Shown here piece after piece: positions 1 to 64,000 of a DNA stretch of 64,000 bases. The DNA is taken from NCBI GenBank assembly GCA_900317905.1, contig ONIN01000001.1, forward strand, positions 62,001 to 126,000. Reading direction: 5' to 3'. A model generated the notes under the pieces. It had not been told where the DNA came from, made no database searches, and worked only from the letters and a program-made list of their open reading frames with translations. The DNA comes from an uncultured Eubacteriales bacterium (lineage in GTDB: Bacteria > Bacillota > Clostridia > Oscillospirales > Oscillospiraceae). Made by a program: the position numbers and the translations under genes. Numbering within the stretch: the stretch's first letter is position 1; every line of letters begins with the position of its first letter.

Positions 1-1
1 C

Positions 2-2242
2 GGCGATCTGGAGGTGGGCGGCAGCGTCAGCCTGGGTACACAGACGAACACCTATCTGTACAGCGGCACGCTCACGGTTCAGGGGGACTACTGCGCCAGC
101 CAGCCGAATAACACGGATACGGGGGACTTCACTCTGACTGCCGCCGGGACGGAACCGGTGCGGATCCAGAATCTGAAGGGTGTAACCTTGAATATCGAAA
201 ACGCGGCAGACCGGGAGATCACCTTCTCGAAAACCGTTGCGCCGAAGACCCTGACGGGCGGCGACATGACAGTCACCCCGGAGGAACTGATCTTCTGGGG
301 CACGCTGGACAATGACCTCACCGTAAACGGCAGCATGACCATCGCCAACGATGTCTATCTGAAAAATCACACCCTCACGGTGAACGGAGACATCCGCCAC
401 ACCTACGGCGTCCTGAACACCGACAGCGGCACGCTGGACGTTACCGGCAGCTACAAGATGGCCTATCTCTCCAACGGCGCCGACGGTGAGGGCTACGGCA
501 GCATCCGCATGACCTCCGACGATGCCATGGTGAAGGTGGGCAAGGATCTGCTGGTCTGGACGAACCAGACTTCCACCCTTACCAAGGGCACGCTGACCAT
601 CGGCGGCCACTTCACCCAGAAGGGGAGCGGCGGCTTCACCGCATCCGACAAGCACAACACCATCCTCAACGGCACGAAGCTCCAGCGGATCACCTTTGGG
701 AATACCAGCAACAGATTCAACACCCTCTGGCTGGGCCAGTTCCGGGAGCAGTATATCTTCAACCCCGACAACTGCTGGAAAGAGCTGAAGATCGTCTGCA
801 CCCACGAATTCACCGAAGTGCGGGATCGTGTGGACGTTGCCTGCCTGGTGGACGGCTACACTGGCGACACCTACTGCCTGGTCTGCGGCGAGCTGCTGGA
901 GCAGGGCAGTGTCATTGAGGCAGAGGGCCACGACCTCTATCAGGGCCCGCTGGCGGCCACCTGCACAGAGCCGGGCTATGACTACATCCGCTACTGCAAA
1001 ACCTGCGGCGAAGTCTTCCAGAGCAAAAACGAGATCCCGGCCCTGGGCCACGACTGGGGCGCATGGACGGTCACCAAGGCTCCCACCGCCACTGAGGACG
1101 GGGAGGAGACCCGCGTCTGCAGCCATGACAGCAGCCATACGGAGACCCGCACCATCCCGGCTACAGGCTACGTTCTCACCATCACCACCCAGCCTACGGA
1201 CTATACCGGCGCTGTGAATTCCGTTGCGACCTTCGAAGTGCATGCCGAGGGCACCGGCCTCAGCTATCAGTGGCAGTACAGCGACAACAACGGCGGCACC
1301 TGGAAAAAGAGCAGCGTCACCAATGCGCTCTACTCCGCCACGTTGACTGCCGCCAAGGACGGGCGTCAGGTCCGCTGCGTCGTCACGGACGCCGGCGGAA
1401 ACAGCGTCACCAGCGATGCCGCCACCATGCGGGTGTCGAAACTGACCATCACCCAGCAGCCGAAGGACTATGCGGGCAAGGTGAATTCCACCGCCTCCTT
1501 CACCGTGGCGGCGACAGGGGAGGGGCTCAGCTACCAGTGGCAGATCAGTGACGATCAGGGAGAGAACTGGACCAACAGCTCTGTCAAGACTGCGAAATAC
1601 TCTGCCAAGCTCACCGCCGCCAAGGACGGCCGTCTGGTGCGCTGCATCGTCAGCGACCAGAGCGGCGCCTCCGTCACCAGCGCCAGCGCCTCCATGTCCA
1701 TCGCTTCGAGCCTCACGATCACCCGCCAGCCGACGGACTACACCGGAAAACTGAACTCCACCGCTTCCTTCTCCGTGGCAGCGGAAGGAGAGAGCCTCAG
1801 CTACCAGTGGCAGTACAGCGACAACGGCGGCAGCACCTGGAAAAAGAGCTCTGTTGTCTCCGCAGTTTACAGCGCGACCCTGACCGCCGCGAAGGATGGC
1901 CGCATGGTGCGCTGCATCGTCACGGATCAGAGCGGCAACAGCGTCACCAGTGCCTCTGCTGTGATGCGCATTTCCGGTTTTGCCATCACCACCCAGCCGA
2001 AGGACTATGTGGGCAAGGTCAACACCACCGCCAGCTTCACGGTCGCGGCGGATGGGACGGGGCTCAGCTACCAGTGGCAGGTCAGCGATGACGGGAAGAC
2101 CTGGAGCAACAGTTCTGTCAAAGCGGCGAAATACACCACCAGGCTGACCGCCGCCAGAGACGGCCGCATGGTCCGCTGCATCGTCACAGACGCCGACGAC
2201 AATACCGTAACGACCAACGCCGTCACCATGAAGATCGGATAA
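2..2242 (+). CDS. Secreted/surface protein with Cys-module and four Ig-like repeats (5' partial)
   Basis: The reading frame is open to the left edge, so the true start and any signal peptide lie outside; 746 residues are visible. The first ~260 residues are Thr/Gly/Asn-rich short beta repeats, as in beta-helical surface proteins. Residues ~265-387 hold CxxCGE modules (YCLVCGE, YCKTCGE) and a GHDWGAWTV module of a type common in clostridial surface proteins. Four ~88-residue Ig-like repeats follow to the stop, each with a conserved QPxDY start, a YQWQ core and a VRCxVTD strand. No LPXTG motif is present, so anchoring must be elsewhere or by the repeats. The role is probably adhesion or display; no enzyme motif was seen. 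The repeats match those of the next gene closely. Confidence 0.8.
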   Translation, partial: GDLEVGGSVSLGTQTNTYLYSGTLTVQGDYCASQPNNTDTGDFTLTAAGTEPVRIQNLKGVTLNIENAADREITFSKTVAPKTLTGGDMTVTPEELIFWGTLDNDLTVNGSMTIANDVYLKNHTLTVNGDIRHTYGVLNTDSGTLDVTGSYKMAYLSNGADGEGYGSIRMTSDDAMVKVGKDLLVWTNQTSTLTKGTLTIGGHFTQKGSGGFTASDKHNTILNGTKLQRITFGNTSNRFNTLWLGQFREQYIFNPDNCWKELKIVCTHEFTEVRDRVDVACLVDGYTGDTYCLVCGELLEQGSVIEAEGHDLYQGPLAATCTEPGYDYIRYCKTCGEVFQSKNEIPALGHDWGAWTVTKAPTATEDGEETRVCSHDSSHTETRTIPATGYVLTITTQPTDYTGAVNSVATFEVHAEGTGLSYQWQYSDNNGGTWKKSSVTNALYSATLTAAKDGRQVRCVVTDAGGNSVTSDAATMRVSKLTITQQPKDYAGKVNSTASFTVAATGEGLSYQWQISDDQGENWTNSSVKTAKYSAKLTAAKDGRLVRCIVSDQSGASVTSASASMSIASSLTITRQPTDYTGKLNSTASFSVAAEGESLSYQWQYSDNGGSTWKKSSVVSAVYSATLTAAKDGRMVRCIVTDQSGNSVTSASAVMRISGFAITTQPKDYVGKVNTTASFTVAADGTGLSYQWQVSDDGKTWSNSSVKAAKYTTRLTAARDGRMVRCIVTDADDNTVTTNAVTMKIG
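1175..2239 (+). repeat. Four tandem Ig-like repeat units (about 265-270 bp each)
   Basis: Units begin near 1175, 1439, 1708 and 1978. Each encodes ITxQPxDYxGKxNSTASF, a YQWQ tryptophan core and VRCIVTD. They are similar in DNA as well as protein, which suggests recent tandem amplification. Confidence 0.85.
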
Positions 2243-2257
2243 ATAGAAACCTCCGAG

Positions 2258-2287
2258 CATCCCCTCTGCTTCAATGCGGAGGGGATG
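2258..2287 (+). terminator. Rho-independent terminator after the first surface protein
   Basis: A 12-bp stem (catcccctctgc with gcggaggggatg, one T-G pair) around a 6-nt loop is followed directly by TTTT. It lies 16 nt after the stop codon. Confidence 0.8.
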
Positions 2288-2294
2288 TTTTCAC

Positions 2295-2323
2295 TTGCAA
2301 TTTAAAGTGATAAGTGATACACT
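2295..2323 (+). promoter_or_regulatory. Sigma-A type promoter for the second surface protein
   Basis: TTGCAA (2295-2300), a 17-nt spacer and TACACT (2318-2323) lie 40 nt before the start codon and just after the preceding terminator. This suggests the two surface genes are transcribed separately. Confidence 0.55.
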
Positions 2324-2363
2324 GATTTCATGCGCAAACTGAATGACAAGGAGGAGCGTATCC

Positions 2364-4613
2364 ATGAAGAAAAAGCTTTTGGCCCTGCTGCTGGCTATGG
2401 TGCTGGCGCTGTCGCTGCTGGTATTCCAAGCTAGCGCTGTGGAGGAAGATCTGCAGCTCGCTGCTGAGACGACACCGAACGTGGAGCCACTGGAACCGCC
2501 GCTGGAAGAGGTTACCACTGTCGGAAGCACTCGTGCAGAGCTCATGTGGCTTCTGTGGAGAGTAGCTGGCGCGCCGGATTATTCCCACGTCAGCAGCAAC
2601 TTCACGGACGTTTCTCCAAGTGATTATTATTACAGTGCTGTCATGTGGGCAGTTCAGGAGCAAATCACGAACGGGACTTCTGATACTACTTTTTCTCCTA
2701 ATGATATTTGCAACCGTGCACAGGTTGTAACTTTCATCTGGAGACTTAACAAATGTCCTGTTGTTGTTACTGCGAATCCGTTTGTGGATGTTAACCTTGG
2801 AGAGTATTACTCTAATGCTGTTCTATGGTTCATCCATGAAAACGGTGGGGAGTATACTGACTTAAATTTCTACCCAAATGTCATTTCTGACATCATCTCC
2901 TATGATCCGCAGACAGACATATGGACCCTCCCGCTGCCATCATCACCCTTCGGATTTTCCGTTGCGGATGGCAAGGCGACTCTCGTCGTTTATAACGAGG
3001 AACTCGCCGAATCAACCGATGTGGTGATCCCGGAGACCTACCATAAATTTCCCGTGGCCGCCATTGCAGACAATGCGTTTAATGGCCGGAATATCACCAG
3101 CGTAACAATCCCGTATGGTGTCACCTCCATCGGAGACCGTGCATTCCAAGACTGCACCAGCCTGGCTAGTGTGAATATTCCGGACAGTGTTACCAGCATG
3201 GGAGACTCTGTTTTTTACAACTGCAGCAGCCTGACAGGCGTGACAATCCCGTCTGGTGTAAACGCTATCGGAGACGGTGCGTTTCAAAACTGCGCAAGCC
3301 TCACAGATGTTGTAATTCCGGACGGCGTGAGTCAGATTGGGTCGTCCCTGTTCGGGGGATGCAGTAGTTTGCGCAGTGTCTCAATCCCGGAAAGCGTTAC
3401 CGAGATCGGAGGCTCCGCATTTTACCAATGCAGCAGCCTTACGACAGTAACCATCCCATCCGGCATTACACGCATTGGGCATTGGGCATTCTATCAATGC
3501 AGCGGTTTGACGAAGATCATCCTTCCCGACAGTGTTGCAGAGATCGGAAATTACGCGTTCAAGTCCTGCAGCGGCATTGGGAATGTCGTCATCCCTGCGG
3601 GTATGACCCGCATTGAAGTAGGCGTCTTCCAGGACTGTTATAATCTCAGAACCGTAAAAATCCCTTCCTCCGTCACCTATATCGGTGAGATTGCCTTCGA
3701 TGGAACTCGCGTCAGAACCGTAGAATATGATGGTTCTGCGGAGATGTGGGAAGATGTGATTATCAAGTATGGCAATGACCGCTTGTACAGAGCCAACGTG
3801 ATCTGCGCGCCATTGTCTATCACCACCCAGCCGAAGGATTACACCGGGAAGCTGAACTCCACCGCATCCTTCACGGTCGCGGCAGTGGGGGAGGGCCTCA
3901 CCTACCAGTGGCAGGTCAGTGACGACAACGGAAAGACCTGGAGCAACAGCTCGGTCAAGACGGCGAAGTATTCCACCAAGCTGACCGCAGCGCGGGATGG
4001 CAGACAGGTGCGCTGCATCGTCACGGACGCCGAGGGCAGCAAGGCCACCAGCAATGTCGCCACCATGACGCTCCAGTCCACCGGCGTCACCATCACCACT
4101 CAGCCGAAGGATTTTAACGGGAAGCTGAATTCCACCGCCAGCTTCACGGTGGTTGCGACCGGCGACGGCCTCACCTACCAGTGGCAGATCAGTGATGACG
4201 GAGAAAACTGGACGAACAGCTCCGTCAAGACTGCCAAGTATTCCACCAAGCTGACGGCGGCTAAGAATGGCCGTCAGGTGCGCTGCATCGTCACCGATGA
4301 AAACGGCAATTCTCTCACCAGCGAAGCTGCCACCATGAAGCTCTCCAGCCCGGCCATCACCACCCAGCCGAAGGACTATGTGGGCAAGGTGAACACCACC
4401 GCCAGCTTCGCGGTCACGGCTTCGGGCAATGGCCTGACCTATCAGTGGCAGGTCAGCGATGACGGGAAGACCTGGAGCAACAGCTCTGTAAAAGCGGCGA
4501 AATACACCACCAAGCTGACCGCCGCCAGAGACGGCCGCATGGTCCGCTGCATCGTCACCGACGCAAACGGCAACTCCGTCACCAGCAGCGCTGCCAGCAT
4601 GAACATTGGATAA
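2364..4613 (+). CDS. SLH / BspA-type LRR / Ig-like repeat surface protein
   Basis: This 749-aa exported protein has start ATG 2364, chosen because AAGGAGG lies 9 nt upstream and the product begins with a Sec signal (MKKK, a Leu/Ala-rich core, ending near QASA). Residues ~55-165 contain the tail of one S-layer homology unit, one well-formed SLH unit (FTDVSPSDYYYSAVMWAV, then FSPNDICNRAQVVTFIWR) and a degenerate one. SLH domains bind pyruvylated cell-wall polymers. Residues ~245-455 are eight to nine BspA-like leucine-rich (LRR_5) repeats of the form IPxxVTxIGxxAFxxCSSL. Three Ig-like repeats fill ~484-749. It is probably a wall-attached adhesin. The last repeat is nearly the same as the last repeat of the upstream gene. 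Confidence 0.88.
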   Translation: MKKKLLALLLAMVLALSLLVFQASAVEEDLQLAAETTPNVEPLEPPLEEVTTVGSTRAELMWLLWRVAGAPDYSHVSSNFTDVSPSDYYYSAVMWAVQEQITNGTSDTTFSPNDICNRAQVVTFIWRLNKCPVVVTANPFVDVNLGEYYSNAVLWFIHENGGEYTDLNFYPNVISDIISYDPQTDIWTLPLPSSPFGFSVADGKATLVVYNEELAESTDVVIPETYHKFPVAAIADNAFNGRNITSVTIPYGVTSIGDRAFQDCTSLASVNIPDSVTSMGDSVFYNCSSLTGVTIPSGVNAIGDGAFQNCASLTDVVIPDGVSQIGSSLFGGCSSLRSVSIPESVTEIGGSAFYQCSSLTTVTIPSGITRIGHWAFYQCSGLTKIILPDSVAEIGNYAFKSCSGIGNVVIPAGMTRIEVGVFQDCYNLRTVKIPSSVTYIGEIAFDGTRVRTVEYDGSAEMWEDVIIKYGNDRLYRANVICAPLSITTQPKDYTGKLNSTASFTVAAVGEGLTYQWQVSDDNGKTWSNSSVKTAKYSTKLTAARDGRQVRCIVTDAEGSKATSNVATMTLQSTGVTITTQPKDFNGKLNSTASFTVVATGDGLTYQWQISDDGENWTNSSVKTAKYSTKLTAAKNGRQVRCIVTDENGNSLTSEAATMKLSSPAITTQPKDYVGKVNTTASFAVTASGNGLTYQWQVSDDGKTWSNSSVKAAKYTTKLTAARDGRMVRCIVTDANGNSVTSSAASMNIG
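3812..4610 (+). repeat. Three tandem Ig-like repeats
   Basis: Units begin near 3812, 4080 and 4346. The third (4353-4610) closely matches 1982-2239 of the upstream gene in DNA and protein, which points to duplication or gene conversion between the neighbouring 3' ends. Confidence 0.85.
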
Positions 4614-4634
4614 TCTATCATCGACAATAAAACG

Positions 4635-4658
4635 GCCTCTCCGAAGCTTCGGAGAGGC
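4635..4658. terminator. Bidirectional terminator between convergent genes
   Basis: A 24-nt perfect palindrome (gcctctccgaag / cttcggagaggc) lies between the stop of the surface protein and the stop of the minus-strand HAD gene. It is followed by TGTTT on the plus strand and preceded by AATAAAA, which reads as a T-rich run on the minus strand. Confidence 0.75.
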
Positions 4659-4675
4659 TGTTTCCTGTTCGATTC

Positions 4676-5317
4676 TCAAAGCAGCTTCAGCAGTTCTTCG
4701 CTGCTGCTGGCAAAGGTCTCAGCGCCTGCCGCAATCAGCACATCCTGATCGCGGAAGCCCCAGGTCACGCTGATGCAGGGGATCCCGGCGGCTCTTGCGG
4801 TGGCGATGTCCACCTCGGAGTCGCCTACATAGACCGTGTCCTCCCTGGTCGCGCCGAGCTGCTCCATAGCGGCAAGCACGGTGTCCGGCGCGGGCTTTCT
4901 GCGGATGCCGGCTTTTTCTCCCACGGAGACGTCCGCCAGATTATGAAACAGCGCCTCGGAGAGCTCCTGCACGGTGCTGTCGGGCTTGTTGGACACCACG
5001 CCGGTCTGTACCCCATTGTCTCTGAGCGTCTTCAGCAGCTCCAGGATCCCGGGGTAGGGGGCGGTCTTGATCAGATAATTTTCATCATAATCCCGTTTGT
5101 AGTCCGAGAGGATCTGCTCGAACCGCTCGCCGTCCACACCCTCGGCCGCCAGCTCGATCAGCCGACGGGCGCCGTTGCCCACGAAGCTGCGGACTTCCTT
5201 TGCCGTGCGCTCCGGCAGCCCGTGGAGCCGCATGGTGCGGTTCAGCGCATCGGTCATGTCCTCCAGGGTGTCCAGCAGGGTGCCGTCCAGATCAAACAGT
5301 ACGGTTTTATATTTCAT
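4676..5317 (-). CDS. HAD-family hydrolase, phosphoglycolate-phosphatase-like
   Basis: This 213-aa HAD phosphatase has all four motifs: FDLDGTLLDT (nucleophile and acid Asp), VSNKPD, a lysine in RRKPAPDT, and GDSEVDIATA (metal-binding Asp). The helical cap between motifs I and II gives the Gph/PpaX-like type. Substrates in this group range over phosphoglycolate, pyrophosphate and sugar phosphates, so the exact substrate is open. Start ATG 5317 is preferred because an AAGGAG site precedes it and the catalytic motif follows at once; a longer reading to 5374 would run through the promoter. It is transcribed alone, divergently from cdaA. Confidence 0.85.
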   Translation of the reverse strand: MKYKTVLFDLDGTLLDTLEDMTDALNRTMRLHGLPERTAKEVRSFVGNGARRLIELAAEGVDGERFEQILSDYKRDYDENYLIKTAPYPGILELLKTLRDNGVQTGVVSNKPDSTVQELSEALFHNLADVSVGEKAGIRRKPAPDTVLAAMEQLGATREDTVYVGDSEVDIATARAAGIPCISVTWGFRDQDVLIAAGAETFASSSEELLKLL

Positions 5318-5345
5318 GATGAACTCCTTGTCGTGTTTTTTTATT

Positions 5346-5374
5346 TTTATAACCTGAAATGAAGAATCTGTCAA
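5346..5374 (-). promoter_or_regulatory. Promoter of the HAD phosphatase gene
   Basis: On the minus strand, TTGACA (5369-5374), a 17-nt spacer and TATAAA (5346-5351) lie 28 nt before the start. This is near consensus for sigma-A. Confidence 0.75.
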
Positions 5375-5395
5375 TGAAAAATCGCCGGAAAACGG

Positions 5396-5424
5396 TTGCC
5401 ATTTTAACTTGCTTGCGTTATAAT
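5396..5424 (+). promoter_or_regulatory. Promoter of the cdaA operon
   Basis: TTGCCA (5396-5401), a 17-nt spacer and a perfect TATAAT (5419-5424) lie 40 nt before the cdaA start, with AAAGGA as ribosome site. It is back to back with the HAD promoter. Confidence 0.8.
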
Positions 5425-5464
5425 ATACTGTCCGAACTTATATCTACCTGAAAAGGATCTGTAT

Positions 5465-6331
5465 ATGCCACAATTTACCATTACCCTGCAGCGGCTGGGC
5501 GGGCTGCTGTCCACGATCAATCTGGCAGACGTCGTGGATATCCTGCTGGTCGCCTACCTGATCTACAAGTTAATCATGCTGGTTCGGCGTACCCATTCCT
5601 TCCATCTGGCGCGGGGCGTTCTGCTGATCGTCCTTGCCCTGTGGTTGTCGGGCGTGCTGGAATTGCGCATGATGAATCGACTGCTTCAGCGAACGGTTGA
5701 GCTGGGGCTCATTGCGCTGGTCATTTTGTTCCAGCCGGAGCTGCGCCGCCTGCTGGAGCGGATGGGCAGCAACATCCCGTTTTTCGGAAACACCAGGATC
5801 AAAACCTTCGAGGCCGAGAGCGAGATCACCCAGGTGGTCATGGCCTGCACCCAGATGTCCGCTTCCCACACCGGTGCGCTGATCGTCTTTGAACGCACCA
5901 ACATGGTGGAGGAGCAGATCCTCAGCGGCACCATCGTGAACGCCGATGTGTCGGCCGAACTTCTGAAGAACATCTTTTTCATCAAAGCGCCATTGCATGA
6001 CGGCGCAGTGATCATCCGTAACGGCCGTATCGCCGCCGCGGGCTGTGTGCTGCCGCTGACCGGCAATACGAATCTGAGCCCGGATCTGGGCACCCGCCAC
6101 CGGGCGGGCATCGGCATGAGCGAGCAGAGCGACGCCGTGGTGGTCATCGTCTCCGAGGAGACCGGCAGCATTTCCGTCGCCATCGACGGCATGCTCAAAA
6201 GGCGTCTGACGCCGGAGACCTTCGAGGCGATCCTCCGCGCCGAGCTGGTGCGGGAGGAATCCGATGACAATAGCCGCTTCGCGTTCCTCAAACGCTGGCT
6301 GCCAAAGAAGCGGGGGGATCGCGATGAATAA
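5465..6331 (+). CDS. cdaA: Diadenylate cyclase CdaA (c-di-AMP synthase)
   Basis: This 288-aa membrane enzyme makes cyclic di-AMP from two ATP. The N-terminal ~90 residues hold three hydrophobic segments (near 20-38, 46-64 and 74-90). The DAC domain follows, with the DGA motif in HDGAVIIRNGRI and the RHR motif in TRHRAGIGMSE, both needed for catalysis. Length and layout match Bacillus CdaA. It is the first gene of the operon and overlaps the CdaR-like gene by 8 nt. In Bacillota c-di-AMP controls potassium and osmolyte transport and cell-wall homeostasis. Confidence 0.96.
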   Translation: MPQFTITLQRLGGLLSTINLADVVDILLVAYLIYKLIMLVRRTHSFHLARGVLLIVLALWLSGVLELRMMNRLLQRTVELGLIALVILFQPELRRLLERMGSNIPFFGNTRIKTFEAESEITQVVMACTQMSASHTGALIVFERTNMVEEQILSGTIVNADVSAELLKNIFFIKAPLHDGAVIIRNGRIAAAGCVLPLTGNTNLSPDLGTRHRAGIGMSEQSDAVVVIVSEETGSISVAIDGMLKRRLTPETFEAILRAELVREESDDNSRFAFLKRWLPKKRGDRDE

Positions 6332-7571
6332 CAATCAGAAATTCAACAAGGTTTGGAACAGCAAAGCGCTGTGGATCATCGTCTCTCTGCTGGCATCGTT
6401 TCTGATTTGGATGAACCTGGCCTCTACCGAGGATTCCACCATTGAGCGGGTGTTCAACGGCGTCCAGGTGGAATTCACCGGCGCCGAGGAGCTGCGCACC
6501 AGCCGGGGACTCATCGTCACGGAAGCCAGCGCTGATACCGTCTCCGTGAAGGTCAGCGGCAGCCGGGCCAGCATCGGCAATCTCCATGCCTCCGATCTGT
6601 CGGCAGTGGTGGATGTCAGCGGCATCTCCCAGGCGCGAGACATGATCGTGAGCTATAACATCCGCTTCCCGGAATCCGTCAACTTAAATGGTGTTGAGGT
6701 CGTGTCCAAAACGCCGGAGACCATCGAATTCTCGGTGGTGCAGGAAAACTCCAAGACCGTGGAGGTCAAGGGCGTCTTCACCGGCAGTGTGGCAGAGGGA
6801 TATACTGTGGATCCCATCGTGGTGGAGCCCTCCAGCATCACGCTCTACGGCCCCGCCAGCGAGCTGAAGAAGGTAGACAGCGCCTGTGTCTATGTGGACA
6901 GACAGAACCTGAACGCTACCATCGGACCCATGAGCTCTGATTTCGTACTGCTGGACGCTGACGGCAAGACCGTTTCTCCGGAATCCGTCACCAGTTCCCA
7001 GAGTACCGTGAGTGTCACGGTACCGGTCCTGATGAACAAGGAACTGCCTCTGACCGTGAACCTGATCGAGGGCTCCGGCGCCACTGCGAAGAACACCACA
7101 GTCGAGATCAAGCCCAGCTCCATCCAGGTCTGCGGCAGCACCGCCGCGCTGGAGGGGATGAACCAGTTGGTCATCGGCACCGTGGATCTCACGGACTTCG
7201 CCGAAAACTACGAGACCACCTTCACCATCGCCCTGGACAATACTCTGCGGAACCTCACCGGGGAGACGGAGGCCACGGTCACGGTGACCGTCACCGGACT
7301 GGAGACCAAGAAGCTCACCGCCACGAATATCTCTCTCACCGGCGGCGAGGGTACCCTCCGTACCACCATGAAGGAGATCACCGTCCGAGCCCCGGCGGAG
7401 GATCTCAAGCAGATCACCGCGGACAACGTCCGGATCGTGGCGGATCTCACGGACTACGCCACCACCACCGGCACGGTGGAAGTGCCCGCCAAGGTCTATG
7501 TGGACGGGTTCAACGATGCCGGCGCGGTGGGAGACTATACCGTCTCCGTCACCCTCAGCGGAAAGGATTGA
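6324..7571 (+). CDS. cdaR: CdaR-like YbbR-domain regulator of CdaA
   Basis: This 415-aa protein has one N-terminal membrane helix (residues ~13-30, ALWIIVSLLASFLIWMNLA) and then about four YbbR-type beta-rich domains facing outside. In Bacillus and Listeria CdaR binds CdaA and modulates cyclase activity. The start at ATG 6324 sits after GGGGGG and overlaps the end of cdaA by 8 nt, indicating translational coupling. Recognisable YbbR phrases include VEVKGVFTGSVAEGY and ITLYGPASELKKVDSACVYV. The usual third gene, glmM, does not follow here. Confidence 0.93.
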   Translation: MNNNQKFNKVWNSKALWIIVSLLASFLIWMNLASTEDSTIERVFNGVQVEFTGAEELRTSRGLIVTEASADTVSVKVSGSRASIGNLHASDLSAVVDVSGISQARDMIVSYNIRFPESVNLNGVEVVSKTPETIEFSVVQENSKTVEVKGVFTGSVAEGYTVDPIVVEPSSITLYGPASELKKVDSACVYVDRQNLNATIGPMSSDFVLLDADGKTVSPESVTSSQSTVSVTVPVLMNKELPLTVNLIEGSGATAKNTTVEIKPSSIQVCGSTAALEGMNQLVIGTVDLTDFAENYETTFTIALDNTLRNLTGETEATVTVTVTGLETKKLTATNISLTGGEGTLRTTMKEITVRAPAEDLKQITADNVRIVADLTDYATTTGTVEVPAKVYVDGFNDAGAVGDYTVSVTLSGKD

Positions 7572-7578
7572 TTCGACT

Positions 7579-7986
7579 ATGACACAGAATGCTGTCGTCA
7601 CGAAAATTATAGACCGCCGCACTGCGGAGGTCGAGGTGGAGCGCGGCACGGCCTGCGGCGGGAACTGCGGTTCCTGCGAGGCCTGCGTGTTCCAGAGCAC
7701 CATCCGTACCCATGCGTTCAACAAGGTCTCGGCCCTGCCGGGACAGCGGGTGATCATCGAAAGCCGCACCTCCCAGGTGCTGGGGGCGGCCATGCTGCTG
7801 TATATCATTCCCTTCGTGCTGTTCTTCATCGGCTACGCCATCGGCGCGGCCCTGGGACTGCAGGAGGGCGGCTGCATCCTCTTCTCCGGCCTGTTCTTCC
7901 TCATCGGGGTTGCGGTGAACGTGATCTACCAGCGCAGGAAGAAGAGCAGCGGGATCACCTTCGAGATCATCTCAGTACAGGAGTGA
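7579..7986 (+). CDS. RseC/MucC-like four-cysteine membrane protein
   Basis: This 135-aa protein has an N-terminal soluble part with a tight cysteine cluster (C26, C30, C33, C36; CGGNCGSCEAC) and two transmembrane helices (~70-95 and ~101-120). That layout is the SoxR-reducing/RseC family, in which the cysteines may hold an Fe-S centre or act in redox. Start ATG 7579 is used because upstream sequence overlaps cdaR. It lies 7 nt after cdaR and 4 nt before yicC. RseC homologues usually sit with rnf or sigma-E genes; neither is here, so its partner is unknown. Confidence 0.75.
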   Translation: MTQNAVVTKIIDRRTAEVEVERGTACGGNCGSCEACVFQSTIRTHAFNKVSALPGQRVIIESRTSQVLGAAMLLYIIPFVLFFIGYAIGAALGLQEGGCILFSGLFFLIGVAVNVIYQRRKKSSGITFEIISVQE

Positions 7987-7990
7987 GCAT

Positions 7991-8872
7991 ATGCCGATCA
8001 AGAGCATGACGGGCTACGGCGGCGCCAAGGGCGTCGTGGAGGGACTGAACGTCTCTGTGGAGCTCAAAAGTGTCAACAACAAGTTTCTGGACGTTTCCGT
8101 GCGGATGCCCCGGGGCTTCCTGTTCGCGGAAGACGCCGTCCGTTCCGCGGTGGGCAAGCACATCAGCCGCGGCAAGGTGGACGTATTTCTGACGGTGGAC
8201 GCCTCCCAGGCGGAGGACACCGTAGTCCGCGTCAACGAGCCTCTGGCGAGAGCCTATGTAGAGGCAGTGAAAGCCATCGGGGAGGCCCACGATCTGCCAG
8301 CCGATCTGACGGCGCTGTCCGTGGCACGATTCCCGGACGTCCTCAGTGTAGAAAAGGCTGAGGCCGATCAGGAGAAGGTGACCGAAGGTCTCACCGCTTT
8401 GATGGAGCAGGCCTTGGAGGAATACGACGCCATGCGCCTGCGGGAAGGGGAGCAGCTCCGCCAAGATGTGGAGACCCGTCTTGCCACCATCGAATCTCTG
8501 GTTGCGGTCGTGGAAGAACGTGCACCGGAAACCGTGGAAGCCTACCACCAGCGGCTGCGGCAGAAGCTGGAAGCCGTGCTGGAGGGGAAGGACATCGACG
8601 AGGCGCGGATCGTCACCGAGTGCGCCATCTTTGCCGACCACATCGCCGTGGACGAGGAGACTGTCCGTCTCCACAGCCACTTGAGCCAGATGCGGCAGAT
8701 GCTCGGGAAGGGTTCTCCTTTCGGCAGAAAAGCGGACTTCCTGATCCAGGAGTTTAACCGGGAGGCCAACACCATCGGCTCCAAGTGCCAGAACGCGGAG
8801 ATCGCCAAGGTGGTCGTGGATCTGAAAAGCGAGATCGAAAAGATCCGCGAGCAGATCCAGAATATTGAGTAA
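7991..8872 (+). CDS. yicC: YicC family endoribonuclease
   Basis: This 293-aa protein begins with the family signature KSMTGYG and ends with the DUF1732 part, here KADFLIQEFNREANTIGSKC. YicC proteins are reported endoribonucleases with roles in RNA turnover and stationary-phase fitness. The length is typical. In Bacillota yicC (yloC) stands directly before remA and gmk, exactly as here, which supports the call. Confidence 0.93.
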   Translation: MPIKSMTGYGGAKGVVEGLNVSVELKSVNNKFLDVSVRMPRGFLFAEDAVRSAVGKHISRGKVDVFLTVDASQAEDTVVRVNEPLARAYVEAVKAIGEAHDLPADLTALSVARFPDVLSVEKAEADQEKVTEGLTALMEQALEEYDAMRLREGEQLRQDVETRLATIESLVAVVEERAPETVEAYHQRLRQKLEAVLEGKDIDEARIVTECAIFADHIAVDEETVRLHSHLSQMRQMLGKGSPFGRKADFLIQEFNREANTIGSKCQNAEIAKVVVDLKSEIEKIREQIQNIE

Positions 8873-8905
8873 GCATACCATACATTGATAAATGAGGTTC
8901 GTGCA

Positions 8906-9163
8906 TTGAAGCTTTTAAACATTGGTTACGGCAATCTGGTGGCGGCGGAGCGGCTGCTGTCGGTGGTGAGTCCGGACTCGGCGCCCATCAAGCGCATCGT
9001 CCAGGACAGCCGGGAGATCGGCATGCTCATCGACGCCAGCTTCGGCCGCAAGACAAAGTCGGTGCTGATCATGGACACCGGCCACACGATCCTGTCGGCC
9101 CTTTCGCCGGAAACCATTGCCGAACGCTTCGAGCAAAGCAGGGAGGGAGAATCGAATGTCTGA
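8906..9163 (+). CDS. remA: RemA-like extracellular-matrix regulator (DUF370)
   Basis: This 85-aa protein matches Bacillus RemA/YlzA throughout: [48 protein letters not shown] and [16 protein letters not shown]. RemA is a DNA-binding activator of matrix and osmoprotection genes in Bacillus. The start is taken as TTG 8906, which gives [10 protein letters not shown] in register with the family and has GAGG about 9 nt upstream; an in-frame TTG at 8885 would add seven residues. It overlaps gmk by 8 nt, as in Bacillus. Confidence 0.9.
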
Positions 9164-9755
9164 GAAAAGAGGAAAGCTGATCGTCATCTCCGGCCCCTCC
9201 GGAGCAGGTAAGAGCACGGTCATTCAAAAGCTGATGGAAATGCGCAGCGACCTGTGCTTCTCTGTTTCCGCCACCACCCGCGCGCCCCGCGAGGGAGAGG
9301 TCGAGGGAACCGACTACTTCTTTGTCACCCGGGATATGTTTGAGCGGATGGTGCGCCACGGCGAGCTTCTGGAGCATGCGGAATATGTGGGCAACTACTA
9401 CGGTACCCCCAGCCGCTATGTGGAGCAGCGCCGGGCTGCCGGCAAGCATGTGCTTCTGGACATCGAGGTCCAGGGCGCTTCTCAGGTGCGCAGCCGGATC
9501 CGGGACGCCATCACCATCTTCGTGATCCCGCCCAGTCTGGAGACGCTGCGCCAGCGGCTCCGGGACCGCGGCACCGACAGCGATACCGTGATCCAGAACC
9601 GTCTCAAGCGCGCCCGCGCCGAATACAAAGAGGCGACCTTCTATGACTACATCGTCATCAACGATGATCCCGATGAGGCTGCCCACGAGCTGGACAGCAT
9701 CATCACTGCCGCCTGCTGCCGCTTCGAGGAGCGCGGCGAGCTGCTGAAGCTGTAA
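9156..9755 (+). CDS. gmk: Guanylate kinase
   Basis: This 199-aa enzyme phosphorylates GMP to GDP with ATP. The P-loop is [10 protein letters not shown] at residues ~12-20; the GMP-binding region follows with [22 protein letters not shown] and [24 protein letters not shown]. Start ATG 9156 follows GGGAGGGAG and overlaps the end of remA. An upstream in-frame reading is rejected because it lies within remA. Length is normal. Confidence 0.97.
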
Positions 9756-9823
9756 TTTGCCAAATCTACTGGCTCCATGAGCCGATTTGAATTCATAAAA
9801 TCATACTTAGAGGTGTATTTATC

Positions 9824-10018
9824 ATGATGCTTTATCCCCCCGTTGCCGATCTGGCCGACAAGGCCGGCAGCCGTTACCAGCTGGTGAACCTGATCGCCCG
9901 CCGCGCCCGGAACATTTCCACCGCGGCCCGCATCACCGGTGAGATTCTGGAAGAGAAGCCGGTTTCCCTCGCCATTGAGGACATCTACTCCGGCAAAATC
10001 AAGATCGTCGATCCGTGA
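9824..10018 (+). CDS. rpoZ: RNA polymerase omega subunit
   Basis: This 64-aa protein aids RNA polymerase assembly. It has the omega signature YQLVNLIARRARNI and the C-terminal KPVSLAIEDIYSGKIKI. AGAGGTG precedes the ATG pair at 9824/9827. It is on the short side, as usual in Bacillota. The stop codon overlaps the GTG start of priA (GTGA), so the two are translationally coupled. The coaBC gene that often separates rpoZ and priA in Bacillota is absent at this spot. Confidence 0.93.
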   Translation: MMLYPPVADLADKAGSRYQLVNLIARRARNISTAARITGEILEEKPVSLAIEDIYSGKIKIVDP

Positions 10019-12468
10019 CCACCCAGGCCCGGACCGTAAGGGTCGCGGTATCCGCCGCGGCCTATGCCTTTGACCGGCCGTACAGCTATCTGCTGCCGGA
10101 GTCCATGGGCTACGTGCGCCCGGGGTGCCGGGTGCTGGTGCCCTTTGGGCGCGGCAACCGGCCGGTGGAGGGCATTGTTCTGGCGATTCGGCAGGAGGAG
10201 CCCTCCGGGCCGATCAAAGTAGTACAAAAGGCGCTGGACGCGGAACCCGTGCTGGATGCCGGGCAGCTGCGTCTGGCGCTTTGGATGCACAAACGGTTTT
10301 TCTGCACGGTCTACGACGCCGTGAAAGCCATCCTGCCCGCCGGCGTCTGGTACCGGATCGAGACCGTCTACCGACTCTCGGAGGGGCTGGACAAAGAGCG
10401 TGCCTTGCATGCCTGTGAGAGCGACCAGCAGCGCCTTCTGGTGGAGACAGTCTGCAGTCACGGCGGCAGCTGTGAGCTGGAGGAACTCCAAGGCGCCTTC
10501 GGGGAGTATGACGCGCTTCCAACCTTAAAAGGACTGGTGAAATCCGGCATCCTGACCCTGGAGGGCTCTGAAAAGCGGCGCGTCCGAGACAAAGAGATCG
10601 TCTATGCGTCTCTGGCCGTCCCGGTGGAGGACGCCCAACAGGAGGTCCTGCACCTAAAACGATCCGCGAAGATGCAGGCGAGCCTTCTGGATCTGCTCTG
10701 CAGCATCGGACGGGCCCCGGCAAAGGAGCTGTGCGCCTTCACCGGTGCCTCCATGCCCAGCCTGCAAGCTTTGGTAACCAAGGAACTGGTGGTTCTGGAG
10801 CGGGAGGCCGCCTATCGGAGACCCATCGAGCCGGTCACCGAGCGACAGCCCATCCCGGAGCTGACCGCTGGCCAGGACCGGGCCTATCAGGGGCTCCGAA
10901 CCGACTTATACGCCCCGGACGCCACAGCGGCGCTGCTCTTCGGCGTCACCGGAAGCGGCAAAACCACGGTCTATCTGCATCTGATCCGGGACGTGCTGGA
11001 GGAAGGCAAAAGCGCCATCCTGCTGGTGCCGGAGATCTCTCTGACGCCGCAGATGATCCAGACCTTTTCCGCCTGCTTCGGCGACACCGTGGCCGTGCTC
11101 CACAGCCGCCTCTCCATCGGGGAGCGGTACGACGAGTGGAAGCGGATCCGAAAGGGCGACGCCAGAGTGGTCATCGGCACCCGCAGCGCGGTTTTCGCGC
11201 CGGTGCAGGATCTGGGCCTGCTGATCCTGGACGAGGAGCAGGAGGAGACCTACAAATCCGAAAACAACCCGCGCTACCACGCCAGAGAGGTGGCCAAGTT
11301 CCGCTGCGTCCAGCAACAGGCGCTGCTGCTCCTTGGCTCCGCCACACCGGATGTGGTCAGCCGCTATCACGCCCAGCAGGGACGGTATCATTATTATGAG
11401 CTGCCCGGGCGCTACAACGAGCAGGCGCTGCCAACCGTGCGGATCGTGGATCTGAAAATAGAGCTGCGCCTGGGCAATTCCGGCTCCATCAGTTCGATCC
11501 TGCAGAGCGAGATCGAAGAAAACCTCCGCCGGGGGGAGCAGAGTATTCTGTTTCTGAACCGGCGCGGCACCAGCAAGCTGGTCACCTGCGGCGACTGCGG
11601 CTATATCTACGAGTGCCCTCGCTGCAGCGTCAGCCTGACCTACCACCAGTTCAGCCACTCCCTCCAGTGCCACCACTGCGGCTACCGGAGAAAGGTGGAC
11701 GACCATTGCCCCAACTGCGGCGGCGAGCTCAGGTATGTGGGCGACGGAACCGAAAAAGTGGAACAGGAGCTTCACGGACTGTTCCCGGGGGTGGAGACCC
11801 TCAGAATGGACGCGGACACGATCTCGCTGGCAGGCTCCCATGAGCGGATTTTGTCGGAGTTTCGGGAGAAAAAGATCCCGATCTTGATCGGCACCCAGAT
11901 GGTCACCAAGGGGTTGAACTTCGAAAATGTTACCCTGGTGGGCGTTCTGCTGGCGGATCAGAGCCTCTATTCCGGCGATAACCGGGCCAACGAGCGCACC
12001 TTCTCTCTGATCACCCAGGTGGTGGGCAGAGGCGGCCGCGGCGACCGTCCCGGCAGAGCGGTGATCCAGACATTTACCCCGGAGAATCAGACGATCCTCC
12101 AGGCGGCGAAGCAGGACTACCCGGGGTTTTATGAATCCGAGATCGCCCTCCGGAAAATGCACGGCACGCCGCCGTTTTCCGAGATCCTGACCATCACGGT
12201 CTCCGGCATGAACGAGAGCAGCGTCTTAAAAGGCTGCGTCTTCATCCGGGACTATCTGAAACATGAGACCCAGGGCAGCATGCAGATCCTGGGGCCCGCG
12301 CCGCTGCCGGTGGTGCGGGTGATGAACCGGTACCGCTACCGGGTCACGATCTACGCCCCGGAGGGCTCCGGCGCGCGGATGCTGGCGGCGAACATCGTGA
12401 AATACTGCAGCAGCGAAAAACAATTCCGGGATCTGTCCGTCTTTGCGGACGACGACCCGTACAACTAA
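10015..12468 (+). CDS. priA: Primosomal replication restart helicase PriA
   Basis: This 817-aa helicase reloads the replisome at stalled forks. After the 3' DNA-binding and winged-helix parts comes Walker A (FGVTGSGKTTVY, ~302-313) and a Walker B box reading DEEQ rather than the DEEH of E. coli. A zinc-binding insertion has eight cysteines in CxxC pairs (CGDCGY, CPRC, CHHCGY, CPNCGG, ~525-570). The helicase C lobe follows, with GTQMVTKGLNF and QVVGRGGRG. The GTG start at 10015 overlaps the rpoZ stop by 4 nt. Length is typical. Confidence 0.96.
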   Translation: MTTQARTVRVAVSAAAYAFDRPYSYLLPESMGYVRPGCRVLVPFGRGNRPVEGIVLAIRQEEPSGPIKVVQKALDAEPVLDAGQLRLALWMHKRFFCTVYDAVKAILPAGVWYRIETVYRLSEGLDKERALHACESDQQRLLVETVCSHGGSCELEELQGAFGEYDALPTLKGLVKSGILTLEGSEKRRVRDKEIVYASLAVPVEDAQQEVLHLKRSAKMQASLLDLLCSIGRAPAKELCAFTGASMPSLQALVTKELVVLEREAAYRRPIEPVTERQPIPELTAGQDRAYQGLRTDLYAPDATAALLFGVTGSGKTTVYLHLIRDVLEEGKSAILLVPEISLTPQMIQTFSACFGDTVAVLHSRLSIGERYDEWKRIRKGDARVVIGTRSAVFAPVQDLGLLILDEEQEETYKSENNPRYHAREVAKFRCVQQQALLLLGSATPDVVSRYHAQQGRYHYYELPGRYNEQALPTVRIVDLKIELRLGNSGSISSILQSEIEENLRRGEQSILFLNRRGTSKLVTCGDCGYIYECPRCSVSLTYHQFSHSLQCHHCGYRRKVDDHCPNCGGELRYVGDGTEKVEQELHGLFPGVETLRMDADTISLAGSHERILSEFREKKIPILIGTQMVTKGLNFENVTLVGVLLADQSLYSGDNRANERTFSLITQVVGRGGRGDRPGRAVIQTFTPENQTILQAAKQDYPGFYESEIALRKMHGTPPFSEILTITVSGMNESSVLKGCVFIRDYLKHETQGSMQILGPAPLPVVRVMNRYRYRVTIYAPEGSGARMLAANIVKYCSSEKQFRDLSVFADDDPYN

Positions 12469-12483
12469 TGGAGATGAAAGAAC

Positions 12484-12996
12484 ATGGCAGAGAGAAACAT
12501 CCTTAAGCGCGGCGACCCTACTTTGAACAAGCACTGCCGCCCCGTGACGGAGTTCAACGACCGCTTCCACACCCTTTTGGACGATATGCGCCAGACCCTG
12601 GCCAAGTCCGGCGGTGTGGGTCTCGCTGCGCCCCAGGTGGGCGTGCTGAGACGCGCGGTCATCGTCCTGGAGACCAACGTGGAAGAGGGCGAAGAGGAAT
12701 ACATGATCGAGCTGGTGAACCCCGAGATCATCGAGCAGGACGGCGAGCAGGTGGGTGCCGAGGGCTGCCTCAGCATTCCCGGTGAATTCGGCGTCGTGAA
12801 GCGCCCCCAGCATGTGAAGGTCAAGGCCCAGGACCGCGACGGCAACTGGTTCGAGGTGGAGGGCGAAGGCCTCACCGCCCGTGCCTTCTGCCATGAGCTG
12901 GACCACCTGGAGGGCACCCTCTTTGTGGATCGCGCCAGCCGGATGCTGACCCAGGAAGAGCTGAAGGAACTGGGCATTTCGGAGGATGCGGACTGA
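12484..12996 (+). CDS. def: Peptide deformylase
   Basis: This 170-aa metalloenzyme removes the formyl group from nascent N-terminal Met. All three motifs are present: GVGLAAPQVG, EGCLSIPG (metal Cys) and HELDHLEG (HExxH). The start follows GGAGATG after priA, and its stop overlaps the ATG of fmt by 1 nt. Pairing with fmt is the usual arrangement: Fmt adds the formyl group and Def removes it. Confidence 0.97.
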   Translation: MAERNILKRGDPTLNKHCRPVTEFNDRFHTLLDDMRQTLAKSGGVGLAAPQVGVLRRAVIVLETNVEEGEEEYMIELVNPEIIEQDGEQVGAEGCLSIPGEFGVVKRPQHVKVKAQDRDGNWFEVEGEGLTARAFCHELDHLEGTLFVDRASRMLTQEELKELGISEDAD

Positions 12997-13910
12997 TGCG
13001 GGTCGTGTTTATGGGCACGCCGGATTTCGCCTCTGCGTCGCTCACAAGACTGCTGAAATCGAACCATGAGGTCATTGGCGTCTTCACCCAGCCGGACAAG
13101 CCGGTTGGCCGCGGCATGAAGCTGCAATACAGCCCGGTGAAGCAGGTTGCGCTGGAGGCGGGGATCCCGGTCTACCAGCCGGAAAAGGTGAAAAACGGCG
13201 AGGCGCTGGAGGTTTTGAAGAAACTGCAGCCGGACATTCTGGCGGTGGTGGCCTACGGAAAACTGCTGCCGGAGGACGTTCTGGAGCTGCCGAAATTCGG
13301 CGCCGTGAATGTCCACGGCTCTCTGCTGCCGAAGTATCGCGGCGCGGCCCCCATCCAGTGGGCGGTGCTGAACGGCGATGAAGTCACCGGCGTCTCCACC
13401 ATGTATCTGGCAAAGGAGATGGACGCCGGGGACGTGATCTTTTCTGAGGAGACCAAGATCGGCGAGCAGGAGACCGCCGGCGAGCTTTTCGACCGCCTGG
13501 CGGACATGGGCGCGGAGCTTCTGGTGAAATCTTTGGACGCCATCGAAGCCGGTACGGCGCCGAGAACGCCCCAGGATCATACGAAAGCCACCTTCACCAC
13601 CATGATCAACAAGTCCATGTGCCCCATCGACTGGAACCGGACGCCCCGGGAGATCGTCAAGCATGTCTGCGGCCTCTCTCCGTGGCCCACGGCGACAGCG
13701 GAGATCGACGGCACGCTGATGAAGATTCATAAGGTGGAGATTTCCGATCAGAAATCCTCCGCTGCTCCCGGTACGGTCATCGCCGCCGGGAAGCAGGGAA
13801 TCACCGTGGCCTGCAAGGACGGCGCTGTGACCATCACGGAGCTGCAGGCCCCCGGAAAGAAGCGGATGGCGGCTGCCGACTGGCTGCTGGGCCATCCCAT
13901 GAAGATTTGA
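12996..13910 (+). CDS. fmt: Methionyl-tRNA formyltransferase
   Basis: This 304-aa enzyme formylates initiator Met-tRNA using 10-formyl-tetrahydrofolate. The N-terminal Rossmann domain starts VVFMGTPDFAS; the catalytic segment is NVHGSLLPKYRGAAPIQWAV (Asn and His), followed by GDEVTGVSTM. The C-terminal tRNA-binding domain is complete. It overlaps def at the start and rsmB at the end (TGATG). Confidence 0.96.
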   Translation: MRVVFMGTPDFASASLTRLLKSNHEVIGVFTQPDKPVGRGMKLQYSPVKQVALEAGIPVYQPEKVKNGEALEVLKKLQPDILAVVAYGKLLPEDVLELPKFGAVNVHGSLLPKYRGAAPIQWAVLNGDEVTGVSTMYLAKEMDAGDVIFSEETKIGEQETAGELFDRLADMGAELLVKSLDAIEAGTAPRTPQDHTKATFTTMINKSMCPIDWNRTPREIVKHVCGLSPWPTATAEIDGTLMKIHKVEISDQKSSAAPGTVIAAGKQGITVACKDGAVTITELQAPGKKRMAAADWLLGHPMKI

Positions 13911-15181
13911 TGAGCACCGCGAGAGAAGCGGCCCTGGCCGTCCTGCAAAAATGGAGAACCAACGGCGCGTGGTCGGAACCGGCTCTGAACGCCGCCATCC
14001 AGCGCGCGGGTCTGGATCGGAGAGATTCGGCCCTCTGTACCCGGATCTGCTATGGAACCCTGCAGAATCTGGCGCTGCTGGACGCCTATGTGGACGCTTA
14101 TTCCAAGACTCCGGCAAAAAAGCTGGAGCCGAAGGTGCTGGACATCCTGCGGATCTCGATTTATCAGCTTCGATTTCTGCAGCAGATCCCGGCTCACGCC
14201 GCGGTGAACGAGGCGGTGGCGCTGTGTAAAAAGAGCGGCTGCGGCCGGGCCTCCGGTCTGGTGAATGCAGTGCTGCGCCGGGTCTCGGAGAATGAAGATC
14301 AGCTCCCGCCCCTGCCGGAAGAGGCTGCCGATCGGCTGTCGATCCTTTACAGTCATCCGAAATGGCTGGTGGAGCTGCTGCTGAAAGAGCATGACGCGGA
14401 TTTTGTCGAGGCGTTTCTGAAAGCGAACAACGACATCCCCGCGGTCTGCCTACAGACCAATATGCTGAAAATCAGCACCGAAGCCCTGCAAAACAAGCTG
14501 CAGGAAGCGGGCTTCACCTGCGACCTGCACCCGAATCTCCCGGACGCGCTCCTGTGTCAGGGAGGCGATCTGGCAGGAACGGAAGCCTTCCGGAGCGGGG
14601 AATTCTACATCCAGGACGCCGCCGCCAGAATGGCGGTGCGGGCTTCGGATGTGAAGCCCGGCATGCAGGTGCTGGACGCCTGCGCCGCGCCGGGCGGAAA
14701 GAGCTTCGCCGCCGCCATTCAGATGCAGAACACCGGCAGGATCCTGTCCTGTGATCTGCACGAAAACAAGCTCAAGCGCATCCGCGAGGGCGCGGAGCGA
14801 TTGGGCATCTCCATCCTCGAAACCAAAGCTCTGGACGCGAGACAGCAGCAGGGAAGCTACGATGTAGTTCTGGCCGACGTGCCCTGCTCCGGTCTCGGCG
14901 TCATCCGGAAAAAGCCGGAGATCCGCTACAAGGACCCCGGACCGCTGGAGAATCTTCCGAAGCTCCAGGGAGAGATTATAGAAAACCTTTCGGACTGCGT
15001 TTTGCCCGGCGGCGTGCTGCTCTATTCCACCTGTACGATATTAAGGCGGGAGAACGAGGGCGTCGTGGAGGCATTTTTGAACGCCAGACCGGACTATTCC
15101 GTGGAGGAAATGCGCACCCTCTGGCCGCAAAGCAACGGCACAGATGGATTTTTCATTTGTAAACTGAGGAGATCGAAATGA
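13910..15181 (+). CDS. rsmB: 16S rRNA (cytosine-967-C5)-methyltransferase RsmB
   Basis: This 423-aa enzyme has an N-terminal NusB-like RNA-binding domain (~1-140) and a C-terminal SAM-dependent methyltransferase domain. Visible are LDACAAPGGKSF (SAM motif I), ADVPCSGLGVIRKKPEI (Cys of motif IV) and LYSTCTIL (catalytic Cys of motif VI). ATG 13910 overlaps the fmt stop; an in-frame TTG one codon earlier is less likely. The stop overlaps the rlmN start (ATGA). Confidence 0.95.
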   Translation: MSTAREAALAVLQKWRTNGAWSEPALNAAIQRAGLDRRDSALCTRICYGTLQNLALLDAYVDAYSKTPAKKLEPKVLDILRISIYQLRFLQQIPAHAAVNEAVALCKKSGCGRASGLVNAVLRRVSENEDQLPPLPEEAADRLSILYSHPKWLVELLLKEHDADFVEAFLKANNDIPAVCLQTNMLKISTEALQNKLQEAGFTCDLHPNLPDALLCQGGDLAGTEAFRSGEFYIQDAAARMAVRASDVKPGMQVLDACAAPGGKSFAAAIQMQNTGRILSCDLHENKLKRIREGAERLGISILETKALDARQQQGSYDVVLADVPCSGLGVIRKKPEIRYKDPGPLENLPKLQGEIIENLSDCVLPGGVLLYSTCTILRRENEGVVEAFLNARPDYSVEEMRTLWPQSNGTDGFFICKLRRSK

Positions 15182-16209
15182 TCGATTTGAGATCCCTTTA
15201 TCCACAGGAGATCGAGGCCCTGCTCACCGACTGGGGCGAGCCGAAATACCGCGCCAAGCAGATCTTTCAGTGGCTCAGCCGGGACATTGCGAGCTTCGAC
15301 GATATGACGAATCTCTCCAAGTCTTTACGAGAAAAGCTGAAGGAAACCTGCAGCCTCACCTGCTTGAAAATGCTCCGCAAGCAGGTTTCCGCTCAGGACG
15401 GCACCATCAAGTACCTCTGGCAGCTGCCGGACGGTGACGCGGTGGAGACGGTGGTCATGCGCTATAAGCACGGCAACACCGTCTGTATTTCCTCCCAGGT
15501 GGGCTGCCGCCAGGGCTGCGCCTTTTGCGCCAGCACCATCGGCGGTCTGATCCGGAATCTGGAGCCCTCGGAGATGCTGCAGGAGGTGCTGTGCTCCCAG
15601 GCGGAGTCCGGCATGAAGATCTCCAACATCGTCCTCATGGGCATCGGCGAGCCGCTGGACAACTACGACAACGTGATCCGGTTTCTCCGACTGGTGAACC
15701 ACCCGGAGGGGGCCAACATTGGCATGCGGCACATCTCGCTGTCCACCTGCGGCCTCATCGAGCGCTTCGATGATCTGGCCGCTGAGGATCTGCCGCTGAC
15801 CCTGTCGGTGTCGCTCCACGCCCCGGATGACGAGACCCGCTCCAGGATCATGCCCGCCAACCGCGGCCGCGGGGTGGAGGCGCTGATCTCCGCCTGCGAG
15901 CGGTACTATGAGAAAACCGGTCGGCGGATCTCTTTTGAGTACGCCATGATCGATGGGGTGAACGACTCGCCCCACCACGCGAAGCTGCTCGCGAAGCATG
16001 CGCGCCGCTGCTGCGCCCATGTGAATCTGATCCCGCTGAACCACGTGGAGGAACGGGAATTCAAGCCCTCCACGCCGGAGCATTTAAAAGCTTTCATTCA
16101 GCTTCTGGAGCAGGCGGGAGTGAACGTCACCGTCCGCCGGAGTCTGGGCGGAGACGTGGACGCCTCCTGCGGCCAGCTTCGGAAGAAAGTCAAAGAACAC
16201 CGCGCATAA
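15178..16209 (+). CDS. rlmN: Dual-specificity 23S rRNA/tRNA adenine-C2 methyltransferase RlmN
   Basis: This 343-aa radical-SAM enzyme methylates A2503 of 23S rRNA and A37 of some tRNAs. The cluster motif is CRQGCAFCAS (CxxxCxxC). GIGEPLDNY and LSVSLHAPDD are typical, and the C-terminal catalytic Cys lies in DVDASCGQL. Length is normal. It is coupled to rsmB by a 4-nt overlap. The Cfr resistance protein is related, but gene order and full motif match favour RlmN. Confidence 0.96.
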   Translation: MIDLRSLYPQEIEALLTDWGEPKYRAKQIFQWLSRDIASFDDMTNLSKSLREKLKETCSLTCLKMLRKQVSAQDGTIKYLWQLPDGDAVETVVMRYKHGNTVCISSQVGCRQGCAFCASTIGGLIRNLEPSEMLQEVLCSQAESGMKISNIVLMGIGEPLDNYDNVIRFLRLVNHPEGANIGMRHISLSTCGLIERFDDLAAEDLPLTLSVSLHAPDDETRSRIMPANRGRGVEALISACERYYEKTGRRISFEYAMIDGVNDSPHHAKLLAKHARRCCAHVNLIPLNHVEEREFKPSTPEHLKAFIQLLEQAGVNVTVRRSLGGDVDASCGQLRKKVKEHRA

Positions 16210-16254
16210 TCAGAAAAGAAGCAGGATGGATCCCACCTGAAAGGGGGTACTGCG

Positions 16255-16992
16255 ATGAAGCATTTTTCTCTGACAGACAAGGGCCCGGTTCGCCGGGAGA
16301 ATCAGGATTTTGCCAGAACGGAAACCTTCCGCGCCGGCCGCTGCGGTGTTGCCGTGGTCTGTGACGGCATGGGCGGCGCCCGAGGCGGCCAGGTGGCCAG
16401 CGCCCTCTGCTGCGAGACCTTTTTGGAGGATCTGCGCACCCACGTGAACGCCGGAAAAAAGAACGCGGTACTCCTGCCGGTCTGGCTGCGGCTGGCCTGC
16501 GAGCGGGCCAACACCGCGGTCTATGAGCGCTCCGTGGAGGATGAAAACTGCGCCGGCATGGGCACCACCCTGGTGGCTGCCGTGCTTCGCGGCAACCGGG
16601 CGGAGCTTTTGAATGTGGGCGACAGCCGCGCTTATCTGGTGGGACGCAGACATCTGCAGCAGATCACCAGAGACCACTCCTACGTTGCGGATCTGGTGGC
16701 CAGCGGAAGCATCTCGCCCCAGCAGGCGATCCACCACCCAAACCGGAATCTGATCACCAGAGCCGTGGGTGTGGACGAAAGGGTGGAGCCGGATCTCTAC
16801 TCCGTTACCCTGCGTCCGGGGAAGTATCTGCTGCTCTGCTCCGACGGGCTCATCAATGCCCTCAGTGAGGAGCAAATCCATTCCCTCTGCCGCGCCCACC
16901 GGAAGCCGGAGGATCTCTGCCGGGCGCTGATCGACGCCGCTGCGGCAGCCAACGCCCGCGACAACGTCACCGCCGCGGTCATCAAACCTTGA
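16255..16992 (+). CDS. prpC: PP2C-type Ser/Thr phosphatase (PrpC/Stp)
   Basis: This 245-aa phosphatase has the metal-binding motifs RRENQDF, VCDGMGG, NVGDSRAYL and DNVTAAVI. It reverses phosphorylation by the PASTA kinase encoded 14 nt downstream; the pair is conserved in Bacillota. The strong AAAGGGGG site sets the start at 16255. It is cytoplasmic, with no membrane segment. Confidence 0.95.
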   Translation: MKHFSLTDKGPVRRENQDFARTETFRAGRCGVAVVCDGMGGARGGQVASALCCETFLEDLRTHVNAGKKNAVLLPVWLRLACERANTAVYERSVEDENCAGMGTTLVAAVLRGNRAELLNVGDSRAYLVGRRHLQQITRDHSYVADLVASGSISPQQAIHHPNRNLITRAVGVDERVEPDLYSVTLRPGKYLLLCSDGLINALSEEQIHSLCRAHRKPEDLCRALIDAAAAANARDNVTAAVIKP

Positions 16993-17006
16993 CATGGGAG
17001 GACACC

Positions 17007-18776
17007 ATGGAACGATTTCAGAATAAAAAAATCGGAACGCTGCTGGATGAGCGCTATGAGCTCCTGGAGGTCATCGGCTCCGGCGGCATGTCCGTGGTCT
17101 ATAAAGCGCTGGATCACCGCCTGAATCGCTATGTGGCGGTGAAAATGCTGCGGGAGGAGAGCTTCACCGATCCTGAGCTGCGGGGGCAGTTCCAGGCGGA
17201 GAGCCAGGCCGTCGCCATGCTCTCGCACCCGAACATCGTCTCTGTCTACGATGTGAGCCATTCCAGCGATGTGGAATATATCGTCATGGAGCTGATCGAG
17301 GGCGTCACCCTCAAGCAGTATATCTCCGGCAAGGGGAGACTGACCCCTCAGGAGACGCTGTTCTTCGCCAGCCAGATCTGTCAGGCGCTTCAGCACGCCC
17401 ATGAGCACGGCATTGTCCATCGTGACATCAAGCCCCAGAACATCATGATCGACCGCACCGGCGTGGTGAAGGTGGCCGACTTCGGCATCGCGGCGCTGGA
17501 GCATCAGAACGGGGACGAGCGTTCGGATACCGCCATCGGCTCCGTGCACTATATCGCGCCGGAGCAGGCGAGAGGCTTGGACGCCGACGCCCGAAGCGAC
17601 CTCTATTCTCTCGGCGTCGTCATGTATGAAATGCTCACCGGCCAGCTTCCCTATGAGGGGGAAAAGCCGGAGGAGATCGCTCTGAAGCACATTTCCGGCA
17701 CCGCCGAGCGTCCTCGGAAGCTGGTGCCGGAGATCCCGGAGAAGCTGGAGCGCATCACCATGAAGGCCATGTGCGCCGATCTCTCCCAGCGCTATCCCAG
17801 CGCCGAGCGGATGCTCCAGGACATCGAGGCCTTCCGCACCACCAACCAAAAGCCCCGCCCGGTGCGCTCGGAGCCGGAACAGCCGGTAGAGCCAGAGCCG
17901 GTCGTGCCGCTGGAAGAGGAAGACGAAAAGCCGAAGCGGGAGCCCATCAGCATTCTGGGCGTGGGCAAGGAGCTCACCGAGGCGCAGTACGCAAGAAGAA
18001 AGAAGCGCGCGAGAAGAGTCAGCTTTTTCACCGGCATTTTCGCCGTGACCCTGGTGGCCATCGGCCTGTTCGCCTTTCTCTGGAACTATATGCTCAAAGA
18101 TATTTTCTCCGCTGCCGAGCGGCTGGAGGTGCAGGACTTCACCGGAAAGAATTATGAGTCCGTCATCAACGACAAATCTCTGGACGAATACCGCTTCACC
18201 GTGGTCTATACGGTGGACCCGGAGATCGCCGAGGGCGTCGTGGTATCGCAGAAACCGGAGCCGGGCAAGAGCATGATGATCGTCCCCGAGGGCATCAACG
18301 TGCAGCTGACGGTCAGCACCGGCATCGTCCTGACCAAGATCCCCTATGTGATCAACTGGGAGTCCTCGGAGGCCGTCTCCACTTTGGAGGACGCGGGCTT
18401 CCTGGTGCAGACCGAGGTGCAGGAATCGAAAACCGTCACCGAGGGCTATGTGGTCTCGGTGGATCCGGAGCCGGGCCAGTCCCTGGCCGCGGGCTCTACG
18501 GTGAAAATCATCATCAGCGGCGGCCCGGAGCTCAGAACCGTGAAGGCGCCGGATGTGACCGGACTGTCGGAATCCGCCGCCATCGTCCGCCTGGAAAGCT
18601 CCGCACTGATGCTGGGTGAGGTCTACCGGGAGGAGAACGAAGCCCCTGCCGGCACGGTCTTCCGCCAGAGCACCGCTCCCGGCACCGAGGTTGCGGAGTT
18701 TACGAAGATTTATATCTGGATTTCCAACGGTCCTGCCGCCACGCCGACCCCGGCTGCGGAGACGACCAATCCATAA
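17007..18776 (+). CDS. prkC: PASTA-domain Ser/Thr protein kinase PrkC
   Basis: This 589-aa kinase senses cell-wall muropeptides and regulates growth and division. The kinase domain covers ~15-275: GSGGMSVVYKA, AVKML (ATP Lys), HRDIKPQNI (catalytic loop) and DFGIAAL. One membrane helix lies at ~338-360. Three extracellular PASTA repeats follow (~375-440, 441-508, 509-575), and the C-terminus is Pro/Thr rich. Start ATG 17007 has GGGAGG 6 nt upstream; an in-frame TTG at 16989 overlaps prpC and is rejected. Three PASTA units is the number found in Bacillus PrkC. Confidence 0.95.
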   Translation: MERFQNKKIGTLLDERYELLEVIGSGGMSVVYKALDHRLNRYVAVKMLREESFTDPELRGQFQAESQAVAMLSHPNIVSVYDVSHSSDVEYIVMELIEGVTLKQYISGKGRLTPQETLFFASQICQALQHAHEHGIVHRDIKPQNIMIDRTGVVKVADFGIAALEHQNGDERSDTAIGSVHYIAPEQARGLDADARSDLYSLGVVMYEMLTGQLPYEGEKPEEIALKHISGTAERPRKLVPEIPEKLERITMKAMCADLSQRYPSAERMLQDIEAFRTTNQKPRPVRSEPEQPVEPEPVVPLEEEDEKPKREPISILGVGKELTEAQYARRKKRARRVSFFTGIFAVTLVAIGLFAFLWNYMLKDIFSAAERLEVQDFTGKNYESVINDKSLDEYRFTVVYTVDPEIAEGVVVSQKPEPGKSMMIVPEGINVQLTVSTGIVLTKIPYVINWESSEAVSTLEDAGFLVQTEVQESKTVTEGYVVSVDPEPGQSLAAGSTVKIIISGGPELRTVKAPDVTGLSESAAIVRLESSALMLGEVYREENEAPAGTVFRQSTAPGTEVAEFTKIYIWISNGPAATPTPAAETTNP

Positions 18777-18788
18777 CAGGAGGCGTCT

Positions 18789-19682
18789 ATGCCCCAAGGC
18801 GTAATCATCAAAGCCCTGAGCGGGTTTTATACCGTAAGCACCCCGGAGGGTGTCTATACCTGCAAGGCAAGAGGCCGCTTCCGCCACGACGGCACCAGTC
18901 CGCTGGTGGGTGACCGGGTGGAGGTTCTGCCGGAGGGAGAGGGCAAGGGCCGCGTGGAGCATGTGCTGCCGCGTCGGAACCACTTCATCCGTCCGGCTGT
19001 GGCTAACGTGGATCAGATCGTCATGTTCGCCTCCGGCGCCAACCCCGTGACGGATCCCTTTCTGATCGACCGGGTCACCGCCATTTCCGCCCACTGCGGC
19101 TGTGAGACCGTGGTCTGCGTCAACAAGACAGATCTGGACAGCGCGGATCGGCTTTATGAGATCTACACCGGCGCGGGCTTTCCCGTGGTGCGCACCAGCG
19201 CCGAGACCGGCGAGGGTGTGGAGGATCTCAGAGCGCAGCTGAAGGGCAAGATCAGCGCCTTCACCGGGAACTCCGGCGTGGGAAAATCCAGTCTCCTGAA
19301 CCGTCTGTGCCCGGAGCTGGCGCTTCCGGTGGGAGAAGTCAGCGACAAGCTGGGCCGCGGCCGCCACACCACGCGGCACGTGGAGCTGTTCGATCTGGGG
19401 GACAATACCTTCATCGCGGACACGCCGGGCTTTGCCAGCTACGAGGTGGAGCTCATCGAGCCCATCGCCTGTGAGGAACTGCAGTATGATTTCCGGGAGT
19501 TTCAGCCCTATCTGGGCGGCTGCCGGTTCCAGGACTGCGCCCATCTGAAGGAGCCGGACTGCGCCATTCTGAAAGCCCTGGAGGCGGGGGAGATCGCCCC
19601 GGAGCGCCACAGGAGTTATCAGCGGCTCTATGAACAGGCGAAAGCCATCCCCGAGTGGGAATTGAAGAAACGAAATTCGTAA
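18789..19682 (+). CDS. rsgA: Ribosome small-subunit-dependent GTPase RsgA
   Basis: This 297-aa circularly permuted GTPase acts in late 30S maturation. An N-terminal OB fold is followed by G4 (VNKTD), then G1 (GNSGVGKSS) and G3 (DTPGF), the permuted order typical of RsgA. The C-terminal zinc site is [20 protein letters not shown] precedes the start. In many Bacillota rpe and a thiamine pyrophosphokinase follow; here prfA does. Confidence 0.96.
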
Positions 19683-19695
19683 AGGAGGGAACACC

Positions 19696-20763
19696 ATGCT
19701 GGAGCGGCTGCAGGCGGCGGAGGCCCGCTATGCCGAGATCGAAGCCAAGCTCGCCGACCCGGCATGGTATTCTGACTCCAACGTTTATCAAAAGCTCTAT
19801 CGTGAGCAGCGACAGCTGCAGCCGGTGATCGAGGCCTACCGCTCTTACACCGCCATCCTGGATCAGATCGAGCAGGCGAAAACCCTGCTGGACGATCCGG
19901 AACTGGCGGAGGTGGCGAAGGAGGAGCTCTCGGAGGCGAAAGCCCGCCTGCCGGAGCAGGAGCATGCCTTAAAGCTGCTGCTTTTGCCGAAGGATCCCAA
20001 CGACGAGAAAAACGTGATTCTGGAGATCCGCGGCGGCGTCGGGGGAGAGGAGAGCGCCCTGTTTGCCCACAGCCTTTACCGGATGTACGCCATGTACGCG
20101 GAAAAGCACGGCTGGAAGCTGGAGGTCGTGAACCTGAACGAGACGGAGTTGGGCGGTGTCAAGGAGCTCAGCGCCATCATCGAGGGCGTCGGCGCCTATT
20201 CGAGACTGAAGTTCGAAAGCGGCGTCCACCGGGTCCAGCGGGTGCCGGAGACGGAATCCGGCGGCCGGATCCACACCAGCACCGCCACGGTTGCCGTCCT
20301 GCCGGAACTGGATGAGGTGACCTTCCAGTTGGATCCGAAGGATCTGCAGATCGACACCTATCGCTCCAGCGGCGCCGGCGGCCAGCACGTCAACAAAACC
20401 GAGAGCGCCATCCGCATCACCCATCTTCCCACCGGAACGGTGGTGGAGTGTCAGGATGAGCGGAGCCAGTATAAAAACAAGGATCGCGCCATGAAGATCC
20501 TGGCCTCCCGGCTCTACGCCATGGAGCGGGAGAAGCAGGAGCAGGCCGTGGCCGCCGAGCGGCGAAGCCAGGTGGGCACCGGCATGCGCAATGAGCGGAT
20601 CCGCACCTACAACTTCCCCCAGGGACGGGTGACTGATCACCGCATCGGCCTCACGCTCTATAAGATCGATCAGATCATGGACGGGGATTTGGATGAGATC
20701 ATGGACGCGCTGATTACTGCCGATCAGGCGGAGCGGCTCAGGGCGTCCACCGAAGAAGCATGA
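19696..20763 (+). CDS. prfA: Peptide chain release factor 1
   Basis: This 355-aa factor terminates translation at UAA and UAG. The GGQ motif is in [11 protein letters not shown]. The codon-recognition tripeptide is PET in [14 protein letters not shown], the PxT form of RF1 rather than the SPF of RF2. AAGGAGGG precedes ATG 19696. It overlaps the next gene by 4 nt. No prmC (RF methyltransferase) is adjacent. Confidence 0.96.
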
Positions 20764-21962
20764 AAACAGAGATCATCAAAACCGAATATGACCATGCGGC
20801 AGACTTGATTCGAGCGGGCAAGCTGGTGGCAGTTCCCACGGAGACTGTTTACGGCCTCGCCGGGAACGGTATGGATGTGGACGCCGTGGAACAGATCTAC
20901 GAGGTCAAGGGCCGCCCTGCCGTCAAGCCGCTGTCCCTGATGGTTCCGGGTGCGGAAGCGATCGAGCAGGTCTGCGTCAATGTCCCGAAGGCCGCCTATA
21001 CGCTGGCAGAACGCTTCTGGCCGGGGCCGCTGACCATCGTGCTGGAATCCGCTGAGCAGGTGCCGGAGATCGTTCGGGCAGGCGGAACCACCGTGGGCCT
21101 TCGATGCCCGGATCACCCTGCGACGCTGGCGCTTCTGCGCTGCGCCGGCGTGCCTTTTGCGGCGCCGTCCGCAAATCCCTCCGGGGAGCCGAGCCCAAAG
21201 ACAGCGGGGCAGGTGCTGAACTACTTCGACGGCAAAATCGCCGCCGTGGTGGACGGAGGCCCCTGCGGCATCGGCACCGAATCCACCATCGTGGACCTGT
21301 CGAAGACGCCTTACCGGATCCTGCGTCAGGGGGCGCTGCCGGAAGTGGAGATCTGGGACGCGCTGGTCAAGCAGATGCGCATCGTCGGAGTCACCGGCGG
21401 CAGCGGCTGCGGCAAGACCACCTTCCTGCAGGCGTTGGAAAAGCACGGCGCCATGGTGCTGGACTGCGATGAAGTCTACCACGAGCTTTTGAAAACCTCG
21501 AAGACCATGCTGGATGCCATCGACGCCCGATTCCCCGGCGTGGTGGAACAGGGAGTTCTTCAGATCAAAAATTTGGGGAAGATCGTCTTCCACGACGAAC
21601 AGGCGCTGGAGGATCTGAACACCATCACCCATCGATACATCACCGGAGAGATTCAAAGAAGACTCCGGGAGCACGCGAAAAACGGCGGCAAAGCCGCTGC
21701 CATCGACGCCATCGCTCTGATCGAGAGCGGCGCGGGAGAGCTGTGTGATACGATCATCGGCGTTACCGCACCGAGAGAAGCCAGGATCGAACGGCTCCTC
21801 AAACGGGAGGGCGTCACCCGCGCCTATGCCGAGAGCCGCATCGACGCCCAGAAGCCCAACGAATGGTTCGCGGAGCACTGCGACCGGATTATAGAAAACA
21901 ACCACACGCTGGAAGCGTTTGAACAACAATGTGAGAAACTGAGTATGGAGGTACTGGAATGA
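20760..21962 (+). CDS. Sua5/YrdC threonylcarbamoyl-AMP synthase fused to dephospho-CoA kinase
   Basis: This 400-aa single frame carries two enzymes. Residues ~1-200 are a YrdC/Sua5 domain ([53 protein letters not shown]), which makes threonylcarbamoyl-AMP for tRNA t6A. Residues ~205-400 are a full-length CoaE domain: P-loop [12 protein letters not shown] at ~210-221, [11 protein letters not shown], and a C-terminal [19 protein letters not shown] lid/base region. CoaE does the last step of CoA synthesis. No internal stop or start with a ribosome site was seen at the junction. The gene overlaps prfA and the next gene by 4 nt each. The extra Sua5 C-terminal domain is missing, with CoaE in its place. 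Both activities look intact. Confidence 0.92.
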
Positions 21963-23347
21963 GCAAAGAACAAGATTGGCGGGAGAGCCTGTTTTACGAG
22001 CAGAAAAACGGCTATGACCTGATTGACGCCGAGGAGACCAAGTTGGTCTATGCCTACGCCGAGGGGTATAAGCGCTTCATGGACGCCGCCCGCACCGAGC
22101 GGGAAGCTGTCCGCGTCTCTATCGAGCTGGCGGAGGAAGTGGGTTTTAAAGAGTACATCCCCGGCATGGCCCTGTCCGCCGGTGATAAAGTCTATCTGAA
22201 CAATCGGGGCAAGTCCCTGATCCTGGCGGTCATGGGCTCTGAGCCGCTGTCCGAGGGCGCGGTTATCGCCGGCGCTCACGTGGACTCTCCCCGTCTGGAC
22301 TTTAAGCAGCTGCCGCTCTATGAAGACACCGAGATGGCCTACTTCAAGACCCATTACTACGGCGGCATCAAGAAGTACCAGTGGGTCACCATCCCGCTGG
22401 AGCTCCACGGTGTGGTGGCGCTGAAAAATGGCGACGTGATCGACGTCTGCATCGGTCAGGACCCCGACGATCCGCAGTTTGTCATCACTGACCTGCTGCC
22501 CCACCTGGCGGCGGATCAGATGAAAAAGACCATGTCCGAGGGCATCAAGGGCGAGGGCCTGAACATCCTCATCGGCAGCGTGCCCTACGCCGACGACGGC
22601 AAGGACCGGGTGAAGCTGGCCATTCTCAGCCTGCTCCATGACGACTACGGCATCACCGAGGAGGACTTCCTCTCCGCTGAGCTGACCGCAGTCCCCGCCT
22701 TCCAGAGCCGCGACATCGGCTTCGACCGCAGCATGATCGGCGCCTACGGTCATGACGACCGGGTCTGCGCCTACGCGGAGCTCAGAGCCATTCTTGATCT
22801 GAAGACCCCGCGCCGCACCGCCGTCTGCATCCTGGCGGACAAGGAGGAGATCGGCTCCGAGGGCGTCACCGGCATGCAATCCAAGGCTTTCGACACCTTC
22901 ATGGAAGACATCTGCGAAGGGCAGGGCGTGGCGCTGCGCCGCTGCTATGAAAAGAGCTTCTGCCTCTCCTCCGACGTCTGCAACGCCTTCGACCCCAACT
23001 ATCCCGAGGTCAGTGAGAAGCGCAACGAGGCCAAGATCAACTACGGCATGGGCATCTGCAAGTACACCGGCGCCCGCGGCAAGAGCGGCACCAGCGACGC
23101 CTCCGCCGAGATTGTGGCCTATCTGCGCAAGCTCTTTGCGGAGAACAACGTCATCTGGCAGCTGTGCGAGCTGGGCAAGGTGGACCAGGGCGGCGGCGGC
23201 ACCATCGCCAAGTTCATGGCCGAGCGGAACATCGACACCATTGACGCCGGCGTCCCTGTGCTGAGCATGCATGCTCCTTTCGAAGTGGTCTCCAAGCTGG
23301 ACTGCTGGATGACTTACAAGGGCGTTCTGGCTGCCTATCAGGACTGA
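21959..23347 (+). CDS. M18 family aminopeptidase
   Basis: This 462-aa zinc exopeptidase of the aspartyl-aminopeptidase type has the family metal ligands in AHVDSPRLDFK, ADKEEIGSEGV (catalytic Glu pair) and SMHAPFEVVSKLD. It removes N-terminal residues, often acidic ones, from peptides in the cytoplasm. It is coupled to the Sua5-CoaE gene by an ATGA overlap and closes the operon, with a hairpin and a new promoter following. The exact specificity cannot be read from sequence. Confidence 0.93.
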   Translation: MSKEQDWRESLFYEQKNGYDLIDAEETKLVYAYAEGYKRFMDAARTEREAVRVSIELAEEVGFKEYIPGMALSAGDKVYLNNRGKSLILAVMGSEPLSEGAVIAGAHVDSPRLDFKQLPLYEDTEMAYFKTHYYGGIKKYQWVTIPLELHGVVALKNGDVIDVCIGQDPDDPQFVITDLLPHLAADQMKKTMSEGIKGEGLNILIGSVPYADDGKDRVKLAILSLLHDDYGITEEDFLSAELTAVPAFQSRDIGFDRSMIGAYGHDDRVCAYAELRAILDLKTPRRTAVCILADKEEIGSEGVTGMQSKAFDTFMEDICEGQGVALRRCYEKSFCLSSDVCNAFDPNYPEVSEKRNEAKINYGMGICKYTGARGKSGTSDASAEIVAYLRKLFAENNVIWQLCELGKVDQGGGGTIAKFMAERNIDTIDAGVPVLSMHAPFEVVSKLDCWMTYKGVLAAYQD

Positions 23348-23375
23348 AAAATCGCTGAAATTCCAACACATTCGC

Positions 23376-23406
23376 GGCAGATTTCATGGTTTCCATGAAA
23401 TCTGCC
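23376..23406 (+). terminator. Strong hairpin after the M18 aminopeptidase gene
   Basis: A perfect 14-bp stem (ggcagatttcatgg / ccatgaaatctgcc) with a TTT loop starts 28 nt after the stop. The nearest T run (TTTTTT) begins 8 nt after the stem, inside the next promoter spacer, so termination is likely but not of textbook form. Confidence 0.55.
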
Positions 23407-23408
23407 AC

Positions 23409-23437
23409 TTGTACTTTTTTGAAAAGTATGCTATGAT
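23409..23437 (+). promoter_or_regulatory. Promoter of uppP
   Basis: TTGTAC (23409-23414), a 17-nt spacer and TATGAT (23432-23437) lie about 50 nt before the uppP start and right after the upstream hairpin. Confidence 0.7.
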
Positions 23438-23489
23438 ATACATTCAGGGTTACATAATGTGATTTTTCCGCTTTTTGGAGGTATTGGCT

Positions 23490-24326
23490 GTGTCGATTCT
23501 CAATGCCATCATACTGGGCCTGGTGCAGGGCATCGCGGAGTTTCTGCCCATCTCCAGCTCCGGGCATCTGTCGGTGCTGCAAAATTTGTTTCATATGTCC
23601 ACCACCGAGCAGGGGCACCTGTTCTTTGATGTGCTGCTGCATTTCGGCACGCTGATTTCCATTCTGGTCGTCTACTGGAGAGACATCGTCTCCATGGTCC
23701 AGGAGCTGATCCTCCTGTTCACGGGAGGCGGCAGCGGAAAAGGGAAGCGGCAGCCGACCCTGCCCATGGCGCGGTTCGTGGTGATGATCGTGATCGCCAC
23801 CATTCCGCTGGCGCTGATCCTGCCCATCAAAAGCGAGCTGGAACAGCTTTATTACCACACCTTTGCCATCGGCCTGTTTTTCCTGCTGACCGGCTGCATC
23901 CTCTATGTCTCGGACAAGATGCCCACCGGCAGCCGGGACGCGAAGAGCATGACCGCGCTGGATGCGCTGCTGATCGGCATCTGCCAGTGCGTGGCGGTGA
24001 TCCCGGGCATTTCCCGCTCCGGCACCACCATCACCGCGGGCATGGCGAGAGGACTGGATCGGGACTTCGCGGTGAAGTTTTCCTTCCTCATGTCCGTTCC
24101 GGCGGTGCTCGGCTCCGCGATCCTGACCTTTGTCGATGCGGTTCGGGAGGGCATCGACGCCTCTCTGATCCCGGCCTATCTGATCGGCACCGTGATCGCC
24201 GCCGTGGTGGGCGTCTTTGCCATCCGGCTGGTGACCCGGATCACCCGCAGCGGACGCTTCGGCAGCTTCTGCTATTACTGCTGGGGCGCCGGCGCCTTGA
24301 CGCTGATCCTCTCGCTGATCTTCTGA
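23490..24326 (+). CDS. uppP: Undecaprenyl-diphosphatase UppP (BacA family)
   Basis: This 278-aa polytopic membrane enzyme dephosphorylates undecaprenyl pyrophosphate, recycling the lipid carrier for peptidoglycan and surface glycans. Signatures are EFLPISSSGHL near the N-terminus and PGISRSGTTI in the middle, which form the active site. The start is taken as GTG 23490 because GGAGG lies 8 nt upstream; in-frame TTG codons at 23475 and 23484 overlap or crowd that site. It would supply carrier for the glycan locus downstream in the window. Confidence 0.95.
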   Translation: MSILNAIILGLVQGIAEFLPISSSGHLSVLQNLFHMSTTEQGHLFFDVLLHFGTLISILVVYWRDIVSMVQELILLFTGGGSGKGKRQPTLPMARFVVMIVIATIPLALILPIKSELEQLYYHTFAIGLFFLLTGCILYVSDKMPTGSRDAKSMTALDALLIGICQCVAVIPGISRSGTTITAGMARGLDRDFAVKFSFLMSVPAVLGSAILTFVDAVREGIDASLIPAYLIGTVIAAVVGVFAIRLVTRITRSGRFGSFCYYCWGAGALTLILSLIF

Positions 24327-24354
24327 TCGTAAATTCATTGTAAGGAGTACTTTC

Positions 24355-27000
24355 ATGGCGAAAGCAAGTTCCAACAACAAAACGAAATCCACCGCCAAGC
24401 GGCCTCCGGTGAAGGGCGCGCCCACCAAGTCGTCGTCGAAGAAAAAGACCACGGCTGCGGCGGCGCCGGAGCCGAAGGAGCCCGCTGTCCCCATGATGTG
24501 GGTCTACGCCGGTGTGGCGCTGCTGCTGGGGATCCTGGCCTTCATCGGCTTCTTCCTGCAGGAGGGCTCCAACGACGGCTTCCTGCTGCGGTATTTCAGA
24601 AGCTTCCTCATGGGCGTCATCGGCTATGGCTACTGGGCCTTCCCCTTTGCCATGGCGCTTTTGGCGTGGGTGCTCGTTGCGAGAAACCGAGAGAGCGTGG
24701 CCTTCCGCATTGTGTCTGCGATCCTGTTGCCGATCCTCATGGGCGGCTTCCTGCATCTGATCCTATGCAAGGTGAACTTCACCGAAGGGGACGTGGGTGC
24801 CATGATCGGAGAGCTCTACACCAACGGACAGGCAGGCGCTGCCGGCGGTGTCGTCGCGGGCGGACTAGCCATGCTGCTGCAGGCGGCATTGAGCAAGTAT
24901 GTGGCGATCCCGCTGCTGCTTCTGGCTTTCGCTTACTGCCTGCTGCGCTGCTTCTATTTCACCATTCGGAAGTTTGTCTCCTGGCTCCAGGAGCGCAGCG
25001 AGGCCAAGTATACCCCTGAGGATTCCTACGATGATTTCTATGACGAGCCGGTGAAACCCGCCGCCACGCGGACCACTCGCCGCACGCCGCCTCCCACTGC
25101 TGCCGAGCAGCCTCTGGAGCCGGTGAAGCCGAAGGCGCAGCTTCAGCCTACCCAGGTACAGGGGCAGAAGCCCACGGCGAAGCTGCAGAAAACCAGCTGG
25201 ACCTTCGACATCCCGCTGGACGAAGAACCGGAGCGCAAGCCAACGGTGAAGGACACCACCAATGTCAAGCCCCTCAGCATGGAGGAGGCTGCCGACCTGG
25301 CCGGTGTGGATCTCTCCAGCGAGGAGGGGGAGAAGGTCAGCAGCGCCAAAGGCGCCAAAAAAGCCGCTGCCGCCGCTGTCGCTGCGGAGACCGCTGCCAT
25401 CGCCTCCGCCATCGACAGTCAGGCAGGGGAGCACGCTGCCTATCAGCTGCCGCCGGTCTCCTTCCTGAAGGCCGGCACCCGCAGCCGGGCCGACGCCAGC
25501 GAGGAAGTGGAATTCAACCGCGACCGGTTGGAAACTGCCCTCAACAGCTTCGGCGTCAACGCCAATATCCGGGACATCACCCGCGGCCCCACGGTCACCC
25601 GCTATGACCTCCAGCTGGAGGCAGGCGTGAAGCTCAACAAGATCACCAATCTGGCCAACGATCTGGCCCTGGCGCTGGGCGTGGAGAACGTCCGTATCGC
25701 CCCGGTGCCGGATAAAATGTCCACCGTCGGCATCGAGGTGCCGAACAAGATCAAGAGCACCATCGGTCTGCGGGATATCATCGACACCAACGACTTCCGC
25801 AACGCCAAGAGCAAGGTCTCCTTCGCCGTCGGCAAGGACATCGGCGGCAACAACATCATCGGCAACATTTCCCGTCTGCCGCACATGCTGATCGCCGGCA
25901 CCACCGGTTCCGGTAAATCCGTGTGTCTGAACTCCCTGATCCTGTCTCTGCTCTATGAGGCGACGCCGGACGAGGTGCGTCTGATCATGATCGACCCCAA
26001 GATGGTGGAATTCACGGTCTACAACGGCATCCCGCATCTGTATATCCCTGTGGTCAACGACCCGAAGAAAGCCGCCGGCGCCCTCCAGTGGGCGGTGGTG
26101 GAAATGCTCAAGCGCTACCGCCTGTTCTCCGAGCTGCAGGTGCGTGATCTGAAGAGCTACAACGAGCTGCAGGAGAATGATCCCGAGGGCGAGAAGCTGC
26201 CCACCGTGGTCATCATCATCGACGAGCTGGCCGACCTGATGCTGTGCGCCGCCAAAGAGGTGGAGGAGAGCATCTGCCGCGTGGCCCAGATGGGTCGTGC
26301 CGCCGGTATGCACCTGATCATCGCCACCCAGCGTCCCTCCGCGGACGTGATCACCGGCCTGATGAAGGCCAACATCCCCAGCCGCATCGCGCTGAGCGTC
26401 TCCTCCGCACTGGAAAGCCGCATCATTCTGGACAATCCTGGCGCCGAAAAGCTCATGGGCAACGGCGACATGCTCTATGCCCCCGTGACCCTGGGCAAGC
26501 CGCTGCGTGTGCAGGGCGCCTTCGTGTCCGACGAGGAGCGCGAGGAAGTCATCAACTTCATCAAGCAGAACTCTGAGGCGGACTACAGCCAGGACATCAT
26601 GGACCAGGTGGATCAGAACGCTGTCAAGGCCGATGCCAAGGGCTCCGGCGGTTCTTCCGCCAACGGCGGCGGAGATGCGTCCGCCGACAAGAATGGCGAC
26701 TACGACGAGCTGCTGCCTCAGGGCGTGGACGTGATCCTGGAGACCGGTCAGGCCTCCGTCTCGATGCTTCAGAGAAGACTGAAGTTGGGTTACTCCCGCG
26801 CCGCCCGTCTGGTGGACCAGATGGAGGAGATGGGCGTGGTGGGTCCCTTCGAGGGATCCAAGCCCAGAAAGATTCTCATTACCAGAGAGCAGTGGCAGGA
26901 GATGCAGCTGGTGCAGGGCACTGCCCCCGGCGAGGTTCTGCGCACCCAGATGGATTTTGCAGACCCGACCACAGAGGATTCGAATGACGATGAAATGTAA
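24355..27000 (+). CDS. ftsK: DNA translocase FtsK/SpoIIIE
   Basis: This 881-aa septal DNA pump has four hydrophobic segments in the first ~220 residues, then a Pro/Ala/Lys-rich linker (~225-375). The motor has Walker A GTTGSGKSVCLNS (~518-530), Walker B VVIIIDELADLM and IATQRPSADVITG. The C-terminal winged-helix gamma domain (~785-860), with GQASVSMLQRRLKLGYSRAARL, reads orienting DNA sequences. A Ser/Gly/Asp-rich insert precedes it. AAGGAG stands before ATG 24355. It could serve division, sporulation or both; no sporulation genes are nearby to decide. Confidence 0.95.
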   Translation: MAKASSNNKTKSTAKRPPVKGAPTKSSSKKKTTAAAAPEPKEPAVPMMWVYAGVALLLGILAFIGFFLQEGSNDGFLLRYFRSFLMGVIGYGYWAFPFAMALLAWVLVARNRESVAFRIVSAILLPILMGGFLHLILCKVNFTEGDVGAMIGELYTNGQAGAAGGVVAGGLAMLLQAALSKYVAIPLLLLAFAYCLLRCFYFTIRKFVSWLQERSEAKYTPEDSYDDFYDEPVKPAATRTTRRTPPPTAAEQPLEPVKPKAQLQPTQVQGQKPTAKLQKTSWTFDIPLDEEPERKPTVKDTTNVKPLSMEEAADLAGVDLSSEEGEKVSSAKGAKKAAAAAVAAETAAIASAIDSQAGEHAAYQLPPVSFLKAGTRSRADASEEVEFNRDRLETALNSFGVNANIRDITRGPTVTRYDLQLEAGVKLNKITNLANDLALALGVENVRIAPVPDKMSTVGIEVPNKIKSTIGLRDIIDTNDFRNAKSKVSFAVGKDIGGNNIIGNISRLPHMLIAGTTGSGKSVCLNSLILSLLYEATPDEVRLIMIDPKMVEFTVYNGIPHLYIPVVNDPKKAAGALQWAVVEMLKRYRLFSELQVRDLKSYNELQENDPEGEKLPTVVIIIDELADLMLCAAKEVEESICRVAQMGRAAGMHLIIATQRPSADVITGLMKANIPSRIALSVSSALESRIILDNPGAEKLMGNGDMLYAPVTLGKPLRVQGAFVSDEEREEVINFIKQNSEADYSQDIMDQVDQNAVKADAKGSGGSSANGGGDASADKNGDYDELLPQGVDVILETGQASVSMLQRRLKLGYSRAARLVDQMEEMGVVGPFEGSKPRKILITREQWQEMQLVQGTAPGEVLRTQMDFADPTTEDSNDDEM

Positions 27001-27466
27001 TGCAAACACCGCGGGGCTGCCTTCGGGCAGCCCCGCGAATCCGGTTGAATATATTCCTGGCGACGATTTCGCCCCGAAGCTCAGCGACGCCGAAGCGGGC
27101 GCATACAGCGTTCTTGCCCTGGCCCATATCGGGGACGGCGTCTATGAGCTCATGATGCGCACTGCGCTGGCTCAGGCCGGCGTCACGGCTGTCCAGAATC
27201 TCCATCGGGAGACGGTGAGACGAGTGAACGCGCCTGCCCAGGCTGCGGCGATGGAATCCATGCTGCCGTTGCTGACCGACGCGGAGCTGGCGGTCTACAA
27301 GCGGGGCCGCAACGCCAAGGTTAACTCCGTGCCTCAGCACGCAAATGTGTCGGAATATCATGCTGCCACCGGGCTCGAGACCCTCTTCGGCTGGCTCTGG
27401 CTCCGTGGGGAGACCAGGCGCTTGACGGAGCTTTTCAACGCCGTGCACGCAGTGGGGAGGGCCTGA
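26984..27466 (+). CDS. mrnC: Mini-ribonuclease III
   Basis: This 160-aa RNase III-type nuclease lacks a double-stranded-RNA-binding domain. The catalytic signature LAHIGDGVYELMMR matches the MrnC box, and a second acidic site lies in FGWLWLRGE. In Bacillus it trims 23S rRNA precursor ends. ATG 26984 follows AGAGGA and lies within the last codons of ftsK (17-nt overlap). The first ~25 residues are not conserved; a later start is possible but no better ribosome site was seen. The usual partner cysS is not adjacent. Confidence 0.88.
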   Translation: MTMKCNANTAGLPSGSPANPVEYIPGDDFAPKLSDAEAGAYSVLALAHIGDGVYELMMRTALAQAGVTAVQNLHRETVRRVNAPAQAAAMESMLPLLTDAELAVYKRGRNAKVNSVPQHANVSEYHAATGLETLFGWLWLRGETRRLTELFNAVHAVGRA

Positions 27467-27467
27467 T

Positions 27468-29231
27468 ATGCCGCTGGATGCTGTCTTTCTCTCCGGGGTC
27501 GCCGGGGAGCTGAAAACGCGCATCACCGGCGCGAAAATCGACAAGGTGCAGCAGCCCGAACGGGACATGCTGCTTCTGAGCCTGCGCCTTCTGAACGGTA
27601 ACGGACGCCTGCTGATCCACGGCGGCGTGGGCAGCGCCAGAGTCCATCTGACCGAAGGGCGCTTCGAAAATCCCGCCGAGCCGCCTATGTTCTGCATGCT
27701 TCTCAGAAAGCACCTTGTTGGCGCGCGGATCCGGGAGGTCGAGCAGCCGGAAGGGGAGCGTATCCTCCTGCTGCGCCTGGACGCCAGAGACGAGCTGGGC
27801 AACGAGACGGAAAAGACCCTGGCGGTGGAAATGATGGGCCGACAGTCCAATGTGATCCTGATCGGCCCAGACGGCCTGATCCTGGACTGCATGCGAAGAG
27901 TGGACTCCGCCATGAGCGCAGTACGTCCGCTGCTGCCGGGGATGCTGTACCGGCTCCCGCCGAAGCAGGAGAAGCCCGCGTTCTTCGACACCACAGCGGA
28001 GCAGAGAAGGGAACTGCTGGCGCAGATCGAGCCCGGCGCCGCGCTGGACGACTGGCTTTTGAAAACCTTCTCCGGGCTTTCCCCGCTGCTGTGCAGAGAG
28101 CTCTGCCACCGCTCCTTCGGAGAGACGGCTCCGCGGTTCCTGTCTCTGACGGAGGAGCAGCAGGAGGCCTTCCTCTGCGAGATGGACGCTCTCAGTGAGC
28201 AGGTCAACACCTCGGATCTCCAGCCTGTGATCCTTTTGGATGGGGACAAGCCCAAGGACTTCAGCGCCGTTCCGATTTCCCAATACGGCGAGGCCTTACA
28301 GGCGGAAACCCGGGACAGCTTCTCCGAACTGCTGGATGAATTTTATCTCCGGCGGGATAAAGCAGAGTCCATGCGCCGGAAGTCCCAGACCCTGACGAAA
28401 ACCGTCAAAACCCTCCGGGATCGGACAGCGAAGAAGCTGGCGCTCAGAACGGAGGAACTCCACCGCAGCGAGGATCGGGAGCAACTGCGGCGAAAGGCCG
28501 ACCTGATCACAGCTAACCTCTATCGGATGCAGAAGGGCGATACCAAGCTGCTGGCGGAGGACTTCTACGAGGAAGATTATCCCACAGTGGAGATCCGTCT
28601 CGATCCGCTGAAAACACCCCAGCAGAACGCTGCCGCCCTCTATAAACAGTATCAGAAGGCCAAGACTGCCGAACAGCACCTCACCGGCCTGATTGCCGAG
28701 GGGGAGAAGCAGCTGGCCTATCTCAACAGCGTTCTGGACGAGCTCCTGCGCGCGGAAAGCGAGCAGGATCTGGCGGACATCCGCGCGGAACTGCGGCAGA
28801 CCGGCTATCTGAAACCGGAAAAGAAAAAAAAGAAAGAAAAGCTGAAGCCACGCGCGCCGCTGCGGTTCGTGTCGGACACAGGCTTTGAGATCCTGGTGGG
28901 CCGTTTCAACGCCCAGAACGACGAGCTGACCCACCGGATTGCCAGAAGAACGGATCTCTGGCTTCATGTGCAGAAGATCCACGGCTCCCACGTGATCATT
29001 CGCTGCATGGACGCAGAGCCGGATGAGACCACCATTGAGCAGGCGGCGTCTCTTGCGGTCTACTATTCTCAGGGCCGCGACGGGGGCAAGGTGCCCGTGG
29101 ATTACACCATGGTGCGCAATGTGCGCAAGCCCGCCGGCGCGCTTCCTGGAATGGTGCTCTATACCACTTATCAGACCATTCTTGCATCTTCGGACGATGC
29201 GCTGGTCCAAAAGCTGTCGCAAAAGGCCTGA
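27468..29231 (+). CDS. rqcH: Rqc2/RqcH ribosome quality-control NFACT protein
   Basis: This 587-aa protein has an NFACT-N domain (DAVFLSGVAGEL at the start), helix-hairpin and coiled-coil regions (~300-440, with a Lys-rich KKKKKEK stretch near 455) and a C-terminal NFACT-R domain (RTDLWLHVQKIHGSHVIIR). RqcH binds stalled 50S-peptidyl-tRNA and directs Ala tailing of the nascent chain. Older names are fibronectin-binding protein A or YloA. It starts 1 nt after mrnC and ends the housekeeping block. Confidence 0.93.
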   Translation: MPLDAVFLSGVAGELKTRITGAKIDKVQQPERDMLLLSLRLLNGNGRLLIHGGVGSARVHLTEGRFENPAEPPMFCMLLRKHLVGARIREVEQPEGERILLLRLDARDELGNETEKTLAVEMMGRQSNVILIGPDGLILDCMRRVDSAMSAVRPLLPGMLYRLPPKQEKPAFFDTTAEQRRELLAQIEPGAALDDWLLKTFSGLSPLLCRELCHRSFGETAPRFLSLTEEQQEAFLCEMDALSEQVNTSDLQPVILLDGDKPKDFSAVPISQYGEALQAETRDSFSELLDEFYLRRDKAESMRRKSQTLTKTVKTLRDRTAKKLALRTEELHRSEDREQLRRKADLITANLYRMQKGDTKLLAEDFYEEDYPTVEIRLDPLKTPQQNAAALYKQYQKAKTAEQHLTGLIAEGEKQLAYLNSVLDELLRAESEQDLADIRAELRQTGYLKPEKKKKKEKLKPRAPLRFVSDTGFEILVGRFNAQNDELTHRIARRTDLWLHVQKIHGSHVIIRCMDAEPDETTIEQAASLAVYYSQGRDGGKVPVDYTMVRNVRKPAGALPGMVLYTTYQTILASSDDALVQKLSQKA

Positions 29232-29235
29232 AGCC

Positions 29236-29315
29236 ATTGGCCCGATCTTTTCGAATACGGAATATTCCGGCATTCTGCACCGGAAAGCGCCGTTGTTCGA
29301 CAGGATCGGGCCAAT
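29236..29315. repeat. 80-nt long rod-like inverted repeat
   Basis: Outer arms ATTGGCCCGATC (29236-29247) and GATCGGGCCAAT (29304-29315) are a perfect 12-bp inverted repeat. Inside, TCGAA pairs with TTCGA, ACGG with CCGT and TTCCGG with CCGGAA, giving about 27 pairs in one rod with small internal loops. It begins 5 nt after the rqcH stop. No T run follows directly. It may be a palindromic genomic repeat, a small mobile-element relic or an mRNA 3' structure. Confidence 0.65.
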
Positions 29316-29436
29316 CTGTTGCCCATTTTTCGGCGAAAAAAGTGATCCTGGAAAAAACTTTTTTTGAAGGTAAAATCTTTGACGAATCATACAAGAATTA
29401 TTGGAAGTATTTATAGGCTTTTACTAAATTCGCAGG

Positions 29437-29465
29437 TTGACGATTTAGTGGAAATAGTGTAGAAT
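29437..29465 (+). promoter_or_regulatory. Promoter at the head of the glycan locus
   Basis: TTGACG (29437-29442), a 17-nt spacer and TAGAAT (29460-29465) stand about 100 nt before the first gene, leaving a leader of roughly 95 nt. Confidence 0.75.
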
Positions 29466-29566
29466 TTAATCTGTATGATTTTAAGGGTTTTTAAGATTTA
29501 CAGTTGGAAATTAATGGGATTTCTTTTGACTGCAATCCATAAACTCAGATGTCGGATGGTAGCGGT

Positions 29567-30229
29567 ATGAGCGGAACATTAATCGTGATTGAAGGTCTGG
29601 ATGGCAGTGGAAAGGCCACCCAGGCAAAGCTGCTGTATGCGTCTCTCCTCAGCAGGGGAAAAGAAGTGCGGACAGTGTCCTTCCCAAATTATGAAAGCGA
29701 TTCCTCAGCGCTGATCAAGATGTATCTGAGCGGTGCTTTCGGCAGCGATCCCGGAGATGTGAATGCCTATGCTGCGTCCTCCTTCTTTGCGGTGGACCGC
29801 TACGCGTCATTTAAGAAAGACTGGGGCGGTTTCTATCAGGCAGGCGGCATCCTCATCGCTGACCGCTATACCACCTCCAACGCCATCCACCAGTGCTCCA
29901 AGCTTCCGGAGGAGCAATGGGACGGTTATCTGAACTGGCTGTTTGACTTTGAATATCGGCTGCTGGGGATCCCGGCGCCGGATCTGGTGTTCTATCTGAA
30001 GGTAGAGCCGGAGGTCAGCCAGAAGCTGATGACCGGCCGCTATCATGGCGATGAGAGCAGAAAGGACATCCACGAGAGCAATCTCGCCTATTTGCAGCAG
30101 TCCCGCAGGGCGGCGGAATACTGTGCCAACCGGCTGGGCTGGAAGACCATCCTTTGCAGCCGGGAGGGCGAAATGCGCGGGATCGAGGAGATCCACGATG
30201 AGATTCTTTCCGCTGTACTGGAACGCTGA
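29567..30229 (+). CDS. Thymidylate-kinase-like nucleotide kinase
   Basis: This 220-aa protein of the Tmk family has P-loop EGLDGSGKATQ, a DRYTTSNAIHQ motif (the DRY/H box of dTMP kinases) and a C-terminal NRLGWKTI. It would phosphorylate dTMP or a related NMP. ATG 29567 gives the family-typical N-terminus MSGTLIVIEG; ATG 29549 adds six residues and neither has a strong ribosome site. It opens the glycan operon. It could be the cell's normal Tmk or a specialised kinase; sequence alone does not decide. It is longer than usual after the LID region. Confidence 0.8.
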   Translation: MSGTLIVIEGLDGSGKATQAKLLYASLLSRGKEVRTVSFPNYESDSSALIKMYLSGAFGSDPGDVNAYAASSFFAVDRYASFKKDWGGFYQAGGILIADRYTTSNAIHQCSKLPEEQWDGYLNWLFDFEYRLLGIPAPDLVFYLKVEPEVSQKLMTGRYHGDESRKDIHESNLAYLQQSRRAAEYCANRLGWKTILCSREGEMRGIEEIHDEILSAVLER

Positions 30230-30347
30230 AAATTTCCTGCATTCGGTTTTCGGATGCGGATGAAATAAAAATGACTTTCTGTGCAGAAACGGAAACCTGC
30301 ACCATTCGGAGCACTTGCTCAATACTTGAAGTTGGGATGTATATAAC

Positions 30348-31658
30348 ATGAACAGTATTTTAACGGATCCGAGATTTTCCGGGATTACTCCCTTTCAGTC
30401 TAAAATCTGGCTTGCCACGCCGACCATGCACGGCGATGAACAGAAGTGGGTCGATGATGCCATCCGCACCAATTGGGTGAGCACGGTTGGCGCGAACATC
30501 AACGAGGTTGAGGCACAGCTGGCAGCCTTCATCGGATGCAAATATGCTGTTGCGCTCTCCGCAGGAACCGCGGCGCTGCACCTTGCCACGAAACTGGCGG
30601 GGGAGAAGCTCTACGGCCAGGCGAGACCCAATGAGGGCACCCTGCGCGGACACCGGGTCTTCTGCTCTGACTGCACCTTTGACGCCAGCGTCAACCCGGT
30701 GGCCTATGAAGACGGTGAGGCTGTTTTCATCGATACGGAGTATGACAGCTGGAACATGAGCCCCGAGGCGCTGGAAAAGGCTTTCGAGCTCTACCCGGAG
30801 GTCAGGCTCATCGTTGTGGCGCATCTTTACGGCACCCCCGCAAAGATGGAGGAGATCAAGTCCATCGCCGAAAAGCACGGAGCCCTGATCATCGAAGACG
30901 CAGCCGAAAGTCTCGGCGCCAAATACAAGCTGAACGGCCGGTGGGTGGAGACCGGCGCCCTTGGCGATTATAACTGCATCTCCTTCAATGGCAACAAGAT
31001 CATCACCGGCAGCGCCGGCGGCATGTTCCTGACCGACAGTCTGGAGGATGCCAATAAGGTGAGAAAGTGGTCCACCCAGAGCCGTGAGGACGCCCCCTGG
31101 TACCAGCATGAAGAAGTCGGCTATAACTACCGCATGAGCAACATCATCGCCGGCGTGGTCAGAGGGCAGACTCCCTATCTGGACGCGCATATCGCCCAGA
31201 AGCGGGCCGTTTGGGAGCGCTACGCGGAGGGGCTGAAGGATCTCCCGGTGCAGATGAATCCCTGGGATCCGGACAAGTGCCTCCCGAACTTCTGGCTCAG
31301 CTGCATCCTCATCGATGAGACTGCCATGGCGCCCATGGTGCGCGGTGAGCGGGATTATCTGTACAAAACGGAGCCCGGCAAGAGCTCTCCCCAGGAGATC
31401 CTGGACGCCCTGGCCGCCTTCAACGCCGAGGGTCGTCCGATCTGGAAGCCCATGCATTTGCAGCCGATCTACCGCACGAATGCATTCGTGACTGCGGAAG
31501 GAAACGGCCGCGGCGAAACCAACGCATATATCTCCGGCAAGATCGTGGATGTGGGCGCGGACATCTTCAGACGGGGTCTGTGTCTGCCCAGCGACAATAA
31601 AATGACACCGGAGCAGCAGGATGTCGTGATCGATATCATCCACAGATGCTTCCGATGA
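30348..31658 (+). CDS. DegT/DnrJ/EryC1/StrS aminotransferase (PglE-like)
   Basis: This 436-aa PLP enzyme most likely aminates a nucleotide-linked 4-keto sugar. Family marks are ALSAGTAALHLATKL (phosphate-binding loop), VVAHLYGTPAKM, IEDAAESLGAKY and the PLP lysine K217 in SFNGNKIITGSAGG. The C-terminal part KPMHLQPIY is also typical. The 4,6-dehydratase that would make its substrate is not in the window. The ribosome site before ATG 30348 is weak. The product would be a 4-amino-4,6-dideoxyhexose for the glycan. Confidence 0.9.
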   Translation: MNSILTDPRFSGITPFQSKIWLATPTMHGDEQKWVDDAIRTNWVSTVGANINEVEAQLAAFIGCKYAVALSAGTAALHLATKLAGEKLYGQARPNEGTLRGHRVFCSDCTFDASVNPVAYEDGEAVFIDTEYDSWNMSPEALEKAFELYPEVRLIVVAHLYGTPAKMEEIKSIAEKHGALIIEDAAESLGAKYKLNGRWVETGALGDYNCISFNGNKIITGSAGGMFLTDSLEDANKVRKWSTQSREDAPWYQHEEVGYNYRMSNIIAGVVRGQTPYLDAHIAQKRAVWERYAEGLKDLPVQMNPWDPDKCLPNFWLSCILIDETAMAPMVRGERDYLYKTEPGKSSPQEILDALAAFNAEGRPIWKPMHLQPIYRTNAFVTAEGNGRGETNAYISGKIVDVGADIFRRGLCLPSDNKMTPEQQDVVIDIIHRCFR

Positions 31659-31778
31659 TCTGATGCGGTCTGTATTTGAAATTGCTTTGCGGCTCAAATT
31701 TGTTTGAAATCAGAAAAGTGATTATTCGCTGCGGAATGATCATGCTTGCGTGTTTTTCGTATTGAAAGGACTGGTTTG

Positions 31779-33248
31779 ATGGACAGATTGACTGTTACTG
31801 GGATCATCAAGAAGCGAGCAGCTGAATCCCCTGAAAAAACGGCGATCATCGTCGGCAATACAAGTCTGAATTACGGACAACTGTATCAGGCGATCCGTTC
31901 TGCAGCTTCTTATTTTGAAGAAATCGGAATCCATACCGGCAGTCATGTTGTCTCTGTCGCGGTCCCAAGCCTCCATTATGTCATTTGCACGTATGCGGTT
32001 TTGGGTCTGGGAGCGGTACATATCCCGGTCGAGAACCGAATCCCCGTGGAACGGCTGACTGAGATCGCGGCTGCTGTTGACGCAGATTTTATAATCGCAG
32101 AGGATAAACCGGATTCGGACTGTCATTGGATTTCTCCGAGTAAGATTGATTATGACAGACCGATTACGCCCTGGGAGCCGGTTGGAGTGTCGGATGCCTG
32201 CTCTGAAATCGTATTCACTACGGGGACTACTGGAAAATCCAAAGGCGTGATGCTTTCGTCGCACTGTCTGGAAGTATATCTTGAAGCGATGAACCCATCC
32301 TTCCGTCTGGATGAATCCAGTGTGTTTCTTGTTACGACACCTCTGAATCATGTTGGCGGAATGCACCGTCTGCATCAGTGCCTGGCAGCCGGAAGTACGA
32401 TCATTTTGATGGATGGCGTGCGTGATCTGCGGGCATTTTTCCATGCAATTCATGAGCATGGTGTCACCCACACGTATTTGCCGCCTGCTTCGGTTAAGCT
32501 GTTGATCACGCTGGCGAAGAAGGAAGTTGCCAACTTGAACGGGCAGCTGAAGTTTATCTATACGGCTTCTGCGCCGTTCCCGGTGAAAGACATCGAGGTA
32601 TTGATGGGGCTGCTGCCAGACACGCATCTTCATCAGGGTTACGGCAGCAGCGAAACCGGAAGCATTTGCAACTGCTGCTATAATGCCCCCGGTGAGAGTG
32701 TTGATTGTCTTGGAAAGCCCTATCCGTGCGTGGAAGTGATTCTCAGCGACAGTGACGGGAAGATCATCACGGAGCCTTATGAAGCGGGATATATTCGTTC
32801 TCGAAGCGGAATGAATATGATCGGCTATTATAAAGAGCCCGAACTGACTTCCCAGGTGCTGAAAGACGGATTTGTCTATAGCAGCGATCTTCTCTTCTTT
32901 GATGAAAAAGGCAGTCTGCACTTTGCCGGTCGTGGAGATGATGTGATTAACGTCCGCGGATTCAAGGTTTCTCCGACCGAGGTAGAGAATGCTGCCCTGA
33001 AACATCCATCCGTTTCAGACTGTGTATGCATTCCTTACGAAGACCAACAGCTGGGACGCGTTGTCAAGCTGCTTGTGGTGCTGAAGGAAGGGTGCGCACT
33101 TGAGATCGAAGAGCTTGCTTCCTTTCTTTCGAAATCACTGGAACCATATAAAGTTCCCAAGTTCATCGAACAGATTGACGAGGTGCTCAGGACCGGAAAC
33201 GGCAAAATTGATCGAAAAGCTATCATAAAGCAGCATTCCAACCTGTAA
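31779..33248 (+). CDS. AMP-forming acid ligase (ANL superfamily)
   Basis: This 489-aa adenylating enzyme activates a carboxylic acid as acyl-AMP and passes it to CoA or a carrier protein. Core motifs are present: FTTGTTGKSKGVM (A3 P-loop), GYGSSETGSI (A5), SSDLLFFDE, GRGDDVINVRGFKVSPTEVE (A8 hinge) and the A10 lysine in RTGNGKIDRK. ATG 31779 follows AAAGGA by 8 nt; an in-frame TTG at 31746 is rejected. The acid is unknown. An acyl carrier protein at 45.9 kb in the same strand block is a plausible acceptor, as in DltA/DltC-type systems. Codon use is more AT-rich than in core genes. Confidence 0.88.
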   Translation: MDRLTVTGIIKKRAAESPEKTAIIVGNTSLNYGQLYQAIRSAASYFEEIGIHTGSHVVSVAVPSLHYVICTYAVLGLGAVHIPVENRIPVERLTEIAAAVDADFIIAEDKPDSDCHWISPSKIDYDRPITPWEPVGVSDACSEIVFTTGTTGKSKGVMLSSHCLEVYLEAMNPSFRLDESSVFLVTTPLNHVGGMHRLHQCLAAGSTIILMDGVRDLRAFFHAIHEHGVTHTYLPPASVKLLITLAKKEVANLNGQLKFIYTASAPFPVKDIEVLMGLLPDTHLHQGYGSSETGSICNCCYNAPGESVDCLGKPYPCVEVILSDSDGKIITEPYEAGYIRSRSGMNMIGYYKEPELTSQVLKDGFVYSSDLLFFDEKGSLHFAGRGDDVINVRGFKVSPTEVENAALKHPSVSDCVCIPYEDQQLGRVVKLLVVLKEGCALEIEELASFLSKSLEPYKVPKFIEQIDEVLRTGNGKIDRKAIIKQHSNL

Positions 33249-33320
33249 TCGTCGGCGCAGTCGGCTGATGGTCATGGAAGATGTCATACCAATGCGTAAT
33301 CATTTGAGGTGTGGAGAACA

Positions 33321-34331
33321 GTGAAACGATCTGGTCAAGCGAGTCATACCGGCGATGTCCCTTTTGTGAGCGTGATCGTGCCGGTTTATAAGGTTGAGAA
33401 ATATATCAGGAAATGCATCGACTCCATCCTAGCGCAAACCTATCAGAATTATGAGTTGATTCTGGTTGACGACGGCTCTCCGGATGACTGCGGCAAAATC
33501 TGCGATGAATATGCGGAAAAGTACAGTTTCATTTCCGTGATTCATCAGCAGAACCAGGGATTGTCGGGAGCGCGCAATCATGGAGTTTTGGAATCCAGGG
33601 GCGATTATATTACATTTATTGATTCGGATGACTTTGTAACAGAAGACTATTTGGATTACTTGGTCGGACTGGTTCAGTCGTTTCACGCGGATATCTCTGC
33701 CGGAAGTCATGTTTATCAATATGAGAATAAAGAGATCAAACAGCCCAGAGAAGAGACAGAAAGAGGCTTTTTGGAACCTGCGGATGCTCTGACGCGCATG
33801 AATTATGCCAAAGGCGTGGGCCTGACTGCCTGGGCGAAGCTTTATAAAAGGGAATTGGTAGAAGCGAATCCCTATCCGATCGGGAAGTATTATGAGGATC
33901 TGGCGACAACCTATAAGATCGTAGGATCATCGACCGGGGTCGCATACGGAAATAAGCAGATTTATTATTGGCAGCAGAGACCCGACAGTATTATGCACAG
34001 CCGCTTTGACGAACGGCAGCTTGCCGGATTAGAGGCGACCAAAAACCAGCTTCAATACATTGAGAAGCATTACCCCGCCGCTGTCCCCGCGGCCAAGTAC
34101 CGCTGCGCGGCAAAGGCGGTTGAGCTCACGGACATTCTGTTTACATCTGGCGGAGACCGTTCCGTTTTTCGAAAGCTGAAAGCTTTCATGAACGAGTATG
34201 CCGCCGAGGTATTAAAGGACGACCATGCCAAGGCTTCGATCAAGATCCGAATCCATGCGATGAGACTGGGCTATTATCCGGCAAAGATTGCTTTTGCGAT
34301 TCATAGGTTTTTGAAGAAAAAGAGAATTTGA
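33321..34331 (+). CDS. Family 2 glycosyltransferase
   Basis: This 336-aa GT-A fold enzyme starts VSVIVPVYKVEKYI and has LVDDGSPDDCG and the metal-binding FIDSDDF. It should transfer a sugar from a nucleotide donor to the lipid-linked glycan on the inner face of the membrane. GTG 33321 is chosen because GGAGA precedes it; an in-frame GTG at 33309 overlaps its own ribosome site. There is no long membrane segment, so it is a peripheral protein. Donor and linkage cannot be told. Confidence 0.9.
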   Translation: MKRSGQASHTGDVPFVSVIVPVYKVEKYIRKCIDSILAQTYQNYELILVDDGSPDDCGKICDEYAEKYSFISVIHQQNQGLSGARNHGVLESRGDYITFIDSDDFVTEDYLDYLVGLVQSFHADISAGSHVYQYENKEIKQPREETERGFLEPADALTRMNYAKGVGLTAWAKLYKRELVEANPYPIGKYYEDLATTYKIVGSSTGVAYGNKQIYYWQQRPDSIMHSRFDERQLAGLEATKNQLQYIEKHYPAAVPAAKYRCAAKAVELTDILFTSGGDRSVFRKLKAFMNEYAAEVLKDDHAKASIKIRIHAMRLGYYPAKIAFAIHRFLKKKRI

Positions 34332-34348
34332 AAAGTGAGGACTCTTTG

Positions 34349-35383
34349 ATGTCAGAAAACGGCTATCCGATTGATTTTGTTATCACATGGGTGGATGGAA
34401 ACGACCCTGCCTGGCAGGCTGAAAAAGCAAAATATCAGAAGGCTACCGGTGACGCCCGCGCAAATCGATATCGGGAATGGGACACGCTCCGGTATTGGTT
34501 CAGAGGTGTGGAAAACTATGCACCTTGGGTGAATCGCATCTTTTTTGTTACCTGGGGCCATCTTCCCGCCTGGCTGAATACGGAGCATCCGAAGCTCAGG
34601 ATTGTCAATCATAAGGATTATATCCCGGAAGAGTATCTTCCGACCTTCTCCAGCCGGCCGATTGACATGAACTTCCACCGCATCGAAGAATTATCTGAAC
34701 ATTTTGTCTACTTTAATGATGACATGTTCCTGATTCGACCGGTGGAGAGGTCTGATTTTTTCGTCAATGGACTCCCGTGCGATTCGGCGGTTCAGGATGT
34801 CATAGCGCCGAAAGGGAAAGGCACAAACGGAGAAGCGCTGATTGGGGATGCGCAGTATACAGCGATTTTTTACGATACTGCAGTAATCAACAGGAACTTT
34901 GATAAAAGGGAAGTGCTGAAGGCCAATCATAGCAAATGGTTCACCATGAAGTATAAAAAGAATGTCTTTAAGAACTATTTGCTGAATGAATGGAATTATT
35001 TTACCGGTTTCAAGATGATCCATATGCCATATTCTTATCTTAAGGATACCTACAGAGAAGTGTGGGAGAGGGAGGCAACGGTTCTTTCACAGGCGTGTAA
35101 AAACAAATTCAGAACGACAACCGATGTCAATCACTTTGTTTTTTCCTATTGGCAGCTTGCGAAAGGGACGTTTGAGCCTCGAGGTTTGTCCGAGGGCAGT
35201 TTGATGTCTCTGGCGAATGATGACGATAGAAACCAGAGAATCTACAGCACCATTCGGAACCAAACCAAGAAATTCATCTGTGTAAATGATACCTTCACGG
35301 GAGATAACTACGAGGAAGTCAAGCAGAATCTGGTGGCGAGCTTCGAAGCAATCCTTCCGGAGAAATCTACTTTTGAAGTATGA
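34349..35383 (+). CDS. Stealth-family sugar-phosphate transferase
   Basis: This 344-aa protein shows the Stealth conserved regions: CR1 PIDFVITWVDGNDPAW, CR2 from RYREWDTLRYWFRGVE to HFVYFNDDMFL, and a C-terminal CR3/CR4-like part around VNHFVFSYWQLA. Stealth proteins (capsule polymerases and GlcNAc-1-phosphotransferase relatives) join sugars through phosphodiesters. ATG 34349 has GAGG 8 nt upstream. Its presence predicts a hexose-phosphate link in the polymer or in a side group. Confidence 0.92.
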   Translation: MSENGYPIDFVITWVDGNDPAWQAEKAKYQKATGDARANRYREWDTLRYWFRGVENYAPWVNRIFFVTWGHLPAWLNTEHPKLRIVNHKDYIPEEYLPTFSSRPIDMNFHRIEELSEHFVYFNDDMFLIRPVERSDFFVNGLPCDSAVQDVIAPKGKGTNGEALIGDAQYTAIFYDTAVINRNFDKREVLKANHSKWFTMKYKKNVFKNYLLNEWNYFTGFKMIHMPYSYLKDTYREVWEREATVLSQACKNKFRTTTDVNHFVFSYWQLAKGTFEPRGLSEGSLMSLANDDDRNQRIYSTIRNQTKKFICVNDTFTGDNYEEVKQNLVASFEAILPEKSTFEV

Positions 35384-35429
35384 AGCATGCTAGAATAAGC
35401 TGCCTGAAAATGAAATTGGAAAACTAACT

Positions 35430-36785
35430 ATGGAATACGATGTGATAATTGCTGCCTGTGTATTTTTGACACTGGCGGTTTTCGGAAATCTATTGCTTCG
35501 ATGCATTGTGAATCCGATTACGGTGTTTTGCACTGTATGGGGCGTGATTCTCCTGGCATACAGCTTTCACGCCTATGGACTGTATTACGCCTCTTCTTTA
35601 AGTCTGTCCCTGATTGTTGTCGGAGTATCACTGTTCTTCTTCGGCGCCGTTGTGGCGATGATTCTGTTCAGGAGGAATTCGAATTCTCATGGCAGGATTA
35701 CCGTGATAGACGAGAATGCCGCCGGGATGAATTATACGGTCATGCTGCTGTTGAATATCATCTCATTTGCCTTCTTGATTGGATTTGGGCTGTCTGCGAT
35801 CAGGGATCTTCTTTCAGGAAGCGATTTTTATTATATTCACAAAATGTATAATGATGAGGAGGGCATGATCGCCGGGTCCAAAACCTACAGAAATATGATC
35901 ACCTGGTTTGTCTGGCCCCTCCTGGACGCTTCTCTGGCTGCAATGGCGGCGTCGATTCTCTGCGACAAAGAGAATACCAGCAAGAAAAAGAAGCTGTTTA
36001 TTATTCTCACTTTGCTCAATCTTGCCTTGTTTATTATTATTTCGGGAAAGCGACTGCGTTTGTTGAACGTTGTTATGTTTTTCATCGCGGTTTTCTATCT
36101 GCAGGGAAGGCGAGTAAAACTGAAAGGGAGGACGAAGCTGGCGATCGCTGTCGGCCTGGTCGCAACGCTGTGGGCGTTTAACTACATTTCTGTAGGAAGA
36201 GGAACGCAGTCTATTGTTCGGTCCCTGTATGTTTATCTTGTGGGCTGTGTGCCGCATCTCTCATCAAAGCTGAGCGGGACCGTGAATCCCAAAGGCCTTA
36301 CGAGTGTGTATGGCTTTTTCCAGCCGATCCTGATCATTGTGAATTCCGTATTTCACTCTTCTACCTTGAACAGTATACGCAATTCCATGTCTGATCTTGC
36401 TGCATATACACAGGTGCGAACGACGATCGGCCCCGGAATGACGTTCAACGCATTCCTTACACCGTTTTATTTCTTTTATCTGGACGGCGGGGTCATCGGA
36501 AATGTCGTGCTTAGCTTCCTGTTTGGCTTTTTTTCCATGGGCGTCTATTATTATCATATAAAAAAGCGCAGCTATCAATCCCTCTTGCTGTATCTTCTCG
36601 TATTCTTTAGTTTGTATATGTCGATGGTACGGATTCAGTTCTTCCAGATGCGCTATGTACTTTCCTTTGCCTATACGTTCTTGTTCTTTATAAAGCCAAA
36701 AGTCAAAATCGTCTTTCAGAAAGGACGTTTTCAGGATCACGTGAACGCATTTAACGGCGAGCACAGGTTTGATATGCGTCGGTAG
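35430..36785 (+). CDS. Wzy-like oligosaccharide repeat-unit polymerase
   Basis: This 451-aa integral membrane protein has about ten to twelve hydrophobic helices and a larger outside loop after the middle (~270-345). That layout, and its place next to a flippase, fit a Wzy/O-antigen polymerase; this family has little sequence conservation. It would join lipid-linked repeat units on the outer face of the membrane. AT-rich codon use stands out against the core genes. The ribosome site before ATG 35430 is weak. Confidence 0.75.
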   Translation: MEYDVIIAACVFLTLAVFGNLLLRCIVNPITVFCTVWGVILLAYSFHAYGLYYASSLSLSLIVVGVSLFFFGAVVAMILFRRNSNSHGRITVIDENAAGMNYTVMLLLNIISFAFLIGFGLSAIRDLLSGSDFYYIHKMYNDEEGMIAGSKTYRNMITWFVWPLLDASLAAMAASILCDKENTSKKKKLFIILTLLNLALFIIISGKRLRLLNVVMFFIAVFYLQGRRVKLKGRTKLAIAVGLVATLWAFNYISVGRGTQSIVRSLYVYLVGCVPHLSSKLSGTVNPKGLTSVYGFFQPILIIVNSVFHSSTLNSIRNSMSDLAAYTQVRTTIGPGMTFNAFLTPFYFFYLDGGVIGNVVLSFLFGFFSMGVYYYHIKKRSYQSLLLYLLVFFSLYMSMVRIQFFQMRYVLSFAYTFLFFIKPKVKIVFQKGRFQDHVNAFNGEHRFDMRR

Positions 36786-36830
36786 GGAACCGACCGCATT
36801 TTACGAGTTCATCGGAGGATTATCAGAAAT

Positions 36831-38300
36831 ATGGCAAAAAAACCAGGCATAAAAAAGAATCTGTTTTATAGCGTAAGCTATCAGATTCTCACAATCATTC
36901 TGCCGCTGATAACGGCTCCGTATGTTACTCGCGTATTGGGCGCAAAGAGCCTTGGCATTTATTCAAAATCTCAAGCGTTAGCCCATTATTTTCTCCTTTT
37001 TGCAATGCTTGGTGTGAATAATTACGGCAACAGATCCATCGCCCGTGTGAGAGATGATCGGAGCGAATTGAGCAGGACGTTTTGCGAGATCTATGCCTTT
37101 CAGTTTATCACAGCAATCATTACCTCGAGCCTGTACTGGGTTTATTGTATCGGCTTCTCCACGCAAAACCGCATGATTTATATGATGCAGACGTTTTACG
37201 TTATGTCCGGTCTTCTGGATGTGAACTGGTGCTGTTTTGGCCTGGAGAAATTCAGGCTCACGACCACACGAAGTATGGTGGTACGATTTCTCACAGCAGT
37301 TGCGATCTTTGTGCTGGTGAAAGGCAAGGATGACCTCTGGCTCTATACGTTTATCATTTCGTTCAGTCATATCGCATCCACGCTGGTGGTTTGGCCCTTT
37401 ATTAAAAAGCACATTGATTTTGTGAAGCCCACATGGGCAGGGATCAAGCGGCATATCAAACCCAATCTGCTGCTGTTCTGGCCGGTCGTTGCAGTGAGTC
37501 TTTACAATATCATGGACAAGCTGATGCTTGGCTGGTTCAGCGAAGATGAAGAGGTCGCATTCTATACTTACGCAGAAAGAATCGTTACCATACCAACAAC
37601 GCTGATCCTTGCGCTGGATAATGTGATCATGCCAAGAATGTCCAATCTCTATGCGACCAAAGGCAACAACGACAAAAGCGTGAGATTCCTGATGGATAAT
37701 GTCATGCTGTTTGCCATGTTCATGGCGGGAGCCATGGGCTTTGGTTTGGCGGGAGTTGCGGACGTCTTTGCCCCCTGGTTTTATGGAAGCGCGTTTACCA
37801 GGTGCGGATTCTTTATTATCCTGCTGAGCCCGGTTATTGTCATCAAAGCATGGGCGGGCGCATTGAGAACACAGTTCATTATTCCCACCGGAAGAGATAA
37901 GATCTATGTGTTTTCTCTTACGACCGGAGCGGTTGTAAACCTGATTTTGAATGCGCTGCTGATCCCGAAAATCAACGGCGTCGGTGCGATTATCGGCACG
38001 ATCGCTGCCGAGTTCGCCGTTTGCTTCATTCAGTTCTTTATGTGCCGCAAGGACATCGACATAAAAAACTATATGACGAATGGCTTCAGCTTCTGTGTGA
38101 TAGGGCTCATCATGTTCCTGGCGGTAGAAGCACTGTCGCATATCAGCAGCCATGCTCTGGTCACGATGGCTGTCCAGGTGGTTTGCGGTGCAATCATTTA
38201 TTGTGTACTGGGCAGCTTCTATATGGTTAAGATTCGCAAAAACCCGGTACTTGTGAATGAAGGCTTGAAGATGCTCAGGATCAAATACAGATTTCAGTAA
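36831..38300 (+). CDS. Wzx-type oligosaccharide flippase
   Basis: This 489-aa MATE/MVF-like protein has about fourteen membrane helices. The N-terminus (GIKKNLFYSVSYQILTIILPLITAPYVTRVLGAKSLG, split here by spacing only in the family alignment) is characteristic of polysaccharide exporters of the RfbX/Wzx group. It would move undecaprenyl-linked repeat units across the membrane. GGAGG precedes ATG 36831. It pairs with the Wzy-like gene 45 nt upstream. Confidence 0.9.
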   Translation: MAKKPGIKKNLFYSVSYQILTIILPLITAPYVTRVLGAKSLGIYSKSQALAHYFLLFAMLGVNNYGNRSIARVRDDRSELSRTFCEIYAFQFITAIITSSLYWVYCIGFSTQNRMIYMMQTFYVMSGLLDVNWCCFGLEKFRLTTTRSMVVRFLTAVAIFVLVKGKDDLWLYTFIISFSHIASTLVVWPFIKKHIDFVKPTWAGIKRHIKPNLLLFWPVVAVSLYNIMDKLMLGWFSEDEEVAFYTYAERIVTIPTTLILALDNVIMPRMSNLYATKGNNDKSVRFLMDNVMLFAMFMAGAMGFGLAGVADVFAPWFYGSAFTRCGFFIILLSPVIVIKAWAGALRTQFIIPTGRDKIYVFSLTTGAVVNLILNALLIPKINGVGAIIGTIAAEFAVCFIQFFMCRKDIDIKNYMTNGFSFCVIGLIMFLAVEALSHISSHALVTMAVQVVCGAIIYCVLGSFYMVKIRKNPVLVNEGLKMLRIKYRFQ

Positions 38301-38332
38301 GCAAGAAAAATCGGAATGCTTTGGAGGACGCT

Positions 38333-39370
38333 ATGGTTGGGCAATCTGTTGACAGGCAGGAGAGGCTGGAGTATATAGATCTTTTCCGGGCTTTTGGCAT
38401 TCTCTGCATGATCATGGGGCACATCCATTTCGGATCCGTTTTCGATAAGTGGATCCATGCATTCCATATGCCTATGTTTTTTTTTATTTCAGGTTGGTTT
38501 TTCAAAAATGACCGACGCGTTCCCTACAGCTCGCTGGTTTTGCGAAAGGCGAAAAAGCTGCTGCGGCCGTATTTGATTTTCGAGTTCGCGTTATGGTTTG
38601 TTTGCATGATCTTTCTGAAGGAGTACCGGAGCGCGCAAGCCATCGGCCATATTCTATGGGAGAATACCTATAAGATCCCGGTGGAGAGCGGAGTTTCCGG
38701 CATTTCTCCCGTTCCGGGAGCAATGTGGTTCTTGACGGCGATCTTTCTTGCCGAAGCGATCTATCTATTGCTGGATCAAGTCCTCGGCTGTAATTGGAAG
38801 CTTCACACAGCCGTGATCCTTCTGGTGATCATCGGAATGCTTTCCCCGGCGGTTCTGCCTTTCAGACTTCCGTGGGCGGCTGATGCCGCGATGGTTGGGA
38901 TCGGGTTCTTTCATCTTGCGAGGATGGTGCGCGGCAGTCGTGCGGAAGACCTGCTGCATTTGAAGCTCTGGCAGGCGCTGGCTCTGGGCCTGCTGATCAG
39001 CGTTTCGATCATGCTCTGTCCAAAGATCAACATGAGGACCGGGTCATACGGCTGGTACCTTCCTTTCTGGGTGAATGCAGCCGGAGCGATTGCGGCCGGA
39101 TGGAATCTGTCCCGGTATCTTGAGACCGCTCTCAGGAAGTCCCGCCTTTTGTCGTCTGTAAGCTGTTGGCTGAAAGGCGTCGGAAAGAATTCCATCGTGT
39201 ATCTGTGCCTGAACCAAATATGCATTTTGCTGGTTGTCAAGGTGCTGAGCGATCTGGGTATCCGTGGAGCCGCTTCGAAGATCCTGATTTTGTTATTGAC
39301 CATGCTGCTTCTGTTTTGCTTTGAAAAACTGATCTGCAGCACAAAGCTGAGAGTAATCATTGGAAAATGA
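38333..39370 (+). CDS. Acyltransferase family 3 membrane protein
   Basis: This 345-aa protein has about ten helices. It begins RLEYIDLFRAFGILCMIMGH, with the conserved His-containing segment, then HAFHMPMFFFISGWF, both typical of the OafA/NodX/WecH group. Such proteins O-acylate sugars, usually with acetyl or succinyl. ATG 38333 follows GGAGG by 5 nt; the in-frame TTG at 38321 overlaps that site. It may decorate the polymer made by this locus. Confidence 0.88.
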   Translation: MVGQSVDRQERLEYIDLFRAFGILCMIMGHIHFGSVFDKWIHAFHMPMFFFISGWFFKNDRRVPYSSLVLRKAKKLLRPYLIFEFALWFVCMIFLKEYRSAQAIGHILWENTYKIPVESGVSGISPVPGAMWFLTAIFLAEAIYLLLDQVLGCNWKLHTAVILLVIIGMLSPAVLPFRLPWAADAAMVGIGFFHLARMVRGSRAEDLLHLKLWQALALGLLISVSIMLCPKINMRTGSYGWYLPFWVNAAGAIAAGWNLSRYLETALRKSRLLSSVSCWLKGVGKNSIVYLCLNQICILLVVKVLSDLGIRGAASKILILLLTMLLLFCFEKLICSTKLRVIIGK

Positions 39371-39412
39371 CGCTGAGCAGCTTTTGAGATTTGATATTGC
39401 GGAGGGTTCATT

Positions 39413-40636
39413 TTGAAAATTACGGTAGCAGGCGTTGGATATGTTGGCTTGAGCCTTGCTGTTTTGCTTTCCCAGAATCATGAAGTGACAGCAATCACAA
39501 CGACGGAGGCTAAGGCTGAGAAACTGAACCAATGGATCTCTCCCATCCGGGATGATGAGATTGAACGTTTTTTCAAAGAGGCGCGGGAGGGAAAACGCAC
39601 CTTAAACCTGACAACCACTACGGATAAAGCGTCTGCTTATAAAAGTGCCGAACTGGTCATCATCGCAACCCCTACAAACTATGATGATGTCAGTCATTTT
39701 TTTGATACATCCGCCGTGGAAGACGCCATTGAACAGGCATTGAAGGTGAATCCGAATGTCACGATGGTCATTAAGTCCACGATCCCTGTCGGCTATACAG
39801 AATCCGTAAAAGAAAAGTACGGCATCAAAAATGTGATTTTCAGTCCGGAGTTTCTGAGAGAATCGAAGGCGCTTTATGACAATCTGCATCCAAGCCGCAT
39901 CGTGGTCGGATGTGATGACTGTCAAACAGAACAGGCAGAGATGTTTGCGAACCTGCTGCTGGAAGGCGTAAGACTGGAAGAAAAGCGTGCCGGGCAGCCG
40001 CCGCAGAATATTCCGGTGCTGCTTACCCATTTGACAGAAGCCGAAGCGATCAAGCTGTTTGCAAATACTTATCTTGCTGTTCGTGTCAGTTATTTCAATG
40101 AGCTGGATACTTACGCGCAGACGAAAGGCCTCGATACGAAGAAGATCATTGAAGGCGTATGTATGGATCCCCGTATTGGCTCCCATTACAACAACCCATC
40201 CTTCGGCTACGGCGGATACTGTTTGCCGAAAGATACCAAGCAGCTACTTGCAAACTACAAGGATGTGCCGCAGACCATAATCGAAGCGGTCGTGAAGTCC
40301 AATTCGGTTCGAAAGGATTTCATTGCGGACCAGATCATCTCCCGGAATCCCAAAACGGTTGGCGTATTTCGCCTGACCATGAAAAGCAACAGCGATAATT
40401 TCCGCTCCTCTGCGATACAGGGTGTCATGAAGCGCATCAAGGCCAAGGGAATTCCAATCATCATCTACGAACCGACTCTGGAAAACGGAACGGAGATCTT
40501 TGACTGCAGAGTTGTCAATGATCTGGAAGCATTCAAGGCAGCTTCGGATGTCATTCTGGCGAACCGCTTCGATCAGGATATGCTGGGCGATGTGGCTGAA
40601 AAGGTTTATTCCCGCGACTTGTTCAGCAGAGACTAG
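39413..40636 (+). CDS. UDP-glucose/UDP-HexNAc 6-dehydrogenase
   Basis: This 407-aa dehydrogenase oxidises a UDP-sugar to its uronic acid with two NAD+. It has the NAD-binding [15 protein letters not shown], the middle [17 protein letters not shown] and catalytic Cys270 in [14 protein letters not shown]. The TTG start at 39413 is backed by GGAGGG 6 nt upstream and by exact family register ([12 protein letters not shown]). It resembles the short Ugd form of streptococcal and enterobacterial capsule loci. Its product would give the polymer free carboxyl groups that could be amidated by the ATP-grasp enzymes below. Confidence 0.92.
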
Positions 40637-40698
40637 AGCTTTCCTTATGCTGTCATAAGAATTGCAGAAGATACAGGAGATCTTAAAGGAGAACCCGA

Positions 40699-42063
40699 AT
40701 GGGATTGACAAGAGAACTGGCGCAGGACTTGTATCAAATCCAACTAAAAGAACGTGACCGAGAACAGCTTAAAACACTGATCATAGATTTTTTTGCAGCC
40801 GCCTATGCGGGATACGCACAGAACCGAAGCTTTAATGAGCAGGTTGAAAAGGTGGTATATCAGCAGGGCGGCGCGCAAGAGAGCAGCGTCATGTTTCAGA
40901 GTAGGAAATACCCGGTTCGGATCGCCGCGTTTATGAATGCGCTCTACGGACACGGTGCCGAGCTGGATGACGGGAACAAAAAAGCTGCCGGCCATGCCGG
41001 GGTCCATCTCATTCCGGCAGTATTCGCACTTGCGGATAAGCTGGGGAGCAGCTGTGAGGATGTTCTGCTCGCACTGGCGACAGGGTATGAGGCTTATATT
41101 CGGATTTCTTCCGCTGCACAGCCGGGACTCGTAGCGAGAGGATTTCACTCCACCGGAATGGCGGGCACCCTCGCCTGCGCGGCTGCCTGTTCACGGCTCT
41201 GCCATCTGGATGCGCAGGGGATTGAAGATGCGATCGCACTTGCGACCACCATGACAGGGGGGCTGCTCTCCTATGGGGATTCCCGCCCTGTGATCAAGCC
41301 GCTGAATCCCGGTAAAGCGGCAGAAAACGGAGTGTTTGCAGCGATGCTGGCAAATGAAGGCGTCCAGGGCCCAACGGAGGCGCTGGAAGGCCCCAACGGA
41401 TGGTTTCACGCGGTTACGAATGAAGTTCATGAAGCGTTTATGAAAGGCGGAGATGAGCTGCTTCTCCATGACTGCTATTTCAAGCTCTATCCTTCCTGCC
41501 GACACACCCACTGTGGGATCGATGCGGCGATTGCGCTGCATGACAGGCTGAGCGCTGAAGAGATCGATCAGGTGAATGTCTATATCTATCCCAACGCGAT
41601 CAAGCTGGCCGGAATCAGAATTCCGAAGGATCAGGATGAAACAAAGTTTTCGATCCCATACACGCTGGCGTGCGCGCTGCTGAATGGTTCCTATGGCATA
41701 AAGGATATGGATCTGTCAAGGCTTACAGATGATGTCCGAGCTTTGATCGATAAGATCCATCTGATTGCGGATGAACAAATGGAGGACAGAGCCAAAGGCA
41801 TCCGGGGGACCCGAGTTGAAGTGGTGATGAAAGATGGCGCCCGATACGCGGAAACGGTCCTGGTGCCGAAGGGAGACCCGGAGAAGCCGCTCACCAGAGC
41901 TGACATTGTTCATAAACTGGAGCTTTGTGCGCAGGGACATGCATCCAAAGAGGATTTGACAAAGCTGGTTGAGTCCATCGAAGCTCTGAATGGCCCGGAC
42001 CGATTTCAGAATCCGATGAGATTGACTTCGTTTCCAAGAATTCCGGAATACCACTTGCAATAG
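40699..42063 (+). CDS. MmgE/PrpD family protein 1
   Basis: This 454-aa protein belongs to the 2-methylcitrate dehydratase / cis-aconitate decarboxylase / iminodisuccinate epimerase superfamily. Shared marks are HGAELDDGNKKAAGHAG (active-site region), FHSTGMAGTLACAAA, YPSCRHTHCGIDAA and the C-terminal PKGDPEKPL. It acts on a small tri- or dicarboxylate, but which one is unknown. AAAGGAG precedes ATG 40699. Its place in a glycan operon is unusual; a paralogue occurs at 48.9 kb. A role in making or racemising an acidic substituent is inference. Confidence 0.85.
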   Translation: MGLTRELAQDLYQIQLKERDREQLKTLIIDFFAAAYAGYAQNRSFNEQVEKVVYQQGGAQESSVMFQSRKYPVRIAAFMNALYGHGAELDDGNKKAAGHAGVHLIPAVFALADKLGSSCEDVLLALATGYEAYIRISSAAQPGLVARGFHSTGMAGTLACAAACSRLCHLDAQGIEDAIALATTMTGGLLSYGDSRPVIKPLNPGKAAENGVFAAMLANEGVQGPTEALEGPNGWFHAVTNEVHEAFMKGGDELLLHDCYFKLYPSCRHTHCGIDAAIALHDRLSAEEIDQVNVYIYPNAIKLAGIRIPKDQDETKFSIPYTLACALLNGSYGIKDMDLSRLTDDVRALIDKIHLIADEQMEDRAKGIRGTRVEVVMKDGARYAETVLVPKGDPEKPLTRADIVHKLELCAQGHASKEDLTKLVESIEALNGPDRFQNPMRLTSFPRIPEYHLQ

Positions 42064-42188
42064 CGCCTGCTCCATATGCGGCAAGGCGATGATCAGATGA
42101 TCAAGAGGTTTACGAGGAGATCCCACTTATTCGATGCATGCATCGTTTCGAAATCGGTTCAGAGAAGTATTAGCGAGGGATGAGACAG

Positions 42189-43151
42189 ATGAATATACTG
42201 ATTCTTGCGGCGGGCACCAGAAACAAGGTCGTCCAGTATTTCAAAAGAGCGTTTGCAGGTGTCGGCACCGTTGTGGCAACGGATGTAAGCGACCTGGCGC
42301 CGGCAATTTATGATGCGGATAAGCATTATTGCGTTCCCTACATCACAGCGCCTGGCTATATTGATGTCATCCTTGATATCTGCAAAAAAGAGCAGATCAC
42401 CGGCGTTCTGAGCCTGATTGATCCGGAGCTCTCTCTGCTGGCTGAGAATGAAGAGAGATTCAGAGAGATCGGGACAACCGTGATCGGCAGTTCCTATGCT
42501 CTGTGTGAAATGTCTCTGGACAAAATGCAGATGTATCAATGGCTGTGCGATCATGGTTACCGCTGTGCACGCTCCTGGAGAGATAAGAACGCCTTTTACC
42601 GGGCCGTATATGCCGGTGAGATCGCGTATCCCGTGTTTGTGAAGCCCTATCGGGGCTCTGCGTCCATCAGCATCTCTCAGGCCTACGGCAAGGATACGAT
42701 CGATTTCCTCTTTGCGCTCAGAGACGATATGATGATCCAGGAATTCCTGAATGGTCAGGAGATCGGCGCGGATGTGTACATCGACATGATCAGTGGGGAA
42801 GTGGTGTCCATCTTCACCAAAAAGAAGATCCTGATGCGCGCTGGTGAGACGGACAAGGCGGTCAGCTTCAAGGACCCTGCGCTCTTTGCCTTCATTGAGA
42901 AATTCGTTCTGGAGGCCGGCTTCCGGGGCCAGATCGACATTGACATCTTTGAAGTGGACGGTGCCTATTACATCTCAGAAGTCAACCCCCGTTTCGGCGG
43001 CGGTTATCCCCACGCCTATGAGGCTGGATGTGACCACATGAAGCTGATCCTGAACAATCTGCAGGGTCGGGCCAACGAAAAGCACATCGGCGATTACGAT
43101 GAGGGGATCTACATGATGAAATACAATGAGGTCAAGATCCTGAAAAAATGA
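42189..43151 (+). CDS. ATP-grasp carboxylate ligase 1 (CarB-like)
   Basis: This 320-aa ATP-grasp enzyme has pre-ATP-grasp domain MNILILAAGTRNKVV, the ATP lid YPVFVKPYRGSASI and the metal-binding EVNPRFGGGYPHAYEAG. It would activate a carboxylate as acyl phosphate and join it to an amine. ATG 42189 is preferred since GAGG lies 10 nt upstream; ATG 42180 is too close to it. Single ATP-grasp genes of this type occur in many surface-glycan loci. The substrate is unknown. Confidence 0.85.
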   Translation: MNILILAAGTRNKVVQYFKRAFAGVGTVVATDVSDLAPAIYDADKHYCVPYITAPGYIDVILDICKKEQITGVLSLIDPELSLLAENEERFREIGTTVIGSSYALCEMSLDKMQMYQWLCDHGYRCARSWRDKNAFYRAVYAGEIAYPVFVKPYRGSASISISQAYGKDTIDFLFALRDDMMIQEFLNGQEIGADVYIDMISGEVVSIFTKKKILMRAGETDKAVSFKDPALFAFIEKFVLEAGFRGQIDIDIFEVDGAYYISEVNPRFGGGYPHAYEAGCDHMKLILNNLQGRANEKHIGDYDEGIYMMKYNEVKILKK

Positions 43152-43186
43152 CAGACTGCTGTCAGTAGAATGAAGGAAATAGTTAC

Positions 43187-44467
43187 ATGTTTGAACAGGC
43201 CAAAGGGAAGAAGCTGCTGATCATCGGCGGCGAGACGAATCTGATGAACATCGTACGCCAGGCGCGGGAGATGGGCGTGTATACCATCGTTACAGAGCGG
43301 GGAAGCGACTACTCGAAGCTCCCGGCGAAGTCGATCGCCGACGAAGCGTGGGACATCGACTACTCCGACATGGACACGCTGGTTCAGAAGTGCCGCGAGG
43401 CGGGTGTCAGTGGTGTGTTCTCCGGTTACAGCGAGGGCAAGGTGTTCTATGCCGCCAAGCTCTCTCAACTGCTGGGGACGCCGTTCTATGTCACGCCGGA
43501 ACAGGTGGAGCTGACGCGCAACAAGCGGTCGTTCAAGCAACTCTGTGAAAAGCACGGCGTGCCGGTTCCAGTCGAGTATTGCAGGAACGGACGCCCGGAG
43601 GAACTGGACCGGAGCGCCATCCGGTATCCTGTCATCGTCAAGCCTGCGGATTACGGCGGACGTATCGGCATCACAATCTGCAGCTCCGAAGCGCAGCTGG
43701 ACGATGCTCTGGCCTTTGCCGAAAAGTGTTCCGAGAGCCACACCGTCGTTGTGGAGGAGTATGTGACCGGCATGGAGATCACCGCGATCTATACCATTGC
43801 CGATGGAGAGATCAGTCTCTCGATCATCAACGACAAGTACCTCTCCAGAGAGGGCACGAAATACGCTGCCCTCTGTGACGTTGCCATCACGCCGTCGCGG
43901 TTTTATGGGCGCTATCGGGATACGATTGATGAAAAAATCAAATCGCTGCTGCGGGACATCGGCGTGAAGAACGGCATCGCCGGCTTCCAGCTCATCGCAA
44001 CCGATGACAAGATCGTTGCCTTTGAGATGGGACTTCGTCTCAATGGCGGCAACGACTGGAAGCTGCTGAGCCGCTGCAACGGGATCAATCACATGAAGAT
44101 GATGATCCACCATTCGCTCACGGGCTCCATGGGGGACTCGCTGTCCAAGGACGATCCGGAGCTGAAAGAGCAGATGGCGACCTATGTGATGTATGCCCAC
44201 GCAGGTGAGGTCGGCAGCGTGGATTACAGCGCGGTCAGCGGGCGGGAAAATATTCTGGACATCAGCCCCTACGTCTATGTGGGGAAGAACATCCCGGACC
44301 GCGGAACCACCCAGCAGCGGGTCATCTCCTTTAAGATCCGCGCCAACGACCTTGAGGAAATGGCCGACACCATCCACTTTATCCAGGCGCACGTCCGGGT
44401 GGACGACACCGAGGGCCGGAGTCTGCTGTTTGCGCCGTTTGACACGGCGAGATTCTTTGAATCTTGA
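43187..44467 (+). CDS. ATP-grasp carboxylate ligase 2
   Basis: This 426-aa ATP-grasp enzyme begins KKLLIIGGETNLMNIVRQA and has YPVIVKPADYGGRIGI (ATP-binding Lys), VVVEEYVTGMEITAIY and the acidic metal site in FEMGLRLNGGNDWKL. It is only distantly similar to ligase 1. AAGGAA precedes ATG 43187. Two neighbouring ligases suggest two successive amide bonds, for instance an amino acid on a uronic acid or an N-acyl group on an amino sugar. That is inference. Confidence 0.85.
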   Translation: MFEQAKGKKLLIIGGETNLMNIVRQAREMGVYTIVTERGSDYSKLPAKSIADEAWDIDYSDMDTLVQKCREAGVSGVFSGYSEGKVFYAAKLSQLLGTPFYVTPEQVELTRNKRSFKQLCEKHGVPVPVEYCRNGRPEELDRSAIRYPVIVKPADYGGRIGITICSSEAQLDDALAFAEKCSESHTVVVEEYVTGMEITAIYTIADGEISLSIINDKYLSREGTKYAALCDVAITPSRFYGRYRDTIDEKIKSLLRDIGVKNGIAGFQLIATDDKIVAFEMGLRLNGGNDWKLLSRCNGINHMKMMIHHSLTGSMGDSLSKDDPELKEQMATYVMYAHAGEVGSVDYSAVSGRENILDISPYVYVGKNIPDRGTTQQRVISFKIRANDLEEMADTIHFIQAHVRVDDTEGRSLLFAPFDTARFFES

Positions 44468-44488
44468 GCAAAAGGGAGTCAATCAGTG

Positions 44489-45193
44489 ATGGAAACACTC
44501 GAACCCAGGCATAAGTTTTATAACAATGTGGTCAAGCGGTTTTTCGACATTGTCCTGTCCGTTGTTGCGATGATCCTGTTCTGCTGGCTGTACGCCATCG
44601 TGGCGATCCTGGTGAAGGTGAATCTGGGTTCACCGGTCATCTTCGTCCACCAGCGTCCCGGGAAAATCGATCCCAAGACCGGCAAGGAAAAGCTGTTCGG
44701 CCTCTGCAAGTTCCGCTCCATGACCAATGATGTGGACGAGAACGGCGTCCTGCTGCCCAGCGCCCAGCGTATGACCAAGTTCGGACGGATGCTGCGCGCC
44801 ACCAGCCTGGACGAGATCCCGGAGCTCTGGAACATCCTGAAGGGGGACATGAGCTTTGTGGGCCCCAGACCGTGGAACAAAAAGGCTCTGGCCTATTACA
44901 CGCCCACCGAGCATCGGCGCCACGCGGTCCGTCCGGGGCTGACGGGGCTCGCGCAGGTCAATGGCAGAAACGCCGCCAGCTGGGACAAGCGGTTTGAATA
45001 TGATCTCTACTATGTTGAGAATGTCTCCTTCTGGCTGGATGTGAAGATCCTGTTCCAGACGGTGGCCAAGGTCTTCAAGCACGCGGACATCATTGAGGCC
45101 GGCAAGCAGGAGCTTTTCTGGGATTACCGGAAGGCCCAGTGGGAAGCGGGCACCGTGCCGAGACCGGAGGAAATGCCTGAGACCCATTCCTGA
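44489..45193 (+). CDS. PglC/WcaJ-type initiating sugar-1-phosphate transferase
   Basis: This 234-aa monotopic phosphoglycosyl transferase has an N-terminal re-entrant hydrophobic helix (~18-42), then KFRSM, the catalytic Asp-Glu in TSLDEIPELWNILKGDMSFVGPRP and HAVRPGLTGLAQVNGR. It puts the first sugar phosphate on undecaprenyl phosphate and so starts the repeat unit. ATG 44489 is chosen over GTG 44486; GGGAG lies upstream. An acceptor such as UDP-diNAcBac would fit the PglE-like aminotransferase, but the sugar is not proven. Confidence 0.93.
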   Translation: METLEPRHKFYNNVVKRFFDIVLSVVAMILFCWLYAIVAILVKVNLGSPVIFVHQRPGKIDPKTGKEKLFGLCKFRSMTNDVDENGVLLPSAQRMTKFGRMLRATSLDEIPELWNILKGDMSFVGPRPWNKKALAYYTPTEHRRHAVRPGLTGLAQVNGRNAASWDKRFEYDLYYVENVSFWLDVKILFQTVAKVFKHADIIEAGKQELFWDYRKAQWEAGTVPRPEEMPETHS

Positions 45194-45258
45194 TGCTTCG
45201 ACGTTGAGAAGCATCGATCCGCAGCGCATGATGCGCATCTGAAATTGGAGGAATCTAC

Positions 45259-45822
45259 GTGAGAGCTGCAAGACTCTATCACAGCATCCGTCTGCTGCTG
45301 TGCCGTTCCGCCCGCAAGCGTGCGGACTATATTCGCAAGCACAATCTCTTCGACCACATGGGCGAGAATGTCAAGTGGGGTCCCTGGCTGCTGCCGCTGC
45401 ACGCGAAGCTGATCCGGGTCCATGACAACGTGGTCGTGCACAAAAGCGCGCACCTTTCGCCGCACGATATGATCAACAACTTCCTGAAGGCCTGTGATCC
45501 CGACGCGGACTTCGGTTACAAGGAAAAGCTGGGCTGCATCGAACTGATGGATAACGTCTACATCTCTATGAACGTCATCATCATGCCCAACGTCAGGATC
45601 AACCGGAACTGCATCATTTCCGCCGGAAGCGTCGTGGCTTCCGACATCCCGGAAAACTCCATTGCCTCCGGCATTCCTGCCAAGCCCACCGGGAGATTCG
45701 ATATGTTTATGGCGCTCAGAAAAATGAGCAAGAACCAGACTGTTGAATTCAAGAAGCAGCAGCTTCCGCCGGAGATCGCTGCGGCGGAATGGGAGCGATT
45801 TGACAAGCGGCACGAGGCGTAG
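45259..45822 (+). CDS. Left-handed beta-helix (hexapeptide) acyltransferase
   Basis: This 187-aa protein has hexapeptide turns in its middle (IELMDNVYISMNVIIMPN, INRNCIISAGSVVASDIPE, NSIASGIPAKPTGRF), the mark of LbH O- or N-acetyltransferases of the maltose/virginiamycin type. The N-terminal ~70 residues are Arg/Lys-rich. The GTG start at 45259 has GGAGGA upstream. It probably acetylates a sugar of the repeat unit with acetyl-CoA, or uses an acyl-ACP given the ACP gene next to it. Confidence 0.83.
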   Translation: MRAARLYHSIRLLLCRSARKRADYIRKHNLFDHMGENVKWGPWLLPLHAKLIRVHDNVVVHKSAHLSPHDMINNFLKACDPDADFGYKEKLGCIELMDNVYISMNVIIMPNVRINRNCIISAGSVVASDIPENSIASGIPAKPTGRFDMFMALRKMSKNQTVEFKKQQLPPEIAAAEWERFDKRHEA

Positions 45823-45914
45823 TATCTCGCAAGCTGCTTTTTATGGAAAACACCGCAAAAGGGTTCCAAAAAACAATTAGGTGAAGAAATCTATTCGATT
45901 CGGAGGTTATTAAC

Positions 45915-46148
45915 ATGTCTACTCGTGAACAAGTTCTTCAAATACTGCATAACGTGAAACCCACCAAGAATCTGGAGGGGATCAACAACATCATCGAAGG
46001 GGGCTTCATTGATTCCTTCGAGCTGATGCTTCTGATTACGACGCTGACTGAAACCTTTGGCATTGAGATCTCGATCGACGAGATCGTGCCCGAAAACTTT
46101 AATTCTGTTGACGCCATCGCCGGTATGGTCGATCGGCTGAAAGCGTGA
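45915..46148 (+). CDS. Acyl carrier protein
   Basis: This 77-aa acidic helical protein has the phosphopantetheine site Ser34 in GGFIDSFELM (DSxE form, where fatty-acid ACPs have DSLD/E). GGAGG precedes ATG 45915. It lies between an LbH acyltransferase and an acyl-ACP thioesterase, with no fatty-acid synthase genes nearby, so it is likely a dedicated carrier in the style of DltC rather than the housekeeping AcpP. The ANL ligase at 31.8 kb could load it. No phosphopantetheinyl transferase is in the window. Confidence 0.88.
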   Translation: MSTREQVLQILHNVKPTKNLEGINNIIEGGFIDSFELMLLITTLTETFGIEISIDEIVPENFNSVDAIAGMVDRLKA

Positions 46149-46241
46149 TGGTGCGCTGACTGCCTGGAGCAGAAGTGCTCGGGCAACCAAATTATCTGTT
46201 TTTGATGTTCTGGAAACCGATGGAACGTATGTAGAGGTGAG

Positions 46242-46994
46242 ATGACCATGGATTCACTGGCCTCCTTTGAGAAACGATTTCACCTAGGCACCAGCGAGTG
46301 CGACATCAACGGACAATGGATGCTGCGCTCCCTTCTGGAAATGGCCCAGAACACAGCCAATGAGCACAGCGCCGCACTGCATCTGTGGCATGATGATTTG
46401 ATCGAGCAGGATCTCTCATGGGTTTTGTTCAAGACCGATCTCTATGTGGATCGATACCCGCGCCTCGGAGAATGCGTCACGGTGCGAACCTTCACCAAGG
46501 GCGCCCGCTCCATGTTTTGTCCGAGATACTATCTGGTGACGGACGCGCGGGGTGCTTTGATCGCCCGCATTGGCTCGCTGCTGATGCTGATGGACCGCAC
46601 CACCCGAAAGGCGGTCTCACCGGCGGAACGGGGCATTGTGCTCCCTGATGCGGAGGAGGAAGTGCCGCCCGTGAAGATTTCCATGGGCGTCAAATCTCTC
46701 TCCGGCGAAGAGAAGCGTTTTCGGTATCAGCCCCAATACGCCGATATCGACATCAATGGTCATGTCAACAATGTGCGATACGCCGACTGGCTGTGCAATC
46801 GGCTCGGGATCGAGATCATGCGGCAGTATGAGATATCCTTCGCCGCCATTGACTACCGCCATGAGGTGGTGCCGGAGATCCCTATGGAAATGATCCTGAC
46901 GCGGAGCGATGACGCGTTTCAGTTTTCCGGAAACGCGGAGGACCGTCAGCTGTTCAGCATTTACGGACAGCTGCGAGCGCGGTCTGTGCATTGA
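46242..46994 (+). CDS. Acyl-ACP thioesterase family protein
   Basis: This 250-aa double hot-dog protein of the FatA/FatB-like family has an N-terminal half with TSECDINGQWMLRSLLEMAQNTA (split in two motifs around DINGQ), then SWVLFKTDLYVDRYPRLGE; a second half has YADIDINGHVNNVRYADWL, with the Asn/His of the catalytic site. It releases an acyl group from ACP. Start ATG 46242 or 46248 is possible; GAGG stands just upstream. Placed 93 nt after the ACP gene, the pair implies acyl-ACP chemistry within this locus. Confidence 0.87.
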   Translation: MTMDSLASFEKRFHLGTSECDINGQWMLRSLLEMAQNTANEHSAALHLWHDDLIEQDLSWVLFKTDLYVDRYPRLGECVTVRTFTKGARSMFCPRYYLVTDARGALIARIGSLLMLMDRTTRKAVSPAERGIVLPDAEEEVPPVKISMGVKSLSGEEKRFRYQPQYADIDINGHVNNVRYADWLCNRLGIEIMRQYEISFAAIDYRHEVVPEIPMEMILTRSDDAFQFSGNAEDRQLFSIYGQLRARSVH

Positions 46995-47082
46995 TTTCAG
47001 GCTACCGGATCGGTCGACTCTGGGAAGATCAGGTCAGATGCGGAGAATCCGCTTTTTCGAATACACCGCGGGAGAATGCTGG

Positions 47083-48873
47083 ATGGGAAGACAGGCTACC
47101 TGTATTATTATTTGTATCATACTCATAATGCTCGTGACCGGATGTGGCACCGCCGCGCCCGCGGCCGGGCAGCCGGATCCAAGTGATGTGCTGATGGAAC
47201 CGACAACTGCGCCGACTCCCGTCCAGCAGACGCCTGTGCCGACGCCGGTGGACCCGCTGCAGTTTACGGTGCTCCGGGAAGCGGGGGTGCAGGAAATGAA
47301 CCAAACGAATCTGGTCCCGGGGCGTTTTGCGGTGGACGATTTTGTCCTTGGCGGCATTCAGGTCGCCAACGGATCTGGTAACAACACCGTCAAAGAGAAT
47401 CGCCTCCGCTCCGGCTTCTGGCCTCTGGGTACCATCGAAGTCACCTGGGACCCCACGTCCGGGCTGCAATACCTGGTTGGCTATTTCGATGCGGAGTTCC
47501 GATTCCTGTCGGGAACCGAATTTGCCGCAGGGTCCCGAACCGTCAGCAGCAATGACGTCGGCGGCGCGAGCTATGTGGTGTTCGTGCTTGGATATGCAGA
47601 CGGCGGCGCCTTTGATCCGGAAAGCTTCCACATGCCCGCGGGCTGTTCCATCGTCTCGGATCTGAAGCTGAATACTTATCACGACCTGCCGAACAGCCAG
47701 GGTGTGCGCAACGCCATTGACCGCGCCATGCAGAGCGTGAATCTCTCTATCGTCACCCAGGCGGTCCTGCCGGGGCAGAAGGGGAATGTCGCCGCCGACA
47801 CCCGGGTGGATGGCGTCATGTATTCCTCGACCCGAAAGGAGTCGCTGTATGTTCCCAACGCGGTCTCCTTCGAGAGCTATCTGAGCGCCGCGAGCAATCC
47901 GAAGTCCTATCTCTATACCAGAGTTTCCGAACTGCGAAACAGCAGGACCTATTATGGTTCGGTGTGTTCGTCGTTTATCAGCTATAACTATGATCTGCCC
48001 TGCATTTACACGACCCACCAGCTGGGGCTGCTGGACGGATTGGTCTATCTGGAAGATCAGAGCATTGACAACATTCGTCTGGGAGATATGATCCTGAAGC
48101 GGGACTCCCACGTCTGTATGATCGTCGGGGTGGAGCGCACACCCGACGGCAGGATCGTGAATCTGATGGAGGCAGAGGCCCGCGCCCCGCAGGTACGAAT
48201 CCGTACCTATTCCTGCAGGGAATTCAACGACAACTGGCTGAATGCCGGTTACGATATCTATCGCTATACGAAGATCAACGAGGTTCAGCCGGCGGACACT
48301 TCCTGGGAGGAGCACTTCCATCTGAACGAAAACCTCTGTCCCAGGCGGGGCGATAAGGCCAACTGGCCCCTGGGAGAGACAGTGGAGATCGATGTGCTGG
48401 ACGCGGCGAACTATGATCGCGCCGTGCTTACCCGGAACGACGCCGTGGTTTCCGTTTCGGAGATCCCGGAGGATATGTGCCTTCGTTACGAAGATCTCGA
48501 AAGCGGATCCTATAAGGTGTTTTTGACCGGCCCCGAGGGGCAGAGCCGCCCGGCCAGCTTCCTCGTGGTGGATACCCAGATCGGCGCTGAGGTTCTGGAG
48601 GACGGCAATGTGAAGCTCACGTTCTCCTCCTCCAACGCAAGGCCGACCTGGTACGCCTGGTGCTACCCGGATACCAACAATGCCGGCGGCGTTCTTTCCA
48701 AGACCAGCCGGGACTATATGGCGGTGTCCCGCGCCTATGCCCTCACACCGGAGGAGCAGGCCGGCGGCTCCGTTCTCGCGAATCATGATGCTGGCACCTG
48801 GCTGCTGAAGGTGGAGTTCGAGACCGACTACGGTCAGATCTCCAGCGATTTCGTACAGGTTTCTGTCCCGTGA
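47083..48873 (+). CDS. Lipoprotein with NlpC/P60-like Cys/His domain
   Basis: This 596-aa exported protein has a lipoprotein signal (MGRQATC, a hydrophobic Ile/Leu core, lipobox VTGC with Cys21), then a Pro/Thr-rich linker (~22-50). The middle (~280-385) holds a possible papain-like site: Cys295 in YYGSVCSSFISY and His343 in RDSHVCMIVGV after LGDMILK, the layout of NlpC/P60 and YiiX-type hydrolases. The last ~190 residues look beta-rich. ATG 47083 follows GGGAG by 8 nt; the long upstream extension is rejected. It may cut peptidoglycan or remodel a wall-linked polymer. The N- and C-terminal parts are not recognised. Confidence 0.75.
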   Translation: MGRQATCIIICIILIMLVTGCGTAAPAAGQPDPSDVLMEPTTAPTPVQQTPVPTPVDPLQFTVLREAGVQEMNQTNLVPGRFAVDDFVLGGIQVANGSGNNTVKENRLRSGFWPLGTIEVTWDPTSGLQYLVGYFDAEFRFLSGTEFAAGSRTVSSNDVGGASYVVFVLGYADGGAFDPESFHMPAGCSIVSDLKLNTYHDLPNSQGVRNAIDRAMQSVNLSIVTQAVLPGQKGNVAADTRVDGVMYSSTRKESLYVPNAVSFESYLSAASNPKSYLYTRVSELRNSRTYYGSVCSSFISYNYDLPCIYTTHQLGLLDGLVYLEDQSIDNIRLGDMILKRDSHVCMIVGVERTPDGRIVNLMEAEARAPQVRIRTYSCREFNDNWLNAGYDIYRYTKINEVQPADTSWEEHFHLNENLCPRRGDKANWPLGETVEIDVLDAANYDRAVLTRNDAVVSVSEIPEDMCLRYEDLESGSYKVFLTGPEGQSRPASFLVVDTQIGAEVLEDGNVKLTFSSSNARPTWYAWCYPDTNNAGGVLSKTSRDYMAVSRAYALTPEEQAGGSVLANHDAGTWLLKVEFETDYGQISSDFVQVSVP

Positions 48874-48924
48874 CAGATGCATCTTGATTATGACCTAGAC
48901 GAAAGACTGTCAGGAGGATGAGGC

Positions 48925-50259
48925 GTGAATCAATCGATCGATTTTTTGAAAGCCATCGACGGTGTTTGGAATCATCCGGTTCCGAAGACCGTGATGGTCC
49001 GCGCCCGTCGAAGCCTGCTGGATTATCTGGCTGTGACCTGCGCCGGGGCGCGATTCCAGAGGGAAAAGCTGGATCGCTATTTTGCCTTTGCGGAGCCGGA
49101 GCCGGGCGCCTTCCGGGCCATCGGAACCGGGAAGGATCTGGTGCTGAAGGAAGCGGTCTTTCTGAACGGCCTGAACGGTCACGCATTGGACTTTGACGAT
49201 GGGACCAATTCGGGCATCATCCATCTGGGAAGCCCGATCTTCAGTCTTCTGATCCCGCTTTCTCAGCGCTATGGGATCGGGATCGATGCGATGCTGAAAG
49301 CCGCTATTGTGGGTTATGAGGCTTCTTATACCATGGCGGTATCCATTCAGCCGGGCCACAAGGCCATGGGCTACCACGCTACCGGCACCTGCGGAACTTT
49401 GGGAGCAACGCTTGCGGCAGCCTATCTGCTGGGCTTCTCGGAAGAGGAGCGGTTCCAGGCCTTTGCTTCCGCCTGTGTGGCAGCCAGCGGTATGCTGAAG
49501 GTGCTGGATGACGGCAGTGAACTGAAGCCCTACAATGTGGCAAAAACTTCGCTCCTGGCCCTTACGGCACTGCAGCTGGCCAAGAGCGGCTTCAAAGGTC
49601 ATGCAGACCCGCTGGGCGGCCGCGGCTTTTTGAAAATGATGACCGGAAGGGAAGATGTGGAACTCAAGCCGGTGCTGTTAGACGGCACCTACGCCATCAT
49701 GAAGTCCTACACGAAACCCTATGCCTCCTGCCGATATACCCACCCTGCGGTGGAGGCTGCGATCCATCTGCGCAGCAAGGTGAAGCCGGAGGATGTGGAA
49801 TCGATTTCGATCCGGACCTATGATCTCGCCGTCAGCGGCCATGACCATACGGAGATCCCCGGCAGCTACAGCGCGAAAATGAGCATCCCCTACGCCACGG
49901 CGGCGGGGCTGCTCTACGGAAAAGCGGGCCTGCAGGAGTTTTCCGAGGAAGCAGTGCAGGGCAACGCGATCCTGGAACTGACAAAAAAGATCCACGTTTC
50001 CGCCGATGCGGAGTTGAGCGCTGTGTTTCCTGGTGTCCAGGCGGCAGTGGTCACGATCCATACAAAGGACGGAGTTTTCACAGACCGTGTGGATTTCCCG
50101 AAGGGAGAGCCGGAAAACCCGCTGGATGACAGGGAATTCCGGGAACGCTATGACGGCCTGATGGAATACGCCGGGGTCTCGTCCGACGCAAGCGACGATG
50201 TGTTTCAAACGGTCTATCAAACGGATGCCCCGGTCGACGTCCTGGTACGGAAACTATAA
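48925..50259 (+). CDS. MmgE/PrpD family protein 2
   Basis: This 444-aa paralogue of the protein at 40.7 kb has NGHALDFDDGTN (active-site Asp region), YHATGTCGTLGATLAAAYLLG, YASCRYTHPAVEAA and PKGEPENPL. Family members dehydrate, decarboxylate or epimerise tri- and dicarboxylates. The GTG start at 48925 follows AGGAGG. It heads a run of acid-metabolism genes. The usual prpB, prpC and acn partners of the methylcitrate cycle are missing, so propionate breakdown is unlikely. Confidence 0.87.
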   Translation: MNQSIDFLKAIDGVWNHPVPKTVMVRARRSLLDYLAVTCAGARFQREKLDRYFAFAEPEPGAFRAIGTGKDLVLKEAVFLNGLNGHALDFDDGTNSGIIHLGSPIFSLLIPLSQRYGIGIDAMLKAAIVGYEASYTMAVSIQPGHKAMGYHATGTCGTLGATLAAAYLLGFSEEERFQAFASACVAASGMLKVLDDGSELKPYNVAKTSLLALTALQLAKSGFKGHADPLGGRGFLKMMTGREDVELKPVLLDGTYAIMKSYTKPYASCRYTHPAVEAAIHLRSKVKPEDVESISIRTYDLAVSGHDHTEIPGSYSAKMSIPYATAAGLLYGKAGLQEFSEEAVQGNAILELTKKIHVSADAELSAVFPGVQAAVVTIHTKDGVFTDRVDFPKGEPENPLDDREFRERYDGLMEYAGVSSDASDDVFQTVYQTDAPVDVLVRKL

Positions 50260-50273
50260 TGAGGAGCGATGGC

Positions 50274-51254
50274 ATGAACAACGTAAAACTGATTCTCGGG
50301 ACAATGACCTTCGGGGAATCTGTGTTTTCCCCGGATGTAGAGTCTTTTATCAACGCATTTCTGGATGCGGGTTATGACGAACTGGACACCGCCTATGTTT
50401 ATAACGAGGGCAATTGCGAGCGGCTGCTGGGTGAGGTGCTGCCGAATCTGGACCGCCCCTTCAAGATCGCCGGTAAGGTGAACCCCCGCATCACCGGTAA
50501 GCTGGACGCCGAAGCAGCCTACATGCAGGTCAACGAGAGCCTGGAGCGGATGCATCTGGAATGCGCGGACATCATGTTCCTTCATTTCCCGGATCCCGCC
50601 ACACCCGTGATTTCTGTTCTCGAGGCCATGGCGGATCTCCACGATCAGGGCAAATTCAAAGAGCTGGGCATTTCCAACTTCCCGGCGTGGATGGTCACCG
50701 ACGTGTGGCACATCTGCGACAAGCACGGCTGGGTGAAGCCCACGGTCTTTGAGGGCGTTTACAATCCACTGACCCGGCGGGCAGAGGCGGAGCTGAACGA
50801 CTGCCTGAACAACTTCGGCATGCGTTTCTACGCCTACAACCCCATGTGCGGCGGCCTTCTGACGGGCAAGTACGGCTCTTACACCGACGCGCCCACTGAC
50901 GGACGGTTTACCCATCGGCCCAACTATCAGGGACGCTACTGGAAGAAGAGTTTCTTCGACGCGGTGGATCTCATCAAGGCGGCGGCGGAAAAGCACGGCA
51001 TCACCAGCATTGAGGCCACCTATCGCTGGCTGGCCTATCATTCCATGCTGAACGGTGACCGGGGCGACGCGATCCTCATCGGCGCCTCCAAGCTGCATCA
51101 CCTTAAGCAGAACATGCAGACCATCCAGGCCGGCCCGCTGCCGGCGGATGTGGTTGAGGCCTTCGAGCAGGCCTGGACCATCACCAAGGGCGACAGCCCG
51201 GAGTATTTCACGCTCTACAAAGGCAAGGGCTCGGTTGGGGGCGAGAAGAAGTAA
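50274..51254 (+). CDS. Aldo/keto reductase (AKR7-like)
   Basis: This 326-aa NADPH-dependent TIM-barrel reductase has the catalytic tetrad visible as ELDTAYVYNEG (Asp, Tyr), AGKVNP (Lys) and MFLHFPDP (His). The C-terminal IEATYRWLAYHS and GDAILIGAS shape the cofactor site, as in aflatoxin-aldehyde/succinic-semialdehyde reductases. ATG 50274 follows GAGGAG; an in-frame ATG at 50259 overlaps the prior stop. In this run it may reduce an aldehyde made by the TPP decarboxylase that follows. Confidence 0.9.
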   Translation: MNNVKLILGTMTFGESVFSPDVESFINAFLDAGYDELDTAYVYNEGNCERLLGEVLPNLDRPFKIAGKVNPRITGKLDAEAAYMQVNESLERMHLECADIMFLHFPDPATPVISVLEAMADLHDQGKFKELGISNFPAWMVTDVWHICDKHGWVKPTVFEGVYNPLTRRAEAELNDCLNNFGMRFYAYNPMCGGLLTGKYGSYTDAPTDGRFTHRPNYQGRYWKKSFFDAVDLIKAAAEKHGITSIEATYRWLAYHSMLNGDRGDAILIGASKLHHLKQNMQTIQAGPLPADVVEAFEQAWTITKGDSPEYFTLYKGKGSVGGEKK

Positions 51255-52385
51255 ATGCTGGACCAGAAACGAGTATTTGAAACGCTGCGCAAAAACGGCG
51301 TGACCTATTTTACCGGTGTTCCGGACTCTTACCTGAACGGGTTTTGCAACTACGCGCTGGCAAACTGCGGCGACCGGAACGTGATCGCTGCTAATGAGGG
51401 CAACGCTGTGGGCATCGCGGCGGGACATTACTTTGCCACGAGAGAGATCCCGCTGGTCTATATGCAGAACAGCGGCATGGGCAACACCATCAACCCGCTG
51501 GCAAGTCTGGCTGACCGGGATGTTTACGCCGTCCCGATGCTGCTGCTGATCGGCTGGCGCGGCCAGGGCAACACGGAGCCCAACCATCCCCAGCACAAGC
51601 TCCAGGGGGAGATCACCCCGGGTCTGCTGGAAGTGATGCACATCCCCTATACCATTTTGGAGGATGATGATCGGAAATTCAGCGAGACGGTGGAGCAGGC
51701 AGTATCCTACTGCAAAGAGACCCGCGGCGTCTACGCGCTCATTGCCCCCAAGGGCGTCATGGCGGATCCCGACAAGCCCAACAACGTCGATGGCGTCTAT
51801 CCCATGAGCAGGGAAGAGGCCATCGAGGTGATCCTTGATCATATGCCTGGGGACACCGTTTACAGCGCCACCACCGGCCGAGCCACCAGAGAGCTGTTCT
51901 TCCTCAGGGAGAAGCGGGGCGAGACGAAGGCCCATGACTTCCTGAACGTGGGCTCCATGGGGCACGCTTCTTCGGTGGCACTGGGCATCGCACTCTCCAG
52001 ACCGGAGCGGCATGTTGTGGCACTGGACGGTGACTCTGCCGCCATGATGCACATGGGCGCCATGACCATGGTCAGCAAGGTGCAGGCGCCGAACTTCCTC
52101 CACGTGGTTTTGAACAACGGCGCCCATGAATCCGTAGGCGGCCAGCCCTCGGCGGGCCATCTTGTGGACTTCACCAAAGCGGCGGAGGCCTGCGGCTACG
52201 CGACCGTCGGTCACGCGGTTACCACGGAAGAAGAACTGATCGATGCCATAACGCAGTTGAAGGACTGCGGCAAGGCGGCATTCATCGACTGCCGGATCCA
52301 CAAGGGCCTGACCCGGAAGCTGCCGCCGATCATCTTCGATCACAGAGCGGCCATTGACGAACTGATCGACGATCTGAACGGATAA
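51255..52385 (+). CDS. Phosphonopyruvate-decarboxylase-like TPP enzyme
   Basis: This 376-aa protein joins the pyrimidine (N) and pyrophosphate (C) TPP domains in the order of AepY/Ppd and sulfopyruvate decarboxylase. Visible are FTGVPDSYLNGF, NEGNAVGIAAGHY (TPP Glu) and GDSAAMMHMGAM leading to VLNNGAHESVGGQPS (TPP-Mg site, GDS in place of GDG). Ppd turns 3-phosphonopyruvate into phosphonoacetaldehyde. No PEP mutase is in the window, so the true 2-oxo acid may differ, with sulfopyruvate or another 3-substituted pyruvate possible. It starts directly after the reductase stop. Confidence 0.85.
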   Translation: MLDQKRVFETLRKNGVTYFTGVPDSYLNGFCNYALANCGDRNVIAANEGNAVGIAAGHYFATREIPLVYMQNSGMGNTINPLASLADRDVYAVPMLLLIGWRGQGNTEPNHPQHKLQGEITPGLLEVMHIPYTILEDDDRKFSETVEQAVSYCKETRGVYALIAPKGVMADPDKPNNVDGVYPMSREEAIEVILDHMPGDTVYSATTGRATRELFFLREKRGETKAHDFLNVGSMGHASSVALGIALSRPERHVVALDGDSAAMMHMGAMTMVSKVQAPNFLHVVLNNGAHESVGGQPSAGHLVDFTKAAEACGYATVGHAVTTEEELIDAITQLKDCGKAAFIDCRIHKGLTRKLPPIIFDHRAAIDELIDDLNG

Positions 52386-52421
52386 TACATCGTCCGGCAC
52401 AGCCGGAGAAAGGATTTGAAC

Positions 52422-53324
52422 ATGAACAGCATGGAGCAAACCAGAGCATTTTTGAAATCTGTTGGCCTCCCCGGTGGGGACGCTTATGATCTGCCTACTT
52501 CTGAGAAACGTTTCAAAGACGGCGGTCAGTTCCGCTTTGAAGTCCCCGGCATTCAGGGACCCAAGGTCATGCGTGCGCTGCTGGAGGCCATGGACTCCTA
52601 CGGCCTGTATCTGCACCGTGTGACCCAGACCCAGGGCATCATGCGTCTGACGGACCAGGAGATCGGCAAGATGGTGGAACTGGCCCACGAGTGGAAGACG
52701 GATCTGATCCTCGCCATCGGCCCCCGCGCCACCACGGACACCTCCGCCTCCGTCCACACGGAAGAGGGCGTCCGCATGGGCTACCGTCTCCGCGGCCAGG
52801 AGCAGATCGTCCGCGCCATCGAGGATGTGAAGCGCGCCGCCCGTCTGGGCGCCAGAGGGTTTCTGGTCTATGACGAGGGCTGCCTCTGGATCCTGAACGA
52901 GATGCGCAAGGCCGGCGAGATCCCGGCAGACTGCCACTTCAAGGTTTCTGCCCACGCGGGTCACGGCAATCCCTGCTCCGCCAAGCTTTTGGAGACCATC
53001 GGCGCCGACTCCATCAACCCGGTGCGCGATATCCAGCTCCAGATGCTGGCTGCCATGCGTCAGGCGGTGGATTGCCCCATCGACATCCACACGGAAAACC
53101 CGAAATCCACCGGCGGCTTCATCCGTCACTATGAGGTGCCGGAGATGATCCGCATCGCTGCCCCGATCTATCTGAAGACCGGAGGCTCCGTGGCTGCCAC
53201 CCACTCCTGGGACAGCACCGAGGACGACGCGAGAAAGCGCGCCAAGCAGTGCAGTCTGGTCAAGCGGATGATCGACGAGTATTATCCTGAGGCTGTCTGG
53301 AGCCCGAAAGGAAGTCTGATCTGA
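52422..53324 (+). CDS. Unassigned TIM-barrel-like protein (possibly U32-peptidase-like)
   Basis: This 300-aa soluble protein is not firmly recognised. Alternating beta/alpha pattern and phrases such as LILAIGPRATTDTSASV, GARGFLVYDEG, FKVSAHAGHGNPCSA, PIDIHTENPKSTGGF and PIYLKTGGSVA suggest a TIM barrel binding a phosphate or carboxylate and perhaps a metal (His/Glu in HAGHG and HTEN). A weak likeness to U32-type proteins is recalled, not shown. ATG 52422 has AAAGGA 7 nt upstream. It overlaps the start of the lyase gene by 1 nt, which ties the two functionally. Confidence 0.7.
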   Translation: MNSMEQTRAFLKSVGLPGGDAYDLPTSEKRFKDGGQFRFEVPGIQGPKVMRALLEAMDSYGLYLHRVTQTQGIMRLTDQEIGKMVELAHEWKTDLILAIGPRATTDTSASVHTEEGVRMGYRLRGQEQIVRAIEDVKRAARLGARGFLVYDEGCLWILNEMRKAGEIPADCHFKVSAHAGHGNPCSAKLLETIGADSINPVRDIQLQMLAAMRQAVDCPIDIHTENPKSTGGFIRHYEVPEMIRIAAPIYLKTGGSVAATHSWDSTEDDARKRAKQCSLVKRMIDEYYPEAVWSPKGSLI

Positions 53325-54469
53325 TGCGGCACCATATGTACAATCCGGACTTCAAGTTCGTTGTGGAGCCGGAGCATTTTGATAAATACACGGAGCGCGA
53401 GCTGCTCCAGTACTGCCTGGGCGCCACGATGTATATGCCCGGGTATAAGGATTTTACACCAAAGATCCTGGAGCATGCCATGCCGGGTCTGACCACCATG
53501 GTGCTCTGCTTCGAGGATGCCTGCCCGGAGAATCGCGTGCCCGAAGCAATGGAGAATGTCCACCATCTGCTCTCTACGGTCACTGAGGCTGTGGACAGCG
53601 GCAGACTGGATCCGGATCATGTGCCGCTGATTTTCGTCCGCATCCGGAATTTGGAGCAGTTCAAAGCCTTCGGCGAGAAGCTGACCAAGCAGGAGGTACG
53701 TTCCCTCTGCGGCGTCAACTTTCCCAAGTTCAATGCAGAGAACGGCTATGAGTATTATGCCTACCTGAAGGATCTGAACGATCGTTTCGGAGAGATTCTA
53801 TATGGTATGCCGATCATCGAGGACCCGGAGGTTGCCTATAAGGAGAGCCGGCTGCAGCAGCTGATCGGCATTAAGAAGATCCTGGACAAGTATCACGATC
53901 TGGTTTTGCAGGTGCGTGTGGGCGGCACGGATTTCAGCAGCGTGTTTGGCGTGCGCCGCGGCGTGGATTACAGCCTTTACGATATCATGACGGTCCGTGA
54001 GTGCCTCAGTGATATCATCAACATCTGCGGCCGCAACAACGACTATGTGATCTCCGGGCCGGTGTGGGAGTATTTCCGTGCTCCCAAAGAGCTGATGTTT
54101 GAGGAACTGCCCCACCACGGGATCGAAGATTACCTGATGCGTCGTCAGCCTCTGGTGAACAACGAGATCGACGGTCTGCTGCGGGAACTGATCCTCGACA
54201 AGGCCAACGGATTTGTGGGCAGAACGGTGATTCATCCCACCCACGTCAAGTTCGTCAACGCGCTGATGGCGGTGACCAAAGAGGAGTATGACGACGCCTG
54301 CCAGATCCTCGGCACCAACGGCGGCGTGGTCAAGGGCTCCGGCGGGAACAAGATGAACGAGATCCGGCCCCACACCAACTGGGCGAAGAAGATTTACAAT
54401 CGCGCCCGTGCCTTCGGCGTGATCAAAAACGAGAGCGGCTATGTGAAGCTCTTTGCCGTAAATGAGTAA
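53324..54469 (+). CDS. HpcH/HpaI (CitE-like) C-C bond lyase
   Basis: This 381-aa TIM-barrel protein of the malyl/citramalyl lyase superfamily has LGATMYMPGY near residue 35, MVLCFEDACPEN (acidic metal ligands), LIFVRIRN (substrate Arg) and a late GRTVIHPTHV segment, the IHP motif typical of CitE-like lyases. The opening LGATMYMPG resembles C-C lyases found with tellurite-resistance (ter) biosynthetic modules. It would cleave or form a C-C bond in a hydroxy-acid. It is coupled to the preceding gene (TGATG overlap). Confidence 0.82.
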   Translation: MRHHMYNPDFKFVVEPEHFDKYTERELLQYCLGATMYMPGYKDFTPKILEHAMPGLTTMVLCFEDACPENRVPEAMENVHHLLSTVTEAVDSGRLDPDHVPLIFVRIRNLEQFKAFGEKLTKQEVRSLCGVNFPKFNAENGYEYYAYLKDLNDRFGEILYGMPIIEDPEVAYKESRLQQLIGIKKILDKYHDLVLQVRVGGTDFSSVFGVRRGVDYSLYDIMTVRECLSDIINICGRNNDYVISGPVWEYFRAPKELMFEELPHHGIEDYLMRRQPLVNNEIDGLLRELILDKANGFVGRTVIHPTHVKFVNALMAVTKEEYDDACQILGTNGGVVKGSGGNKMNEIRPHTNWAKKIYNRARAFGVIKNESGYVKLFAVNE

Positions 54470-54477
54470 ACGATGAA

Positions 54478-54509
54478 TTGACTGCCTGTTCCTTCGAGCA
54501 GGCAGTCAA
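54478..54509 (+). other. Intercistronic hairpin
   Basis: An 11-bp perfect stem (ttgactgcctg / caggcagtcaa) with a 10-nt loop lies in the 61-nt gap between the lyase and the dehydratase beta gene. No T run follows, so it is more likely an mRNA processing or stability element than a terminator. Confidence 0.55.
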
Positions 54510-54530
54510 ATCGAATGAAGAGGGTTTGAA

Positions 54531-55040
54531 ATGATCGAATTGAAAACACCGATTTCCGAGGAAGCGGCAGCGGCGCTGCAGGTGGGGGACACCGTTGAGA
54601 TCAGCGGATACATCCTCTGCGGCCGGGACGCCGTGCTTCCGAAGGTGCTGCACATGATCGAGGAGGGCACCGTGGGCGACCTGGGCGTGGATCTGCACGG
54701 TCAGGTGATCTTCCACACGGCCGTCAGTCCTGCCGGCGTCGGCCCCACCAGCTCCAACAAGCTGGAGATCGAGAGCAGCATCGCGCCGCTGTCCAAGGCG
54801 GGTATCAAGCTGCATCTGGGAAAAGGGGAGCTGCACAAAGAGACCATTGAGGCGCTGGATCGATACAACGCGGTTTATGCGGTGATCCCGCCGGTGACGG
54901 CGCTGCTGGAGGCGAAAACCTCCGAGCGGAAGGTACTGGCCTTCCCGGAGCTTGGCATGGAGGCGCTGCATCTGATCAAGGTGGACCGCTACCCCGCGAT
55001 CATCGGCGCGGCCCATGGGAGGAGCATTTATGAAAAATGA
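54531..55040 (+). CDS. Fe-S fumarase/tartrate dehydratase, beta (C-terminal) subunit
   Basis: This 169-aa protein matches the C-terminal domain of class I fumarases and TtdB: LQVGDTVEISGYILCGRDAVLPKV (in two motifs), AVSPAGVGPTSSNKLE and LGKGELHKET. With the alpha subunit it would add or remove water on a C4 dicarboxylate such as fumarate, malate or tartrate. It precedes the alpha gene and overlaps it by 11 nt; the alpha-first order is more usual. The length is typical for a separate beta subunit. Confidence 0.9.
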   Translation: MIELKTPISEEAAAALQVGDTVEISGYILCGRDAVLPKVLHMIEEGTVGDLGVDLHGQVIFHTAVSPAGVGPTSSNKLEIESSIAPLSKAGIKLHLGKGELHKETIEALDRYNAVYAVIPPVTALLEAKTSERKVLAFPELGMEALHLIKVDRYPAIIGAAHGRSIYEK

Positions 55041-55881
55041 CATCGTAAGTCTCGTGCGGGACACACTGGTGGAGGCGGGCTCCACCTTCCGGGCGGACAA
55101 AAAAGCGGCCTACCGTGCTGCCATCGAGAAAGAGCAGAATGATCAGGCCAAGTGGGTGCTCCAGACGGTATTGGACAATGCAGAGGCAGCGGAGCAGAAC
55201 CGCAGCCCCCTCTGTGATGACTCCGGCATCCCCCATCTGTTGCTGGAAGTCGGGCCGGATTGCGCCGTCACAGGCAGAATGCTGGACGATATCCGCGAGG
55301 GCGTCCGGCAGGGCCTCCGAAAGCTCCCGGGCCGCCCCATGGGCATCATGGGGGATGACAGCCACCGGATCGACCAGAGCGGCGGCCTGAACCCGGACAG
55401 CGCCGGTGTGGAGCCCGCGCCGATCCTTCTTCGCCGGTGCGAGGAAAATGTGATCCGCCTGCACATCCTGATGTTCGGCGGCGGCCCCGCCATCCGGGCC
55501 AAGACCTATCGTGTCTTTCACAAACACAACACGCAGGTGGTTTTGGATGAGATCGTCAGCTGGGCAAAGGAAGGCGTGGCACAGCTTGGATGCTCCCCCT
55601 GCACGCTGGCTGTTGGCGTAGGCCGGAGCCATTTTGAGGCAACTTCCATGATGCTGCAGGCGCAGGTGGATGGCCGTTATGATGTGCAGAGCGACATGGA
55701 GCAGGAGATCACCCGCAGAGTGAATGAGGCCAACATTGGCCCCCTGGGTCTAGGCGGCAGCACCTCGGTGATCGCCACCTTTATGAAGGTCGGCCCCCAG
55801 AGAGCTTCCGGCGTGCGGATCGTTTGCGTCCGACCGACCTGCTGCTTCGAGCCGAGAATCGCCACGGTAGATCTCGCATAA
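55030..55881 (+). CDS. Fe-S fumarase/tartrate dehydratase, alpha (N-terminal) subunit
   Basis: This 283-aa subunit carries the 4Fe-4S cluster ligands: Cys in SPLCDDSGIP, Cys in LGCSPCTLAVGVG and Cys in RPTCCFEPR. ATG 55030 follows GGAGG; an in-frame ATG at 55015 contains that site. Class I fumarases and L-tartrate dehydratase share this layout, so the natural substrate is open. It ends the plus-strand run; a terminator follows 9 nt after the stop. Confidence 0.92.
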   Translation: MKNDIVSLVRDTLVEAGSTFRADKKAAYRAAIEKEQNDQAKWVLQTVLDNAEAAEQNRSPLCDDSGIPHLLLEVGPDCAVTGRMLDDIREGVRQGLRKLPGRPMGIMGDDSHRIDQSGGLNPDSAGVEPAPILLRRCEENVIRLHILMFGGGPAIRAKTYRVFHKHNTQVVLDEIVSWAKEGVAQLGCSPCTLAVGVGRSHFEATSMMLQAQVDGRYDVQSDMEQEITRRVNEANIGPLGLGGSTSVIATFMKVGPQRASGVRIVCVRPTCCFEPRIATVDLA

Positions 55882-55890
55882 AACAAAAAA

Positions 55891-55910
55891 ACGCGCTGAT
55901 TTCAGCGCGT
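55891..55910. terminator. Bidirectional terminator after the dehydratase genes
   Basis: A 9-bp perfect stem (acgcgctga / tcagcgcgt) with a 2-nt loop is flanked by seven A and six T, so it works on both strands. The 3' arm contains the stop codon and last codons of the minus-strand pyruvate-kinase-like gene. Confidence 0.9.
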
Positions 55911-56882
55911 TTTTTCGTTTCTGTACTGCTCTGCTGCGTCTGCCGCGTTCCGGAGCCACCGGATCGATTCAACGGGGTAGTCTCCAACTGCGGTCTCCCC
56001 AGTGAGCATCAGAGAATCTGCCCCGTCCAGTACGGCGTTGAAGATATCACTGACCTCTGCACGGGTGGGGATCGGCGCATGCTCCATGCTGGCCAAAAGC
56101 TGGGTCACTACCAGGAACGGCTTTCCGGCATCCCCGCATACTGCGGCAACGTCCTTTTGTACCGACGGAAGCTGCAATAGCGTTACAGCGTTTCCGAGAT
56201 CCCCACGGGCAATGATGATCTCATCACAGTGATCGAGCAGCTCCGGAAGGTGCTCGATGCCAGATCGGTTTTCGATTTTTGCCATAATTCGAATGTGCGC
56301 GCCGCCGGCGGCGTCCAGCGCATGTCGAAGGGTAATCAGATCCTCTGCGTCCCGGACAAAGGGCTGCATGACCGCGGTGACGCCATATTCTGCTGCTTGT
56401 GACAGATTGATCCGGTCTTCGGCGGTCAACGCAGGGAGGTGCAGGTCCACGCCTTCGATGGCGAGACTTTTCCGGCTTAAGAGGGTTCCGCCCCGGATTA
56501 CCGCTGCCTCTGTCGCAGTTGTCATTTCCAGCAGCAGTTTCCCGTCATCCAGCAGCACCTTCTGTCCAGGTCTGAGGGCATCCAGCACGGTCTGAGAGAC
56601 TGGAATATCTTCTCCCATTTTGACGGTGCTTCCGGATGCAAGCTCCAGCGGCTTCGGGAGGGCGCCGATGCGAACCTCCGGCCCCTGCAGATCGATCAGC
56701 AGCTCAGACTGCATCCCGGACGCGGCTTCGGCGGCGCGGAGTGCGTAAAGATCTGACGCTGCGTCCTTTAGCATGATGTGGGACAGATTCAGCCGAACGC
56801 CGGTCATTCCGGCACACAGCATTTCTGTCAGAATTCCCTGTTTCCCACAGGCGGGGCCCAAGGTACCATATACTCGAATCAT
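55902..56882 (-). CDS. Short pyruvate-kinase-like protein
   Basis: This 326-aa protein covers the A and B domains of pyruvate kinase but lacks the C-terminal allosteric domain (usual length 470-590). Visible are VYGTLGPACG (normally CTIGPAS), VRLNLSH (normally RLNFSHG), MAKIENRSGIEHLPELL, IIARGDLG and PTRAEVSDIFNAVLDGADSLML. The main metal and PEP residues (Lys in AKIE, Glu, Asp in RGDLG) remain, yet the K+/ADP region is altered. It may act on PEP or a related enol phosphate, or be a degenerate paralogue. Its last codons lie inside a terminator stem. Confidence 0.82.
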   Translation of the reverse strand: MIRVYGTLGPACGKQGILTEMLCAGMTGVRLNLSHIMLKDAASDLYALRAAEAASGMQSELLIDLQGPEVRIGALPKPLELASGSTVKMGEDIPVSQTVLDALRPGQKVLLDDGKLLLEMTTATEAAVIRGGTLLSRKSLAIEGVDLHLPALTAEDRINLSQAAEYGVTAVMQPFVRDAEDLITLRHALDAAGGAHIRIMAKIENRSGIEHLPELLDHCDEIIIARGDLGNAVTLLQLPSVQKDVAAVCGDAGKPFLVVTQLLASMEHAPIPTRAEVSDIFNAVLDGADSLMLTGETAVGDYPVESIRWLRNAADAAEQYRNEKTR

Positions 56883-56900
56883 AATTGTTCCTTCCCAAAT

Positions 56901-56924
56901 CAGGCCGTCCTTTCGGACGGCCTG
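56901..56924 (-). terminator. Hairpin after the LCP gene
   Basis: A 10-bp perfect stem (caggccgtcc / ggacggcctg) with a TTTC loop lies 7 nt after the LCP stop. On the minus strand ATTT follows, a weak T run. It separates the LCP gene from the kinase-like gene. Confidence 0.6.
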
Positions 56925-56931
56925 TTATTTG

Positions 56932-58473
56932 TTATGCGCTTTTAGAGACGTCTTGTTTGGTCAGGTTATCTCCGTTGATCACCCGCCGCACCAGCTCGCT
57001 GGCGGCGTTCACCAGCCCCGCGTCCTGATACATGACGTATGCCCGGAAGTTCGGCATGGAATAGGTGTAGTTGCTGCCGCCATTTCCGGTGACGGCGAAG
57101 GATTTTATGTTCCACTTCGCGCCGTCATTGAGCTGCATTTTCACCAGATTGTTGATCTCATCACTGCTCAGATTGGTGACGAACATGCCCTGAAGGCTGT
57201 TCAGGATCTGCGCGTGGTGCATGATGATCGTACCAGTGGAGAGTTTGTCGATGACTGCAGACAGGATCTTCATCTGGTTCTTGCCGCGCTGATTGTCACC
57301 GGTGGCGAAGGAGTGCCGATCTCTGGCGAAGACCAGTGCCTCTTTGCCGTTGAGATGGTTTTCGCCCACCGAGAAGGTCTTGAAGGCATAATCCGAATCT
57401 ACGGTGACGCCGCCGATGGCGTCGATCAGGGTTTCAAATCCGGTGAAGTTGATCTGTGCATAATAGTTGACCGGGGTGGAATAAAGGTTTGCCAGCGCAC
57501 TCACCGAGCAGCCAATGCCATAGATACCGCAGTGGGTCAGTTTGTCCAAAGCGCCTTTGCCGGCAGGATTCGGCACATAATAGTCGCGAGGCGTGTTCAC
57601 CATCAGGATCTGCTTGCTTACAGGGTTGACCACCATGAGGATGTTCACGTCGCTGCGGCTGGTGCTGAGCATCTTGCTGCGGGTGTCAGAACCGCTGAGA
57701 TACACCACAAAGGGCTCCTCCGTAACATTCACGGGCTTCAGAATGTCGATGTTGGAATTATAATCGCCCACCTCTACATTGGCGTCTTCGGAGATGGCGT
57801 TGGAGATGATCTGGTCGCTATCGCCTTCCTCCACCACGATCTCATAGAGAATACGGGTGTCCTCGCTGAAGGTCTCATAGTCGTCCTGATCTTCCAGAAG
57901 AGAGGCGTAGGCCTCGTTGAGAATGATGGCGTTATTCTTTTTGGCGTAGAGGGCGTCCACCATGTCCGCAACGGTGTCATGGGTCTCGGTTTCCATCTCA
58001 TCCAGCTTTTCCTTGAGCTGCTTGACAGCTGTGTTGGTATTGGAGGAATCGTAGCTCTTGGTAATGCCGAAGGTATAGCCCTCAGCGTCCTCTATGTATT
58101 CAGCGGGATCGTCCTTGAGCACATAAACGCCGATGGTGGAGGTGACTGCCACGGTGGTGGTGACCTTGTCGATGGTCTCGTCCAGCTGATTGGCAAAACG
58201 GACGCTGTAAAGCGAGCCGGCAATCATGACGATGGCAAGCACCCAGGCAATGATTCTTCTCCAGAGCCCGGGATGTTTTCCTCTTGTGGCGTTGTTGCCG
58301 AGCATATACAGAAGACCGGCCAGCAGCCACACCATCGTAAAGAGAATGGTGATCAGCAGCTTGTATCGCAGCGGGAGCATGCTGAGCTTCCAAAGCCGGA
58401 AGGCGGAATATATCTCTGCAGCGAGCATCGCCAGCCAGACCAGCAGATAAACAGGGATGCGGGAAGTTTTCAT
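56932..58473 (-). CDS. LytR-CpsA-Psr (LCP) family glycopolymer ligase
   Basis: This 513-aa protein has three N-terminal membrane helices (~7-27, ~35-57, ~72-90) and then an extended outside region. The LCP domain (~255-440) shows SRSDVNILMVVNPVSKQIL, VNTPRDYYV (Arg and Asp for pyrophosphate) and ALVFARDRHSFATGDNQRG. LCP enzymes move undecaprenyl-linked teichoic acids or capsule to peptidoglycan or proteins. The first ~250 residues include a solute-binding-like segment often seen in long clostridial LCPs. It is co-transcribed with rodA (30-nt gap). The adjacent glycan locus is an obvious possible substrate source. Confidence 0.92.
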   Translation of the reverse strand: MKTSRIPVYLLVWLAMLAAEIYSAFRLWKLSMLPLRYKLLITILFTMVWLLAGLLYMLGNNATRGKHPGLWRRIIAWVLAIVMIAGSLYSVRFANQLDETIDKVTTTVAVTSTIGVYVLKDDPAEYIEDAEGYTFGITKSYDSSNTNTAVKQLKEKLDEMETETHDTVADMVDALYAKKNNAIILNEAYASLLEDQDDYETFSEDTRILYEIVVEEGDSDQIISNAISEDANVEVGDYNSNIDILKPVNVTEEPFVVYLSGSDTRSKMLSTSRSDVNILMVVNPVSKQILMVNTPRDYYVPNPAGKGALDKLTHCGIYGIGCSVSALANLYSTPVNYYAQINFTGFETLIDAIGGVTVDSDYAFKTFSVGENHLNGKEALVFARDRHSFATGDNQRGKNQMKILSAVIDKLSTGTIIMHHAQILNSLQGMFVTNLSSDEINNLVKMQLNDGAKWNIKSFAVTGNGGSNYTYSMPNFRAYVMYQDAGLVNAASELVRRVINGDNLTKQDVSKSA

Positions 58474-58503
58474 AGTATCTCCTTCGGGAATGTGAAAATG
58501 GGA

Positions 58504-59652
58504 TCAGTAATAGATTGTGCTTCTCCGCCGTTTGGGCCGATAATGCACACCGGAGACCATGCCCATAGCTGCAAAGGTCGCTAGCAGGGAAGAGCCGCCG
58601 TAGCTGAAGAAGGGCAGCGTAATACCGATGACCGGCGTAATGCCGATGCACATGCCGATGTTCTCAAAGGCCTGGAAGGTCATGAACGCGGCCACGCCGA
58701 AGCAGATCAGCGCGCTCATGGAGTTGCCAGAGCGAATGCCCACTACAACGCATCGGATGATGATAGCAGTCAAAAGCAGTACGACTACGATACAGCCGAT
58801 CATGCCCAGCTCTTCACCGATAACGCCGAAAATGAAGTCGGTGTGTTTTTCGGGGAAGTGGCTGGACTGGCTTTGGGTGCCGTGATAGAGACCGGTTCCG
58901 GTGAGTCTGCCGGAGGCCAGAGCGATCTTACTCTGATGGGCCTGCCAGTTGATGCCGGTGTTGGTAGGGTCAATAGAGCTGTCGTAGGGGGCCAGGATGC
59001 GCTGCTTCTGGTAATCTTTCAATACGAAGTTCCACAAGAGCGGGATCATGGCCGCGATAGCCGCAAAGCCGATGGCAAACCAGCGCAGGGCAAACCCGGC
59101 GGCAAACAGCATCACGATGAAGATGAAGAAGAAGATCATGGCGGAGCCCAGATCTTTTGAGGCCGCCAGAATGACGCCGAAAATCAGGATGAAGTGTCCT
59201 GCCAGCTGAACAGCGGACATCGGCGCGTTCAGACCCTGGGGGCTCTTCTGCAGGGTGGAGATCTGTTTTGCCAGAACGATGGTAAAGGAGAGCTTCACGA
59301 TCTCGGTGGGCTGCACGCCGATGCCGAGGAAGCGGTACCAGGCCTTGTTGCCGGTGCCGTCGTCCACGCCGAAAACCAGAAGACCCACAATGAAGATGAC
59401 GTTGAAAATGGTCAGCGCCAGCCATTTGTCCGCCAGAATGTCCACGTCCAAGAGGGTCATGACCACGAAGGCGATGATGCCGAGGAACATGGACAGCGTC
59501 TGCACAACGATATATTTTGCCGTACCGTCATAGGAGGCGGTGGCACTGGTGATAACAACGATGCCGAAAATGGCGCAGATGAGACTCAGTCCCAGCAGCA
59601 GCAGATCGGCCCGCTGGAAAAACTCTTTTGCGGCACCGCGAAAGCGTTTCAC
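58504..59652 (-). CDS. rodA: SEDS peptidoglycan glycosyltransferase RodA
   Basis: This 382-aa protein has about ten helices. The SEDS signature is near the C-terminus: FENIGMCIGITPVIGITLPFFSYGGSSLL. It polymerises lipid II for cell elongation with a class B PBP, which is not in this window. The GTG start at 59652 is chosen because AAAGGAGG lies 10 nt upstream; the longer ATG reading to 59703 would cover the promoter. RodA is preferred over FtsW because of length and the ITLPFFSYGG wording, though the two are close. Confidence 0.9.
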   Translation of the reverse strand: MKRFRGAAKEFFQRADLLLLGLSLICAIFGIVVITSATASYDGTAKYIVVQTLSMFLGIIAFVVMTLLDVDILADKWLALTIFNVIFIVGLLVFGVDDGTGNKAWYRFLGIGVQPTEIVKLSFTIVLAKQISTLQKSPQGLNAPMSAVQLAGHFILIFGVILAASKDLGSAMIFFFIFIVMLFAAGFALRWFAIGFAAIAAMIPLLWNFVLKDYQKQRILAPYDSSIDPTNTGINWQAHQSKIALASGRLTGTGLYHGTQSQSSHFPEKHTDFIFGVIGEELGMIGCIVVVLLLTAIIIRCVVVGIRSGNSMSALICFGVAAFMTFQAFENIGMCIGITPVIGITLPFFSYGGSSLLATFAAMGMVSGVHYRPKRRRSTIYY

Positions 59653-59693
59653 AGGGCAAATGCCTCCTTTCTTCTGAATCCTTACAAATTGAT

Positions 59694-59722
59694 AGTATAA
59701 CACAGAAAAAGACTTTACGCAA
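59694..59722 (-). promoter_or_regulatory. Promoter of the rodA-LCP operon
   Basis: On the minus strand TTGCGT (59717-59722), a 17-nt spacer and TATACT (59694-59699). Its -35 box overlaps the -35 box of the divergent tsaE promoter. Confidence 0.65.
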
Positions 59723-59742
59723 CGGCGATTTCCTGTTATAAT
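59714..59742 (+). promoter_or_regulatory. Promoter of tsaE-tsaB-upp
   Basis: TTTACG (59714-59719), a 17-nt spacer and a perfect TATAAT (59737-59742) lie 32 nt before tsaE. Confidence 0.75.
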
Positions 59743-59774
59743 GGTTCACGAAATCTGAATACGGAAGTAGAACT

Positions 59775-60203
59775 ATGACAGAATTCATCACCAACAGCGA
59801 GCGCGAGACTGAACAGGCGGGGGAGACCTTCGCCCGGTCGCTGCCGGACGGCTGCGTCGTTGCCATGTACGGGGAACTGGGCTCCGGCAAGACCGCCTTT
59901 GTCCGCGGTATGGCGAAGGGCATGGGCATCGACTGCCGGGTCAGCAGCCCCACTTTTACCATCGTGAATGAGTATCGCGGCGCGCGCGAGCTGATCCATT
60001 TTGATATGTACCGTCTCCAGAGCGGCGACGAGCTGTTTGACATCGGCTGGGAGGACTATCTCCGTCGAGGCAGTGTCTGCGCCGTGGAGTGGAGCGAAAA
60101 CGTCGAGGACGCCTTTGAAGGAGACGAGATCATCGTCCGTTTTGAAAAGACCGGCGATCACAGCCGCCGCATCGTTGTGGAGGGAGGGGAGACCCAATGC
60201 TGA
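59775..60203 (+). CDS. tsaE: tRNA t6A biosynthesis ATPase TsaE
   Basis: This 142-aa ATPase has Walker A GELGSGKTAFVRG, RVSSPTFTIVNEY and an acidic Walker B-like WEDYL segment. It powers the TsaBD complex that moves the threonylcarbamoyl group to A37 of ANN-decoding tRNAs. The length is normal. It overlaps tsaB by 7 nt, the conserved order. The enzyme for the preceding step, Sua5, is fused to CoaE at 20.8 kb; tsaD is not in the window. Confidence 0.95.
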   Translation: MTEFITNSERETEQAGETFARSLPDGCVVAMYGELGSGKTAFVRGMAKGMGIDCRVSSPTFTIVNEYRGARELIHFDMYRLQSGDELFDIGWEDYLRRGSVCAVEWSENVEDAFEGDEIIVRFEKTGDHSRRIVVEGGETQC

Positions 60204-60895
60204 TTCTCGCTTTGGAGAGCACGGCAAAGGCCGCCTCCGTGGCCCTGGTTCGGGACGGCACCCTCTTGGGGCAGACCACCCAGCTCAGCGGGCTGACCCA
60301 CAGCCGCACCCTTTTGCCCATGGCGGAAGATCTGCTGAAAAACACCGGCGTCAAGCTGAAGGACGTGGACGGCTTCGCGGTGGCCCATGGACCGGGCTCC
60401 TTTACCGGCGTCCGCATCGGCGTCTCCGCAGTGAAAGGTCTCGCCTGGGCGGCTGAGAAGCCGGCCTGCGGTGTTTCAACTCTGGGCGCCATGGCCTGGA
60501 ACGGTGTGGCCGCGGGCGAGGGGAGCCTCATTTGCTGCTGCATGGATGCCAGACGCAGCCAGGTCTACAATGCTTTGTTCGAAGTCCGGAACGGCAAACC
60601 GGTGCGCCTGTGTGAAGACCGTGCCATTTCCGTAGAAGCTCTCCTGGAGGAACTGACGTCCAACGACTGGAAGCCTTTCCTGGTGGGTGACGGCGCGGAG
60701 CTCTGTGCCGCTGCTTTTGCGAAGGCTGACTTCGACTATGTCCTTGCGCCGGAGAACCTCCGCCATCAAAGCGCCTGGGGCGTGGCCATGGCGGCGCAGG
60801 AGACTGACTTCGTCTCCGGCGACAAGCTCCAGCCGGTTTATCTCAGACTCTCGCAGGCAGAGCGGGAGCGGCAAGCCAGATTATCTCAGAATTGA
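60197..60895 (+). CDS. tsaB: tRNA t6A biosynthesis protein TsaB
   Basis: This 232-aa ASKHA-fold protein has [32 protein letters not shown] and [23 protein letters not shown], the family hallmark. It scaffolds TsaD and TsaE. An RimI acetyltransferase often follows in Bacillota; here upp follows 20 nt later. Confidence 0.95.
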
Positions 60896-60915
60896 AAGAT
60901 AGAAGGAGAAACATT

Positions 60916-61545
60916 ATGAGCAACGTTCATGTATTTGACCACCCGCTGATCCAGCACAAGCTGTCCATTCTCCGGGACGAGTCCACCAGCGTCAAGGAGT
61001 TCCGCGAGCTGATCTCCGAGATCGCCATGCTGATGTGCTATGAAGCTACCCGCGACCTGCCTCTGGAGGAGGTCGAGGTGCAGACTCCCGTGGCCATGGC
61101 CCACTGCAAGCAGATCGCCGGCAAGAAGCTGGCCATCGTCCCGATCCTCCGCGCCGGTCTCGGCATGGTGGAGGGCATGGTCGCCATGATGCCCAACGCA
61201 AAGGTCGGTCACATCGGTCTGTTCCGTGACCCCGAGACCCTGGAGCCTGTGAAGTACTACTTCAAGATGCCTGCCGACATCGCAGAGCGCGACGTCATCG
61301 TGGTGGATCCCATGCTGGCCACCGGCGGCAGCGCTGCGGCTGCGGTCACCTTCCTGAAGGAAGCCGGCGCCCAGCACATCAAGCTCATGAGCATCATCGG
61401 CGCTCCCGAAGGTGTGGAGGCCATGCAGAAGGCCCACCCCGATGTGGACATCTTCGTCGCTGCGGTGGATGAGCACCTGAACGATCACGGCTACATCGTC
61501 CCCGGCCTGGGTGATGCAGGCGACCGCATCTTCGGTACCAAGTAA
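60916..61545 (+). CDS. upp: Uracil phosphoribosyltransferase
   Basis: This 209-aa salvage enzyme makes UMP from uracil and PRPP. The PRPP motif is [18 protein letters not shown]; the uracil site lies in [17 protein letters not shown] at the C-terminus. ATG 60916 follows AAGGAG; an in-frame TTG at 60892 overlaps tsaB. It is a complete enzyme with a terminator right after it. Confidence 0.96.
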
Positions 61546-61560
61546 ATAAATGCATTTGAA

Positions 61561-61588
61561 AACCCGCCGCTGAAAGCGACGGGTTTTT
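61561..61588 (+). terminator. Terminator after upp
   Basis: An 11-nt stem with one C-A mismatch (aacccgccgct / agcgacgggtt), a GAA loop and five T ends the tsaE-tsaB-upp operon 16 nt after the stop. Confidence 0.85.
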
Positions 61589-61595
61589 CTATACA

Positions 61596-61627
61596 AAAAG
61601 TGAGCTGACATTTGACAGCTCACTTTT
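61596..61627 (-). terminator. Terminator of the prsA-like operon
   Basis: A 12-bp perfect stem (aaaagtgagctg / cagctcactttt) with an 8-nt loop lies 4 nt after the stop of the minus-strand 52-aa gene, with a T run on the minus strand. It sits next to the upp terminator. Confidence 0.8.
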
Positions 61628-61630
61628 CAT

Positions 61631-61789
61631 TCAGTTTTCTTTTTCGAAGGTGATGACGTAATCGTCCTCATCATTCTCGGCGCTGTAAACGATCCAACCG
61701 GATTTCTTTTCCTGCTCCAGAGCGTCAGCCAGCTCAGTGGCGCTCATGCATTTGCGGTTGTAGCGCTCAGTCTTCATTTCTTTCGCCAT
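61631..61789 (-). CDS. 52-aa hypothetical protein
   Basis: This small soluble protein begins MAKEMKTERYNRKCMS and has ATELADALEQEKKSGW, an acidic SAENDEDDY patch and a C-terminal VITFEKEN. AGGAGA 9 nt before ATG 61789 supports translation. It lies 10 nt after the PrsA-like gene and before a terminator, so it is in the same transcript. No family is recognised. It has no signal or membrane segment and may be a cytoplasmic partner or a charged adaptor. Confidence 0.65.
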   Translation of the reverse strand: MAKEMKTERYNRKCMSATELADALEQEKKSGWIVYSAENDEDDYVITFEKEN

Positions 61790-61799
61790 GAGTTTCTCC

Positions 61800-63377
61800 T
61801 TAGCCGACATAGCGAATCGCGCGGAGCTCTTCAGCCTCAAAGTCGGCCATGTACTCCTCCTGCCAGGCGCTGAAGTCCTCACTGCGCAGCTGCTGGTCGC
61901 CCAGATAATCGCAGTAGGGGACGTTCTCACCCACGAAGTAGATCAGGTGATAGCCGGTGCTCTCATTGTAAACCAGCCCCACATCGCCGGGCTTGCGGCT
62001 TTCGTCGAAGCAGAAATCGTTGAACTCCGTGACCATCTGGCCCTTGTAGACATGCTCATAGAGACCGCCGTTGTGATGAGATCCGTGATCCTGGCTGTAC
62101 TCCTCGGCCAGAGCGGCAAAGGTGTCTTCAGTCTTGTCACTGGCTTCCCATTCGGCCTGAATGTCGGCCATGGTCTGCTCGGCAGCAGCCTTCTCCTCGT
62201 CGGAGATCTCGCCATCCTCATCGGCGTCGGTGACCTGGATCAGGATGTGGCGCACGTCAACGGTGTTGTAATCGTTGGTGTCGCGGCCCTCAAACAGAAC
62301 CACATAGTAGCCGGAGCCTTCTTCCTCAACGACACCGACGTCGCCGGCCTCGCGGGCATCATCAAAGGCCCAGTCGGCAAAGCCGTAGTAGCTCAGGTTG
62401 GAGCCCTGGCTGTTTTCCACCACAGTGGGCTCAGCGGGGGTCGTCTCACCGGTGGGATTGCCATCTTCATCCACTGCGTCGGTGGGCTCACCCAGCTCGG
62501 CAACAGCAGCGGCAAAGGTTTCGGCGTCCTTGGAAGCTTCGGCGATCTTGTCAGCGGTCTCCTTGGCAGCAGCCATGGTGGCCTCATTGACGGTTTCGGT
62601 TTCGTGACCGTCGGCATCGGTGGTTTCTTTGGTTTCGGCGGCTACCAGATAGTAGCGCAGGCTGAAGAGGTCATACTCGTTGGCGTGAGCGGCATATTCT
62701 TCTTTGATCTCGTCAGCGGTATAGGTGAAGCTTGCCTGCTTCTCCTGGGCGTAGTTGGAGGCCAGCATGCTCTTGGCCATCAGATTCCGGACCAGCGCTT
62801 CGTTGGTGCCGCGGCCGTAAATGGCCTCCATGTATTTGGAAGCGGAGCTGTAGCCGGCACTCTTGGCGTACTCGGCGATGGAGGCGATCTGCTCGTCGAT
62901 CTCTTCCATATCATCTTCGGAGAGAGTCATACCTTCGTCTTCCGCGGCTTTGCTGAGCGCGGTGATCTCGGTCATGGACTCCTTCGCCTCGTTCATGAAG
63001 TAATCCGCCCAGGTGTCGAACTCGTCGCTCATGGTATATTCCTGATCGTCCAGCGGCTTGCTGGTATCAAGACCGAAAGCACTGGCATAAGAACCATAGC
63101 TGCTGTAGAAGTTCTGGTAAGCCACGTTATAGAAATAGTTGACATCGGCCACACTGTAGGTCTCGTCGCCAATCTTCATGGCCTTCTGGTGATAAAAGAG
63201 GCTGGAGTTGCCCAGCAGAATAGCGGCGATCAGAACAATGACAGCAATGGTGCCGCTGATCCACTTGATGCGGCTCTTGCGGTCTTCCTGGGCCTTCTTC
63301 TGCGCTGCGACCTGGCGGCGCTCCGTACCCTCAGCACGCTGCTGGGAGCGGGTTTTCTTGTCTTGGGATGCACTCAT
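61800..63377 (-). CDS. Membrane-anchored PrsA/SurA-like parvulin foldase
   Basis: This 525-aa protein has a Lys/Arg/Gln-rich cytoplasmic tail (~1-38), one membrane helix (~40-57, no lipobox), a SurA-N-like helical part (~75-215), an Asp/Glu/Thr-rich middle and a parvulin PPIase-like region (~370-482) with VRHILIQV, HHNGGLYEHVYKGQMVTEF and TGYHLIYFVG. PrsA foldases aid folding of exported proteins at the membrane-wall interface. Unlike Bacillus PrsA it is not a lipoprotein. It would serve the surface proteins and wall enzymes of this organism. It begins the operon driven by the promoter at 63442-63470. Confidence 0.88.
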   Translation of the reverse strand: MSASQDKKTRSQQRAEGTERRQVAAQKKAQEDRKSRIKWISGTIAVIVLIAAILLGNSSLFYHQKAMKIGDETYSVADVNYFYNVAYQNFYSSYGSYASAFGLDTSKPLDDQEYTMSDEFDTWADYFMNEAKESMTEITALSKAAEDEGMTLSEDDMEEIDEQIASIAEYAKSAGYSSASKYMEAIYGRGTNEALVRNLMAKSMLASNYAQEKQASFTYTADEIKEEYAAHANEYDLFSLRYYLVAAETKETTDADGHETETVNEATMAAAKETADKIAEASKDAETFAAAVAELGEPTDAVDEDGNPTGETTPAEPTVVENSQGSNLSYYGFADWAFDDAREAGDVGVVEEEGSGYYVVLFEGRDTNDYNTVDVRHILIQVTDADEDGEISDEEKAAAEQTMADIQAEWEASDKTEDTFAALAEEYSQDHGSHHNGGLYEHVYKGQMVTEFNDFCFDESRKPGDVGLVYNESTGYHLIYFVGENVPYCDYLGDQQLRSEDFSAWQEEYMADFEAEELRAIRYVG

Positions 63378-63441
63378 AAGGGTTCACCTGTTTCTCTAAA
63401 ATGGATGCCTTTGTATCGGCATCTGCTGAAATAGCTTTAAT

Positions 63442-63470
63442 ATTATATAGGATACAGGGTGTTCTGTCAA
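63442..63470 (-). promoter_or_regulatory. Consensus promoter of the PrsA-like gene
   Basis: On the minus strand a perfect TTGACA (63465-63470), a 17-nt spacer and a perfect TATAAT (63442-63447). This is the strongest promoter match in the window and implies high expression. Confidence 0.85.
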
Positions 63471-63528
63471 CCACATGGATGGAAATATTCTGTGAATGAA
63501 AAGTCTGGAAATTGTGCATCTTCGCCAC

Positions 63529-63557
63529 TTGTGGAATGCTCCCAAATGGCGTATGAT
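63529..63557 (+). promoter_or_regulatory. Promoter of the metallophosphoesterase gene
   Basis: TTGTGG (63529-63534), a 17-nt spacer and TATGAT (63552-63557) lie 20 nt before the start codon, with GGGAGAGGA as ribosome site. Confidence 0.6.
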
Positions 63558-63577
63558 GACCGGGAGAGGAATTGCCC

Positions 63578-64000
63578 ATGAACGGAAACAGAAGAAAACC
63601 GAATACTCTTAAAATCACTTTGATTCTGGTGCTGGTGATCACTCTGGCGGTCATCGGCCTTTTCTATGACAGCGGCCACCGGATCGTGACCAACGAGGTG
63701 ACGATCGAAAGCGATACTCTGCCGGTGTCCTTCAATGGATTTCGTATCGTCGAGCTGACGGACCTGCACGGAGCGGAATTCGGGGAGAACAACGCAAAAC
63801 TCGTGGAAATAATCCGCAGCTGTAAGCCGGATCTGATCGCTCTGACCGGTGACTTTGTGGAGAATGTCGAGCAGATGCGGGTGACGCTGACACTGGCCGG
63901 AGCGCTCACGGAGATCGCGCCGGTCTATTACGTCACCGGCAACCACGAGTGGGCCTCCGGGCTGGCGGAGGAGCTGATGGCGGCACTGGAATCGGAGGGC
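63578..64000 (+). CDS. Membrane-anchored metallophosphoesterase (3' partial)
   Basis: The frame opens at ATG 63578 after GGGAGAGGA and runs off the right edge; 141 residues are visible. A basic N-terminus and one membrane helix (~12-30, ITLILVLVITLAVIGLF) are followed by calcineurin-like metal motifs: LTDLHGAEFG (DxH), LTGDFVEN (GDxx) and YVTGNHEW (GNHE). This is the YkuE-type layout. Substrates of such proteins include lipid and nucleotide phosphates; the specificity is unknown. Confidence 0.88.
   Translation, partial: MNGNRRKPNTLKITLILVLVITLAVIGLFYDSGHRIVTNEVTIESDTLPVSFNGFRIVELTDLHGAEFGENNAKLVEIIRSCKPDLIALTGDFVENVEQMRVTLTLAGALTEIAPVYYVTGNHEWASGLAEELMAALESEG

Follow-up and report, generated by a model that had tools for sequence, protein, structure and literature searches.

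A conserved enzyme cassette recurs beside surface-polymer genes in many gut bacteria

Our analysis of a 64,000-nucleotide stretch of DNA (the window) from an uncultured bacterium of the Oscillospiraceae shows that a set of enzyme genes within a glycan locus, apparently suited to making an unusual small acid for the polymer, is found again next to polymer genes in numerous other gut bacteria. An earlier reading of the sequence alone had proposed that these acid genes and the glycan genes form one associated system, and this is upheld by the linkage of the enzyme cassette to an initiating phosphoglycosyltransferase (PGT) gene, by the division of the locus into constant and variable parts between two congeners, and by variant loci in which the PGT gene lies amid the acid genes. 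There is strong support for treating the two halves as a unit. We think it probable that a constant and a variable part here make up a surface-polymer locus of the Wzx/Wzy type, in which a hydroxy acid, made by the cassette through 1,4-dicarboxylate chemistry, is joined to an amino sugar by an ATP-grasp ligase.

The locus runs from 30348 to about 55.9 kb, with every gene on the plus strand and no gap above 116 bp (Table 1), so that the earlier description of some 26 kb of plus-strand genes with short gaps is borne out by the ORF calls. That description had, however, started one gene too far upstream. Counting in the thymidylate-kinase-like gene keeps all gaps within 118 bp, but we rejected this gene as a member and treat it as flank because the congener G448 also carries it, with the LCP gene directly after it and no locus between. 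ORF calls together with Pfam and NCBIfam scans recovered every class named in the sequence-only reading: a DegT/LegC-type aminotransferase, an ANL ligase, Wzy, Wzx, two ATP-grasp ligases, two MmgE/PrpD proteins, the PGT, an ACP (just above its cut-off), an acyl-ACP thioesterase, an aldo/keto reductase (AKR), a Ppd-like and a CitE-like protein and a split TtdB/TtdA-type Fe-S hydro-lyase. Its gene list was nevertheless incomplete, as the U32-like gene (U32L) and the lipoprotein-like gene had been omitted; a Stealth-type protein and a UDP-glucose dehydrogenase are also present beyond it. The PGT (PF02397), a flippase (PF01943) and a polymerase (TIGR04370, 68.9 bits, cut-off 40) mark the locus as being of the Wzx/Wzy type. 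Promoter and terminator counts are near chance level, and the hairpin after the last gene is the longest. The LCP gene adjoins the locus on the opposite strand, G448 has it without the locus, and in G446 it is inverted behind other glycan-type genes; a role for it in attaching the polymer to the wall is only suggested.

Table 1. Features of the locus and its flanks (positions in the window; percentages are identities in the genome or locus named, G452 being a congener)
Feature	Position	Strand	Basis and remarks
Thymidylate-kinase-like gene, flank only	29549..30229	+	PF02223; under NCBIfam dTMP kinase cut-offs
LegC-type DegT aminotransferase	30348..31658	+	PF01041; TIGR04181 272 bits, under 420 cut-off; 96% in G452
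ANL (AMP-forming acyl) ligase	31746..33248	+	PF00501/PF13193; 63% in G452
Variable glycan centre: GT2, Stealth phosphotransferase-like, Wzy, Wzx, acyltransferase-3, UDP-glucose dehydrogenase (Ugd)	33309..40636	+	GC 0.47
MmgE/PrpD type 1 (MmgE1)	40699..42063	+	PF03972/PF19305; 76% in G275, 72% in G452
ATP-grasp ligase A, PylC-like N domain	42180..43151	+	PF21360, PF02655, PF15632; 84% in G452
ATP-grasp ligase B	43187..44467	+	Pfam; 95% in G452; relatives at 19-45% identity near many cassettes
Initiating polyprenyl-phosphate phosphoglycosyltransferase (PGT)	44486..45193	+	PF02397 205 bits; 98% in G452
Hexapeptide acyltransferase	45259..45822	+	PF00132; weak NeuD/PglB/VioB-type similarity; 96% in G452
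Acyl carrier protein (ACP)	45915..46148	+	PF00550 21.6 bits, cut-off 20.8; 82% in G452
Acyl-ACP thioesterase (TE)	46242..46994	+	PF01643/PF20791; 90% in G452; 50% in L099
Lipoprotein-like protein	47083..48873	+	No Pfam match; start moved from 46909 by eye; 88% in G452
MmgE/PrpD type 2, cassette gene 1	48925..50259	+	PF03972 + PF19305
Aldo/keto reductase (AKR)	50259..51254	+	PF00248
Ppd-like ThDP 2-oxo-acid decarboxylase	51255..52385	+	TIGR03297 400.4 bits, cut-off 312.5; clade apart from PepM-linked Ppd
U32-like TIM-barrel-type protein (U32L), 302 aa	52416..53324	+	PF01136 13.7 bits, under 22.4 cut-off; no NCBIfam match
CitE-like C-C bond lyase/aldolase (CCL)	53324..54469	+	PF15617 378 bits
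TtdB/FumA-C-type hydro-lyase beta subunit	54531..55040	+	PF05683
TtdA/FumA-N-type Fe-S hydro-lyase alpha subunit	55015..55881	+	PF05681
Terminator-like hairpin after last gene	55886..55915	+	13 pairs, T tail
Pyruvate-kinase-like protein, barrel domain only, flank	55902..56882	-	PF00224; position same in G452
LCP (LytR-CpsA-Psr) family, flank, candidate wall-attachment enzyme	56935..58473	-	PF03816; 92% in G452
FtsW, flank	58507-59703	-	

A one-genome-per-species collection holds 388 stretches related to U32L, of which we examined the 80 most similar, mostly from gut and rumen Clostridia going by their titles. The order MmgE, AKR, Ppd-like, U32-like, CitE-like, TtdB, TtdA is uninterrupted in 40 of these best 80 of 388 loci and is therefore more than chance; the six-gene stretch from AKR to TtdA is uninterrupted in 49. 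Linkage to polymer genes was scored in 50 carrier genomes, picked mainly for longer flanks and made up of 46 of the 80 plus G000 (the genome of the window), G275, G308 and G174, where G275 and locus L058 are one contig, as are G308 and L117. A PGT gene lies within 36 kb of the cassette in 36 of the 50, compared to 3.6 expected, and upstream of it in 33 of the 36, whereas none of 30 control housekeeping-type fumarase genes has a PGT gene within that distance. As the sequence-only reading had pointed out, an acid module found mostly without glycan genes would make the two halves unrelated neighbours; the opposite is observed. Twelve loci carry a 2-hydroxyacid-dehydrogenase variant of the cassette, and in six of these the PGT gene lies between acid genes. 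Among the 56 of the 80 loci with flanks long enough for family counts, ATP-grasp genes occur in 32 (immediately upstream of MmgE in 17). Several cassettes have nucleotidyltransferase PF00483, PF16363, DegT, NeuB or cytidylyltransferase families beside them. Counts of flank families are rough because our home-made ORF picker misses genes (it recovered U32L in 78 of 80 loci) and families were named from one representative each. In five of the 56 long loci we recognised neither a glycan nor an ATP-grasp nor a transporter family, though two of them (L055 and L065) have a PGT gene at 13 and 22 kb. Twelve of the 50 genomes have no PGT gene on the contig, and in five of these (G308, G174, L041, L072 and L098, two being on short contig ends) no glycan or ATP-grasp family was recognised near the cassette. 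The CCL gene is absent from L071, L073 and L081, and of 394 genomes sampled across the order no more than 4 have a close CCL copy. Genes read by eye only include a GT8-like gene about 15 kb upstream and trp-like genes in G308, NeuC-like and further genes in G275, and TerD-like genes in L036 and L037.

The congener G452 carries the locus at the same site. Its genes for the acid, the ligases, LegC and the PGT are 62-98% identical to those here, while none of the six glycan-centre proteins (GT2, Stealth, Wzy, Wzx, acyltransferase and Ugd) was matched in its locus at E 0.01. Between the two congeners a constant part is thus set against an exchanged glycan centre. The G452 locus is a minimal form, with a PGT and flippase-like and polymerase-like proteins (the latter two called by eye and hydropathy, with no Pfam match) and no recognised glycosyltransferase gene. 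As the GC content of the cassette is 0.59 compared to 0.47 in the glycan centre, the two hardly arrived as a single block. Both MmgE/PrpD copies pass the cut-offs for both domains; by clade analysis, MmgE1 of the glycan half falls in a clade that stands alone in the cassette slot of 10 loci, and its relative in G275 lies inside a glycan-type locus otherwise unlike this one. The ANL and TE genes were each found in one, and the ACP gene in none, of the best 80 of 388 loci (E<=1e-8, flanks up to 10 kb), and on this scarcity the three were rejected as general parts of the system, although G452 has kept all of them. Judged by its distribution, the ATP-grasp family appears to be the better general candidate for activating the acid.

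U32L is the most conserved part of the locus, at 92% mean identity with silent sites nearly saturated. Recent horizontal spread was rejected as the cause of this identity because fourfold sites agree at 0.40, close to the 0.31 of saturation (78 sequences); older horizontal transfer may have occurred. The protein passes no Pfam or NCBIfam cut-off, including that of peptidase U32, although two distant relatives do pass PF01136, at 25.3 and 23.0 bits. Sequence searches of the PDB gave no informative match, and the TIM-barrel-type fold is predicted from strand and helix order rather than from a structural match (AlphaFold2 model, pLDDT 78.9). One distant relative lies on an Enterobacter plasmid within a biosynthesis-like gene run, and plasmid matches in Streptomyces and Nonomuraea are unannotated records. 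At least 97% of 59 sequences share the AKR residues D43, Y48, K73 and H109. TtdA and TtdB have the alpha and beta domains and conserved cysteines of a class I fumarase/tartrate dehydratase, with C67, C193, C196, C276 and C277 of TtdA kept in at least 97% of 69 sequences (candidate cluster ligands), and cassette TtdA scores far below housekeeping-type fumarases.

We infer the substrates, the order of reactions, the product and the attachment of the acid. The variable part would build and polymerise the sugar backbone. In the constant part, the PGT would start the glycan, the LegC-type aminotransferase would make and supply an amino sugar, and a dedicated pathway with its ligases would provide the acid. 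The CitE-like and U32-like TIM-barrel enzymes, TtdAB and MmgE, of dehydratase or epimerase type, may convert 1,4-dicarboxylates into one another and so arrive at a substituted 2-oxo acid; in the account of PMC12290011, known MmgE/PrpD substrates have a four-carbon 1,4-dicarboxylate in common. The Ppd-like enzyme would decarboxylate the 2-oxo acid to an aldehyde and the AKR reduce this to a hydroxy acid, the 2-hydroxyacid dehydrogenase of variant cassettes presumably reducing the 2-oxo acid instead. An ATP-grasp ligase would then form an amide between acid and amino sugar before Wzx flips the unit. More tentatively, and with some doubt, the cassette of gut Clostridia, spirochaetes and Victivallales/Kiritimatiellae could encode a pathway not described before, one that yields a new acid for building glycans and in which the U32-like TIM barrel founds a new enzyme class; the polymer of the minimal G452 form could even be a chain of one amino sugar, the hydroxy acid itself linking to the next unit.

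The strongest competing explanation is that the cassette imports and catabolises or ferments a dicarboxylate, together with a LysR regulator, a DctM-type permease and a small two-helix protein; its place next to glycan loci, at insertion sites common to both, would then be accidental. The enzyme classes of the cassette are also known from catabolism. LysR-type genes occur in 14, DctM-type genes in 20 and the 96-aa protein in 19 of the 80 loci (each family named from one representative), and the 17 of 56 long loci with LysR and/or DctM genes, as in a catabolic operon, speak against the glycan link. Both genes are, however, absent from 39 of the 56, and 11 of the 17 also hold glycan or ATP-grasp families. 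The PGT enrichment with its clean control, the PGT gene between acid genes in variant loci and the sister locus that keeps the ligases together with the acid genes likewise make catabolism an unlikely explanation. A free small molecule, secreted or cofactor-like, would suit the distant U32L relative on the Enterobacter plasmid and the CitE-like relatives found beside phosphoribosyltransferase and StiP-family genes, but close cassette copies are mostly near PGT, ATP-grasp and amino-sugar genes, and we consider such a product improbable.

Another reading makes this a phosphonate tailoring locus, the Ppd-like enzyme acting on phosphonopyruvate and the AKR making 2-hydroxyethylphosphonate for the glycan. 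The TIGR03297 score is above the curated cut-off, genes for PepM, Ppd and phosphonoacetaldehyde reductase adjoin polymerase and flippase genes in Segatella copri, and PMC6697681 describes cell-surface tailoring as the role thought likely for most predicted phosphonate clusters. PepM, however, exceeds its cut-off in only 7 of the 50 carrier genomes and has no match in G275, G308, G174 or this genome (79.6% complete). The cassette Ppds form one clade of 63, separated with support 1.0 from 10 others, nine of which are close to PepM (of nine PepM regions compared, L123, L126 and L131 had no Ppd match). One C-terminal arginine, present in all 10 non-cassette Ppds, is proline in all 63 cassette copies, and G398 has both kinds. 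Phosphonate synthesis would also leave MmgE and TtdAB without a role. We therefore rejected this very improbable reading on the PepM result in the 79.6%-complete genome and the separate Ppd clade.

The family names phosphonopyruvate decarboxylase, fumarase, citrate lyase, U32 peptidase and 2-methylcitrate dehydratase mask one coherent system, and we found no paper in the open-access literature on these genes in combination or with glycan terms. Should the acid prove to be a surface substituent, cells in the gut and rumen would display a chemical trait that was hitherto unknown, one of a sort that phages and host lectins probably recognise. The cassette would then offer a direct genetic handle on the product. 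U32L is an orphan enzyme under strong constraint, and its partners can be tested.

Several known systems resemble parts of this locus. The itaconate/methylsuccinate degradation cluster, as described in PMC12290011, also pairs MmgE/PrpD with a lyase, (S)-citramalyl-CoA lyase, but uses a CoA transferase, hydratase and acyl-CoA dehydrogenase, and the CitE-like protein reaches RipC at only 22 bits compared to a cut-off of 375. Ter-operon-type C-C bond lyase/ATP-grasp systems share PF15617 with the CitE-like protein and PF15632 with ATP-grasp ligase A; in contrast to these, we recognised neither a TerD-like nor a phosphoribosyltransferase gene within the cassette, and the nearest plasmid relative of the CitE-like protein, beside a phosphoribosyltransferase gene, has 48% identity. 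Phosphonate tailoring loci such as that of S. copri likewise place a carbonyl reductase after a decarboxylase of the Ppd family, but PepM was not found here and Ppd belongs to the separate clade. A precedent in design, going by its published description, is the wbe/rfb locus of Vibrio cholerae O1, where genes for a small hydroxy acid form part of a glycan locus. According to PMC3441752, perosamine, a 4-amino sugar, is there acylated by tetronate from dedicated genes; the acid is 3-deoxy-L-glycero-tetronate, made by other genes, and an ABC transporter carries out export. The locus described here has instead a larger, 1,4-dicarboxylate-type enzyme set, Wzx/Wzy machinery and ATP-grasp ligases.

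We found in the window genome (G000; 2.23 Mb, 79.6% complete; window within its contig C25) a single run of 23 genes that combines glycan machinery with acid-biosynthesis enzymes (table). The sequence-only reading had taken these genes as one candidate surface-polymer modification system, and ORF and family scans confirm the classes it named, all on the plus strand; the 302-aa U32-like protein (U32L) was absent from its list. A 13-pair terminator-like hairpin, the longest one found, lies 3' of the last gene, and the remaining promoter- and terminator-type matches in the window are about as many as expected by chance. In the 3' flank a pyruvate-kinase-like gene, then LCP and FtsW, lie on the opposite strand; the pyruvate-kinase-like gene adjoins LCP in G446 and in the congener G452 too. 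The lipoprotein-like protein has no Pfam match in the family scan and, by eye, holds a Cys/His stretch reminiscent of NlpC-type hydrolases.

Positions and contents of features in the window and in related loci
Feature	Position	Strand	Content
Gene run	30348-55881	+	Gaps <=116 bp
Genes 1-4		+	LegC-type aminotransferase, ANL ligase, GT2, Stealth-type protein
Genes 5-8		+	Wzy, Wzx, acyltransferase-3, UDP-glucose dehydrogenase (Ugd)
Genes 9-12		+	MmgE1, ATP-grasp A, ATP-grasp B, initiating phosphoglycosyltransferase (PGT)
Genes 13-16		+	Hexapeptide acyltransferase, ACP, acyl-ACP thioesterase, lipoprotein-like protein
Genes 17-20		+	MmgE2, aldo/keto reductase (AKR), Ppd-like decarboxylase, 302-aa U32L
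Genes 21-23		+	CitE-like C-C bond lyase (CCL; PF15617), split TtdB/TtdA hydro-lyase
Lipoprotein-like protein	47083-48873	+	Gene 16
Pyruvate-kinase-like protein	55902-56882	-	326 aa, barrel domain alone
Leucine-rich-repeat protein	2343-4613		BspA-type, with S-layer homology domain
Permease pair	L039:4655-6320		DctM-type permease and adjoining 96-aa hydrophobic protein preceding the cassette
Enterobacter chuandaensis plasmid gene run	L119:13928-26165		Distant U32L relative, aminotransferase, oxidoreductase, two iron-containing redox enzymes; biosynthesis-like

Comparison of gene neighbourhoods, which the sequence-only reading had named as a check, strongly supports its union of glycan and acid genes. 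In 36 of 50 carrier genomes the contig with the cassette has a PGT no more than 36 kb away from it, upstream in 33 of these 36, compared with 3.6 genomes expected from PGT density and a maximum of 14 over 100,000 simulations. By contrast, none of 30 strong housekeeping-type fumarase genes from 28 of the same genomes has a PGT on its contig (Fisher P 1.6e-11). The remaining 14 genomes comprise two with a PGT at greater distance and 12 with none on the contig. For seven of the latter the locus itself holds a flippase or ATP-grasp (L040, L053, L057, L071, L073, L074, L115), and among the matches listed L071, L073 and L115 have GT2 genes about 9-13 kb away. Neither a flippase or ATP-grasp in the locus nor a PGT on the contig was recognised for G308, G174, L041, L072 and L098; of these, G174 and L041 have their cassettes at or close to short contig ends, while the cassette of G308 adjoins trp-like genes. 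Among 56 long-flank loci, glycan families were recognised in 38, ATP-grasps in 32 (immediately upstream of MmgE in 17) and LysR or DctM in 17, in 11 of these 17 together with glycan or ATP-grasp genes. None of these families was recognised in five, two of which (L055, L065) have a PGT farther out. Flank families include PF00483, PF16363, DegT, NeuB, cytidylyltransferase, flippases and sugar-transfer-associated ATP-grasp.

The congener G452 carries a locus at the same genomic site. LegC, ANL, MmgE1, both ATP-grasps, PGT, the hexapeptide protein, ACP, thioesterase, lipoprotein-like protein (88% conserved) and the entire cassette recur there at 62-98% identity, with cassette order identical and the order upstream of it different, whereas the six centre genes (GT2, Stealth, Wzy, Wzx, acyltransferase-3, Ugd) have no match in that locus at E 0.01. 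It also holds two proteins without Pfam match, one flippase-like with 12 helices and the other polytopic and polymerase-like, and no recognised glycosyltransferase. In the congener G448 the thymidylate-kinase-like gene that flanks the window locus on its 5' side is followed by LCP within about 70 bp with no locus between, and in G446 LCP and the pyruvate-kinase-like gene are inverted relative to FtsW, downstream of other glycan-type genes. Judged from two genomes, the arrangement is that of a polymorphic capsule-type locus with the acid system as its constant part, and the GC contents of centre (0.47) and cassette (0.59) agree with exchange of the glycan centre. Both G000 and G452 have PF02719 nucleotide-sugar dehydratase-family genes outside the locus, whose products could supply substrate to the LegC-type aminotransferase.

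A single scan of GTDB genomes gave 388 stretches encoding U32L relatives, and our locus counts rest on the best 80, whose titles are chiefly rumen and gut Clostridia, with further copies in Spirochaetales (L071), Victivallales (L082) and Kiritimatiellae (L098). Cultured carriers include Lachnospiraceae bacterium FE2018 and Acetatifactor muris DSM 23669. Using tblastn with window proteins, CCL was found in 73 of these 80 loci, TtdB-like and TtdA-like proteins in 70 each, Ppd-like in 63 and AKR in 62. The order MmgE-AKR-Ppd-U32L-CCL-fumC-fumN is unbroken in 40/80 loci (34/56 long ones), the six genes from AKR onward in 49, and three keep the order without CCL. MmgE splits into three types: type 2 (window MmgE2) in 43 loci, type 1 (window MmgE1) in 17, as sole type in 10 and together with type 2 in seven, and type 3, 36-42% identical to MmgE2, in 13, of which 12 form one clade. 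Twelve loci encode a D-2-hydroxyacid dehydrogenase, always alongside type 3 MmgE, and in them it replaces AKR and Ppd except in L049, where all are present; the long loci L098 and L110 have neither. The simplest reading of this swap is a single 2-oxo acid that can go either of two ways. In six of the 12 loci with this dehydrogenase (L087, L089, L091, L100, L106, L107) acid genes stand on both sides of the PGT. The 96-aa hydrophobic protein, possibly a small subunit of the DctM-type permease, is found in 19/80 loci.

The cassette hydro-lyase forms a subfamily separate from the housekeeping-type fumarase, which exceeds 200 bits in 28/50 carrier genomes. Conserved AKR residues D43/Y48/K73/H109 and hydro-lyase cysteines 67, 193, 196, 276 and 277, which we take to be catalytic, are compatible with active enzymes. 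Relatives of the CitE-like lyase are found in 2513 plasmid records, and among the matches listed those on enterobacterial plasmids overlap or adjoin a StiP-family gene.

U32L itself scores 13.7 bits against Pfam U32, under the 22.4 cut-off, with zero matches in the NCBIfam scan and no relative in PDB sequence searches; two plasmid-borne relatives (35% and 45% identity) exceed the Pfam cut-off. The AlphaFold2 model (mean pLDDT 78.9, 31 input sequences) gives a predicted strand-helix alternation of a TIM barrel. Across 78 sequences, amino-acid identity to the window copy averages 0.92, whereas agreement at fourfold-degenerate sites is 0.40, with 0.31 predicted for saturation, which indicates that U32L diverged long ago under strong purifying selection. 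The system is thinly spread within the order: close copies of CCL occur in 4/394 genomes sampled from it, and U32L in 2/10 genomes of the genus.

The window Ppd-like protein scores above the NCBIfam phosphonopyruvate decarboxylase cut-off, as a phosphonate locus would have it. We reject this reading, since PepM exceeds its cut-off in only 7/50 carrier genomes, with zero matches in G000, G275, G308 and G174, and the cassette Ppds stand apart. In a tree of 74 sequences, 63 cassette copies including that of the window form one clade (support 1.0), and ten Ppds fall outside it, nine within about 2 kb of PepM; an Arg present in all ten is Pro in 63/63 cassette Ppds. One extra sequence picked as a cassette Ppd is the PepM-linked copy of G398 (L043 / L129), where PepM and a PepM-type Ppd lie about 6-10 kb from the cassette U32L, showing that two kinds of Ppd coexist.

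A joined glycan-acid system remains our reading, and the putative cassette acid is likely used on the polymer. Malate-like acids are substrates of TtdAB-type and CitE-type enzymes, and Ppd acts on a 2-oxo acid bearing an anionic group at C3. In an excerpt of PMC12290011, known MmgE/PrpD enzymes use four-carbon 1,4-dicarboxylates, and the enzyme tested is active on the free acid, not on its CoA ester. Given these substrate types, our best guess is that the cassette enzymes share a 1,4-dicarboxylate frame. CCL and/or U32L would carry out C-C chemistry, TtdAB and MmgE would remove or add water or epimerise, and decarboxylation, then reduction, would yield a hydroxy acid, which an ATP-grasp would ligate as an amide onto the LegC-made amino group. 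ANL, ACP, thioesterase and the hexapeptide protein may be responsible for a second acyl group. We place the locus among glycan loci that carry their own acyl pathway; its core is an unassigned pathway that includes an orphan enzyme. The nearest worked example of the same plan that we found is the V. cholerae O1 antigen, as described in an excerpt of PMC3441752.
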